Positions 1-64,000 of a DNA stretch of 64,000 bases are shown here, in pieces. Source of the DNA: Rhodosporidiobolus odoratus. Lineage: Eukaryota > Basidiomycota > Microbotryomycetes > Sporidiobolales > Sporidiobolaceae. The DNA lies in NCBI GenBank assembly GCA_034387635.1, contig JAOANU010000009.1, forward strand, positions 806,001-870,000. Direction: 5' to 3'. Position 1 is the first letter of the stretch. The number at the start of each line of letters is the position of its first letter. The translations under genes and the position numbers were made by a program. The notes beneath the pieces were generated by a model that saw only the letters and a list, made by a program, of their open reading frames with translations, was not told the origin of the DNA and did not search any database.

Positions 1-1369
1 CCTCGTCTCCGTGTGAATGGTCACCGGACGAATACTTGGGTTGAACGTGCATTTCCCGCAGGACAAGATCAGAATGGCCTCTCACAGAGCCTCAGCGCAT
101 CGGCAGGACTCCCACTCGGACAAGGATGATGATTCAGACATAGAAGATGCCCCAGGCAGTCCCGATGGTTCAGTGCGTGCGCCCCTGCCTGCCCATCAGG
201 CTGCGGTGGCTGACCTTTTCAACTTGGGAATCCTTCTTCTGTAGTACCCTGAGCGCAGCAGCCCTCCTTGTGGGTCGACCTACGCCACCATGCTGCCGTA
301 TACGGGGTTCGGACCCGAGGATCCTCGCACTGGCGCACGTGATGTTGATTCGGATATGGAAGATGCCGCAGGAAGTCCCGACGATTCGGTGCGTGCGCTC
401 CTACCTACCCATTAGGCCACGGTCATTGACCTTTGCAACCTCGAAACTATTTTTCTTCAGTACCCTGGGTCGCACAGATACCATCAACACTCAGCCTACG
501 CCCCCACGCTCCCGCATACGGGCTTTGGAGCCCAGGATTCTCGCACTGGCGCACATGATACTCCCCATGTTCAGCCAAATGCCGTCCCGGTGCGCCGTCT
601 TACTCTGCTTCCTCAGGCACAGCAAAGCCAAGAGCTCATCATCACTTGCAGCTCAACTATCCCCATGTGTCTGACTGGAGAAATGTGCCATTCCCGAGCT
701 ACGATGCGCAGAGTCTGCCGACTATCCCTCAAAACGAAGCCTCCGCTTTCTACCCGAACTACCCGACCCAGCATTTCGCTCCATCCTACATCTCTGACCT
801 TGCGGCCTATTCAGTTCCGCACGCAGCTGCCATTCCTGGCAACCGCCAATTCATGGTCAATCCCGGCAGCCCTCCTCCTCTGGCGAATCCTTATGCCCCC
901 AACTTTTCGGGCCAACAATTCCTACCCACACCTATTGTTCCAAATAACGCCCCATCTGTCTTCGTTCCACACCACCCCTCTTCCTTCATGCGCCGCAATC
1001 CCGCTCAGCCAGGAAGGACGCTCGACAGCAATTACGCCCCTCACGCCACGCAGGCTGAGTCTGATTTGGAAGGAGGCATGGAAGATGCGCTTGGCAGCCC
1101 CGATTCTGAAGTATGTGCTCATCTCCGTTGGGACCGGTTTCTAATGAGCTATAAGAGCCTGGGCTAATCTTTTACTGCTCTTCTAGTACCTACGCAACGT
1201 GGAGCACGCCGTGGCCCACCACTCCCACAACCCAAGGTCAGCCGACACTGCCGCGCTAAATCCTTTCCCCGAGCACTCCCTTCACAAGCGGCTAGTCGGG
1301 ATCTCCGAGAGGACGGCCCGGAGATACGGGACTACTAGGATGAGGTGGATGGCTGGAAGGGGTTGGTGA
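1..1369 (+). pseudogene. Lineage-specific RYGTTR/AGRGW family, copy 1 (5' truncated, frameshifted)
   Basis: The gene enters from the left edge. Exons I can place are 62-172, 245-388, 461-1110 and 1187-1369, each bounded by GTGCGT or GTATGT donors and pyrimidine-rich AG acceptors. The first two are whole numbers of codons. Exons 2 and 3 both begin with Tyr-Pro and share LP-x-TGFG-x-x-D-x-RTGA, so one is a tandem duplicate; the acidic motif SD(I/M)EDAxGSPD recurs at the ends of exons 1, 2 and (as MEDALGSPD) 3. The last exon ends ISERTARRYGTTRMRW then AGRGW and a stop. Exon 3 is 650 nt, two bases over a multiple of three. Against the copy at 13363-14091 it lacks 10 bp between two GCGCC repeats near 592-596; restoring that length gives 660 nt. 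The frame is therefore broken and I call it a pseudogene, unless unseen splicing rescues it. Function unknown. Confidence 0.65.
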
Positions 1370-1717
1370 GTGGATCCGGGTATGTACAGTGCGAAGAAAC
1401 CTGGATTGGGAAGGTCAAAAGGGGTATGTCGAGAGTGTGCTTGCCTTTAATCGGCTGTGCATAGTCAGCCGACAGTCACCGAGAGGGTGAAAGCATGAGC
1501 TGAGGCTGTTGCGTCCCCGAGTCCAGTTTGTTGCAAGCCTGGCAATCAGCGCGGTTTGGCTAGCTTCTCGAGAGTCGGCGTGGTGCATGCTCTCGAGCTC
1601 TGGCAATGTCCCAGATAACAGAATGATCATGACAACATGCACAGACAGACTCGCATGATCATACAGCTACGTCCGCTAGCACACTCATCCTGAACAGCAG
1701 CGAGCTGACCCCACCGC
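1370..1717. other. Intergenic, convergent 3' ends
   Basis: This 350-bp gap lies between the 3' end of the left-edge family copy and the 3' end of NNF1. Short open frames are present on both strands but none shows splice structure or a recognisable motif. I see nothing functional beyond probable 3' UTRs. Confidence 0.4.
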
Positions 1718-2723
1718 TCAGAGGTCCTGACCGACAACCTTGACGAGCTCATCTTGCAGCTGCTGGACAGCTCGTTCGTCAATGTCACTGAGCGCTTGGA
1801 CAGACTGTACATGCGAGGAAGTCGAAATCAGTAAAACTGGCGCGGCATAACGGAGGTGCCTATTAAGAGGGCAGAAGGAAACGGACCGCGGCAAACTGAG
1901 CCAAGATTGCTTCGTTCTGCTGCTCTTGACTGGCGGTCCGTTCGGCTAACGTAGCTATCCGCTTATAAGTAGCGGCATTTTGGGCTGCCAGCTGGGTCAG
2001 GAAAAGATGGTCAGTTCGCACTTACTGTTGACAGGAGGAAGACGTCGGCCCAACGCACTGCTACCCGTTTTGCTCGTATTTCTGCCATTGCCCCGCGTAG
2101 AGCTGGGACTGTTGCTGATGGAACGGTGACGGTACCGTCTGCGCCCAATCTGCAAGACAGGAGAGAACGAGATACGGCAAGAAAAGAGGAGAGAGGGAAA
2201 GTGAGGCTTGCGAACACAGCTATCTGGAAAGGCAGGCTGAGCCGTGCGCACCCGTATACCCCCCTGGGCTCCTCTCCTGCATCCTTCCGCGCTTGTGCCT
2301 CCGCAACGAGCTGATCCAGCTCGTTGGCTTTCTCGACGAAATTAGCGGACCGAGCCAAGTCGTCCCACGCGAGCTGGCGAGGTTGTGAGCCGCGTCAGCA
2401 CGGTCTCAGAACGCACAGTGAAAGCCGAGGAACGGACGGGGACGCCTGCCTTGTAGGTCGACACGACCATCTCCTGTAGCCCTGGAATCAGCTCAGGGTA
2501 CTCGTCTGCCCATTTTGCCGGGAAGCATTGCCTCATGGCTGTGTCACTGTGGGTAGTAGCGTCAGCTCGAGCTTTACACGCGTCCAGAACAGGGTCAGGG
2601 AACGTACTCGAGGACTTTGATGACCTTTCCTGAAGCTACGAGAAGGGCCTCGCGGGTCAGCTTAGCGCGTCGTCCGAGTTCCGGCTGAGGCGGTGGCTGT
2701 GGTGCTTGTTCCTCTGCTTGCAT
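1718..2723 (-). CDS. NNF1: Probable kinetochore protein Nnf1 (MIND/Mis12 complex)
   Basis: Nnf1 is a coiled-coil subunit of the Mis12/MIND complex that links the inner kinetochore to the Ndc80 complex. The protein is split over about five or six short exons. Readable blocks in order are LTREALLVASGKVIKVLEY; the family-like CFP segment MRQCFPAKWADEYPELIPGL; the Nnf1 hallmark FVEKANELDQLVAEAQARK; a helical stretch ending FLLST; and a C-terminal coil ending QQLQDELVKVVGQDL. The intron between the second and third blocks (GTGCGT to CCAG, 43 nt, with CTGAC) keeps frame. The junction after ARKDAGEEPRG is unclear, since the obvious GTATAC donor does not keep the expected frame. I chose the ATG at 2723 over an in-frame one at 2819 because the next gene starts divergently at 2868. 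The identification rests on the central block and overall helical design. Confidence 0.62.
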
Positions 2724-2867
2724 GTTGAGTTGGACGGGCAGTCTGAGGACGATGAGTGCACGCGTCTCGCTCGGCACGGCGGAGTGAGCGGCAAGTTGAT
2801 CGCGCTCTTCTCTCGTCAATACCCCTCAGATACGGCAGAGACTACGCGGTCATAATCAAGAACCAGT

Positions 2868-3522
2868 ATGCGATCACCCAACGGACCTTCCTCGTCTCAC
2901 CCTTCCAACCCATCCTCTCCAAATTGGCGACTTCTCCCCGACTTCCTCTCCTCCTCACCCAAATCCAAACACCGACGCCTGTCCAGCTCGACCGTCTCAA
3001 CCATATCAACCTTGCCTCCAGCTGCCCAGCATGGTCAACTCGTCTACGGACACCCGACTATTCCGCCCGGCGCGCTCCTCCTATCGTCCCCCTCCGTCAA
3101 CGTCGTCTCGCCCGCCGGACGCACCAATCAAACCACCTACATCGACAATCGTCCGCCGCGCAAGATTGGCATATTCGAAGCGTGGTGGATCTGGTACAAG
3201 GGCGGGTTTGTTAGCTCGATGCTCGAGACGGCGCGTCATTTTTCCTCCTTCCCCTTTTTAATTTCTTCGAGTTGACCCATCTTTCCATTCTTACTCGCAG
3301 TGGGAGTTCCTCCTGATCCGTACGTCGGGAAATTCACCGCACAATGCAGTCCCGGACGTGCTCATGCTTTTCTCTTCGCTTTTTTCTCTCGCAGATACCG
3401 TCTTCCTCTTCCTGCTCCTCCTCTTCTACTTCGCCCTCTCGCACGTCCCGGCTCACGCAGCACAAGTCGCCAACAGGGTCCGGTACTACGTTAGCGGCCC
3501 GGGAGAGTGGGGACGGTCTTGA
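2868..3522 (+). CDS. Serine palmitoyltransferase small-subunit-like membrane protein
   Basis: Three exons (2868-3230, 3301-3319, 3395-3522) give about 169 residues. The first 90 residues are Ser/Pro-rich. The C-terminal part has the layout of ssSPT/Tsc3 subunits: an aromatic entry helix (FEAWWIWYKGGF), then SSMLE-T-WEFLL where the family has LEPWE, then one strong membrane helix (VFLFLLLLFYFAL) followed by SHVPAH, like the family's PxH motif, and a short amphipathic tail. Such subunits activate the first enzyme of sphingolipid synthesis at the ER. The first intron only keeps frame if it starts with GC (ACG|GCGCGT); the nearest GT would shift the frame. The second intron is canonical GTACGT to CGCAG. 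Length and motif order support the call, but the family is short and divergent. Confidence 0.58.
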
Positions 3523-4035
3523 GGTAGCAGTCCCGGTTGCAGGAAGGCGAGCTGGACTCGCAGCCCCGAGGTTCGACGGTCCATGCCTTGTGATTTTGAT
3601 TGTGTGGGCTCAGCTTCTTGTGCGGCTGTTAGGACAGGGCGGTGATCGCGTTACTTTGTTTTGGATGTTGTCTTTCTCTCCTTCGTATTTCTCCATCGCC
3701 TCATGACCTAGACCTAGTATGTTTCCCCGTTCCCGTTTGAGCATTGTCATTCTACGGTACTACAGAATAGCTTCGCGCTTGTGCAGACCTACCTAGCGGC
3801 GCATGTAACACTAACAGCCGATTTTCTCCCATGATCCCGTTCGGCACACACAACGACTCCTGACATCGGCAAGCTCGCATGTGTTCTGTATAGAGACTCA
3901 GCATACAACTCTTCTCGCTGAGCAGCAGGCCATATATCTCTGCGAGTCTTACTCTTGCCTTTCCTTCCCCACTGCCTCCTCTCCGATTCTCCCTCTGACT
4001 CTCCCCCTTCACCTGGTCCACCTCGCTGAGCCGTC
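3523..4035. other. Intergenic
   Basis: About 510 bp between two genes on the plus strand. It should hold the 3' UTR of the ssSPT-like gene and the promoter of the next. A CT-rich block lies just upstream of the ATG at 4036. No further coding signal is visible. Confidence 0.4.
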
Positions 4036-4671
4036 ATGTCACCCACTCCATCGAAAAAGTCTCCGTCGACCTCGTCGCTTCCCAGGCCGCCCTCTCGGCG
4101 GTCCCACCCTCGTCCTTCTCCCGCGAAAATGCAACTCGCCCTGGCAGCCGCCGCTGAGGCAGCCGAAGACCGCACGAGTAGTCCGCCGTCTTCGCCCTCG
4201 TCTGCTCAGACTAGGCGAATGAGATCTCTGAAGCGAGGTAGACGAGCTCCGAGTCCGCCAGAAGAGGTGAGCGATGGGAGTCGAGAAGAGGGAAGGGAAG
4301 GAAGAACCTCGGACGCCGAAGCGAGAGGATCTCGGACGGAAAGAGATGAGAAGCGAGTACGATGGAAGTCGTCTTCGCCCGCGGCGTCGTCGGACAGGAC
4401 GAGCGACTCTTCAGTTGTGGCCCTTCCAGAAGGGCAAGGAGAAAAGGTGCGGCATCGTTTTGTCTTTTTCTGCCTGTAAGCGTACTAGTCGAGTCTGACT
4501 CTTCTGCTGGGCTGTCAGATCGCCTCGAAGACTGAGCCTTCAAAGTCTCACTGTCCCCACGATCCACCCGCACCGTCTCCGCTCGACGAAGTCGAAAGGA
4601 CACCGCCCGATGCCTCCTCTCAGCTTCTTTCGCAATACAGTGTTGGACGTCCGGCTGACCACTGCTTCTGA
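4036..4671 (+). CDS. Small disordered Ser/Arg-rich protein with a possible PP1-docking motif
   Basis: Two exons (4036-4446 and 4519-4671), joined in phase 0 by an intron with GTGCGG and TGTCAG, give about 187 residues. The sequence is rich in Ser, Pro, Arg and Glu with no predicted globular domain. Near residue 110 it reads DEKRVRWKSSSP, in which KRVRW fits the RVxF/W docking motif for protein phosphatase 1 followed by serines, as in many PP1 regulators. That is a short-motif inference only. I do not recognise the gene, and the second exon adds no domain. Confidence 0.45.
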
Positions 4672-4999
4672 AGATTCGGAAGACGAAGGGAGAGCGGGAC
4701 AGTAAGAAAAGGTAGACGTGTGGTGAACGAGAGAGGAGGAAGGGTCATCTGCGTGAGGGGAGGCCGACGTCTTCGCCGATTGCGATGTTATCGCCTAGTC
4801 ACTCGAGCTTACACCTGACCGCTTCTTCGTGGCTCTATCGCTGCCTCTCGCCCGACGGAAGCACAAAGAAAGACCGAAGTGTGACCTTCGCAAGTCTCGC
4901 CTACGAACGAAAAAGGGAAAACGAGGTAAAGATTGACAACGACAACGTACCACAAACCCATCAAGCCTACACGAGTCTCACATCTCGGCAATCACACCT
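4672..4999. other. Intergenic, convergent
   Basis: A 330-bp gap between the 3' end of the small disordered gene and the 3' end of the LENG1-like gene. It holds a long pyrimidine-rich run (about 5010-5160 just inside the neighbouring gene, beginning here). No coding feature seen. Confidence 0.35.
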
Positions 5000-6548
5000 C
5001 TACCTTCGCCTGCCTTCATCCCTCCTTCCCCCTCTGTACCCTCCGTACCCTCTGTCCCTCTCTCTGTCCTCCCTCCCCTTCTTCAACGCCGCCCACCCTC
5101 CTCGCCCGTCTGTGCCCCCGCCTTCAATCCTCTCTCTCCCTCTCTCCTCCCACCCTCTCCCCTGACCATTACCCTCCCTAGCCTCCTTAGCCGCCCTGAC
5201 CTCATCGCGATTATACATCCCCCAACCCCCTGTCTCGCTCCTTGCGGGTGTACTCGCGACAATCGATGACGAGGCAGACGAGCTGAGCGCAGCTTTTTTG
5301 CGTGCGGCGATGAGAGCAGCTGCGCGAGCTCGTTCAGAAGACACGCGGGAAGCGGCTTCGGCTTTCGGGTCTCGTCGAGGGTGAGTTGCTGTGGATGACG
5401 AGAATAGAGAGGAGGAAGAAGAGGAGACTGAGCGTCGAGGTGGAGAAGGAGGTGGGATGGGGTCGCCCTTCCGCCGGGGTGGGGGGAGGAGTTTTGGCTC
5501 GATTGGCGCGTACGGGTCTTTTGCTCCTCTGCTCGTGCGCGGGGTGTCCGAGGAGGAGTAGGCAGAAGTGGAGGAGGGCGTGATATAGCGGTCCCGGGAG
5601 GAGGGTTGACGAGCTGTAGGTAGGGACGAGCCTGAGAGGACGGCGGAACGGCGGGTAAGGTATTGGTTCATGAGGGCGAGGGGATCGGTCAGGCGCTTCA
5701 GGGCGGTATCTTTGTAGCTACAAGCGGGTGAAACCGATGGACCAAGGTTAGAGATGGACCGGGAGCGGCAAGGGGGCGCCGACAAGACGGATAGGCAGAC
5801 AAGTCAGACTTACGTTCGCTCCAACCGCTCTTCGTCCCCTTCCCGCCTTTCCTTCTCGCTCAAGCCTTCCCGATCTGCGTACCAGCCTTTTGGCTCGCCC
5901 TCGCCCCGCTTCGCCATGAAAACCTTCGTAGCGCTGTCTTCGAGTTCTTTCTCGCGTTCGGCTTTGAGGCGAGCGGCCACGGCCGAGGTGTTCAGTGGCG
6001 CGGCGGTGCCCTGTGCCCAAGTTCAGACTAGATTGGTCAGCTCGAGGGAAGGGGCTGATGCGGTAGACGTAGGAGAAATAGGTGACGAGGAAAACACGAC
6101 GCACCGCTTCCAGCTCAGCCCAAAAGTTGAGATGTCCATTGGTCATGATATCTCCCTCTCCTTCCTTTTCCTTGCCCTTGCCTTTGCCCTGGCTTATCAG
6201 GTCGCAGCCTTCGGGCCATACCACCTCTGCCCTTACCATGTCTTTTTCCTTTTCCCTTGCCCTGTCTCGCTCATTTCCCTTGTCCGTCTGCCTCCCTCGA
6301 TCGTCCCTCCTCTTCCCCTTGAGCTGCTTGTCCATCTCCCTCTCCGCCAGGTCGTCAGCGTCGTCGCGAGTCCGTTTCCTAGCCTTGCTCCTCATCCTAT
6401 CGACCCTGGCTTCAGCCTCTGCTTTGTTGACGCGTTCCTCATCGCCTTCTGCTTTGGCTGCTGCGATTGCTTCATCTCGCTTAACACGCTCTATGTTGGT
6501 GGCGGAGTAGACGTGCCAACTCTTGTGGTGGAGAAGTTTGATAGGCAT
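5000..6548 (-). CDS. LENG1: LENG1-like protein with CIR N-terminal domain (spliceosome-associated type)
   Basis: Three exons: about 6548-6104, 6018-5815 and 5715-5000. The N-terminus reads KSWHVYSATNIERVKRDE, the Cir_N signature found in LENG1 and CWC25-type proteins, followed by a charged helix and a Lys/Arg/Glu-rich region. Exon 2 encodes VAARLKAERERELED and KGWYADREGLSEKE; exon 3 has LKRLTDPLALMNQYL, matching the LENG1 middle region, and near the C-terminus SSERARAAALIAARKKA and YNRDEVRAAKEA, matching the LENG1 tail. Family members are associated with spliceosomes and are nuclear. The start ATG is the first and lies directly before the KSWHV domain. It is divergent from the RS-rich gene at 6783 with a shared spacer of about 235 bp. 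Confidence 0.65.
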
Positions 6549-6782
6549 GAGGACGAGGTGGAGTGGGGGAAAAGGGGGACGGGAAACGAGCGGGAGCGCT
6601 CGGGATTGCGAGACGGGTCGTTCTTGGTGATTATGAGGGTTCCTGTTGGTTCCTGGCCCTTCAAGCTGTAGCTTCGCGGATGTTGTGAAGCCAACCTTCC
6701 CTCTGCCCTGTCAAATTGTCGCTTCTCGCAGTACCGTCTGGTACGCTGTAGCGAAACAGCACTCTATCTTGCAGTCGCTGCT

Positions 6783-8469
6783 ATGCCCCCCACCGCCTCA
6801 GGCTCATCCTCCAAGCCAAAACCCTCCTCATCCTCCTACTCCTCCTTGTCTTCGATCGTCTCCTCCCTCGTACGCGCTCAAGTCGGACAACAAGCAGCGC
6901 CCTCGACTACAGTATCAGACTCGGATCTCGACCGGCATGTCGCAGAGATGCTACTTGCCGAAGCGAAGCAGAAGGAATCCTTGTGGGGAGAAAGGGGGAA
7001 CAGAGCATATTACGACCAGGACAAGGAAAAGCACGTCGTTTCCGTATCCGCATTATAAAGTAGCCGATTGCGACTCGAGCGCTGATCATGCGCGGCCATC
7101 TCGCAGGAACGCCCCACTGAGAAAACCTAATACTCGCTTTCTCACTTCTGTTCTTCGCACGGTCGACGACCACAACACCGCACTCCGTCGAGCGGACGAA
7201 GCACGCGAGCGGGACAGGGAGAAGGAAGAGAGGGATGCAGCTGAACGATGGCGAAGAGACAGGCAGCGAGAGTCTGGACGGGAAGACAGCCGAGACGTGG
7301 GGCATGGCGAGAGGGACGGGAAAAGGCGCAGGGTCGACGACGGAGAGTCGCAATTTGGCGAGACATACTACGATGAGGAGAAAGACAGAAGGCGGGAAAG
7401 GCGGAGAGCGGAGCAGGACAGGCGGGAAAGGCGGGAGGACGCGGACGCCGGTCGCCCTTCCCGCCGGCGGGAAGATGTTGCCGACGAACATCGCACGTTG
7501 AGGCGACACTCTCGCTCTCCGTCACCTCAGCAAAGCGAAGAGCGTGCACCTCGCCGCCGGCCAGTCGAAGCGACCGAGGGCGCGGGCAAAGCATCCTCAT
7601 CTCGCTCTCACCGTTCTCCAGCACTCGACAGCCGGCGGGCCTCCCGCCATTCATCGCGGTCACTATCTCCTCGACGCTCCGACAAGCGCTCTTCGCGAGG
7701 CCGTTCTCCTGACATGGACGAGTCGGATCGAGCGCGGCAACGGCGTCACCGCTCGTCTCGTCGAGATCGGGTTGAAGGCCGGGACCGGCGCTCTCAATCG
7801 CGTGAACGAAGCCGCGAGCAGGAGCAGTCAGCGGAACCATATGCGAAGGTGGATGTGAAGGGCAAGGGAAAGGAGCGGTCTCTAGACGAGATCTTGGCGG
7901 ATGTCGAAGACGAAGTAGCACAAGACTCTCGGAGTGGAAATTGGTGCGTGCTGATCCCTCTCCTTTCTCTCGCCCGACCTCAACTCACACGCCATTGGCT
8001 TTCTTGCTACAGGCGGGCTTCGCCCTCCGCCCCTCTACCCCCTTCTGCCCCTCCGCCTCTCCCCTCTGACCCCCTCCCGTCAAAAATGGACAAGTACTTC
8101 GCATCCAGCTACGACCCACGTCTCGACTTCACCCTCGCTGACGTGACCGACTCTTCGACCGGCTTGATCGCCAACGGCGGGTTCGATAGCTGGGATCGTA
8201 TGCTGGATACGGTCAAAGCGAGGAAGGAAGATAAGAAGGAGAGGGAAGAGAGGGAGAAGGCGGTCAGGAAAGCGGAGAGGGCGAGAGTTAGGGCGGAGAG
8301 GGTGAAGAGGAAGAGGAGGAGAAGGGGAGAGGAGAGCAGTGGTGGGAGTGATAGTGAGGCGGAGGCAGTGGGTAAGACTTACGATGCCAGAACGGGGCTG
8401 CTTGACATGAAGTATGTCAGAAACGGTGGCACGCGGGAGTGGGACCGGGGGAAGGAGGAGCCAACTTGA
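6783..8469 (+). CDS. RS/Arg-rich nuclear protein, probable splicing-related
   Basis: Exon 1 (6783 to about 7035) encodes a Ser-rich start, then LDRHVAEMLLAEAKQKES. Exon 2 opens with KPNTRFLTSVLRTVDDHN and runs into a long Arg/Ser/Asp/Glu-rich region with many RS and SP dipeptides. A third exon begins after an intron near 7945-8010 and carries SKMDKYFASSYDPRLDF and GGFDSWDRMLDTVKARKED before a basic coil, ending near DMKYVRNGGTREWD. The conserved islands (NTRFL...HN and MDKYF..SYDPRLD) look like a eukaryotic nuclear protein family, but I cannot name it with certainty. RS composition and the divergent LENG1-like neighbour suggest a role in pre-mRNA processing. No RRM is visible. Confidence 0.55.
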
Positions 8470-8653
8470 TTAGTCTTTGCTAATTCTTCTAATCTGCTTG
8501 TTTAGCTTTGTTGTCGATAGTATGTCACGTCGTGCTTACCTCTCGTTGCTAGCCTACTTTCGGATCGTGGCACGGGTGAAATCAAGGCTACCGGATGCAC
8601 GATGACCTTCTCAGATACAGATCCTTTCCCTCTCACTCCAGAGAGCCACACGA

Positions 8654-10042
8654 CTACCACCCTCTTCCCGCTTCCCACATGCGTCTCGTAGTGCCGTATC
8701 TCTGTGCCGTCCGTTCCGATATTCGGCGATGCGTCCGAGCCAGGGAGTTCGGAAAGAAAGCTTCGTCAAAAAAGCCGGTTTGCTGCTGCTCCTCATTGGG
8801 GGACCTCGGATGTGAACCGGAGCGGGCGCGTGGACATGGCTGCAAGGATTATTGCGAGACGAGAGAAAGGACGCCATCAGTGGGAGGTCAGGCTTGACAT
8901 GCGCCTGATGGTAGGGCTGGCTGACGCACCTCTTGGCGAAATTGACGAGGCGACTCCACCTCACTACGGCCTTCAGCAGTAGACTGCCGTGTCTCGCCAG
9001 GTACAGAACTGCCTTGAGCTGGAATAGCTGCCTGTTACAGCAGTGATGTAGAATTAGTCCCCGCACTGAAGGGCCCTGCAGAAAATACATGAGATTCACA
9101 ATCTTTCCCACCACATCTTCTGCCGATAGCTGTAATGCAGCAACAACATATTCAGCTAGGGCGAACACAGCTTCGTACTGGAGACAGATGCGTACATGTG
9201 GTTCCTCCGCCTTGAAACGCTGAAGCTCCGGCTTTAGTATGTCGAACCAAGCCGTCAACCGGCCTTGCGGGCTTAGTCTTTCCCACTCGGGCTGTAAGGA
9301 TTTGCGCAAGGCCACCAGCCACGGCTCCTTACCCTTGAGGTACGTACTCCTGACTGTGTGCCAGCTAGGTCCTACATTGCGACTCTTCTTGTGGTATATT
9401 GTTCCGCTCATTCGCTTCTGGATCAGGCGCTGTTGTGTGTCAACTAAGTCAGTATAGTAGGACCTCAGGGTATAGCAACTGCACTGCCCTGGACGCACTT
9501 TACGAGTCAAAGTAGGCTGCAGGGGTGTAACGTATCAGCACAGTGAGAATTGTCAACTGCAACTTGAAAGGTGGAGACTGACAGTAAGTCGCCCGGCGGT
9601 CTCTTCAGCCTTGAACTCTGCCTGTGGTGTAGAAACATCAGTCTAGCTCCCTTCGTGTGGCACAAGCACATCCTTACGATTTGATCGAAGAATTGGGATT
9701 CGATGTTGTTCAGCGTCGCGGCGTCCTGCACCAGGGGGTGTCAGCTCGCCGTGACATCGGTAGGCCGGAAGACCTCACCTGCCCTTGTCCTTGTACATCC
9801 TTGAGTACACTTGTCAGTGCCATATAAATATGCCCTTGCACATTTGGCGATGCCGCATCCCACTCTGGCTTCAAAGTCGATACGAATTCCTTACGCCATT
9901 CCTCGAGGTCGGGGTAGGTGTGAGCGGTATCGTTCCATATCAGTCCGCGAACAGTACTCCACGCGCGAGTTCGCGGCTCAGGGGACTCCTGAACCGGAGG
10001 AAGTGGAGTGTATTGATGGAGACTCGGATCTTGGGGGTCCAT
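8654..10042 (-). CDS. Lineage-specific RYGTTR/AGRGW family, copy 2
   Basis: A multi-exon gene with short exons separated by roughly 50-70 nt introns. The probable start is the ATG at 10042 (MDPQDPSLHQYTPLPP). Exon 1 carries LEEWRKEFVSTLKPEWD and ends VQGQGQ before a GTGAGG donor. Small exons follow (LNNIESQFFDQIV; AEFKAEETAGRL). A central exon has the block shared with copy 3: KGKEPWLVALRKSL, then EWERLSPQGRLTAW and FKAEEPHVR, followed by a hydrophobic helical stretch (YEAVFALAEYVVAALQL). The last exon ends RISERTAQRYGTTRRMW then EAGRGW and a stop at 8654. Several internal junctions are unresolved. No known domain is recognised; the helical, charged make-up suggests a soluble protein. This copy shows no obvious disabling mutation. 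Confidence 0.5.
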
Positions 10043-11004
10043 TGCCAGACCTCGAGAACTGGGTCGAGTCACTGTGGAATCCGATGTGGCGGGCGTGGGA
10101 GCGAGGCGGAAGCACCAGGCACAAAGGAAGGAAGCGGAACCGAGAGGAAAAGGACAGGCTACCGGTAGGGCAAACAACAGGAGAGCCTTAGTAGACCCGG
10201 CTGCAACGGGTCTGGGTCTTAGATCTTAGCGGTCGGCTCCTTCGGCAGATGATCGGTTTATAGGGGTCCATGCGGTGATTCTGAAGGGTCTCCGGGGCAA
10301 CTCCGGCACACTCAGCAGGCAAGCTCGTGTCAAGCATATGTTGAAGCAATCAAGGCTTGTCGGAAAACGGCTATCGAATGCCCCTATGCCTTCACCTGCC
10401 GGACTGCGTCAATCCGTTTCCCGAAGGCGAGCCACAGCTGCCTCCTTCTCCTTTGCACAGCTTTCTCCTGTCTCGCTGCTTTCCGCTCACTGCTTCGCCT
10501 CCTTGGATGACCCGGCAGTCAACTTTTGGTCAACTCGCTCGCTACTGCAAGCACACTTTTACGTCTGTCAGTCGCCAGCACTCGCTTCCCACGCAGTGCG
10601 CATGTGCACAGGCGCTGCACAGGCCAAACTTTGAACTTGACCTTCTCAATCCGGATTTGCACCAGCTTCTGCTGGCGCTCCTTGGCGAAAACAGCGCTCT
10701 CGTAACAACCATACATAGTCGCGAACCACTACTCCCTTTTGCAGAAGTAGTAAGAACCTCGCAAGGGCGCCTCCGCGCCTGGAGGACAAGAAGTGCGGTC
10801 CAAGAAACCTCGCCAAACGGTTTTCACTCCGCATGCTGTATACCTGGCCCGGGCCGTCCCAGAGCAAGATTGATCGTTGGCAGGCGATGTGACTCTGGGA
10901 ATTCGCTACAGTACCCTGGCGGAGACTAGAAGTCGAGACAGTAACAGATCCCAGAGGAATATCGACGACCGCAGAGACTAGCGTCGACAAGCTAGACACC
11001 CAAG
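10043..11004. other. Intergenic, about 960 bp, mostly unexplained
   Basis: Long for this gene-dense window. It lies between the start of family copy 2 and the 3' end of IES2. One plus-strand ATG-initiated open frame is listed separately. I see no tRNA, repeat or clear promoter element. Confidence 0.35.
10378..10929 (+). CDS. Unspliced 183-residue open frame, doubtful gene
   Basis: An ATG-initiated frame with no recognised domain. Its second half (from NFELDLLNPDLHQLLLALLG) looks more protein-like than the first, which is Pro/Ser/Cys-rich. Almost every accepted gene here has introns and this frame has none, so chance is a serious alternative. It is listed only because the surrounding gap is unusually long. 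Confidence 0.15.
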   Translation: MPLCLHLPDCVNPFPEGEPQLPPSPLHSFLLSRCFPLTASPPWMTRQSTFGQLARYCKHTFTSVSRQHSLPTQCACAQALHRPNFELDLLNPDLHQLLLALLGENSALVTTIHSREPLLPFAEVVRTSQGRLRAWRTRSAVQETSPNGFHSACCIPGPGRPRARLIVGRRCDSGNSLQYPGGD

Positions 11005-12969
11005 CTAGGCCGCCCCCAGCATGACCTTCCTCCAACCATCCTCATTCATCCTCCTTATCTGTTCCCTCTCTTCAGGACTGAACCGCCGACTTTTCGGCGC
11101 TTCCCGAACCTTCTTCAGCGGCGACTGCTCCGCCTGCTGAGGTACCTCAAATAGCCCTTCTGGCACTGAGTACGAGAGGGCGAAGACCGGTTCCAGAGTG
11201 GTAGCTGTCGAGGTCGTCGATCCTTGAGGCGGTCGAATCGAGCTGATCCACCTCGCCACCGTCGGCTTGATATTCGCCCTGCGGACGCGCTCTTCCTCCT
11301 GAGCTTGAACTCGTGCGGCGGCAGCCTCGGTTTCGGCATCGGACCCGTCGGCAGTTATGGACTTATTGAGCTTGGAGCGGACACGCTTGTTGCCTCCGCC
11401 TGTTTTAGACCCGGAAGAAGAGACCCGACCGACGGGCTTCTTGAGGAGGCGGTTGATGGTCTCGGTTTTCTGCGCGGACGAAATAAGAGAGCGAAAGAGC
11501 GTGAAGGGCAAAGGGCCCATCGGAAGAGAGCGAGGTGGAGAACGAGAGCAATCAGTTGGTTTAGGTGATCGATCTCAATGGACGGCTCGATGGTCACGCA
11601 AAGGTGAAAGTTCGGAGAGCATGTCAAGAGAGGCGGGACGTACCTCGTCTTCGAGCTTCTTATCCGCCTGACTCTTCCTCTTTCTGCTCTTCTCCGCCTT
11701 CTCAAGCGCGATCTCCGACTCCGTCTTGACCGGTGGCGGAACGCGATGGACCCCTGCATAGAGCGATGATTGAGCCGGGTTCGTCGAGCATACCGGAAGG
11801 TTGTGACCTTCGTGGAAGAAGTAAGGGGAACGTACGATTCGGCAGACTCATCAGATCGAGCGCCTCATCCCCACCCAGCTCCTTTGCTCTCTGCCTCGCC
11901 GTTTTCCTTCCACCATAGACGTCACTCCCACTCCCTCCGGAGCCTGATGAAGCATCGTCGTCAAAGCCGTCCGGGCCACTGCCTGCCTCGGAACCGAGTT
12001 CGTCCTCGTCTTGGTCCATCTCATCTTCGTCGCGCATGCCGGGAGAGGAGTAGCGAGACGAGGCGGGGATTTGACCGTCGTCATCGGAGAGTTCGAGAGA
12101 GACATCTGATTCGTCGGATTCTGCACGAGATTAGGAAGAAAGAGATACAAGGCAAGATGAGCCTCTTCGCCTCGATTGTGAGACCAACGGCAGCGTCAAG
12201 AAGGCAACTTACCAGCCTTCTTCTTCCCTTTTCCCTTCTTCCCACCCGACTTCTTCGCTACTGGCGGCGGCGCTGGCGGGTTCTTCTTCCCTCCGCCTCC
12301 TCTACCTCCCACAGACGGCGCCGGCGAACTCGCCGGGCTAGCCTCCCCATCCCCTTCCGCCGTAGGGGGAGCCGCAGTCCCGCCCATCTTGAACTTGATC
12401 TTCAAGCCCGAAAGAGCACCTCCGGCAGCGGCAGGACCGGCGCGAGGTAAACTGGCGACGGAAGCAGGTGCGGCTTGGGCGAAGGCGGCGGAGGTATCGT
12501 TGCTTTTCCGTCGACCGGCTGAAGCGGCTGCACCAGATTTAGCTCTTGGGGGCGGCTTGGGGCCGGTGGCACGGCGGGCAGAAGCGCGGGAACTTTGTCG
12601 AGAGGCGGCAGTGGTTGAGGTTGCGGGAGCGTAGTCGTCGTCTTCTTCCAACTTGTCCTCCTCCTGGTCATTATCGTACTCTTCTTCGTCCTGTTCGTCC
12701 ACATCCATGGCATCTTCACTGCTCGCAAGCGAGCTGCGGCCTCCCCTTCCTCTCCCAGTTGCACGACCTGCTTGTAGCGCTTGAGGAAGAGGTGGTAGGG
12801 AGGGCAGGGCGGGTAGTCCTGCTGGTGGTGGTGGAGCGAACTGAGGTGCTGGTGCTGTGTATCGTGAGGTGGAGGGAAGGGGAGGTTGGGTGGGGACTCC
12901 GCTGTCGGATCCAGAATCGAGTTGGTCTTCTTCGCTCTCAGGCGTGGGCGAGCGGATACGAGGAGGCAT
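11005..12969 (-). CDS. IES2: INO80 chromatin-remodelling complex subunit Ies2/INO80B-like
   Basis: Four or five exons. The N-terminal 250 residues are disordered, with Pro-rich, acidic (DEEEYDNDQEED) and Ala/Lys-rich segments. The next exon has an acidic run and GRKTARQRAKELGG; then LEKAEKSRKRKSQADKKLEDE and KTETINRLLKKPVGR, the basic coiled PAPA-1-type region; then ARWISSIRPP and FALSYSVPEGLF, matching the conserved Ies2 C-terminal block; and a basic tail ending GWRKVMLGAA. Ies2 activates the INO80 ATPase in the nucleus. The order of TARQRAK, coil, and RWxSSxRP with a PEG motif is what identifies it. The ATG at 12969 opens a well-formed acidic N-terminus. Confidence 0.82.
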
Positions 12970-13362
12970 CTTGTACTAGTAGTCCAGTGCTTGACGGTGT
13001 GTTATATACGAGATGAGGGGAAACAGAGAGCCGGCTGCGGGTGATGAGACTGTTGGACTTCGCCTCCTTCGCCTCACGTAGCTGGCCAAGTATGTGTACC
13101 AGGCGACTGCTGTCAATTGACTATAACAGAGGCAATTGTGGTGGAGCGATGCGAAGAGCGGCTTTATCACTTCGTCTTTTTTTCGCTCCGAGAGGGAAGG
13201 AATCCGTTCTAGCCGCATGCTTGCTCACGAGCAGTCAAGCGTACTCTATGCTCTCGCTGTAATGAGCCCCCAGCAGCAAGGCTTCCAAGGAAAGGCGCAC
13301 AGAAAACGCTGATCCTTGCAACCCGAATTCGCAAGACTGTACAAACACACTGCGCACCCCTG
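12970..13362. other. Intergenic, IES2 promoter region
   Basis: About 390 bp upstream of IES2 and downstream of family copy 3. I see no coding signal or clear regulatory motif. Confidence 0.35.
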
Positions 13363-15124
13363 TTACCAACCCCTCCCGGCCATCCACCTCTCCCTCGTAG
13401 TCCCGTACCTCCGCGCTGCCCTCTCCGAAATCTCGCCATGCGGTTTGGCCAGGGATTGCTCCGGGGGGTAAGGGTAGGAATTGGAATCGTAGGGTTGCTG
13501 CGCCGGTGGGTTCGGACGCAGCCACGCGGGCTGCTCAGCGGGCTTGCGAGGCATGAAGGAAGAGCGGTGGTGCGGAACGAAGACAGACGGGGCGTTACTT
13601 GGAACAATAGGTGTGGGTAGGAATTGTTGGCCCGAAAAGTTGGGGGCATAAGGATTCGCCAGAGGAGGAGGGCGGCCGGGATTGACCATGAACTGAGTGT
13701 TGCTAGGAGTGGTAGCTGTGTGCGGAACTGGATAGGCCGCAAGGTCAGAGATGTAGGATGGACCGAGATGCCGGGGCGGGTAGTTCGGGTAGAAAGCGGA
13801 GGCTTCGTTTTGAGGGATAGTCGGCACACTCTGCGCATAGTAGCTCGGAAATGGCACATTCCTCCAGTCAGGCACATGGGAATAGTTGAGCTGCAAGTGA
13901 TGATGAGCTTTTGGCTTTGCTGTGCCTGAGGAAGCAAAGTAAGACGGCGCAAACTGGCGCACCGGAATGACATCTGGCTGAACATGGGGAGTATCATGTG
14001 CGCCAGTGCGAGAATCCTGGGCTCCAAAGCCCGTATGCGGGAGCGTGGGGGCGTAGGCTGAGTGTTGATGGTATCTGTGCGACCCAGGGTACTGAAGAAA
14101 AATAGTTTCGAGGTTGCAAAGGTCAATGACCGTGGCCTAATGGGTAGGTAGGAGCGCACGCACCGAATCGTCGGGATTTCCTGCGGCATCTTCCATATCC
14201 GAATCAACATCTCCATGGTCGGAGTACTGCTCATGCGCCGATTCTTCGAGAGAGGCCATTCGGATTTTGTCCTGCGAGATATCGAAGTTCAAGATCAGTG
14301 TTCGTTCAGTGAACCCTAGTCGAAGACACGGGCTTCCGTACAACGTCTGCGGCGATTTGTTCCGGAGACAGCTGCGAATGGACCATGATTAGCAACCAGA
14401 TAGTGCTTCACCTCGAGAGAGACAACGCACACATGATTCCTTCTTCTTGAAGTGGGCTAGCTGAGGCTTGACCACTGTGTCCCATGCAGATACACGCGCA
14501 TCGACGCTCATCCTGCTCCAGTAGGGAACTAATGCCCGGCGTAAGGCCACCAGCCACGGATCTTTTCCCGCCAGGCTGCGGGAAACTGTGCGCCATTTGC
14601 GAGTGCTGGGCCCTCTCGGTTGTACTTGCACGCTTGCGGGCTGAAACGTGATGTCAGCGAAGTAGACATTTTAGTCGAAAACTCACACACCTCTTGTGTT
14701 GGCCCCGACGTTCTCAGACCTGCCGCACCTGCGCAGAAGTTGGCCTGAAAAAGAAGACGTCAATGTAGCTATTCATGCGGGCAAAACAAGGAGGGGCCCT
14801 CGGCGACCGACAATCTTTGCATCAATGCTCTCGAGCGAGTCCTGTGTAGCCAATGAGGTGAGTTGGTTTCAGCAAGCATGGGATCTCGGGCACACCATCT
14901 GCTGTCTCGCCTCCGCTTTCCTCCTCTCTTGCTTAGCTATCTGAACCATATATTTCCTGAGGGGCACGGGCGCCCTCGACCACCTCTGCACGAAGTGTTT
15001 CTGTATGTTTCTGTATGTTTCTGATATGTGCTTGAACTTCTTCTGGTGTATCCTTGCGTCCGCCCCACCAGAGTGCACCCCGTAAGGTGCTGTCAGTGGG
15101 GCCTTCGCGACGTACTTTAGGCAT
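13363..15124 (-). CDS. Lineage-specific RYGTTR/AGRGW family, copy 3 (closest to copy 1)
   Basis: The final exon (14091-13363) is exactly 243 codons including the stop. It is Pro/Ser/Tyr/Asn-rich (AYAPTLPHTGFGAQDSRTGA; FPSYYAQSVPTIPQNEASAF) and ends ISERAARRYGTTRERW then MAGRGW. The preceding exon has the acidic motif VDSDMEDAAGNPDD. Further upstream is the family helical block WRTVSRSLAGKDPWLVALRR, then YWSRMSVDARVSAWD and KPQLAHFKKKE. The copy is 75-85% similar by eye to copy 1 over about 1 kb but has only one acidic exon unit and no intron before the signature. The 5' end is unresolved: two overlapping frames are both open between about 14870 and 15410 (one with HLYKECLKYVAKAP and YRNIQKHFVQRW, one with TPEEVQAHIRNIQKHTETL), so the start at 15124 is provisional. 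Function unknown. Confidence 0.5.
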
Positions 15125-15410
15125 TCCTTGTAGAGGTGGCGTGAGAGTCGAAGCGTGAAGGAGCGAGTTGCTATGGCAGCAGGAAGGCGTAAGAAAGAGC
15201 AAAGAAGGATAGACGATCCTAGCTTGCGTGATGAGGTTTACCGGAGCTAAGGTGAGTTGAGACTTGGCGAAGAAGCGGTGCTGGTCCTCTCCCTCTCCGC
15301 CCGATTTCGGGTGTTCCTCCTCTTCACCGCTGCAGTTTCGCGTCCCTGCCTAGCTGCGCTACCGCCGAGTCGAGTCTCTCCCCTCTCCTTGAGTCCCGCT
15401 CGAGAACATC

Positions 15411-16064
15411 TCGCGACTCAAAGGTACGCTGCGATTCCCGAGGTCACTAAGCCAAGCAGTGCACTGACTTGTATTCCACAGCCGTTCTCTATCCCACCGT
15501 CCACCCCTTTCGTCCGCCTTGTTTTTGTTTGGCCTCTTGGTTTTACTCTTCTGTATGTTACCCCTCCTCTCCCCCGTCGCCTTTCTCGGCTCCTCTCTCG
15601 CTATTTCTCCTTCTTCTCCCCTCTATCGCCTCTCTTTCCATCCGCCATTTCTCCCTTCCTTTGGCGCGCTTTGGAATCGATCGAGATGTCCCGCTACTCG
15701 CCGACTAGAGAAGGTGAAAGAAGAGCGAGGCTAAGCAGCTTGGCGCGGCATTTGCCCGGCATGGCGGCCCGTGACATGGATCTGCCACGGATGCGTGAGC
15801 CACGAATAGCGCTACACGCGTGGTCCAGACTGACGAGGTAGAGGACGAGCGGTGCCGATACGGAGGCCGGAAAAAGGAGGCGAAGCGCCCTCGCCATGTC
15901 AGCCCTACCCAACTCAAGTTGATCAGCAGAAACAGTCTAGCCTAGCTATGTGAGTGAGTAGTCACTGTGTGGAGAGCCGAATCTCCTTTGCGCAGGTTGA
16001 AGCAGCCTCGCGTTCTCCCTTTTGCCAACCACGATCAGCGCTGGTAGATCTTCAGCTCTGCGCG
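15411..16064. other. Region without a confident gene
   Basis: Between the 5' end of family copy 3 and the 3' end of the site-2 protease. A plus-strand open frame runs from about 15480 to 15841 through a strongly pyrimidine-rich block and ends in a basic stretch (SSLARHLPGMAARDMDLPRM). Good donor-like sites (GTACGC near 15424, GTATGT near 15553) suggest a small spliced gene is possible, but I could not build a convincing one. Confidence 0.3.
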
Positions 16065-18230
16065 TCACATGATCCAGGACATCAGCTCTACGACCACCGT
16101 AGCCCCCAACGCAATCCCCCCTACGAGCATCGTCCACCTCCTGATCCTTTTCTCCCACTTCTCCCTTTCCTGCGCCGCTCTTCTCAACGGCCCCACCTTC
16201 CCGAGCCTCGTTACCACTGTAGCAAGTATATCGAATTCCATATCAGAAGATGGGATAGATGTCCGGGTGAGAGGGAGAAAGGATGGGACGAGAGAGATGA
16301 GGAAGGAAGAGAGGATGTGGGAGCCGTCTAGGTGGGGTAGGGGGAGGAGGTTGAAGAACGCCAGGGATAGAGAGAGGGAGACGATCAGCCTGTCGGAGAG
16401 AGGGGAAGGATTAGCCGCGTCGATGAGTAGAAGTATGAAGGGAACGAGGGAAAGCGACGGACTGGTAAATCCGCTCGAAGGTCAGGGCAAGTCCTAACGG
16501 TAGGATACGCCACCGTGGGACAATCGAGGTGACATGCACTGCATTCGATCACGACCGAGGATGTCAGCGGGGACTCGATATCGAAACCAGGAAAAGCACC
16601 GCACCATGCTGCAACACCCCTTCTCTCCGACCCTGCCAAAGCACTGTCGCCCTCTCCCCTACTACCATTCTCGCAGCGCCCGCTTTCCGTACCCCTAGTC
16701 TCAGCACCTGCTCCCGCGGGTTGGACCTCGCGCAGACCGTACCGCTATGCGAGGCGCAGGACGATGCGTCGATACAGCGTGGCGGGAGTGGGGAGGAAGG
16801 TGAGAGAAGCGTGAGGGGGTCAAGGCAACTTTGCTGCATTGGTGTGGTCGAGTTGCTGGTAGACTCGAAGCAGAGCTCGGGTTTGACCGCGTCACTGCCA
16901 CTGGCAGTATCGTTGGCAGTTAAGGTAGAGCAGCATGCCGCTGTCTCGGTGAACAAGTTCGCTGAGAGACACCAACCCATGTCGGAGTATGGGTTCTTGG
17001 CTCGAGGAGAGTCGGGGCGGAGGTAGTCTTTCCATAAATCCAGGGTCGATCCGCTGAAGGAGGTTGAAGCGTCGAGTTCGAGATCGTCCAGGTGAGTGAT
17101 GAGGGTGCCACGAGGGAGGTGTTGGTACAATGGTGAAGTCTGCTCGTGGTGCAATGTCAAGCTAAGAGAGCCAAGAATGGTGTACCGCAGTGCGACAAGC
17201 TCGGAGTAAAGGTCGCGAGCCTTACCTTATCCACCTCATCAACGACCACCCCTTCCTCCACCCTCTCCACCGCCCCGACCGCCTCAGCCAGCGCTCCTCC
17301 CACGCCCAAACCCGACTCAGCCATCGCCCAAGCCCCACCGACCAACAGAAGATTATGCCACACCCCCGCCGTGGCGAGTCGTAGATCTGTAAGTGGGGAG
17401 GTTCCAGCTTCGAAGGACAAAGAGGAGGAGGCGGAAGGGAGAGCGACGTAGAAGGTTGGGAGGAGGAGGGGAAAGTAGAGGTGAAAGCCGACGGAAAGGA
17501 GCGGGAGGGAGTCGCTAGACAGTCAGGTTTCGGGGTTAGTCCGCCGAGCTGGTATGACGTGGTGGAGGAGGAGTGCAGGGAAGGGCTCACGAAGCGGCTG
17601 CTAGCGCATGTCCCAGCTCGTGGAAGCCTTGACTGAGCACAAGAGCGAAGACGACCAATGGCAGGGAAGAAAACGACGGAATCTGTGCAGCAAAGCAGGC
17701 CGTCCGGCGGCAGAAAAGCTTGAGCGTAAGCGCCGAAGAAGTTGGGCACTTGACGGTGCACAAGCTGGGAGGAGAAGCGAATGCAAACGCACAAGCGGCC
17801 TCAAGAGTAAATCCTGTGCAGGAGATACCTCGCTTGAGGGCGGCGGAACCACGTCCACCGGGGCTCGCTTGACTAGACCAGCTGACAGCGCAGGTGCAGC
17901 TTCCGTGCTGGTGATGATGGACCAGAGCGCCCCAACAGCTCTATAGACTGCAAGCAACAGCACTCCTTGGGCGACGACCCCCCCGATCAGCGCGACTAGT
18001 GCGCCGACGTCCCAGAGCGTACTGAGTCTCCTCTTGTCCCGTCGCGTGTGCCATCGCACCCTCGGTAACCAGTCGATGAGGCGAGATGGGAGTGAGTTGA
18101 GCGAGGTGGTGTCGAACTGCAGCGAGAAGCGAGTCACGTTCAGACTGGTACTGCGAGTCGACAAACGTTCGAGTCGAGGTTTGGCTAGCTGTACGAGTGC
18201 CCAGAAGAGGAACAATAGCACAAGAAACAT
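16065..18230 (-). CDS. MBTPS2: Site-2 protease (M50 intramembrane zinc metalloprotease)
   Basis: S2P cuts membrane-bound transcription factors such as SREBP (Sre1 in fungi) within the membrane, releasing the active domain under low sterol or oxygen. The exons read in order: an N-terminal membrane helix (FLVLLFLFWALVQL), a second helix, then LIPSFSSLPLVVFALV and GFHELGHALAAA with the HExxH zinc site; FPLLPTFYVAL; DLRLATAGVWHNLLL, the family's second hallmark; a luminal PDZ-like insert starting GTLITHLDDLEL with several cysteines; and LAFFNLLPLPHLDGSHIL, carrying the Asp zinc ligand. The C-terminus is a basic segment and a last helix ending MSWIM. The ATG at 18230 matches the family's N-terminal helix; an upstream in-frame ATG near 18364 is possible. 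All catalytic residues are present. Confidence 0.9.
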
Positions 18231-18572
18231 GCGACGAGCAACAGGAGGGGAAAGTCGGAGCACAGGCAGACAAGTGACGAGACAAGCAGACACTAATGTG
18301 AAGCCGATCTCGTTGTCGTGACACAAACAAGCATTCGTGCCGAGGACTGCCTTCCGTTGCGCCATCAGGAAAAAACACGAAGGACCGCTTGTAGAGAGAG
18401 AGAGAAAAGTAGAACACGCTACAGGCCTGAAATGCAGGCTTTTGCTTGTCACGAAGAGAGAGGGCGAGTGGTAGGCCAAGGGGAAAATGGCAAGAGAAAT
18501 GCAGATATGCGAGGTGACCGGTCAAGGCGGGACAGACGAAGGGGGTTTTCAGTTCTGCAGGATGAAAGAGGG
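18231..18572. other. Intergenic, site-2 protease promoter
   Basis: A 340-bp gap between the 3' end of EGD1 and the start of the site-2 protease, both on the minus strand. It may hold 5' leader sequence of the protease. No distinct element identified. Confidence 0.35.
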
Positions 18573-19694
18573 TCAGCAAGGGCTGGCCACAGATATACAT
18601 GAGTTGTCACGCACGACATCCTCAAGGTTGCCCTTTGACTGACGAAGGAAACATACAACCGCTCGTCAGTTCTTGAAAACACGCGCCAAGGGAGAAGCAA
18701 GTCTAAGCGTACCTCAGCCGCGTCCGGAGCCGCATCGACCAATGCGGGAACGTCCTCCTCGTCGGCACCTTCAATCGCTGCGCCCTCCTCGCCGGCACCT
18801 GCCGCGCCAACCTGCTGAGACTGGTACTGCTCTGCGATTTTGCGGAGCGAGGCCATCGCGTCCGGGCCGAGTTGGTTGAGGATTGAGGGCATCAGGTCGG
18901 TGAGCTCGCGCTGCGATATAGGTGAGGTCAGCGGATGCGACGGGAGAGTCAAGGTACAGCGTCGGCGACAGAGAGAGAGAGGGACCAGCGAGAAGCGAGT
19001 TGCTAGGACAGTTGGACTGTTATGATGAACGGTGGACTACCAACTTACGTTCTGGCCCTGACCGTAGATAGCGTAGGTGTTGGCACCGGCAGCGGCGTGG
19101 ACTGAAGTGAGGCGAGAACCGTGAGCCAGAGAGAACCAACAAAGTGGAGGAGCGGAACGTACCACGGGGGTGGTTGAAGTGAAGAACGGTGCCATCCTGC
19201 TTGAAGACGTTGACTTCCTCAACACCTGACCGTATACAACCGGTACGGCGCAGAAACAAGGCGAAAGGGTGGGAATAGCAAGAGGAGGAAAAGGGTCACC
19301 GTCAGCTCTGAGGGGCGCAGAGGGCAGGACAGGCAGAGAAAGCTTGGCTGACCGTTGAGAGGCTGAACGTTGAGCTTCTTGAGGGCGGTTTGAAGCTTCT
19401 TGTCGTCTCCGGCGCCGGCGGCCTTGGGAGCGACTTTTCGGCGAATGGGAGCCTTTGCGCCAGCTGCAAGACACGTATGAGCTTGTCAGGACACGACTGT
19501 TGCTGTTTGGCGCATCTTGGGCCTCATCAACTGGTTGTCGAGGGAAGTCTGAGGGCAGTTGAGGAGGGTGGGAAGCCTCCATCTCCCACTTGCCGCAACC
19601 TCGAAGGAGAGCCGAGCGAGTTGTGCGTACCAGACTTTGAGGCAGCGGCCCTGGCCTGGAGTGCAGCGAGCTTGGAAGGGTCAAAGTCGGACAT
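18573..19694 (-). CDS. EGD1: Nascent polypeptide-associated complex subunit beta
   Basis: NAC beta forms the ribosome-bound heterodimer that shields nascent chains. The five or six short exons read [18 protein letters not shown], then [18 protein letters not shown] and [49 protein letters not shown], and [19 protein letters not shown], which is the NAC domain in order. The acidic tail holds [17 protein letters not shown] and a short last exon. The basic RRK ribosome-binding motif is present. The extreme C-terminus is uncertain because more than one acceptor is available; I used the frame ending at 18573. The divergent neighbour MRF1 starts about 314 bp away. Confidence 0.94.
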
Positions 19695-20008
19695 GGTGTA
19701 GTGTGGAAACCCAAAATGCGAACTCGACGAGCAACTGCTGGCACTGTCATCACTCTCCCAAGTTCAGCTATGCACGCCAGGCTTAGCCAGCACGTGTAAC
19801 AATCCGTACTGGCTCCCTCTCCATGCAACAAGATGCCGAGCTAAAGCTGGTGTTGGCGTTTCTTCCGCTCTTTGACCTTTCTCGCCGGCTCCCACTCGTC
19901 GGCTAGCAGACATTGCCAAGTGGCCAAGTTGATCAGTACAAGCTTGCGCCCTGGCATCTTTCCACATCTCTCGATCAGCACAAACGAGCCCTCGCCAGCG
20001 CCCCCACT
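19695..20008. promoter_or_regulatory. Bidirectional spacer EGD1 / MRF1
   Basis: A 314-bp divergent intergenic spacer that must contain both promoters. I see no TATA box or named factor site that I would defend. Confidence 0.4.
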
Positions 20009-21829
20009 ATGCACCGCTCTGCCCGGCATTTCATCCCTTTTTTACCAACAACAGCACGAACATGCGCATACCCGCTACCCTCACCAGCGCGAGCTCTCAT
20101 ACCAGCGCTACCGACCTCGCGAACGCCGTTCCAGTTATCTTGCCGTCCTTACTCGATCCCATCCGAACCACCGGATGAAGCAAGTCAATTGAAGCGGGCT
20201 GCGACAACCTTGCTGCGTCGAGCTCGAGGAGAACACGAAGAAGGTAGTGTCGAGGCGTCAAAGAAGGAGCGCGAACTGGAACCGCTCAAGCGCGCGCTGC
20301 AGGAGGTCAACGAGGCAGAAGAGGTACGGCATGTTTTGCCTTTCCATTGCTGCCGTCCTGTCCAGTTTCGGAGCGACAACTTTGGCGGCCAAGACATTAA
20401 ATCTGCAGTGTCCTGGGATATCAATCTCGATGCCTCTGCAGGCCGGTTCTGCATCCCAACTGACATTTTTCTTGTCCAACTTGATTTTACCTTTCTAGCT
20501 CATCTCAACACTACGCGAACTCGCCACCTCGGAATCAGATCCTGATCTCCGCACTCTGGCTCTCGAAGACGTCCCTCCGGCCGAAGCGGCCCTCGTCGCC
20601 TCCCTCTCATCCCTCCGCTCGACCCTCCTTCCTTCCTCTCCCGAATCGTCTCTTTCCGCGCTCGTCGAGCTCAAACCCGGTATCGGAGGTTCAGAAGCAG
20701 CTTTATTCGCTGCAGATCTGGTCAGGATGTACCAGAAGTTGGCGGCGAGGAAGGGTTGGAAAGCTGCTGTTGTTGAGGCAGTCGGGGCGGAAGGCTTGGG
20801 GACGGGTCAAGCTTACAAGGAAGCCTTGATGGAAGTTAGCGGGGAAGGAGCGTTTGGATATCTACGACGAGAGGCGGGTGTGCATAGGGTACAGCGGGTG
20901 CCAGAAACGGAGAGTAAGGGACGGGTGCATTCGAGTAATGTCGCTGTGTTGGTGAGACTCGATCGATTTCGCGTTTGGGCGGAAGGGGACCGCCAGAGCT
21001 GAGCTATTCCGTGACAGGTCCTGCCCGCCGAGTCGGCCAATACCGAGATCGACACAAGCGACCTTTACGACATGAAGGACGTCAAGCTAGAGACGATGAG
21101 GTCGCGAGGAGCTGGAGGCCAAGTGGGCTACTCCTTCGTCTGTGCGAGCATACAGACCCAGTACTGACCTTCGTGTCTCGCTACCCAGCACGTCAATCGA
21201 ACCGAATCCGCGATTCGCCTGACGCACCTTCCGACCGGCGTTACCGTTTCTATGCAAGACTCTCGATCACAGCATGAGGTACGCCTGGTCTTTCCCTATA
21301 CTACTTCTGTTTCTACTTTTACCTTCCGCGCGCTGATCTTCGACTTCCTCCTACCTCTCGCTCTCTTGCATTCCGAAATTCCATCCCTATAAACTTTGCG
21401 CCCACGCTCCTACCTAACCACAGAACCGCTCCAAGGCCTTCCGAGTTCTCACAGCCCGCCTACTCGACCGCAAGTTACAAGAACAAGAAGCCGCCCGACG
21501 GAATGTGCGAAGAGGTCAAGTTAGCGGTACCGACCGAAGCGATAAAATCCGGACTTACAGTTTCTCCCAGGTGCGTCTTACTTGTCTCTTTCCCTCTTTC
21601 CCTAAGTGGAGTACGATATGCTTGTTGAGGCTAGAGTTTGTCGTGATATTGACCCTCTATGGTTCTTCCATGTATTTTACAGGGACGCGTTACCGACCAT
21701 CGGATCTCTATGACCTTGACGGCGGTCGAGGACGCCCTCGAAGGCGGCGAGACGCTCGACTTTATCAATCGAGGGTTAGAGCTCAGCGAGGAACAGGAAA
21801 AGCTGCAAGAGTTGCTGGATGACGAGTAG
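20009..21829 (+). CDS. MRF1: Mitochondrial peptide chain release factor 1
   Basis: Class I release factor for mitochondrial translation. The N-terminus is Arg/Ser/Pro-rich without acidic residues, as expected of a presequence. Later exons give [40 protein letters not shown], the catalytic loop RSRGAGGQ split from [18 protein letters not shown] by an intron right after the GGQ glutamine, [15 protein letters not shown], and [13 protein letters not shown] followed by GRVTDHRI. The C-terminus ends [10 protein letters not shown]. All RF1 landmarks are present and in order, with introns of about 55-130 nt. The ATG at 20009 starts the presequence. MRF1 ends about 360 bp from the convergent NOC2. Confidence 0.95.
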
Positions 21830-22192
21830 GCTTAATCAGCAGCCGTCTTGTATTCGGGTGTCGAGTAGAGCAGCAGTATAGATACCAAGCTGGACTTGGT
21901 CCGTTTCGCTCTTCGCGAGCCTAGATGTATCGTAGGATGCCTTTGCCTGACTTCCCACACCGAGCAGCCGCTTTATAGGAAAAACGTCGCAAGATGAGGA
22001 AAGCATGCTGCGGCTAGGGTCCTCCGATTCCCCACTTCTTAGTCGTTAGCTGGTGCAGATGGCGCTCTACCTTCTCGGAGCACCACGAGACCTGAGACCA
22101 TGTGGATAGCCATAGCGAGTGAGAGGAAGTATCGATAAGCAATCCTGAGTGCGAGGCAAAAAGAACCGTTACAACAACCATTACGAAAGACT
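21830..22192. other. Intergenic, convergent MRF1 / NOC2
   Basis: About 360 bp containing the two 3' UTRs. Open frames here are continuations of NOC2 introns or shadows. Nothing else seen. Confidence 0.4.
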
Positions 22193-24817
22193 CTAGATCT
22201 CTTCCGCCTGGTGGACCTGAAGAAACGCCACGAAGGAATCAGAACGGCAGTTCGTGGCGAAATAAAGGAGGACAAGCCGAGACGTACCGACCTCTCCATC
22301 GCCGCCTTCCTCGCCTCACGACCCTTCTTCAAGACCTTGACATGCGTCCCAAGCGGTGTCTTACCCGTCTCCTCATTCGCCAAGAACCGGTCGACCTTGT
22401 CCCTCTTATTCGGAGCAAACTCGACGTGCTCCCTCTTTTCTTCGATCCATTTCGCGTTGGATTCGAGTTTCTCGACGAGGGTCCTCAACATACCGGCTAG
22501 ACGAGACTGTCCGGATGTGGAAGACTTCTTGGCGGAACGACGGAGGGAAACGACGGCGGGGAGGGCGAGTTCGGGGAAGGCGATGGAGGTCGAGAGGGCG
22601 CCATAGTATTCGGCCAGGAGGAAGACGGTCTCGTCGACGACGGCATCGGCATAAACACGAGTGCGCTGGTAGGCCGTAGGAATCTTGAGGAAATAGTCCC
22701 AGTCGAGAGGCTTCAAGGTAGAGGGCTTGGAGCGTTTCGTGAGTTCGGGAGAGTCGAGAAGTTCGAAAAGGGAGGCGGAGAGAGGGATGTAGGTGCCGGT
22801 GCGTTGAACGATGCGGAGGAGAGAGCGGAGGAGGTGGAATCGAAGGGGGAAGTAGCGCGATGTCGGCACGAGGCTGCAAGAGATTAGGTTTAGTTCGGTT
22901 CTGGCAGAACAGGGTGGGAGCAACATACCGGATCGCGCCGAGAGCGACCTGAATGAGGGGGTACAGCAGTTGTTGCAGCGGACTTTCGCCCTGTTCTGCG
23001 ACGCGCTGCTTGTCACCAGCTCCCGACAAGACGATACTCCAGAAGTCGACGGCGTGCACGAACTGCCAGTTGTAGACACTCTTGTATGCCTCCTTCGACG
23101 CGTCCTTGACGCCCTTGCGAAGTAAGATGGCGAGTTGACGGATGTAGCTGAATGCGAGCTGGTAAGACAGTTCGACCTCTTGCTTGCCAGGAAGGAGGAA
23201 GAGCTCGGAAGCCGAGTTCTTCATGAGGGTGATGGAGGGAAGGGTGTAAACGCTGGTCTGGCGAGCAGATGTGAGGAAGGTAGCGTAGACGCCCTTGAGA
23301 ACGGATTCGCGCAGAGAGTGGTCGGCCGCAACGGCGAGTTTGCGAAGAGCGAGGAATGCGGCGACCCGGACCTCATCGGATGCTGAGTCGTAGAGGTTGA
23401 GAAGCATCTAGCAAGCATGGTCGTGAGTGCTAGAACTAAAGCGCAAGAGAACGGGGAAACTCACCTTGACCCATCCTCGAGCGACTTTCCGGTTGCCAAC
23501 AATCCACGGTACCAACTTTGCCGATTCGCTGACCGCCAACGTCGGGATGTCGGATTCGCGCGAAACCTGAAAGAGCCGAGTTTCAATACCGCACAAACGC
23601 AATGAGGGAAAGCTGACGCACGGAATCCAACAGCTTCTGCAACGAAACAAAGTAGCTCTTGATGAGCCGTTGAGCAACAGCGTACTGTTTGCTATTGGTG
23701 CTGACTTTGCTGCAGGTTGCAGGCAGGAGAGGAACGCAATCAGCTATTCGAGCTCAAGCAGAGCGCGCGAGAAAGGCGGCTGACTACTTGCCCCCTGCCT
23801 CCTTATAAGGCGCGTAGCTCTGCAGCACGACCGGGGTGTACTTGAGCGTTGTGACGATGACTTTCTGGAATACGGTAGACGAGTTGATCTCGAAGCGCTC
23901 TCCTGCAGACTCCGGGTCGGCTTCGTCTTGCGCGACTGAGCCAGAAGTAGCGGCGGAGCGGAAGGCGAGGAGAAGACGACGGAGCGAGCGGAAAGATCGG
24001 GTCTGCGGGAACTATCTCAGCGAGGTAACCAGAGATTCTTATGGACGAACGTACCTCGAGAATCGACTTCTGCCAACCACGCAGCATCTCCTTCGTGAGA
24101 ACATTGTTCTTCCGCGGCTTCGCCTTCTCCTTGCCCTTGCCCTTCTTCGCCTTCGAAGAATCGTCCTCATCATCTTCGCTCATGGCCTCGTCCTCCTCAC
24201 TGTCTTCGGCACCAAGACCGTCCTCGTCAAAGTCGAGCAGCTCGGCATCGTTTTCTTGCAGGTACTTGAAGAATTCGGGGTCCTTCTCGGCGAGGTCTTT
24301 GAGATCGGCGGCGTGTTGGCCGGCGGAAATGGCGGAAGAGACGTCGTCGTCGGAAAGAGCAGACAGGTCGTCGTCTTCCAGGTCGGAGCCATCCTGCAGA
24401 GTTGAGGAGGTGAGTACGACACTTGTCTGGATCGCTAAAAGGCAAAGGGCCGGAGGCAGAGGAAAAGGACGGTAGGAAAGGAGAACAGCTCACCTCGTCT
24501 CCTTCGCCATCCTCATCTTCAAGTCCTTCTCCGCCAAGTACCGCATCAACATCCATCTCTTCCGCGCTGTCCTCATCGTCTTGCTCCTTCTTCTCCTTCC
24601 TCTTCTCCTTTTCCTTTTCCCACTCTTCGTCACTTTCGTCCTCCCTGCCCTTCATCTTCTGATGCGCAGGCAGAACGCCTTTGTTCCTCTTGGCATCCCT
24701 GCCCTTCTTCTTCTGATCGAAGGAGCGCTTCTTGTGTCGAGCTTCGATTTGACCGGCGAGTGACCCGGACTTGAGGAAGTTGCGGGTCTGCTTCTTCTTC
24801 GAAATGTTCTTGGGCAT
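22193..24817 (-). CDS. NOC2: Nucleolar complex protein 2 (ribosome biogenesis)
   Basis: Noc2 pairs with Noc1 and then Noc3 to carry pre-60S particles from nucleolus to nucleoplasm. The start MPKNISKKKQTRNFLKSG, then a basic region with KKRSFDQKKKGRDAKRNK, and a long acidic segment are typical. The conserved HEAT-like core has LYDSASDEVRVAAFLALRK, YVSTLPSITLMKN-like VYTLPSITLMKNSASELF, ELSYQLAFSYIRQLAILLR and YNWQFVHAVDFWSIVLS. The C-terminal region has KWIEEKREHVEFAPNKRD and ends in a short exon, VHQAEEI, after a GTACGT to TTCAG intron. About eight exons. The ATG at 24817 is unambiguous. Confidence 0.95.
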
Positions 24818-25472
24818 GGCAAGGTTTCGTGGTCGGTTCCAAGAGAGTATAAACGGGTGCTTGACGGTTTGCTATACGCCAGAGATGGAGACGAGGAAGT
24901 CGAGCCGATCGAGGTGAGCCGGAAGGCAAGGCGAAGATGGCGCGGCGGAAGGTTGAGAGCGCACGGATGCGGCCAGGAGTATGCTATATAAGCTGCACGG
25001 TATACTCTCAGAAGCTCAGCGTGCGAGCGAGGTGAGTTATAGGCTCTAGTCGCTCGTTCAGCTTCGAGCTCAAGGCGAGTTTGTATGCGATTAGCTTTGC
25101 TCAATCGTAAGCCTATTCTATGTCCCGATTTGGCAGGGCAGCTATATATCGCTTCGCTTCTTCCGCTCGGTCCAGACTGTGCATTATGTCTATAGAACGT
25201 TCACTATCAGTGCCTTGGGGAAAGTACAGGGAGAGGACGACTAGTAACCGATTTGAAGCGAGATAATTGAACCGCTTGAAAAAAAGATCCAGCGCCCACC
25301 CGCGCCGCACATAGCGATCGGTCGGGGCCCGACACAGGGTGTCCGCGATAGCTCTAGCATGGCATTGGTACGACGAAAGCGCTCAGCGATGGGGCAATCT
25401 TCGTTTGGAACCGCGACACTACCCCGACCTTCTCAACCTGGCCTTTTAGATTCGCTGCCACCGCTCTGCGCC
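24818..25472. promoter_or_regulatory. Intergenic, NOC2 promoter region
   Basis: A 655-bp spacer between NOC2 and the 3' end of family copy 4. A TATATA-type element (about 24979-24989, read on the minus strand) lies roughly 165 bp upstream of the NOC2 ATG and could be a TATA box. No gene is evident. Confidence 0.3.
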
Positions 25473-27765
25473 CTACCACCCCTCTCCAGCCGCCCATCTC
25501 TCCCTCGTAGTCCCATAAATGTGAGCAGCCCGCCGACCGATACTGTGATAGTCTCGTCTTGCCCGTCCCGTGTTCGCGAAAGCGTCAAACTCCAGTCGAT
25601 GCTCCAGAGGAACGTAGTTGCGATGGGTCTCGTCGGGTACTGCAGCACGTGGAGATGGCGACGAACTGCCAGAGGCTGAAGAGCTGGCGTGATACACGAA
25701 GGGCAGGCTCGAAGGCGAGTAAGAGACGAGACCTGAGGGACTGCCGCGCCTAGGATGCGGCGTCAACGAACGGGAATCCCTGTATACAAAGAGCGTGAGC
25801 GAACAGCGTGCCAGGTAGACTTGGAAATTCTTACCTATTGCTGCCGTACTCGTCTCCGTCTTCATCGCTAGATTTCTCGTGTCCGTCTTCATCGCTGTAC
25901 GCATCGCTGCTTTCGCCGTCGTCCCCGTCAATGGACGCAGTGTGGCTGCGCGATGCAACAGGCGATACTCTTGATGAAGGAGACTCCGGCAGCTGCTTCA
26001 TAAGAGCAGCCAGAACGGAAATTGAGTCAGTGGCCAGTGAGACGGTTCCGAGCGGACCGAGTGCTTACGAGATTCCGCGGATGGTATTCATAGCGAAGCG
26101 TTGAAGGCGAATGGGAGACGAGACCTGAAGGACACCCGCGCCTGGGACGAGGCGTCGACGGACGGGGAACCCTGGTTACGAAGAGCGTGAGTGCAACACG
26201 GTGCCAAGTAGACTTGGAAATTCTTACCTGTCGCTGCCGTACTCGTCTCCGTCTTCATCGCTAGATTTCTCGTGTCCGTCTTCATCGCTGTACGCATCGC
26301 TGCTTTCGCCGTCGTCCCCGTCAATGGACGCAGTGTGGCTGCGCGATGCAACAGGCGATACTCTTGATGAAGGAGACTTCGGCAGCTGCTTCATAAGCGC
26401 AGCCAGAACGGAAATTGAGTCAGTGGCCAGTGAGACGGTTCCGAGCGGACCGAGTGCTTACGAGATTCCCCGGATGGTATTCATAGCGAAGCGTTGAAGG
26501 CGAATGGGAGACGAGACCTGAAGGACACCCGCGCCTGGGACGAGGCGTCGACGGACGGGGAACCCTGGTTACGAAGAGCGTGAGTGCAACACGGTGCCAA
26601 GTAGACTTGGAAATTCTTACCTGTCGCTGCCGTACTCGTCTCCGTCTTCATCGCTAGATTTCTCGTATCCGTCTTTACCGCTGCACGCGTCGCTGCTTTC
26701 GCGGTCGTCCTCGTTACTGGACGCTGTGTGGCTGCGCGATGCAACAGGCGATACTCTGGGTGAAGGAGACTTCGGCAGCTGCTCGACAAGAGCAGCCTGA
26801 ACGGAAATGGAGTCAGTGGCCAGTGAGACGGTTCCGAGCGGACCGAGTGCTTACGAGATCCTTCAGAACTTCGGAGCTCGTGCGCTGCATTGAGATGCCG
26901 ATAAAGTCAGTGCCATCGTCCGACAAAACCTCAGTGAGGTATGTACGCACGTGCGGCTCGGCTTGCTCTGCCTTCAAGATTCGGTAGGCCCGTGTCTGAA
27001 GTCGCGCATCTGCCCTAAGCTTTTCCCAATACTTCACCATTTCCTTTTTCGTACGTCTATTCCAATTGAGATTTTCCGCCAAGCAGGCCCTCGCACTCTG
27101 TTCACTCCGGACCACATTTTTCTGCAGAGAGACGGTCAGTACACGGTTATTGTAGTAACACGGCTATGGCCTACCAGTTCTACTGGCTTACGCAACTTGG
27201 GTTCGTAGATCGGCTGAATGAAGACGATGTCAGCGCATGAAGAATGGCACAAGAATGGCACAGACACTTGGTCTCAGCGTACAAACGGTTCCCCCTCCGC
27301 ATCCTTTGTCTGCATATCTCGCTGTGGATTTCAGAGTCAGTCAGAAGAATCTGCCGGCAACTCAGAAGCAACAGCGATCCAAGGAACTTGAAGGCCGTAC
27401 ACATTTTTCGACGATCTGGTTTGGTAACGCCTGTGCATCGGGCCGAGGTCAGTGGGCATGTTGATCAAAGGGGTGAGAAGGCACCATACAGTTTGTTGTC
27501 CCATTCTCAATAGCTTAGCCTGGTCCTGCGCGAGTTTGAAAATCCCGAGTTGGACCCTCGGCCTCTGATCATTTTTCTTCCACTCCTCCCACAACGCCGA
27601 ACCCAGCTGCCTCGCCGAGGTTTTGGCGGAGTCTGTCCGGCCGGCGGCGTCGCGTGCTCTGTTCAACAAGGCTCGGACCGACACGAACGACGGATGCGAG
27701 GCTTGTTTTCGTCGCGACAGTTGCGAACGTTTGCGCGGTACCGAAGGCACGGAGGGTGCCGACAT
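25473..27765 (-). CDS. Lineage-specific RYGTTR/AGRGW family, copy 4, with triplicated exon pair
   Basis: The start ATG at 27765 opens a helical exon (FVSVRALLNRARDAAG; SALWEEWKKNDQRPRVQL; ending RMGQQT before a GTATGG donor), comparable in position to copy 2 exon 1. Another exon has the family block YWEKLRADARLQTRAYRIL and EPHVR. The middle is three tandem copies of a 392-393 bp unit. Each unit holds an acidic exon (GDDGESSDAYSDEDGHEKSS, then DEDGDEYGS before GTAAGA) and a Pro/Arg/Ser exon (PRPRRGCPSGLVSHSPS) ending before GTAAGC. The last exon ends GRRAAHIYGTTRERW then AAGEGW and a stop at 25473. Both exons stay open in every unit, which argues that the gene is functional. Product unknown; the acidic repeats suggest an interaction region. 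Confidence 0.55.
25709..26886. repeat. Three tandem 392-393 bp repeats within family copy 4
   Basis: The sequence starting at 26101 recurs at 26494 almost unchanged, and a more diverged copy starts near 25709. The period of 393 is a multiple of three and each unit contains two exons plus two introns with matching splice sites. Units 2 and 3 are the closest pair in their first halves; unit 3 has several substitutions in its acidic exon. Confidence 0.92.
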
Positions 27766-28800
27766 TGCTCTTGAACTAGATGGTGGAGGGGTGCAGGGAC
27801 GGGGCGCTGTACTGTCGAGAGGGAGATCCCCTTGGCGGACGCTCGCAACGAGAGATGTGGAAGAAAGCGCTGCGACAGGTCTACGAGTGCGGGCGATGCG
27901 TAGCGCAGTGCTGTAATTGCGGCAGATGGAGATGATCCGAAAGCTTGAGAGCGAAGAACAAGAAGCTCCGTCGGTGCGTAAGGTTTTTAACTCAGGCGGT
28001 GCAAGAATTGTCGACTCCGGTGGTTTCCGCGGTGTGAAGCTGGTGGTGACGGTCTTGGTGAGCAGAATGCGACAGAGTGCTCGCTAGGTGACCAAGCAAG
28101 GGTCATACAGGTGTCTAGAGCTGCGGGCCCACGAGGAAGGCAGGGAGAGTTGGGAGGAAAGGCCAAGAAAAAGTGCCGACGATTCGATGAGACCGGCGCG
28201 CGCGTTCAAGCGACATCTGGAAGCAACTTGACTGCTGGGCGCCGGTTCTATGAGGGCAGAACGACGCCAGCTGTAGCCTATGTTGGTTGCTCCTGTCAAG
28301 ACGACGTCTGGAACACGAGACATCCGTATACTGCAAAGCTTCGGGAGGCATCGATGTCGCCTCTCCGCCAAGTCTGATGCAGTGAAGTGAAAAGACGCAT
28401 TGCATTGCGCTGTGCTGTCAACTACGGTGAAGCTCAACGGAAGGCGAGTATCTGTTTGAGGCAAGCAACCGGAATCAGCGATTTGAACCCAATGTCGTTC
28501 AGGGAAGCAGGTATTGCTGCAGTGCTTGAGGTGGAGGGGGAGGGGGGGTTGTGCTCAGGCTAATAGGAAAACGTGTTGGGCTAAGCCCTGAGAGAGCATC
28601 CGGCGTTGCCGTCTCGAAAATTCGCTTGTTAGGCGAGGTAAGTGTCATCAAAGCAAGATGGGAAGGGGAGGGAGCACTGCAACGCTTTGGAGAGGTCAAG
28701 CCGCACTCACCCAGTTATGCTTCGCACCTCCTACGGTGTGTTCGCGAGCGAGAGGAATGGAGACGAAGCCAACCTTGCTCTCGGTTTCTTTCATCAGCTC
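27766..28800. other. Divergent intergenic region, family copy 4 / RTP1
   Basis: About 1 kb between two divergent starts. A good 5' UTR intron candidate for RTP1 runs from 28638 (GTAAGT) to 28797 (pyrimidine-rich ...TTTCATCAG). A plus-strand ATG frame of 54 codons begins at 27925 but has no support. Otherwise I see nothing. Confidence 0.35.
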
Positions 28801-31800
28801 ATGACCTCAAGATTCAAAGTAAAGACCCTCATACACGCAGCCAATCTACTACTCGGGCTTTCGAATACTCCCCCAGCTCCTTCTCTTTCCCGCCAGAAAC
28901 CCTCCCTCGCCTCCGTCCTCGCAAATCGACTCGATGCTTACTCCGCCCTCGCCACCACCAACGGCCTGCTGGCAAGAGAGCGAGGAGGTTCAGTCGACTC
29001 AATGACGGAGGACCAGCTCCGCAGGCTGACCGCAGAAGCCGCTGTCGAGCTCCTCGACCTCTTTTCTCGTCTCGCCCGATGGCCCCCCTCCCTTCCCTCG
29101 TCCTCTTCGTCAACAAGTACAGCTGCGACTCCGCCACTCTTTGGGGTCAAAGATACGAAAACCCTCGGGATGCTCGCCGGTATCGCTGGACGATGGGGCA
29201 TTGCCCCTTGGCTTGAAGAAGTGGTTCTACCACCGCAAGCTGGACTCGGCAAGCCTGCCCCGAGCAAGATCTCCGAGGTAGCGGACGACGAACCAAGTAC
29301 CGAGGTGAAGTGCCAGCGTCTCGTCGAGGCGGTGCAACGGGTCCTGCGCATCGTCAATTTACATGACGATGTCGAGGCGAAGCAGCCTCGAAGTGAAGGG
29401 GAGAAGCAGCTGCTCAACGTGGTCGTTCCGCAGCTGCTGTTTCCCCTAGTTGGTGGGCTCGTTGAATTGAATCAAAACCCTTGGGCCAGGGATGGCCTTG
29501 AAAGGGTGTTTCGCAGGTTCGTGACATGCTTCGTCTGCTGGTCGTCGAGCGACGATGCTGACGGCCTTGTTACTTCTTGCTTGCCGCTGCCCTCCATCGT
29601 GCTTACGGGATATTCCTGCTGTACTACCGTCTTCTACACCGATCCATGCTCCTGTCTCTTGCGTTTACCGCTTTTTGCGTTCCATGTTTCGATACGACAG
29701 CAATCCCGCCACGGTCGTCATGCAAACATTGTTGCCTCTTCTTTCGATGTCACGATCCGCGATCATACGAAACCGCCTCACGGGCCTTCTCACCTCGCAA
29801 TTGCTGCGCGCAGGCGGAGTACGTTCTCTGCTCATCGTTGTCATCGGCACTGGCGGTCGCGGCGCCGGCGACGACGAACTCGATACGAAGAAAGGAGAGA
29901 TGGTGCGGAAGTTGTTGAGTGCCGTGCCTGCAGAAAGTGGATTAGAAGGCAGCAAGGTATGTACTTTCCCAGTCTGTTCCGGGGAAATATGCTCATTCGC
30001 GATCCACGGCGCAGGCCCACCTCACTAGCATCGTTACCCAGCTGTTGACCATCTTGCATTCAGCCGTCGCTTCCACCGTTTCTACCACGCTCGCCCAACT
30101 TTCCTCCGCCCAGGGTAAGGGCAAGTCTGCCGCGCAGCAAACGCCCCCTGCCAGTGCTGTTCCTGTTCCGGTCATCCGCGCCGCGAGCTACGTCCTGGCC
30201 CACTTCGTCGTTTCCAACGCAGACATTGCAGCGGAACAAACGGTTGCGACATTGGCGAAACCGCTTGTTCTGCGAGCGATGCAAGAACCGCTCCTTCCTT
30301 GTCTTTCCTCGACAGCCGCGAGTTATCTACAGCAAGAAGGCGACGAGCATCCCATTCTCACTGCAAGCCAGCTGTACTCGCACCTCACCCTCCTATCACT
30401 CTTCACCCTCTACTCTCCGCCTCTTCCGCCTTTCTTGCACACTCTCACGGCTCCCATTCTTCCCCCCCTGCTGTCCCTCTCTTCGCACCTCCAGGCGCCC
30501 CCCCTTATTGTCGCCTCTCCCTCTCCAGCCGCAGACGCGCTGCGCACAGGCATCGCCGATGAGACCCGAGCACTTCTCGCTACATTCGCGAGGGCGGTCG
30601 AGCTGCAGGATGGTGTCAAAGAGGTAGGGAAAGCGGTCGAGGCCTGGGAGGCCGGCGAGGTCTTTGGTCGTCAAGACGCGCCCGACGTCGAAACAGGTGA
30701 AGGAGCAAAAGAATACGACTGGATGTGGGGAGACGATGGTGCTCCGTCTCTGTCGCTCGTGGTAGCCGCCCGCTCCCACTCGCCTCTCCACTTCGAAGAA
30801 GCTCAACCCGAGGCCGACGAGCCCGACCTCGCTGCGCTTCAGCTGCGCGTTCAGCCGGACGTCGTGGTAGACTGGCTCAAGGAGGTGGATCGTAGGGAGC
30901 TCAGCGCTGGGCTGTTCCTGCGATGGTTGGATGAGGTCAAGGTGTTACAGAGTGCGGGAGAAGGTGGACTAGCTGGTGGGTTGGATGTGGCAAAGCGGTT
31001 CGTTGGTTTCCGTCCCCCTTCCAGTAAACCGTTGGTTATACTGCTCGCTCCGCCACATTGCTTTACCGATCCTGCACCCTGAAGCTAATGGTCTACTTGC
31101 TCTTACCGCATACTTGGACGATGTCTCTGCCGCCCGCCCCTCCCTCTCGTTCATTTGTCGCCTACGTTCACCTTTCTACTCACCCGTTCGTACCCATACA
31201 GAGCCGTCACGCGATTGACGCTCGTGTTGCGCATGGTCGAAACTCTCGGGTCTTCCATTCTTACGTCGCCGAACGAAATTATCGCTTTCGTTGCGCACGC
31301 ATTGTCTACGGCAGTCGCTGGGCTCGACGACAGCACCGAGGCGAGTATGGTTGCCGAGCACGAGGTCGACGGGGGTAATGACGGGGAGGAAGAGATGCTT
31401 GGTACCGGGCTGGGGAAAGATGAGATGGCGAGCACGGCAGTAACGCTGCTGCTCGCAGTGCTCGAAGGTGCGCCTTTCCTACGGATTTGCTCCTGTTCGA
31501 ATACTGACTCCCAAGCCTCTTTTCAGCCAATCCCAATGTCTCTGACTCGAACACCCCTCTGCTTCCCGCCATCGCTTCCCAGCTTACCCTCCTCGCTGCG
31601 TCCTCTCCGTCGCCCATTATCGCCCCTCTCGCCCGAGAAGCCAAGATGGTCCTACAGCTTCGCCGAGCATCTTCTTCCTTCGAAAAGGTCAGCCCGACCG
31701 AAGGTCAAGGGAAAGACGACCCACTCGCTCAATCTCGCGAAACATACCGCGAAGCGCTCAAACTGCTGCAGGATCCTCTCCTTCCCGTTCGAGCGCAAGG

Positions 31801-32994
31801 ACTCCACCTCCTCCGTACGTTGGTGCTTGACAAAGAAACTGCACTACTCTCGACGGATCCGGCCTTGTTACCCGCGGTTCTCGACGTGTTTGCCAGCGCC
31901 CTGGAGGAGGAAGATTCGTTCCTCTACCTCAATGCGGTGCAGGGTCTGAGCAGCTTGGTGGATGTGTTTGGGAAGCAGGTTATTGCGAGGTTGATGGAGC
32001 TTTATGTGGGGGCGAGGCGAGATGAGCGCAAGATCAGGGAGGTTGGAACGGGAGAAAAGGGCAAGCGGGAGCTGGACAAGAGGCTGAGGGTCGGAGAGAC
32101 CCTCGTTCAGGTTATTCAGCGGGCGGGAGAAGCGCTGGCGGCTCTCGGTAGGTTATCTTCTCGCGTACTATCAAGAGAGCGAGGTGCTAACCTTGTAACC
32201 CTGTCCCGTCCCTTTTTACAGTCGACGTTCTCCTCCCGCCCCTTCTCCTCACTCTTCGAACCTCCACTCTCCCCATCCCACTGCGCGCTTCCAGTCTTAC
32301 CATCTTGGCAACCTGCGTCGAGACCGCCCCGACCGCCCTCGTCCCTCACGCCGAACTGCTCGCCGACGCCTGCGTGAGCCTCTTACAAATCGAGACCGTT
32401 CCCGTGTCGCCAAAGCCCCGCACTTCAGCAGTGTCAAAGGGGCCGGCGACCACAAAAGCTGAAGAGAGCAAGAAGAGCAAGGGAACAGGCGTCCTTATCG
32501 AGGATCTTTCCCTCTCTTCCTCCTCTTCGGATGAAGAAGAAGAATCAGACGACACACTACCCCCGCCTCAGCCACCGACAGGGAAAGACGGCCGCCCGCG
32601 CCGTCCAGAAGAGATGCCCGACCCTACATCTACCCATTCGAAGCACCCGACCCTTCGACGTTCTGCACTCGTTTTCCTGGCGTCCCTCTTCCGGACCGTC
32701 GCGCGTCAAGCGCATGAACGACGTGAGCGTGAGGTACAGTCGACTTCGAAGGTGCTGGATGGTGAGGGATTCCTTGGAGGTAGGCTCAGGATGCCGGGAG
32801 AAGCGATGGCTGGAGCAGGAGGGATGATTTTAATGAGGGAGAGACGGCCGGCGAGCGAAGGGTTGGGCACAATGATCGGTGCGGAGACGCTTGTCAAGGC
32901 TAGGAGGGTGTTGAGGTATGTGAGGGAGACGGATGAGGATGGACTGGTCAGGCATCAGGCGGGGGAGGTATTGGAAGACTTGGAGGATTCCTGA
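28801..32994 (+). CDS. RTP1: RNA polymerase II assembly factor Rtp1 / TANGO6-like HEAT-repeat protein
   Basis: Rtp1 helps assemble and import RNA polymerase II (metazoan TANGO6). The protein is long and helical, with many introns. The N-terminal part has FKVKTLIHAANLLLGLSNTP. The C-terminal Rtp1 domain is clear: DPLLPVRAQGLHLLRTLVLD, then EEEDSFLYLNAVQGLSSLVD, RLMELYVGARRDE and a kinked helix with LRVGETLVQVIQRAGEALAA. After a Ser/Glu-rich linker (SSSSDEEEESDD) a second domain reads HPTLRRSALVFLASLFRTVA and ends RHQAGEVLEDLEDS. I chose 28801 because a plausible UTR intron acceptor precedes it; an unspliced in-frame ATG at 28717 is the alternative. Confidence 0.85.
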
Positions 32995-33233
32995 GCGCAG
33001 TCTGCCAATCATGACTTTTCGTTGCTTCGAAGATCTCGCGCAACGAAGATGCGATGGTGCCAACTCGAAAGTGTCTTTGCACGGGGAACGAGAATGGGAG
33101 AGAGGGGGAAACACGAGAGAATGCTCCAGCGCGAGATGATTAGGGTACGACAAGGTTCTTTTGAGCGATCGAATCAACGGAGAGGGAATACTTCGAGGTG
33201 AAGCAAGTGATTGGGTAACTGTACTGCGCGATT

Positions 33234-33270
<37 letters not shown>

Positions 33271-33426
33271 AAAATGCTCAAGGTGGAAATCTGCATATTA
33301 AGTACGATTGGTGAGGACGGGGAGAAGCGGGATGGGAATGCTAGCTAGGGATCTGACGGACGATGCAAAGGGGTAGACAATAAGGCGAGGAGCGACCCAA
33401 GAGACGGGAGGACGGAAAGGACTGGG
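32995..33426. other. Convergent intergenic region with a poly-G tract
   Basis: The 430 bp between the 3' ends of RTP1 and the large low-complexity gene. Its main feature is the long G homopolymer annotated separately. No coding signal. Confidence 0.5.
33236..33269 (+). repeat. Poly-G tract, 34 G
   Basis: An uninterrupted run of 34 G residues on the plus strand in a convergent intergenic region. Runs this long are unstable in replication and sequencing, so the exact length should be treated as approximate. Confidence 0.9.
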
Positions 33427-36400
33427 TCAGGCGGAAGCAGAAAGCAGAGGCGATGGTGACGTGGGAGGGTGGGGGGATTGCCGTGGCGCATGCTGTTCGG
33501 CGCAAGGAGACGAAGGAGGAAGGAAACACGGACATGTTGAGGCAGATGTCGGCGAGAGAGGCGTTTGAGGCGGTACGAGCCGGGGTGTGGTTTCCTCCGA
33601 TTCCTCCTCGGTGGCGAAGAAAGGCGAGAAAGGCTTGCCATTGTTGACGAGGGGTGAAGCAAGAGTGGCGACCGATGCGACGTCTGCCGCCGTGCTGGAG
33701 TGCTGCGCGACAACACAATCGGGGTCGTGCATGTCTTCATCGCCAGATTCCGAAGCAGAGGAGGATGAGAGAGGGAGCGGGACCGCTGCAGGGTTGACCG
33801 TTCCTTCCTCCTCGCCTACCTCCGCCTCACCTTCTGCCGCGAGCTCGTCTTCGTCGACTGGCGGTGCATCCAAAATGAACGACGGCACAGACGGGTCGAC
33901 CTGATCTCCGTTCCGTAGCTCTTCTCGATCTTGCTCCGGCTCAACCGGAGGCCATCGCGGCGAAGCCCCTGACGTCGAGCTAGCTGCCCGACCTGGCGAA
34001 AGGAACGAAGGCAGGAATCCGATGTATTCGGGATGAAACCTCGTCCCGTCGTCGCTCTCGCCCATCACGGCACCGCCGGCAATGGGCTCAGCCTCGTCGA
34101 TGTCTATCGAGGGTAAGTCGTCCTCATCGCCCGTAAGGAGGAAAGACGAGGAAGGAGGAGCGCCATTTGTAAGCTGGACACTGTTGGGCTCGAGGGTATC
34201 GTCTTCAGCGAGGTAGGACGAGCGGCGAGAGGACGATTGACGATGAGGGTTGTAGCTACCCCTTCGTCGTAAAGGAGAATCCAGAACGATGACGACCTCG
34301 TCGTCTGAAGAGACGACATCCTGTCCAGCAATGGGAGGCGGCAGAGGGTGTGAGGGTGAAGAGTACGGATAGTTGCCACCGCCAGACTTGCGTCGTCCGC
34401 CTGTTCCGGAGCGACGACGATCCATGCCGGGCGCACCGCTGTCGTGTCCATTACCGTACGAGTTGCGGGGATGACGTTTCCGCCCACTACTGCCATGACC
34501 AATGATCGGCGAGGAGAGGAGTTTGGACGATCGAGGCGGGTTCAACGGGCGAGGACTGGCGAAAGAGACAGAGTCGAGATCGAGCCAGGCGAGCGGGTGG
34601 ACCTGCTGATTGAACAGACAATCAGAAATGGCGAAAGAGAGAAATGCGAAATGACGGACCGTCTGGCCTGATGGACTCGTATGACTTTCCCCGTTCTCGA
34701 ACGCACTCGGCATGACAGCCTCTGACGTGCTCACCGGGCTAGACTCGGCTGACAGATTCCCCTTCTCCTGCTCGCGTTCCTTCTCCTTCTCCTGCAGTTG
34801 CGCCGCCGCTTCCGCCGCCTGTCGATTCGCCGACTCCTCCAACAACTTGATCCTCGCTTCCGCCCGCATAGCGCGCGTAGCAAGCGCTCTCAGAGCTTCC
34901 TGATTCTGCAATCCCCCATAAAGCAAGCGATCAATCCACTGGCGAACGAGCGAGCGAGCGAGGAAAAGATAGGGAGAAAAGGCGGATCTAGTGAGAGGGG
35001 CGTACCTCGAGTTCAGCCGCCCTCTGTTCCTCCTCCAAAACCACCAATCTCCACCTCGCAATCTCCAACTCCTTAGAGGTCCTCTCGACATCCATCTCGG
35101 CATTCTTCAGCTTGACCTTCCAGACCGGACTCTCGCCCCCTACCGTATTCCCACCCGAACCTTGCAGGGGGGTGGACGGGACTGAGCCAGAGTATTGCCT
35201 AGATCCGGGGGTAGGTCGGTCGATGCCGCCGTTGATGCCTGAACCGCGGGCTTGAATGGTCGAAGGGGAAGAAGCTGTCTTGCTCGATGAGTTGCCGCTC
35301 CCTCCCAGGGCAGCGACTGAGGAGACGCTACTCGACAACCTCGGACGAGGAGATTGACCCATCATCGAAGACGAGGCAGCTGAACTGGCCGAGATGGGAT
35401 AGTGAAGTTGATGAGTATGGGTGGGAGAGCCGACGAGGAAGGCGGAAGATGTAGAAGCTGCGACGGGAGAGGCGACAAACGATGCAGAGACGAGTCCGGC
35501 TGTGGCAGAGGGGGGGAGCTGCTGTATGCTCGTCGGGAAGGCGGAGGAGGTAGGGGACGGACCTTGAGTCGCCAGCGCGTACTGCTGAGCGGCGAGGTGA
35601 TGTTGGTTGAAGGAAGGTGCGAGCGGCGAGGAAGAATACATGGCAGAGGCGGAAGAGGCAGAAGCTGGGGTGGACGAGGAGAGAGAGTAGACAAGCCCAT
35701 TGGGGGTAGTCGCTCCCGCTGCGGCCCTCGCTTGCGCATGCAGTTGCATCGTGACCGCATGCTGGTACTGAGCTTGCGCTTGCGCCTGAGCCTGAGCCTG
35801 AGCCTGAGCGTAAAGGTACGCCTGTTGCTGCTGTTGCTGATGTTGTGCGGCGATGAACTGTTGCTGCTGAACTTGACTGATCGGCGGAGGGGGAACGGAA
35901 AGGGAAGAACCCCGTGAAGGCGGACGAGACATGGAGGGCATAGCGGAAGCGGAAGGCGTCGAGGAAGACGGATGGGGAATCATAGTATACTGCTGCGCCA
36001 TCAACTGCGGACTCCAAGGATGCTGACTCGTCGGCGTCGCGAGCGTCGAGCCGTACCCCGGCACTCCCCCGTTCGTTGATGACGACGCAAGGGAGCGACT
36101 CGAAGGGTGCGGACTGCTCTCCGGGCTCGTCAATAACCTCCCCGCCGCCAGAGCTGGACCACTTGGCCCCGGGAAATAGCCATCCATACTCGCCCTCCCA
36201 TTCATTGACGGATTCGGCGAAGTTCCCCTCACGCTGCTCTCGCCTCCGTCGGTACCCGCCACTTCATCATTAGCCCCTACCAGCATCCCCGCCGATTCCA
36301 TGTCCACGCCCAAGCCTCGCAACCCACCCCTCGAAGCCGACAAGGACGGCGCCCGACCTTCCCACCGGAGCGTATCATCGTTCTCTCTCCCTCGTGACCT

Positions 36401-38218
36401 CTCCACCTCCTTCTCGTCCTCCTTCTTCCCCTTACCCTTTTTCCCACTATAGCTCGTCCTCCGTTCCCCGACCCCTCCCGAAGGCGTCATGAGGATACTC
36501 GTTCCTCCTCCTCCAGAACTCGAAGACGCCGTACTCAGCCTCCTCACGAGCGGGGGAACTTTCGAACCTCCCGAGCCTCCCAACCCAGCCGAGAGCTTGC
36601 TCTTCCCGTTCGGCGTGGCGGAAGGGGTGAGAGGGGTGACCGCTCCAGACGGTCTAGGCATACCCGGGATGCTGGCATTGTTGCTCGCCAGGCTTTGTTT
36701 CCTAGCTTGTTTGCGATTTGAGCGGGACGAGCCGCCCGAAGAGGGGGAAGGCGAGGCAGTTCCGCCTAGAGCGGTGGCAGCTGACGACGGAGCCAGGAGT
36801 CCGCCGTTTGAGGAGGAAGAAGAAACAGAGACAGCAGAGGCGCGACGAGTGCATGAGGTAGGAGAGCCGGAGGAGGATGTGGAGGGAATGGTAGAGGGCG
36901 AGCGGGAGGGAGTCGGCGAGAGAGGCGGAGACGAGGGGAGAGGGTAGCAGGATGAAGAGGTCGAGGCGGCAGAAGAGGCGGAAGACGGATCCCGTTCGCG
37001 AGAGAATGAAGGGACGGAGGGCGGGGTAGACTGGAAAGAGGCGTGCAGGTCGAAGGGGAGAGGGAGGACGGGCGGTCGAGGTGCGGGAGCAGGGAGTTGC
37101 TGCCGAATAGGTGCGGGGGAGGTGACGATAGAAAGCGGAGGGGACAAAGAAAGGGACGGCGTATCAGGCGGTTGCTGTAGCGGAACCGCCGTCTTGGGCT
37201 CGGCAGGGAGTGTAGGCTGCGGATCCTCGACCGGCGAAGCATGCCTAGGTGTCGGAGTGTATGCTGCCTGGTCCGGGTCCAGGTGGAGAGGCGGCACTTC
37301 TGCTCCCTCACGCAGCGGACTTCTCGGCGGCGAAGTCTGCGTCGCCTCATCCATCATCTCGACCCTGTCCGTCAACACGCCAACCTGCTTCGCCGAAAGT
37401 CTCCTCGCTGGCGAGCGCGACGTCGACGACGCAGCCGAAGAGTCCCCTCCGCTCGCTGCCGGCGTCAAAAACGCCGCCTTGCCCGGTACCGCCGGACCTT
37501 TGCCCTTCTTCCCTCCCTTCCTCCTGAGCGGCACATCCTGCGTCGCGGTTGTCGACGTTGAGGCCGAACTCCCAACCTTTACCGCTTGAGCCGGTCTTCC
37601 ATTTCTGTCCTTTTCCTCCTGGCCGTCGTTTTCCATCTCCTGCCCAACCGCGCCAGTCCCAGCAGAGACGCTCTTGGCCCGCTCCCTTGCGCCTGCTCCA
37701 GCGCCCTTGACCGCGTTGCCGAGTCGCTCGAGTCCGCTCATGATGGCTGCAGAGGTCGAAGCGACGCAAGTGGGGGACGGGAGCAGTTCAGCCGCGGCCG
37801 AGAGAGGCGAAGCGAGTAGGCTGTTGCGTCGCGAGCGAGGGTTGATGCCATCTTCCCCTAGTGCTGTTGCTGCTGGTGGTGCTCCGACCAGTTTGTCGCC
37901 ATCTAGGGCCGTGCCAGCGGCCTCTTGGGCCTTGAGAATGGCCTCGAGGACGTCCTGTCTCCTCTTGCTCTTTGTGGTTTGAGGGATGGCTCGGTAGCGG
38001 TACTTGCGATGGAGGGTGCGTACAAGTAGACCAGAGGCGAGGGCGAGGGCGAGGGTGAAGAGGACGAGGTCGGGGGACGGAGTTGCGGATTTAAGAGTAG
38101 CGATCCAGGTGAGCGGGGTGGATGGAACGGATGGAGTCGGAGAGTGGGAGTGTGGCGAGTCCAGGGTTGCAGTCTGTGTGGGTAAAGATGGAGGAGGAGG
38201 AGAGTGTTTGTGTCGCAT
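33427..38218 (-). CDS. Very large low-complexity protein with N-terminal membrane anchor and coiled coil
   Basis: A first exon of about 1,070 codons, then at least two more, total near 1,550 residues. Residues 50-70 form one membrane helix (LVLFTLALALASGLLV) followed by a basic stretch (RTLHRKYRYR), the pattern of a membrane-anchored protein with a cytosolic body. The body is mostly Ser/Pro/Ala-rich disorder, with KKGKGPAVPGK, poly-Gln/His, an Ala-Gln dipeptide repeat encoded near 35790-35815, and many potential phosphosites. A coiled coil spans the first intron (NAEMDVERTSKELEIARW...; ARIKLLEESANRQAAEAAAQ). The C-terminus is acidic and ends LLSASA. I do not recognise a family; the anchor plus coil could suit an organelle tether or scaffold, which is speculation. 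Confidence 0.7.
35775..35865. repeat. Ala-Gln hexanucleotide and poly-Gln microsatellites
   Basis: Within the large low-complexity gene, a GCCTGA-type hexamer is repeated about five to seven times, encoding alternating Ala and Gln, and is followed by GTTGCT/CTG-type trinucleotides encoding Gln runs. In-frame length variation between strains is likely. Confidence 0.8.
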
Positions 38219-39178
38219 GTTGAAGGGGACTCTTGGATTAGGACAATGGGGAGCGGGTTGGTTGAACCTCCTTCTCGGGCATTGCGTGTTTGTATTGAGT
38301 TTTCTTGGCTTTTTGAGAAGCGAGGATTTGGTTCTTGAGGGTTGAGTTGAACTGATGCAGTCAAAGTCGGGGTCAGTCGAGATTCAAGAACGGCGAGAGA
38401 GAGGAGACGAGACGAGAGAGCGGGGGAGAGGGGTCAGGGAACGTGTACTACTGACTCTGGACTAACGGGATCTGGCATACTAGTCCACCCATACAGCGTA
38501 CAGCCTTCACCAGAACAGAACAGCACAGCACTCACAGCAGACGAACCCAAACAGATTGAACCCAGCCCTCGCGCGATGTCTCGATGCTCGCCGCGTGCCG
38601 AGATCTTGATCAAGGCATCCCATTTCTGGCCTCTTCCCTCTCCTAGCTTCTCGTTAGTACTCCAGTCTCGCATTCCCACAGTCCTCGTACACCCCGGCCC
38701 TTTGACTTCCTCGTTTCCACCTCGCTCCTCGTCCCACCGCTCTCGTCAATATTCCGGTCGGGCTCCCCGATCGTCCGTATTCGGCATTCCCCTTGACACC
38801 TCCCTTACCGCCGCGTAATTGTATCTACAACCGCTGCAGCCCCCTCCGACTCTGCCGGCGCCAGATGCCTGCGACGACTCGCAGCCTCCTTTACGGTAAC
38901 ACTTGAACCGGCCACCTCGGCTCGCTCGTTTCGCATCCCAGGGTTGACCGAGAACGTAGCGCAAGGGAAGCAGCGCGCAGTCGGACATCGGTGTAGGGCA
39001 GACCGTGAAATGCCAAGGTGGACAAGACAGGCCAGCTGCCAAGTCGCCCTTCGCTTCTCCTGCACGTTCTCGCCCTGCTGCAACAAACATCCTTGCAGAG
39101 CGCTCCAACATCGATAAGCATTACGCAAGGTTGAACTGGACCAAAGTAAATACGACCCAGGTGCAAGAAAATCGCACA
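38219..39178. other. Intergenic, about 960 bp
   Basis: Between the start of the large low-complexity gene and the 3' end of SPC97. Several short open frames exist (for example a plus frame from 38576 and a minus frame near 38805-38950), but none shows conserved motifs or a consistent splice model. It is long enough to hide a small gene. Confidence 0.3.
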
Positions 39179-39359
39179 TCAATGTCCCCCTCCTCCCCCT
39201 ACTTCCTTACTCTTCAAACTCGACAACCGTACAATCAGAGGTAAGATGCCACTGTTCTCCCTGGCCGCGTGCAGCGAGAGGAAAGCGAGCGACTGATCAA
39301 TGTGGTGGTTGAAGTGTTTCTCGAAGCTGCAATGAGGAAGGAGGTAATCGAGAGGCGAA

Positions 39360-39399
<40 letters not shown>

Positions 39400-42300
39400 G
39401 GGGGAGAGAAAGCGGAGGAAACGGCGTTAGTATCTTTGTCTTTATCACGGCGAGGCCTGCATTCCTCTCACTGGACCAGAGGATGAGGTGGCAAACCGTG
39501 AGCTGCCCCGGCAAAGACCGCGAACAGAGAAGAAAGGAGAAAAAGACGACAACACGAACCGCTGCAAAAAATCCCAATGCTCTCCAAACTTGCCTCCCAA
39601 CCTCTCCCACCCACCTCCCCCTGCTGCTCCTGCCGCTCCCATCCCGGCTTGCGCTTCAGTCGTGACGACGATCCGGGTGAACGACGAGGTGTAGTTGGCA
39701 AAGACGTAGCACGTGTTGAAGAGTTTTTGGTGAAAGAGCTAGAGTCGGTCGTGTTGGGTGGAGGATGAGGGTGAGTTGTGGACGAAGGATATCGCGCGCG
39801 AGAGATGGAGGAGAAGGGAGAAGACGAGGGGAGCGGAGAAATGGGCAGAGGAAAGAAGAAAACGTCGAGGAAAGGGCAAGTCAGGCCCACGACACCTCAG
39901 AGGGCTAAGAAGGAAGAAAAACGGAAAACGCACCTCGAGCAACTTCTCATTCGTCAACAAACACTCATTCGTACACGTGTTCAAAAAATCCTCATGATCC
40001 CTCAACAACTGATCCACCGTCCCGACCGTTTCCATCTTCTTCCTCAACTCTTTCCACCTAATCTCGAGCACCTCACTGACGGCGAAATCAAACATCTGTT
40101 GAATGAAATCGTACATCCTCGCTCGGAGGGCAAAGACTCGACCTTTCCAGGCTTGCAGTTCGGGAAAGGGAGATCGACGCCGCCAGCAAGGGGTTTTCAG
40201 GTGTTCGGTCCAGGTCTCCTGGAAGACTCGTTCGAGGTGTTTGAGGCGGAGGAGGTGGCGGAAGATCATTTGGTAGTAGGTTATCGATTTGCGCGAGAGG
40301 ATGAGCGAGAGGGGGAACGAGACCGAGTAGTCGAGGTTGAAAACGTCCCAGCCTGGAAAAGCCGAGTGTCAGCACGAGATGCTACAGTTGGAATGGCAGC
40401 ATTGAGAGTCGTCACGTACCCATTTGTTCATCAGCCTTCTTGGCATCCTTCGCCGCAGAACTCCCACTCACCTTCCTCTCCTGCTCCATCATAGGCATAC
40501 CATCCGGTCCCATCCCCGTCTGGTTGACGACCTTCAACAACCACTCCGCAACCGTAACCTCCTCAAATACAATCTTGAGGTCGTCCTTGTACGGGTCATC
40601 GTCAGCTCGTGAAGATGGGTTGCGAAGGGCGAGGTCGAGTTGAGTCTGCAGACGCTCGATCATGATGCGTTTCTTCTTCTTGCCGAGTTCGAGCTTGGCC
40701 ATGTCGAGGAAGTGAGTGAAGACGTCGCCGTGGTTGATAAAGAAGTGTTGCTTGATGGATCTGGGCGGGTGAAAAAATCCGATAGGGTCAATTCGTGCGC
40801 GGGCAGCCAGAGAGACGGGTATGTGCAACCGCAGTGCAGAATACGAGGGTTACGGCAGGACCGGGTATGGAAGAAGGTAAGATGTGGTAAGAGACGCACT
40901 CTAGTCGCGGGACGAGATGTTCCTCCTCGAGCAACAACTTCAACAGCGTCTTGTTCGCATAAGTATAGGCAACATCGATGCGCTTGTAGAAGCTGCAGTT
41001 GTCAGGCCGACATGTACTATCAGCATCTTCGCCCATGCACTCTGCGAGTCGAGGGAAGACGACCGAAAGAGCCGAAGCTGAGCGACGCACCTCTCCTCGT
41101 TCATCGCCAACAATTCCCCCCTTGCAACCCTATTTCCCTCGGGCACCTCAATCTCAATCCCACATTCCCGAATAACATTCAGATACTTGCCCGCAAGGAG
41201 GATCTTGTCCTTCCAAGGTTCGAGAAAAGCGGGCACGACCGCCCCGCCTGCGAAACCTCTCGACCTCGGTCCATCCTCACTCGATCTCAGCGGCGCTTTC
41301 CCCATCCCCATCCCTAGCCCAGAGGCAGCCGTCGCAACCGACCCGAGAGGACGATCTCGAAGCGTGTACCGTCGCTCCCAGTAATCATCCGTATAATCCA
41401 GATCCAACGAGTTCTGATTGATCCCCTTCGTTTCCCGCACGATAAACTCGTCCCAAGGATCGGCGAGATGACCCGTTGAGATCCATCCGAGCAGAATGAC
41501 GACATAAGGTTGAGAGGCTTTGAGGAGTAAATGCTCGTAAAGCGCTTTGGCCGAGGGATCGCCCGAGGTCCGCTCGAGCTTGTCAAAGAGGACGTAGAGG
41601 ACTTCGCCGCCTTTTGCGGGACCGGCGCGCCAACCTGCGGAAGAGTCGGCAGGGCGAGCCGCAGCGGAGGCGGCCTTCATTTCTGCGAGGATGTTGGCCA
41701 TACCTTCTCCGCCTTCGTACTCGTCTTCGAAAGAGGACTCTTCGGATGAGGTTTCGTCAGAGACGGATGGCAGGCAGAGTGCGACGAGGTCGGTTGTGAG
41801 GGCATGAATGAGAGAGAGGGTGTTGAGCGCGGGATGGACGAGGAGCCAGAATCGTTGCAGGGTGAAGGAGGAAGACGAGGTGAATTGCTCCTCGAGCTGA
41901 GCGAGGAGAACGAGGTAATCCTGTCACGACCCATAGGTGAGTGAGCCGTCAAGGTATATTATTCGGAACAGGGGATAGGAACTTGCGCGCAGCATTTCGC
42001 GTATCGCGGCGCAGAGAGCGTGATTGATAACGCCATGTTCGAGGATGGAGTACTGTTCGACGAAGGCAGTGACGGCTGTATAGTAGGTAGCGAGAGGGAG
42101 GAAGCGTGTGACGACCGATGCGATCCATGGGTCTGCACGTGGAAAATAGTGAGCAGGACGTTTCTGGCATGACGATGGAAACGGGCGCACCCAGCCCATG
42201 CTCAACGACGAATTGCGCTCCTTGCAGTCGCTCAAAGTCGTCTTCTGGCGTGTATGCAGAGTCGAACTCGATATACCGTCCTTCGATGCCCTGCAAGCAC

Positions 42301-43147
42301 CGTTAAATCAACCTGCGAAATCAGCAAGACGAGCCAAGATACGCACCATCAGCACAAACAGCAAGTCTTCAACCATCAGAGCCTCCTGCAGTTCCGCACT
42401 CAACCCCGCCAGCGGTTCCTTATCCAGTCCCTTTTCCCTCTTCCGTAGCTTCTCCTTTTTCCGCCGTGTGGCTTCATCTTCCTCCTCGTCCTCTATGAAG
42501 CTCCCCGAGTCGGATATGTCGTCGGCGTTTTCGCCGCCGCCTTCTCGTGTGCCGCTTCGGGGTTGCGAGGGATAGGAGGAAGAACGGCGGGAAGGGCCAG
42601 CAGCAGCAACACGATGTGGGGAAATATGCGGCAGGCGGGAGTTGAGAGGTGCGCGAGTGAAAGAGGTTTCCGCAACAAAGGAGCCGTCTGGAGCAGAGTC
42701 TGCAGATTACAAACGGATGAGCCTGCAGCAAGACAGAGGACGGAACGGAAGAGAGAGAGGAAAACGCACCTGCCCGTCCCGCCGCCGCATCCTCATCCTC
42801 GTCGGCTTCCTGCACTGTATCTTGTGGTCTCGCTTTGTAGCTTCCACCTGCTCCCGTAGCTTTCGCCGCCTTCCTGACACTGCTCTGAAGCTGTTTCTCC
42901 GCAAAGGGTTCATCAGCCTCTCCTGGTCCGTTCGGCACACCTTGCACAAACGCACCTTCTGAAACTCCTTTTCAGCTAATCCACCATACCTGGATGGGTG
43001 TACCTTTGGTGTTTTCGGTGGAAGATGAGACGAGGCAGTCGCCGTGTTTGAGGTTGAGAAACTGAGGGATGAGTGAGACCGGCCAATAGAAGAACTGGGG
43101 CGCGTTGTCCGTGACGATTGTCGCGAATCTGTCCTGCGGTTGTCCAT
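39179..43147 (-). CDS. SPC97: Gamma-tubulin complex component 2 (Spc97/GCP2)
   Basis: GCP2 with GCP3 and gamma-tubulin forms the small complex that nucleates microtubules at spindle pole bodies. After a disordered N-terminus the conserved parts appear in order: EDLLFVLMGIEGRYIEF; YYTAVTAFVEQYSILEHG; ASQPYVVILLGWISTGHL; DDYWERRYTLRDR; LLAGKYLNVIRECG; then the C-terminal domain with IKQHFFINHGDVFTHFLD, LDYSVSFPLSLILSRK, RHLLRLKHLERVFQETW, MYDFIQQMFDFAVSEV, DHEDFLNTCTNECLL and FEKHFNHHIDQSL. About ten exons. The last intron (39327-39559) is unusually long and holds a poly-C run in sense. The ATG at 43147 opens a Ser-rich leader; the first two junctions are tentative. Confidence 0.92.
39362..39398 (+). 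repeat. Poly-G tract, 37 G, inside the last SPC97 intron
   Basis: Thirty-seven uninterrupted G on the plus strand, hence poly-C in the sense transcript, 36 nt upstream of the 3' splice site (exon resumes at 39326). It lies where the polypyrimidine tract of the intron is expected. Confidence 0.9.
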
Positions 43148-43476
43148 TGCTGTCTAGCAAAGTTCAGATTACTCGAGTGCAAGGAGCGCTCCTCGTCGCG
43201 TCGACGTTCAGCCCGATTCGCTCGAGTTGGCGACGTTCGCGGAACCATGACCCAAGCCTGTGATCAAGTATTGGGGCTTCTCACGTACAAGCAGAGTGTA
43301 CCCAGCCACGACGAGAGGCCGGAAGCACGCTACTCTTCATCTCGTTCATCTTCGATGTGCTTGAAAGAAAAATGCAGATTACGCCCTCGTCCCCAACTCG
43401 TCCCCTTCCCATATGTTACGCTACACGCTGTTCACCCGTTTTCATATACTTCATCTTCCACGTATGCCCCGGTTAC
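43148..43476. other. Intergenic, SPC97 promoter
   Basis: About 330 bp upstream of SPC97 and downstream of ARG5,6, both on the minus strand. The open frames here are shadows. No regulatory element recognised. Confidence 0.4.
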
Positions 43477-46789
<3,313 letters not shown>

Positions 46790-47283
46790 GGTAGTGCAAA
46801 AGAAACCAGGACGATGCCGGAACAGAACGCCGACGTCGATTTTCGCCAAAAAACGATTAGGGCGATCATCCGCTTGTTGAGTTGATTTGACAGCTAGTAG
46901 TGCTGCTGAAACGTCCCTTGAGAGTGATGTGAGGTTGTCCGCCCTCGCGTCTTCGGAAAATGTGGAACTCTCCGCCGTCACCTCTTCTGCAGTTCTCTCT
47001 CTTCCTTCCCTCACGCCTCATCTTCACGCACACAGCCACTGATTGTAGGCTCTACCCCTTTTCTCCTGCCTCTCTACGAATGCTCGGGCACGGTAGCCAC
47101 CCTCCCTCGCATCTTCCGCCCCCACCTTAGTGCCGATAAGCTGCTGCACCAGCACCAGCGGCGGAAGTAGCCATGGGTGGTCAAGTGGGCTGTCAGAACC
47201 CACATGAAGCAGAGCGGGCACAGGCAAGCATACCCTCATACTCGTTCGCCACCACTGACGCGTTCTCTCCCCGCAGTCACACC
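46790..47283. promoter_or_regulatory. Divergent spacer ARG5,6 / small unknown gene
   Basis: About 490 bp between two divergent starts, presumably holding both promoters. I did not find a convincing TGACTC (Gcn4-type) site or other named element. An in-frame upstream codon for the small gene lies near 47173 but is not needed. Confidence 0.35.
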
Positions 47284-47713
47284 ATGGCCTCCAACCAGAA
47301 CGAACAGAACAGCGAAGAGCAGCAGTTCTCCATTCAGCCTCACCCAGCCAAAGACAACTACGACCCGAGCCAGTTTGTTGAGCCCACACCCGGTGAGTTT
47401 CGCCGTTCCACCATCGTTTCTCTTTCCTCCTCCGTCTTCCTGGGTTTCCCCACGGCCTCGTTCACCTCATACTCTTCTCCCCGCATTCTCGAGACTGCTC
47501 TCGGTCCATCTCTTGTGCGTCCCGTGCATCACTGACCGCCATTCTCGTGCAGGCCTCGGATCAGCCCCTACCCTCCAAGGCGGCAAAGAGGCTTCGGCCT
47601 ACGGTGGTCGTGGCGGCGCGCCCCACGTCATCTCGTCCGAGGTAGCAGAGGGTCTCGAACCTCCTAAGAGCCGCGAGGAGCTGCAGGCACTCTCGGCTAA
47701 GCTCAACGAGTAA
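47284..47713 (+). CDS. Small conserved-looking protein, 89 residues
   Basis: Exons 47284-47392 and 47553-47713 join in phase 1 across a 160-nt intron (GTGAGT to GTGCAG). The product starts MASNQNEQNSEEQQFSIQPH and ends EPPKSREELQALSAKLNE, with a Gly-rich middle (GGKEASAYGGRGGAP). It is acidic, soluble and has no membrane helix or signal peptide. The even codon quality and clean intron support a real gene. I do not recognise the family. Confidence 0.65.
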
Positions 47714-48041
47714 AGATGTCAGACGGAAAAGCGTTTTCTCTCCCGTCCCCCGTGATTTCGATTGCTCCTTCGTCTGCTTTATTGTACATGGTTGTTGTCC
47801 CTTAATTGTGTAATGTGTGACTTCGAACCGTTCTTCACGAGCGAGAAAAAGCAAGACACGGAAAGCAGGCCGCGGTCATCTTGCTCATGGTTCCTTCAAC
47901 ACTTCAGCCAACCTTGTCTCTATCGCATCTAACGCCCATTCCGCTCATCTACAGAGCCTTACTTATCCTATTTTCGGCATCTGTCCCATCGACCACGCGT
48001 CCTACGGCTCCGTTCGCCCTTATCTCGCTGGTTCCCCCCAC
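47714..48041. other. Intergenic
   Basis: About 330 bp with the 3' UTR of the small gene and the promoter of the S1/P1 nuclease. No other feature seen. Confidence 0.4.
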
Positions 48042-49556
48042 ATGCGCCTCCTCGCCTTGCTCCCGCTTCTCACCCTACCGAAGGTCTTGGGATGGGGTGC
48101 AGCAGGTGCGTAGATTCGGTCCTTTTCAGTCTGTAACCCTCGCTCATCTCGCTCTGTGGCAGGACACGAGATGGTGGCTACAATCGCCGAAATCCATCTA
48201 CACCCGACTGTCCTCGCCTACATCCGCACTGCGCCACTCCTCCCCCCTTACGCAAAGGGACATCTCGCCTACATCGCTAGCTGGGCTGACAAGATCAGGA
48301 TGGTGCCCGAGTATCGAGGTTGGAGTGGCCCGCTTCATTACACCAGCTGGGAGGGGGATCATCCCCCTGAGACGTGCGCTTGGGGCAAAGGTGAACAGCT
48401 CGGAGAAGGGGGCTGGCACTCGGACAAGGACGTTCTCCACGCCATCGCGAACTATACCACTCGTTTGGAGCGGAACCCGGAAGAGTGTGTTTTTCTCTTC
48501 ACTATGGTGTCAGCGTTCTTTCGACTGATCCAAACCCCTCTGTCTTCGCGACTCCCTCCCTCCCACGCGCGATGCTCTGTTCTGTGCGGCGATCGACTCA
48601 TCACCTTCCTTCACATGCTTTTTAGCTGGCCCTCCTTCAACTTCCTCGTCCACTTCCTGGGCGACGTGCACCAGCCCATGCACCTCACCTCTCGCGAGCG
48701 GGGCGGCAACGGCGATCCTGTCAGCTGGGATGGTCGGCACACAAACTTGCACTCGCTATGGGACGGCTTGTTGATTGCAAGGACGTTGAGGGAGCAGACC
48801 AACTACACTTCGCCACTGCCCTCGTGCGTTCATGCTGTTTCTTTCTTGCTCAACCTAGTCTCAACGGTCACCTTACAAGTCGGATCTGGGTGTGCTTACA
48901 GGAGCCAAATCGAGTCCGCACTCATCGGCCGAATCTATGATCCCTACATCCGGCTCCTCCTCTGGGAGGGCGTCCGGTCCTGGTATCGCTCCTCCCTCTC
49001 CACCTGGCTCTCCTGTGACGCCTCCGCCTCTCTCTCCGCCTCAGCCTCAGCCTCGCCCGATCAGGTCACCTTCACTTCTGCCGTTGGCAGCGAGAAACGC
49101 ATCGAAGATGTGGTTTGCCCTGTGAGATGGGCTACTGAGACGCACAAGGTTACTTGCGAGTTTGCGTTCCCTGAGGGGTATGATATGCATGCTCAGCCTC
49201 CGCAGGAGATTGGGGGCAACAGCCAGTTCTGGAAAGATTTGAAGGGTGAGTTTGCAGCTTTCTCGCTTGATGTCCTGTTCCATCCATCGTCAACGTCGGG
49301 CAGGACACTGTCTTCCACAACCTCAGCAGCCCAGCAGCTCTGACTGACGCTTAATTTTCTACCTGCCATTTCATGCAGCGGATCACTCCCTTGCCCGCCT
49401 CCTCCTCCAAGCCGGCCTCCGACTCGCCGCTACCCTCAACACCGTCTTTGCTGAGCCCGCCCATGCTCTCGCGGAGGAACGAGGCTGGATCGCCCTGCTT
49501 GAGAACAAGGAAGAGGGGCCGGTCAACCTGGAATGGTTGAACGCGGCCGAGAGGTA
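48042..49556 (+). CDS. Secreted S1/P1-type zinc-dependent nuclease
   Basis: Single-strand-specific nuclease with three zinc ions, secreted or vacuolar, for nucleic acid scavenging. Exon 1 (48042-48105) encodes a signal peptide (LLALLPLLTLPKVLG) and then W-GAAG, so that the mature N-terminal Trp ligand is retained. Exon 2 continues HEMVATIAEIHL, IASWADKIRM and PLHYTSW. Later exons have FNFLVHFLGDVHQPMH, GRHTNLHSLWDGLLI, a Ser/Ala-rich insert, RWATETHKVTCEFAFP, and a final exon ending VNLEWLNAAER. The Trp, His and Asp ligands of the family are visible in order. The Ser/Ala repeat near 49020-49060 is a low-complexity insertion. Five exons. Confidence 0.93.
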
Positions 49557-50279
49557 AAGTTCTAGGCAGATGGGGATCTGTCTAAGCGTCTGAGTGCGTT
49601 GTAGTCTTTTCTTATCTGCTGCCTGGTCTTGTTATGCGGACACTGCCTATTGTTTGCTCGAGCCCAGGTTGAGAAGGTCATATCAAGCGAGGTCGGCCCG
49701 TCTCTCCTCAGGCGACGACGTAGCGGCGACGTGTCGACAGCTTGACGGGAAGACGTACTGTACCCGCTGACATGAATTGCTCACGAATCCTGACCCGTTT
49801 GGCAACGAGTTCCTCTAAGCCATTCCGTTTCTTCCTCCTCCCCGCCACCTCTATCCTTTTCTCGCGCTTACGCCTCACGACCCCGCGGCCTCCAATTGAT
49901 ACCACCCCTCCACGCCGACTCCCGTCGTCCGCTGACCGTCCAATATCCCGCAACGTTCCATCAGTCCACCCCAGTCTGCCTCGCTTCGGTCTTTTTCTCG
50001 CTCTCCTGAGTCCGTGGAGCCGCTTTGACCGGATGCTTCGGTCAATCTTCAGTCTCGAGGAGTCCAACCCAAGCCTCGAAGAAAACCTCCGAGATGCAGG
50101 AGGGCAACGGACATTGTAAGGGCGACAGACCTCGGGGAGTGTGACCGGGTAGAGGAGACTCGAGGCGAAGGAGCGATGGATGCCCTTCGTGCCGTTTTCT
50201 GCTCCCTTTCTTCTTCATACCACGCTTCATACTCCTTGGGGCGGCCGTGTTTCCGTCCGCACGCCTTTCCTCGCCCAGC
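49557..50279. other. Intergenic, about 720 bp
   Basis: Between the nuclease and the thaumatin-like gene. A minus-strand open frame (about 50067-49708) is strongly basic and lacks an ATG at its 5' end; a plus-strand frame overlaps it. Neither has a recognisable motif. I treat the stretch as promoter and UTR sequence. Confidence 0.35.
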
Positions 50280-51723
50280 ATGCACACCTCTTTCATCTTC
50301 ACCGCTGTCGTTTCTTTTGCACTCGCTGCTAGATCGGTCGAAGCGACTAGGAAGTTTACCATCAAGAACGACGTGAGCTCCTTCTTCCTCTCTCTCTCTT
50401 CCAGTCACGTGGCTGCTCACCGCGCTCACCGCTTGTATGACCACAGTGCAAAGAGACCATCTGGCCGGTACGCTTTGGTTTTTCTTTTTCCTCTCTCCCG
50501 CTCACCTCTTTCGGTATAGCCTGTCCCTCCTTCAGCGACTGATTCGGCTTTCGTCGATCTGGACAGGCGATCTTCACATCAGCCGGGACGTCTCCTTCCC
50601 ACTCGACCGGTTGAGTGGCGAAGAAAGGATCGAAAACTTCCTTCGAGGTCGATGCGTTCGGACTCTCTTCTCCTTCGTCCCACTGCTCGGATCTGACCGG
50701 TCCCACTCATCTCACACAGCCGAAGACTGGAACGGCCGTATCTGTGCGTCGATTCTCCTACTCCATTTTTCGCGGCCATTGCTAATTTTCTTCTTTGACC
50801 TCATCGAAGGGAAACGACTTGGCTGTGATTTCTCCGACAAGACAAAGTCGACCCTGCCTTCCTCCTGCGCTAGAGGTGGCTACAACGGTGGACTTGAGTG
50901 CGCCAAGTAAGCCTACTCTGCTTCTCACCCTCTGCATCTCAGCCGACTCGAGCCTGATCAGTCATTTTCTCTTGCGCTCTCAGGGCTGGAGGGTCCGGTG
51001 TCGCCCAGGCCTCGCTGGCGGAGTGGAACTTGAACGCGGGTCAAGATTGGTACGATGTCTCCCGGGTCGACGGGTTCAACACTCCCATGACGAGTGAGCT
51101 CGTTTTGTTTTCTCCTTCGCTCTCTGCCTTTGGACTAAAGCCGGGGCGCTGACGAGGGATTGTCTCATAGTCACGAATAACGTCGGCTGCAAAGAGCCCT
51201 TTTGCCCTACCGATATCAGCAAGGATTGTCCCGCTGCTCGTTTGTCTTTCTCCTCTCCTTTACTCACAACCTCATTGATAGCCCGGTGCTTGCGCCCCCA
51301 GTATCCGTGAGCAACTCAAACGGCGACGTAGTAGGTTGCCTTACCTCATGCGGCGCTAACCTCGACGGCAACCAGGCCGACAGTGGGAACTGCTGCTCTG
51401 GTTTGCGTGACACGCCCGAGACTTGCCCCAAGAATAAGATCGAATAATATGACACTTTCGAGACGGCTTGCCCAGATGCTTATGCCTATGCTTGTACGCG
51501 GTTACTTTCCTTTCTTTGGAGCAGCGCAAAGGCGAGAGAAGGCTCACCGTGAACCGGGTTTTTTCCCCGCCAGAGCAGACGACGATTCTGCCGGTTCCGC
51601 CCTCTGGACTTGCACTCAATCCAAGGGAGCTGACTACACTCTCACTTTCTGTAAGCACTCCCTATATACAGACGCGCTGAAGCCCCGACGCGGTTGACTC
51701 GTTTTCCTCTCGCAGGCCCTTGA
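50280..51723 (+). pseudogene. Thaumatin-like secreted protein gene with two in-frame stop codons
   Basis: The start MHTSFIFTAVVSFALAARS is a signal peptide, followed by the thaumatin-family features in order over about nine exons: KFTIKND, CKETIWPAIFTSAGTSPSHS, DWNGRIW, LGCDFSDK, CARGGYNGGLEC, AEWNLNAGQDWYDVSRVDGF, GCLTSCGANLDG, TCPKNKIE, TACPDAYAYAYDD, SALWTC and a last exon ending TFCP-stop. Most introns keep frame. However, codon 50612-50614 is TGA where the family has the Trp of a TGW motif, and codon 51445-51447 is TAA where the family has the first Tyr of YY. Skipping the first by splicing would delete a core strand. The donor after KDCP is also non-standard. I therefore call a recent pseudogene; readthrough or unusual splicing are the alternatives. 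Confidence 0.68.
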
Positions 51724-51883
51724 ACAATGACTAGCAAATCACAGTAGGGCACGGACAGTTCGCAGCAGACGGATGTGCAATACTCAATTCCTTGACAAAC
51801 AAGATTGATACTATTGCCATACCGAAAGTGAGCCCTAATTCTCGACAGTTGACCTTCCCAAAACCACTTTTCCCTACGCTTTC

Positions 51884-53148
51884 TCACCACCCTCTTCCCG
51901 CCTTCCACCTTTGCGACGGAGTCCCATACCTCCTCGCTGTTCGAGCGCTGCTCCGAGCCAGAGAATGCATCGTATGTCCCGTATGTCTCGGACAAGGGGG
52001 ATCAGTCCCGACATGACACTGACCGGGGGGGCTGAACACCATCGGAGCCGGCACGAAAGAAGACTGGGGCACGTATATCGGTTGTTGCTGTTATTGTTGT
52101 GGCGGGTCTGGATTATAGTCGTGCACAAACTCCGGGTAGAAGGGATCCAAGTTTTCAGGTACTCGGGAGGAGTCAAAGTCGTCCCCCCCAAGGTTGTGGA
52201 ATCACGTCGATGAAAGAAGGATTGGGAGCGGGATAGGACGGAGGATGCGACTGGGAGTGGTAAGGGTTCGTGCTGATCGGCGGTGAATGCGGAGGTAACG
52301 GGAGAGAATCGGCTGGTGCCTCAGGTTCTACCTTTGGTGGCAATGCGCAATCCGGTGAGCTCGAGTTCACAATCGTCGAGTGCGCAAGACCGACCTCGGG
52401 TATCAAGCGAGAGAGATTCTGCACAGGGTGTAGAGTATGTAACGTCAACGGAGACAACGAAAAGAAAATGAAGCGAGAAGGAAAGGCTAACCATTTGTGT
52501 GAGGATTTCGCTGATGGGAAGCTTTACGAAAGACGATGAACAGTGAACTGAGCGGTAGTACACGGGTGGAGCAGCTCGAGAGGTTCTGAGAAACCTGTGA
52601 CCTACCGGAATCTCGCTCATCCGCCTCGTCCTCCACCACCCAGATCACACGCAACGCCTCCATTGGGTTCAACGGATCCCATACGGCGAATAGCAGCACA
52701 CGAAGTCGGTACACGGTTTGTGTTTGGTCAAGCTTGTCCAGGCGGGCGTTCAGATTCGCGCTTGTACGCTGAGGTTGGGATTGCGTCGGCATGACGAGGT
52801 CGGGGAGCTTGTGTTTCTTGATCTAGCGGTACAACAATGTAGCATAAGAGGTAGGGACTTGGGTACAAAGGAGGCGGTCAGACTGACGACCCGTGAAGTA
52901 CCGCAAGCCAGTGTCCAGTGTCGTACGGGCGGGACGAGTCGAGGATGTAGACTGTCGATGACAGGCCGGAGGAGGGCATGCGACTTTGAAGTGGGACGCC
53001 GGAGTATAGTGCTCAATTCGTGGTCGTCTGTGAGAGGGGTGGAGTACAGTATGAGCCAGATTAGACAGCCAGAAGTGAGCGGGAGGAGAAGGGGAACAGA
53101 GAAGTCGGGATCTGCTTCAACCCGATGAAGTGAATTAATTTCGGACAT
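51884..53148 (-). pseudogene. Lineage-specific RYGTTR/AGRGW family, copy 5, apparently disrupted
   Basis: The start ATG at 53148 opens MSEINSLHRVEADPDF. A following exon, after a GTCGTC to CCGCTAG intron, reads IKKHKLPDLVMPTQSQ, then the helical LDKLDQTQTVYRLRVLLF and MEALRVIWVVEDEADE. A Pro/Ser-rich exon (EAPADSLPLPPHSPP) runs to IDVIPQPWG. There a G7 run (52183-52189 as C on plus) shifts the frame relative to the downstream acidic segment DDFDSSRVPENLDPFYPEF, and that segment meets a TAA (52092-52094) inside a Gln run. The same frame then continues to the family end ARTARRYGTPSQRW then KAGRGW and stop. The signature is weaker (GTPSQ for GTTRx). I infer a decayed copy, though an unseen intron could remove both lesions. 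Confidence 0.45.
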
Positions 53149-53364
53149 CGTCGACCTCACTCAAGGCCTATATTGGACACCTGTAGTCCACCAAATACCC
53201 CCAATTAGCACACTGATCAGCACTCGCGCTGTTGGAGCACAACATCGACAAGATCGCTTCGACATTTTCGGAGCAGGTATACTGAATATTCTGAATCGGC
53301 GTCGAATGCCCGGCGGTACTGGGGTCACCGAGCGCTTAGGTACGCCCAAAGCTCGATCTGAAGC

Positions 53365-53883
53365 ATGGAGGACCGAACACTTGGCGGTACGCCCTTTTTC
53401 CCCCTCTCGCATTCTCCCTCTTCAACCTGACTTCCGTTTTCTCACAGGCCTCCTCTTGAGCCTTAACATCTGCTTCTTCACCTACTATACCCTATGGACC
53501 CTAGTCACCGTGCGCGAGTCTCCTCGCCATCTGCCCACCTGCCAATGAAGCGTTCGTCGCCTTGTCTTGCCATGTGCACTCTCGCTAATTCCGTCTGGCC
53601 TTCTTTTGCTCCCTTCCCATTTGCCGCGTATCCCCCGGAATATTTCTGTACCGTCCTTTGAACCAAAATCGTCATCTCCGCCTCACAGCCTCTCCTCCCC
53701 GCCACCTCCCCACTTCTCATCCTCTTCCCCTTTTCGCGAGAATGGGCAGTCCGACTCCCCTGCCTCATCCTCCTCATCGGCCTCTGCTTCGTCGGTATGC
53801 TCACTGGCCTTGTCATTGTTGAAGCAGCCCAGAGTCAAAGGCGGACGAGCGAGGACGCAAGGCCGGAGAAGAGGAAGGAGTAG
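53365..53883 (+). CDS. DPM2: Dolichol-phosphate mannose synthase regulatory subunit
   Basis: Three exons (53365-53386, 53448-53509, 53689-53883) give 92 residues, the normal DPM2 size; no single exon is long enough to stand out. The protein reads MEDRTLGG, then helix 1 LLLSLNICFFTYYTLWTLVT with the family FTYYTLW motif, a short loop, FSREWAVRLP, helix 2 CLILLIGLCFVGMLTGLVIV and a basic tail with RPEKRKE. DPM2 stabilises the Dpm1/Dpm3 enzyme at the ER, which makes Dol-P-Man for glycosylation and GPI anchors. Introns are GTACGC to TCACAG (61 nt) and GTGCGC to TCACAG (179 nt), both preserving frame. Confidence 0.9.
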
Positions 53884-54160
53884 GCTGGACGAGCCTGTGG
53901 CGAGCAGCCACACGCTGACCTCGGTAGGGGTGAGTCGGAGACGCTTGTAAGAGGGAGAATGATGCCCTCATCCAGTAGCTGCTGGAGCAAAGCAGGGTTC
54001 CCGAAGCCTCGCGACAACCACGCAAAAACGCTTATGCAACTCGAGAGAAGCGTTCATAACGAGGCTTACTTGCAGAATCTAAGGATAATGCCAACAACAG
54101 AAGACGACAAAGAAGAAAACTAAGTCCTGATATCCTGATCGACCTGTACAATCCGAAAAT

Positions 54161-57100
54161 CTAGAGGTAAACGACACGAAGGCGCAACGCTCCAAACGCA
54201 GCAAGTCGCCACAAGACGACAAGGGCCAGTAGGATACCGAGAAATTTGCCTGCGTAGGGAAGGATCGAATCAGTTCCGTTCTGCACGTTGAGAAAGGTCA
54301 CGGCGAGGTAGCGTACCAGTATCACCATGAGGTAAGCCGAAAGTGTCTAGCACTTCTTCGCCCGTTGAGTACGGGCAAGCCCCAGAGGCGACGTCCGCCT
54401 CGGAGCAGTCGAAGCGTAAGCCTGGATACAGAGTAGACCCAAGAAGTGGACAGAAGGGAATCCGAGGACGATCAGCACCTGAGAGGGAAGCATAAGACTC
54501 TTCGCGGACTGAGGCGTACCTCGCATCTCGTTAATGATGGTGACGTAGCTCTGAGGCTTCATTGGGCTGATCTGCAAAGGGGCAAGCGGAATTAGCGCAT
54601 GCGACGGAGGGCGAACCCAAGCGAACCAATTGAGGGAGAAGCTTACCCAGCCGATAACTTCCAAATAGAAATCGAGCGACACGCTGATGATGCCGTTGAG
54701 TTGGGCGAGCATAGTGAGACCGGCGGAGACGAGCGAGATAGCCAGTCCGCCGCTGTTGGTGAAGCTCGAAAAGACGATCTGCGAGTGCGCGAGCGCAGCA
54801 CAAGGTGGTCAGGCAAGGTCGTTCCGACACGACATCTAGTGGGACACGCTTACTCCGATACTCTCACCGCAAGAGATGAGCGCGAAGGATGAGATCCAGA
54901 ACTCTATAAAGATGCGAGCCGAGTGTTGCAGATTCATTCCGAAAGTGAAGATGAGCGACCAGAGCTGTACAACAAGGTCTCATATCAGCTGAGCACGATC
55001 TAGCTGGCTCGAAGGAAAGACGCACAAGAGACGAGACCAGAGAGACCGCTGTCTCTTGCAGCGTATAGGCGAGGATGAAGGTGGCAGCTGAATGGCGAGC
55101 GCTAGTTCTCCACTCATGGAAAAAGAGATTCTTTTCAAAGAAGAAGATGGAGATGCAGCCGAGCATGCCCTGCACGAGATTGCCATGTTAGTCTGAAGCC
55201 AGCCGACGTGGATTGACGGCGTGGATTGGGAGCGTACGACGAAGGGGAGAGCTGAAGGACATGCGGAGGAAGATTAGCGCTATGCAGGGCGAAGACACCA
55301 CGAGGGAAGGGAGACAGGTGGCAAAACCTGGAAGAAAGCGCACCAGTAGTTTCCTGAATAAGACCTACCCGATCCTGAGCAGTCGACGGTCCATACCCAA
55401 GTCGAAGGAAGAAAAGCCAGAAAAGTAGGGCAAGGAAAGGAGGATTGAGGAGACGAGCGAAGAAAATGTCGGGCTGTCGACGCAGGTTGCGGAAAGAGCG
55501 TCCGAGGACAGTCGGAAGGGCTTGGAGAAAGGGCGCCGGGCGCTTGCTTTCGGGGACATCGATGGCAGGGAGATTAGTTTGAGCTGTTTTTGGCGCCGAG
55601 GGGACTCGTTGCGCCTCGACGACCTTCGAGATCCGCTCATAGCTGCGTTCCTCAGCTGCAGGCGAGCTGTAGTCAACGGAAACTGTGTCGAGCACGAAGT
55701 CGGCGGGGCTAGCGTGAGACGAAGAGGTCAGTCCAACAATCGCCTCGAGTAAGCCGGAGTAGAGCCAGGAGGACAGGCAGCCGACTTACTTGAAGTTCTT
55801 TGGGCACGTTTCCCCAACCGCCTCGAAAGCTCCCAGAATCCCCGGAGTTGGACCGCTGTAAGCGCACCGACCGCCCTTGACGAGAAGGTGCACATTGTTA
55901 AACATGCTCCAAAGCTCACTTCGCGGCTGATGAATCGACAAGATGACGGTCCTGCCTGTTGCTGCGAGGTTATTGAGTTCTTGCATCACCGATTGGGCGG
56001 TGAAGGCGTCGAGGCCTGTTCGGCAGAAGCGTCAGTACATACACACGAGCAGGAAGAGGGTCGAGTGACGTACCAGAAAGCGGCTCATCAAGCAAGAGTA
56101 CGGGCGGGTCGGACAGGAGCTCCACAGCGAGCGACAACCGCCTCTTTTCGCCACCGCTGATACCCTTGACAAGCTGCATGTCATATGAAATCGACGGACC
56201 GCGTCACTTTCAGCTACCCAGCAGTGAGGCGCACCGCAGAGCAGCGAAGGCTGTGGGCAGGCAGAGCCAAAGAAGAAGTAGAGAAGACGCACCTCGCCCC
56301 CGACAAGGTTATCAGCGCAAACCCTCAGCCCCAACATCCTCAACACCTCCTCCGCCCTCGCATCACATTCAGCCGAACTCCGACCCCTCAGCCTTAATCT
56401 CGCGGCATACTGCAAAGTCTCCCGAACAGTAAGGGCAGGAAGGTGGTACGCGTCCTCCTGTTCGACAAAAGCTACAGTAGAGGCGGCGGCTTGGGGATCG
56501 AGCGGAGAGTCGTTGAGCAAAATGGCGCCACTGGACTTGAAGGCTGAGAAGGCGCCGGACTTGATCCGCCCGCCGAGGAGCTGGAGGAGGGAAGATTTGC
56601 CGGACTGTCGAGCGCAGAACGTTAGCGAGGGGTAAGGCAGGCCGGAAGATAAGACGACGTACACCTGAAGGTCCCATAATAGCGCTGACCTCCCCCGCAG
56701 GAAACCGAGCGTCCATTCCCTCCAGAATGATTTTCTCCTGCGCGCTACTCTTCCAGGGCGACTTCTTTCGCACAGTTAAGTGCAAATCCTGAACGACCAG
56801 ATCCACCCTAGTCGGGTTGCGCTTCTCCTTCTCCATGACGACCACCTCAGGCCTAGCTCGTTCCGCTGCCTCGAGTGCAGTGGCGTGCTTAACGCCTCCT
56901 GGGTGAGAGAAGGCGAGAAGTAAAGTAGCGAGAGTGTAGGTGACGATTCCGAAAGCGAGTAGGCCGATGGGGAAAACCCAGAGCGGAGTCGACAGGTGAA
57001 GCTTGAGGCCGACGAGAACTTGCTGGCCATCGCACTGGTTCAGGGCGGAGCCGGTGACGCCTGTACAGGCGAAAGTGCTGCGACACGAGCATCAGCGCGG

Positions 57101-59665
57101 CTTTATGAAGAACGGACACAGGCATACTGGCAGGAACCGGTGGTAAGGAAGAGGTAAACTACGACTTACCGGTCGGCGAACTGCAAACGGGAGATCCAGT
57201 TAAAGCCTATGCAGAGTTGGACAGAGCGTCAGTGTGAGGGTCATGTCGAATTGGATCCTGAGCTAGCGGTACGATGGGGGCGTACCATAGAAGTACGGGC
57301 TCAAGTAGCGGATCCAGGCAATGTAGCCTGGAAGGGAGGTGATGAGGTAACCAGCGCTGAGGTAGAACGGGATCGAGAAGCCTGAGCGTGGCGAAAGGCG
57401 AGGTAAGCCCCGACAGCACATTGTGATCTGCGGAAGAAGCACGTGCCGTTCGCGAGTAGCGACGCCTGCGCAAAGCTGCGGTTGATGCTTGCGGCAAAGA
57501 GTGCATAGCCCCAGCTGGCTTGTTGCTGCATGATACACTGCACGAGGTAGGACATCAGCAGATGCGCCCTCGACAGGCAGAAGGATCACGACCCACCTGG
57601 GCGATGAAGCTCAGGAGGTTCTTCGCTACAGAGTCGCGACGGAAGCCGGTCATGAAGTAGGAGATGATAGCGTAGAGGGTCTGTCCAGGAAAGATGGCAA
57701 AAGTTGACAGTCATTTCGACCGAAAAACGCAGATGGGGCGCGGGCGTCATTATGGAAGAAAAGGAGATGCAGGGAATGAGAGGGAAACGCACCGGAAAAA
57801 TCACGTTAGCCGGTAGATACGCAGTGAATAGCGCCAGTACCCACGGTACAGTCGAGTAAAGCTGATCTTCACGCTCGCGGTCGAAGATGACCAATTCCGT
57901 TTCGCAAAGAATGAAGACGGCGACAATGATGGAAAGGTAGAACATGGCTGGTCCACTTCCAAAGTAGATGACTGTCTTCAAGCTTTGGATGCCGGAGGGT
58001 GTTTCGGGTGGGTTGAGGAAGACAAGACCTTGGACGACGCCGATGCTGCAGATCAAGAAGCAAGGGTCAACCCCCAGTTCAGGTTGAAGCGTGAGGCTGA
58101 ACGTACATGACAGCCTGAAGGAAGAATCCCATGAGCTGCGCGCGGTTGCGCATGACGTTGATCGAGCCCCGGCGCGACAGCAAAAGGGTCTGCTGCAAAA
58201 AGGTCGCTCGTTTCGTCGCACCGTCCTCTTCCTGCTCTACTTCCGCCCTCTTTGTCGGCGCCGCCGATAGACCTTGTTCAACATCGTGATCTGCCGGTGA
58301 AGGTGTCCTTTGATCTCCAGCAGACGGTGAAGGCGTCCTTTGATCTCTAGCAGACGTTGCTTCTCTGGAGCCTTTCTCTTCCTCCACCGGCGACGCTCTC
58401 GTCTCGCCCGCCTTCTCCCTCGACGCCTCCCCAGCTGCCCTCGCGTTGCCACCAGTCTTCTCTGGTTGTCCCTTCCAAGCAGCGATAAGTTTACCGACCC
58501 GACGAGCCGTCTCCGCCTCCGCCTCATCACTCCGACTATCAACCGACGAAATGTCGATTGCAAAATCGAGAGGATTCGTATGCTGAGGTGAGTCGTAGCC
58601 GAGTTTCGAAAAATGAGGGAGCATCCCAGCTCGGGTACCAGAGTAGACGACGTCCCCTCGGGAGAGTAGACAGACAGAGTTGAAGACGGGGAAGAGGTCG
58701 GAGCGAGGTTGGTGGATGCTGAGGATGATGGTTCGGCCGCGTTGAGCGAGGCGTTTGAGGGTGCGGAGGAGTTGAAACGAGGTGAAGGCGTCTAGACCAG
58801 TTGTTGGCTCGTCGAGGAGCAAAACCGAGGGAAGGGTAACGAGGACGCAGCCGATTGAGAGTCGCCGTCGCTCGCCGCCTGAGATTCCCTTTTTTGCTAG
58901 TCCCCCTCCGATCGTGACCTCCGCGACATCGCGCAAACCCAACTCTTCGAGAGTTTGCTCGACGATGGCATTCCGTGTCGAAGTAGAGACGGTTCGAGGC
59001 AGACGAAGGGCGGCGGCGAAGGTGAGAGTTTCTCGCACTGTAAGGTGAGGAAGGAGGTCGTCGGTCTGTCGAACGAAGCCTAGTGTCTTCCTGGCCTGTC
59101 GAGGTGAGAGAGACGGGGAAGAGTAGTTGATCGAGCCGGAGGAAAGCTCGAGGTCTGCCGCTCGTCCGGCGATGGCGTTGAGCAGAGTCGCTACAGGATA
59201 GAACGAGTCAACGCAATCAGCCTGTGAGCGCCGAAGGAGGTGGAACGGGCGAAGAAAACTGCATAAAGAAAGATCAGAGAAAAGCAAGAGAAAAGCGACG
59301 ACCTACTCTTGCCGCTACCAGATCCGCCAATGCTGTAAGACAAGCGATCAGCACAACGCTTCGAGACCAGGGTAGACTTGGCCATACATAGCCAATACCT
59401 CTCCCGGCTGCGCCCTCAAGCCCACACCTCTCACCAATTCCTTCGGCACCCCCTCTGACCTTCGCTGGAGACGCCGTTGAACCCAGCGAGGTACTCTGAT
59501 CGGTAAAGCTAAGGGGATGACCCATTGCGGTACTGGGGCTTGGATCGACAGGTGGTAGACTTGAACGGCGATCGGCGGCGGAGGAGGCAGTTGAGAGAGA
59601 AGGGACGAGTCGCCGCGGTCTTGAGGGGAGGGTGTAGCATCAGCCGGGTCTATCGACTCTTCCAT
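54161..59665 (-). CDS. Full-size ABCG (White) transporter, YOL075C-like
   Basis: One gene carries two nucleotide-binding and two membrane domains in the order NBD-TMD-NBD-TMD, near 1,300-1,400 residues over about 20 exons. NBD1 has IGGSGSGKS split by an intron, [28 protein letters not shown] and [11 protein letters not shown] Glu/Ser linker with a 10-residue duplication ([10 protein letters not shown]) precedes TMD1 ([48 protein letters not shown]). NBD2 has [49 protein letters not shown] and [13 protein letters not shown]2 ends [15 protein letters not shown] and LRLRVVYL. Both ATP sites look intact. The arrangement matches yeast YOL075C-type transporters rather than PDR proteins; the substrate is unknown, probably lipid. 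The ATG at 59665 is clear. Confidence 0.87.
58296..58357. repeat. 30-bp tandem duplication in the ABCG linker
   Basis: Two imperfect copies of a 30-bp unit encode DQRTPSP followed by a short variable part, in frame, within the disordered linker after NBD1. Each has a TP/SP pair that could be phosphorylated. Confidence 0.8.
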
Positions 59666-59940
59666 GGCGGTAGACAAGATATATGATGAGCAATGAGCCG
59701 GGCGATTCTTGTGATGACACCGGATCCGGCCATCTTCCGCGGCTCGAATAAATGCGAAGTAAGCCAGAGCATCTGCAGCCAAGCAGCGCATCGACTCGTA
59801 CTAGCGCCGCTCGCAAACAGGCTCGAGGAAGACCGCAAAAAACCCAATTGCAATATATATACATACCCCAAGAAAAGTGCAAATCCACCCTGTCTCGATC
59901 CCCTTGAACCCTTTCATTCACTCGCCGTCTTGTAGCAGCT

Positions 59941-62900
59941 CTACTGCTCGACCTTCTTCCCCCTAACCGCATTGAACCCCCTCTTGATCCATCCCCCACC
60001 CGCCGCCTTCTTAGCCTCCACCTCCCTCTGCACTTCTTCCTCGAGTTCATCGGCATCGAGTTGACCACCGACGGCGTACTGCATTCCCGGAACCCAAGGC
60101 GAGTCAGCAGCTGTTGCAGCCCGCGGGGGACATGGGAATGTGAGGGAAGGGAATTTTTGGTTGAGAAGGTCCGACTCGTTTTGACTGAGTGTAAGAGGGA
60201 GAGAAGAGGGAACGCACCCAGACGACGGTGAGCATGCCAATTAGGGCGGTGAGAACGCAACCTGCCAGTACGCCCTTGGCTTTCGGAGTCCATCCGGTGA
60301 TGTGAGCCTGAAGGCGAGGCGGGCGAAGTGAAGTGACAGTTGCAGTCGAGGGATGGTCGGTTCAACAGGGGCAGAAAGGGAAAAAGAGAACACCCACGGT
60401 CAGCATCAGTCCAAGACGCGACAGTAGGAAAGAGCAGCAGCTCCCACTCACCTGATCCCTCGGCCCACTCGCCGCTCCGCTCAAATCCGTCGTCGACATC
60501 TTACCCGCCGCATTCCCCGTGTAGGAAATCCCCAGATCACTGCATTGATCCTTGATCGACTGGGGGAGGGTGAGCGATTGTTGGGCCTGTGAAGTGAGAG
60601 AAGACGGGAACGGGCTCACAAGGTCAGTAAGGAAAGCGTGAAGGCGGGTGGGGCGAAAGGAGACGAGATGACGCACCCCGAGCGGATCCTCCATAAACAC
60701 AACCGCCAACCCCGCTTCCATGTGCCACTGAATATGACAGTGGAAAATCCACGCTCCGGGGTTGTCGGCTCGCCAGGCAAGGTTGACGGCTCCACCAGCG
60801 GGGACGACGATCGTATCCCTCCTCATTGGGTTGGTGGCGCCGAGGGTGTGAGGAGGGTTGAGAGTGGGGTCGGACGAGGTCACGTCGGTCGCGTCTGTCA
60901 ATGCCAGAGAGATGAAAACGGCGCATCGGCGAGAACGCGGGAGTCAGCATTTGTTGACGGTAGAGTGGACAGGACACGCACAACGAGTGATCTGGAAAGT
61001 GTGTCTGTGAGCGGATGAACCTGATTAGTCTCGGCAATCAGATAATTCGAGTTTCGCAAGGGCAAGAAAGAAAAAAGGACGCACCCATGCAAATGAAACG
61101 GATGAGCGTTGGCATCAAAGTTGATCACCATAAGATCCATGACATCCCCCTTACTAAGCACCTGACCGGCGGTTTGTTTCCCATAAACTTGGGTATTGAG
61201 CGAGTCGTTGCCCATGGAGAGCATGGTCATGAGGGAGGGGGTTTCGGGCATTACGTAGGTGATGTTGTCTGCGCGCGCGGAATACTGGAGGAGGTCAGAA
61301 TAGGCGAGATTGCGGAAGGCCGGAGAGGAACTCACCAAACATGGAAGCGCGGTTGACACCGTTGTCTGCACAAACAAGAATCGGAAGAAACAGGTCAGTC
61401 ACCTCGTCCGTTTAGCACACATAATGGACAGAAGAGCCCGACGCACCGTACGCATCAAACCAAACGTCGAGCTCTAGCGACTGAGTCGGGGTGAATTGTT
61501 CAAGGGCTTCGACAGGAACCATGAGGTGGTCCTGCATCAAGCCGAGCTCGTTGCGGACATCTTCGGCAGCGACGGGGTTGCCTTGGCCGTACGAGATGGT
61601 CGAGGTGTAGTCTAGACGAAAGAGACGAGGTCAGCATCGTCACCCCCATGCTGACGGTAGGCCAAACTGAGGAACGCGAAGAAAAAAGGAAGGGAAGGAA
61701 AGAAAGAAAGAAACGCACTAAGCTGCAAATCCTCGGGCACAGTATCAAACATACTCGAATCAAAGTTGGCATGAATCAAAAAGTTTTCGTTCGTGTCGTT
61801 CCGAGCCGTGACCAGCACTGAATAGCGTTGCGCGACCGACAGAGTGAGGTAGTCGACGGGGAACTCTTCGGTGCTGATCCCGTCTGCTTCGATGACGCGC
61901 ATATCGTGGCCGTCGAGCCAGAAGTAGAGCATCGAGAAGATACCGGTGCTGCAAATAGTAAACGACGGAAATATAGAAAGGAAGGCGAAAGGAATCAGCA
62001 GCGGTTTCGAGGATCTTTGCTGCGGACAGGAGGAAGTACTCACTTGATGACGCGAATGCGGTACGTCTTTCCGGCCTCGAAAGGAAGCGAAAGATCGGTA
62101 TTGAACTCGGGCGCGTCGTTCGAAGGAAGGTAAGACCCGTTCTGAGCAGCGTAGATGAGCAGCGCGTCAGGGATGGGCTCAGCACCGGTCGGGTTGAACT
62201 TGTTCATGAACCTATAGCGCGAGATCAGGTCAAAAGGGGAAAAGCAAGGCGCGCATCGGGGAGAAGGAAGAAAAAGGCAGCGCACTGGTTGTTCAGCTTG
62301 GTCGCTCGTTCGTGGTACCAATCACTGACGATGATGGTAAACTCCTCGTCGTACTCATGAGCCTCCTCCGTGGCATGAATGATGAGCGGCGCCCGCAGAC
62401 CATCCTGATCTGCACGAAGGAACAATGCAGATCTGCAAATCAGCTCGACTCGATCTGGGCGAGGGGGGCGAGGGGAGCAAGAACGAAGCGTACAGTGAGC
62501 TCCTGTATGCGAGTGCCACCAATACGTTCCATGCTGTTCATCCACCGGAACCTCGTACGTGAGAGACTGCGACTTGGGAATTCCACACTGCGTGACACCG
62601 GGGGCGCCGTCGTAGTAGTTGCTGCCGTTGAAGTAGATACCTAGGAGCACGGGTACACAACGTCAGCAAGTAGACGGGCGGCGGGGGAGGGACGGAGAGA
62701 CGAGGGAGGAAGCGTACCGTGGTGATGTATGGACGAGGGTCCGTCCAAGCTGTTCAAGGCGTGAATCCGTACGGTATCTCCCTGCTTGACGTCGAGAATC
62801 GGTGGCCTGAGGAAAGGGAACGAGCCCAAGATAAGATCAGCTTACGCTCTCCCCGTGCACTCGTTCCTGGAAGAAGGGGAGCTCACGGCCATGTCCCATT

Positions 62901-63141
62901 GACACCCACCACGTAACCCTTCTTGAACCCATCCGGTGAAGCTGTAGTGTAGGTGAGGTTGTACCTATAGCGCCAGGAAACGCGAAGATGAGAAAAATCA
63001 GCTCAAAAGGTGTAATCTGATCGGAAACCCCCCGGCGCGCTAAAAAAAAAAAGGATGGGAAACGTACCACTTCTCGACCAGGTCTGCGGTCACGCACCCA
63101 GCAAGAGCCACAGCGGCGAGAACTGCTGTCGAAATGCGCAT
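59941..63141 (-). CDS. FET3: Fet3-type multicopper ferroxidase, membrane-anchored
   Basis: Oxidises Fe(II) at the cell surface for uptake by the Ftr1 permease. The signal peptide is ISTAVLAAVALAGC. Copper-binding motifs appear in order: SSIHHHG, GTYWWHSHTGA, ANAHPFHLHG and IFHCHIQWHMEAGL. Between them are the Fet3 features YYDGAPGVTQCGIPK, EYDEEFTIIVSDWYHE, FNPTGAEPIP (its Glu is in the iron-site segment), YFWLDGHDMRVIEADGI and ITYVMPETPSLMTML. Near the C-terminus is one membrane helix (GVLAGCVLTALIGMLTVVW) and a cytosolic tail ending GFNAVRGKKVEQ, as in Fet3 rather than secreted laccases. About fourteen short exons. The ATG at 63141 begins the signal peptide. Confidence 0.94.
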
Positions 63142-63657
63142 CGTGCGTGTAGCGGGGCGAGAGGAAGGGGAAAGAAGGGAGAGAGAGCAAATCAGATCGG
63201 GGAAGCGCGGGAAAAGATTTTGACCAGATCTTGTCAGCGTGATCGAAGACATGCTCGGAGATCTATTTTAGGGTCAAGTGTTTCATCACCCTGATCAGCG
63301 GTGGAAGCCGCCAAGAGAGCGACTGTCGGGGCAGGGAGCGTCACAGTGGTGTACTGCCTACGGTGGAGCAGCGCACAAGATTGCGGATTGGGCGAATGCG
63401 CACAGTGAAGAGACCATCGCCGCCGGTACTGCTCTATGGGAAGGACTGCGAGAAGAGCAGACGCACAACAACCTCTACAGTGCCTAGGTGTACACCCGTA
63501 CCCAGTGTCTATGTAACCGTCTGTCGCGCCAACGTCCTCGCCCAATTTGCAGTGTCCGGGTCTCCTTTTCTTCCCCTTCCCGTACACGCCTCGGAGTATA
63601 CAACGGCTTGGTTCGCAGGTTTTCAACGTCCGTACCCGCTTCTTGGAGGGGTCTAGC
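63142..63657. promoter_or_regulatory. FET3 upstream region
   Basis: About 515 bp between FET3 and the 3' end of the next minus-strand gene. A weak TATA-like TAAAATAGATC (minus strand, near 63263) lies about 120 bp upstream of the ATG. I looked for GATA-type iron-regulator sites and found none that stand out. Confidence 0.3.
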
Positions 63658-64000
63658 TCAGTGGTACTGCCCCTTGAGTCTGACTTTTCCGTCTGCACCG
63701 ACAGAGGTGATGACGGGCGAAGCAGCGGGGCGATAGCGGTGCTTGGCGTCGTATCTGCGGGAGAGCGAGCGTGAGAAGGCGACTATGGTTCACAGGTGCG
63801 AGAGGGACGCGGGCAGGCAGTCGTGTAAGGAGGAAAGGTCAGGGAGGAAGGGAGGGGAAAAAGCGGACCTCTCTGCGCCCCTCAACGCGGGTCTCTGCAG
63901 TTCGACCTTGGTCAACCCGCTATGAGACCAGCTCTCAATCCAGTTGCTCGGGGGGAGGTTCCACCTGATAGCGGCGATGGCGTAGAGCGCGGCAGTAAAG
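63658..64000 (-). CDS. 3' end of an unidentified gene (runs off the window)
   Basis: The last exon (63755-63658) ends SVGADGKVRLKGQYH-stop, preceded by a GTCCGC to CCGCAG intron (63756-63868) and an exon reading LYAIAAIRWNLPPSNW, IESWSHSGLTKVEL and ALRGAERYDAKHRYR. The first part could be the end of a membrane segment. The tail is basic. I do not recognise it; in particular it does not resemble the usual C-terminus of an Ftr1 iron permease, the expected partner of FET3. Only the last 75 or so residues are visible. Confidence 0.5.

Follow-up and report, generated by a model that had tools for sequence, protein, structure and literature searches.

The window, by which the whole stretch of 64,000 nucleotides that was analysed is meant (C9:806001-870000 of a yeast genome of 24.8 Mb in 45 contigs, hereafter the own genome), contains five genes, numbered 1 to 5, whose products end with similar C-terminal tails (SERTARRYGTTRMRWMAGRGW, SERTAQRYGTTRRMWEAGRGW, SERAARRYGTTRERWMAGRGW, GRRAAHIYGTTRERWAAGEGW and SARTARRYGTPSQRWKAGRGW, in this order), each followed directly by the stop codon. 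As reported in an earlier note on this DNA, the genes end at 1369 (+), 8654 (-), 13363 (-), 25473 (-) and 51884 (-) with the signature in frame; together they use all three stop codons. ARG5,6, an S1/P1 nuclease and an ABC transporter lie between the members, in agreement with the interleaving with housekeeping genes described there. The features are listed by window position and strand, and all splice sites are predictions from the sequence. The window cuts off the front of gene 1.

339..1009, + strand: gene 1, tract of about 670 bp common with gene 3 (inverted, 13533-14213), from 60-column alignment blocks
1187..1369, + strand: gene 1, likely last exon with tail (acceptor TAG at 1184-1186, frame open to TGA); upstream exons partly before the window
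9779..10042, - strand: gene 2, exon 1, helical module A, ATG to donor GTGAGG (by eye, outside the 23 profile matches)
9196..9429, - strand: gene 2, exon 2, helical module B, donor GTACGC (start at one of two possible in-frame acceptors)
9100..9129, - strand: gene 2, exon 3, 30-nt micro-exon LSAEDVVGKI (sequence model)
8654..8746, - strand: gene 2, C-terminal tail and stop TAG (from sequence; start of last exon not settled)
14431..14640, - strand: gene 3, exon with helical module B (module profile match)
14342..14371, - strand: gene 3, 30-nt micro-exon LSPEQIAADV (sequence model)
14164..14271, - strand: gene 3, short acidic exon (sequence model)
13363..14091, - strand: gene 3, last exon, Pro/Ser/Tyr-rich linker and tail, stop TAA (sequence model)
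26951..27121, - strand: gene 4, exon with helical module B (weak, E 0.002 to the gene 2 module; boundaries read from sequence)
26855..26884, - strand: gene 4, 30-nt micro-exon RTSSEVLKDL (boundaries read from sequence)
25711..26859, - strand: gene 4, three tandem 393-bp units with an acidic Ser/Asp/Glu-rich exon (from sequence)
25473..25565, - strand: gene 4, C-terminal tail and stop TAG (from sequence)
52492..52521, - strand: gene 5, 30-nt micro-exon LPISEILTQM (boundaries read from sequence)
51884..51976, - strand: gene 5, C-terminal tail, GTPSQRW variant, stop TGA (from sequence)

A profile of the helical module (W...I...I...W...A..IL), run for five rounds on 20 larger DNA pieces of the own genome, matched 23 open stretches, which include, in the window, exon 2 of genes 2 and 3. 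By weaker likeness the module was also assigned to the first exon of gene 2 and to exon 2 of gene 4; it is recognisable in genes 2, 3 and 4, twice in gene 2. The number of recognised modules per gene ranges from none (gene 5) to three (a gene on C7 and one on C17). The middles of the proteins, earlier described as largely different and disordered, are thus not merely disordered, given the module in genes 2, 3 and 4 and the 30-nt exon in genes 2 to 5; gene 5 is without a recognised module. In a copy on C20 the stretch resembling the micro-exon continues from the module without an intron.

The gene on C10 provided a complete model of 228 residues. Its four exons, separated by phase-0 introns of which one is GC-AG, code for two helical modules, a short helix, and the linker with the tail. 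In the structure prediction, exons 2 and 3 gave a confident helical bundle for most of residues 91-170 (block pLDDT 75-94), exon 1 had pLDDT mostly of 41-60, and for the tail the model has helices at 204-214 and 217-225, with low confidence (block pLDDT 44-47). Comparison of the predicted fold with the PDB returned only generic helical bundles. Neither a secretion signal nor transmembrane segments were evident by eye in the family proteins, and the family comprises about 50 genes for small, probably intracellular proteins.

Members in the genome and in annotated proteins

When the tail of gene 3 was searched against the own genome, the other four window copies were recovered with E values of 1e-9, 2.5e-8, 1e-4 and 1.9e-4, so the likeness of the tails is not due to chance. 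A genome-wide tail search with a map of positions, as the earlier note had proposed, was carried out with this 38-residue query (29 places) and with three queries from other subtypes (31, 20 and 23 places). Combined, the four gave 51 distinct places, these counts being lower bounds, and the prediction of a large family beyond the five genes was borne out. After inspection of the frames 48 of the 51 were analysed, and all family figures rest on these 48; C1:144258 (stop codon within the match), C17:775357 (run-on tail) and C2:751588 (without the motif) were dropped. Behind the stop codon of C1:144258 there is a normal tail, so at least 49 of the 51 look like members, although the counts stay on 48. 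Two weak places, C6:111610 (E 5.25) and C9:674104 (E 0.076, odd end), were retained, and a further weak one, C1:1800979 (E 0.008), lies outside the 51.

The 48 members are spread over 15 contigs, of which C9 carries 11 and C17 carries 10. Half of them (24/48) lie at most 10 kb from another member, compared with a mean of 1.8 and a maximum of 10 in 2000 random draws. A bias towards contig ends is suggestive at best (25/48 within 135 kb of an end, 16.4 expected, maximum 27 in 2000 random draws). At 775-776 kb on C17 there is a degraded copy, with stops in a stretch resembling exon 2 and with a run-on tail.

Protein searches returned candidates only if exact 5-residue words were shared and the length was within range. 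The last exon of the C10 gene gave four matches from five candidates, all in Rhodosporidiobolus odoratus, and the tail of a copy on C31 gave two candidates and no match. The protein database covers other Rhodosporidiobolus species, but with the word and length requirements absence from these species is not proven. At the sensitivity used, the tail family has so far been seen only in the own genome and among annotated R. odoratus proteins, in line with the lineage-specific family that had been proposed. In prokaryote genomes 35 stretches fitted a pattern and none was confirmed.

The four annotated R. odoratus proteins (P0121-P0124), all hypothetical proteins by annotation, have 228-235 residues and are built from the same parts in the same order, with the tail last; the five complete family sequences are likewise 228-235 aa long. 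The ARG5,6 open frame of the window is 99 % identical to an R. odoratus protein and at most 92 % identical to the other proteins listed. The red yeast is therefore R. odoratus itself or a very near relative, and a basidiomycete, as the earlier note had assumed. The tail exon of the C10 gene has 94 % identity with R. odoratus, which suggests that the annotated R. odoratus is a different strain or a sister species.

P0123 corresponds to the gene at 773-774 kb on C17 (99, 91 and 91 % identity in exons 1-3) and P0124 to that at 778-780 kb (93 and 94 % in exons 1 and 2; with a second set of exon ranges 89, 90, 71 and 91 % in exons 1-4). Over exons 1 and 2 the two orthologs are 91-99 % identical to annotated R. 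odoratus, and over exon 3 91 % (P0123) and 71 % (P0124), whereas the four R. odoratus paralogs share only 19-59 % with one another over the first two exons. Judged from these alignments, conservation has two levels: the two orthologs keep their own front ends and all paralogs share the tail. The front ends are not conserved in every case, as exon 3 of P0124 and the mosaic C10 gene (below) illustrate.

None of the family searches identified a known relative. In Pfam, 29 tails searched at E up to 10 matched only DNA_methylase and WSN, in one member each, with no match above chance; for 22 module pieces the best match was of one piece to DUF3782 (E 0.0024), with otherwise scattered single matches above 0.05; and matches of P0121-P0124 and the partial gene 2 model were all below the curated cut-offs. 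When profiles of the tail, of the modules and of the full proteins were searched against PDB sequences, the matches were an 8-residue run in 4uz2 (E 0.0018, two copies) and others with E 0.02 or worse. No relative of the tail family was found in those parts of the open literature that the searches reached. Within these sources the statement that no family is known with this ending held. Nor was a known domain or a transposon-encoded protein detected in the Pfam scans: no transposase, integrase or reverse transcriptase domain was among the matches of the module pieces, P0121-P0124 and partial gene 2 at E up to 10.

The shared tail and probable exchange of exons

The stop codons of the 48 members are TAG (26), TGA (15) and TAA (7). 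Pairwise identity at codon positions 1, 2 and 3 was 0.604, 0.660 and 0.364, respectively, over 16 codons around the motif in 47 of the 48 tails. The use of three stop codons, these identities and the four annotated proteins ending in the tail indicate that the tail frame is real. Another reading frame over the tail, also alike between copies, was rejected because the differences between copies fall on third codon positions when the reported frame is used.

In 47/48 tails the protein runs on for 10-15 residues from the glycine of GTT (or its variant), for 13 in 26 of them, and an aromatic residue stands four places past GTT in 47/48. The last 30 residues have a mean net charge of +3.9 (range 0 to +7). 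As members were found by their tails, figures on tail conservation depend in part on the search. Contrary to the earlier claim of an invariant signature, gene 5 has GTPSQRW and gene 4 has IYGTT and AGEGW. Nor is the terminal Trp before the stop fixed: Trp is the last residue in 29/48 tails, an aromatic residue occurs within the last three in 43/48, and other ends include SFR, AFK, AFQ, RSL, AY and WE. With regard to the putative degron or sorting tag of the earlier note, no tail ends in G or A (0/48), 5/48 end in R, and the ends vary.

In three pairs from C20 and C2, dN was 0.026-0.054 in the last 34 codons compared with 0.22-0.62 in the remaining exon. The corresponding dS was 0.18-0.40 in the tail and 0.51-1.04 in the linker. 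A fourth pair, on C9, had dN 0.06 and dS 0.375 in the last 30 codons, and dN 0.41 and dS 1.6 in the whole piece; dN/dS was below 1 in all four within-genome pairs measured. Since the tail also has the lower dS, gene conversion, besides selection, may contribute to keeping the tails alike.

Of the proposed selection on a free C-terminus, one part stands: the C-terminus is constrained, because the tail changes far less at the protein level than the linker and lies at an almost fixed distance from the stop. With Trp-stop in only 29/48 tails, a free terminal Trp is unlikely to be the recognised group for the whole family. As read from the aligned tails, the conserved unit is a segment of about 25 residues standing last in the protein, predicted with low confidence to form two helices.

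Similarity between paralogs is unevenly distributed along the genes. P0121 and P0122, which have consecutive locus tags, are identical in exons 3 and 4, and share 59 % of exon 1 and 55 % of exon 2. The last exons are identical (52/52) in P0121/P0122 and in P0123/P0124 despite divergent fronts. The last exon of P0123 is 94 % identical to that of the C17 gene at 778 kb and only 77 %, over 31 residues, to that of the gene at 773 kb; P0124, whose last exon equals that of P0123, is listed on another contig. The C10 gene is a mosaic, closer to P0121 in exon 1 (76 % vs 61 % to P0122) and to P0122 in exon 2 (97 % vs 55 % to P0121). In the window, the tract common to genes 1 and 3, of about 650-670 bp, is identical at 618/650 positions (about 95 %; 60-column blocks 83-100 %), whereas outside it aligned blocks have 40-77 % identity, except for a short edge block (15/19). 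A large unaligned stretch of gene 1 precedes the tract, and the tails of both genes lie outside it. In the linker the frame of gene 1 slips relative to that of gene 3, which makes a dN/dS for this pair void, and gene 1 may be damaged. The simplest reading of these four cases is gene conversion or unequal exchange, and this yeast family appears to offer a compact example of conversion bounded by exons.

Possible function and comparison with known systems

The preferred reading, with a probability of about 0.4, is that the members act as adaptors, each with a front end of its own and all with the same docking tail, because this combination is the pattern expected of an adaptor family. Each paralog would bind its own partners through the front modules, and every member would dock onto one common cellular component through the tail, which may be a small unit of two helices anchored by an aromatic residue, following an F-box- or SOCS-box-like logic of many specificities and one shared machine. 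The coding tail, the kept fronts of orthologs, the identical last exons, the low dN of the tail and the predicted helical bundle support this model. Against it are the tail pLDDT of 44-47 and that of exon 1, mostly 41-60, the lack of a known adaptor box in Pfam and of the BC-box pattern, the incomplete conservation of front ends, the degraded copy on C17 and the possible damage of gene 1; tail conservation is also partly built into the search, and conversion may keep the tails alike. A more specific version, in which the proteins would form a fungal intracellular recognition repertoire, is considered unlikely: each paralog would recognise its own target through the front modules and reach one effector machine through a novel C-terminal docking box of 25 residues, and conversion within exon boundaries would supply divergent fronts with the box and reshuffle the modules between paralogs.

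The basic charge of the tail would also suit regulators that bind nucleic acids, with the tail as a degenerate helix-turn-helix touching DNA or RNA and the helical modules dimerising or binding cofactors. The spacing R.A..YGTT...W appears to resemble that of helix-turn-helices, and two helices were predicted for the tail, at low confidence. However, no HTH family was among the Pfam matches of the 29 tails at E up to 10, no significant DNA-binding domain was found in five scanned proteins, and the residue past the Gly is mostly Thr, whereas known HTHs carry a hydrophobic residue there. This reading is possible, although rather doubtful. Slightly less probable is a role in genetic conflict (allorecognition, recognition of viruses or transposons, or meiotic drive), the family diversifying by duplication and conversion. 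It would account for the clustering (24/48 within 10 kb), the tandem arrays (four genes in that on C20), the apparent exchange of exons between paralogs, the fast-changing linkers and the restriction to the own genome and R. odoratus at the sensitivity used, but the 91-99 % kept by two orthologs in exons 1 and 2 is above what an arms race would lead one to expect, and dN/dS was below 1 in the four pairs.

That the genes are a by-product, as duplicated orphan genes or remnants of mobile elements kept alike through conversion and having little cellular role, is improbable. The degraded C17 copy and the lost register of gene 1 would fit such an origin; the codon-position signal in the tails, the conservation between orthologs, the phase-0 introns of the gene models and the Pfam matches, free of transposase and reverse transcriptase domains, argue against it.

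Compared with helix-turn-helix domains such as HTH_psq, the tail has a similar A..YG......W spacing and a low-confidence two-helix prediction, but it is without a Pfam HTH match, without the first helix of a full HTH, and it ends the protein. The resemblance to LysM (4uz2 and 4xcm are presumably LysM proteins) is an eight-residue run in the tail, ArrYGTT plus one; only that run matches, each stretch scoring about 10 bits or less, Pfam gave no LysM in the 29 tails or in P0121-P0124, and a secretion signal is not evident. With wtf-like or fungal allorecognition families the tail family shares clustering, restriction to a lineage and shaping by gene conversion; it differs in having no transmembrane segments evident by eye, and the likeness is one of pattern. 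This general pattern of a lineage-specific, clustered, converting family is already known elsewhere, which limits the novelty, yet some 50 places in a 24.8-Mb yeast genome are without a counterpart in Pfam or in the sequences of solved structures. From adaptors of the F-box, SOCS-box and KRAB type, to which it is compared by analogy, the family differs by the lack of such Pfam matches (at E up to 10, no F-box in P0121-P0124 or in the partial model of gene 2) and of the BC-box pattern, [APST]L...C...[AILV] (0/48 tails, last 30 residues each). It resembles them in having many fast-evolving paralogs that combine variable, presumably binding modules with a single short motif, common to all, that would serve for docking, and the split into private fronts and a shared tail predicts one common partner.

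Repeats within genes 1 and 4 and the linker frame of gene 1

Two of the five family members in the window carry internal repeats, and in gene 4 each tandem unit includes an acidic exon.

279-343 and 495-559, gene 1: the two copies of a 65-bp repeat, 216 bp apart
25711-26859, gene 4: three tandem 393-bp units

In the comparison with gene 3, the frame of the gene 1 linker runs out of register beyond a small gap, so this copy is possibly damaged. The window also contains two long homopolymers.

33236-33269: 34 G
39362-39404: 43 G, 95% match

Related copies on other contigs

A degraded family copy was located on contig C17, and sequence comparison showed that the gene at C17:817-818 kb resembles it over the whole length of the copy.

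L034 5258-6338 (C17:775-776 kb): degraded family copy

Between contigs C20 (pieces L030 and L031) and C2 (piece L040), the likeness spans several kilobases around the tail genes, extending beyond the tail genes themselves.

Conserved stretch upstream of gene 5 and the C31 gene

Gene 5 and the family member on contig C31 share a conserved stretch upstream of their tails, at a distance of about 1.6 to 2.7 kb, which may represent an exon or an adjoining gene.

53508-53834, minus strand: upstream of the gene 5 tail
L041 5941-6249, minus strand: upstream of the C31 gene tail
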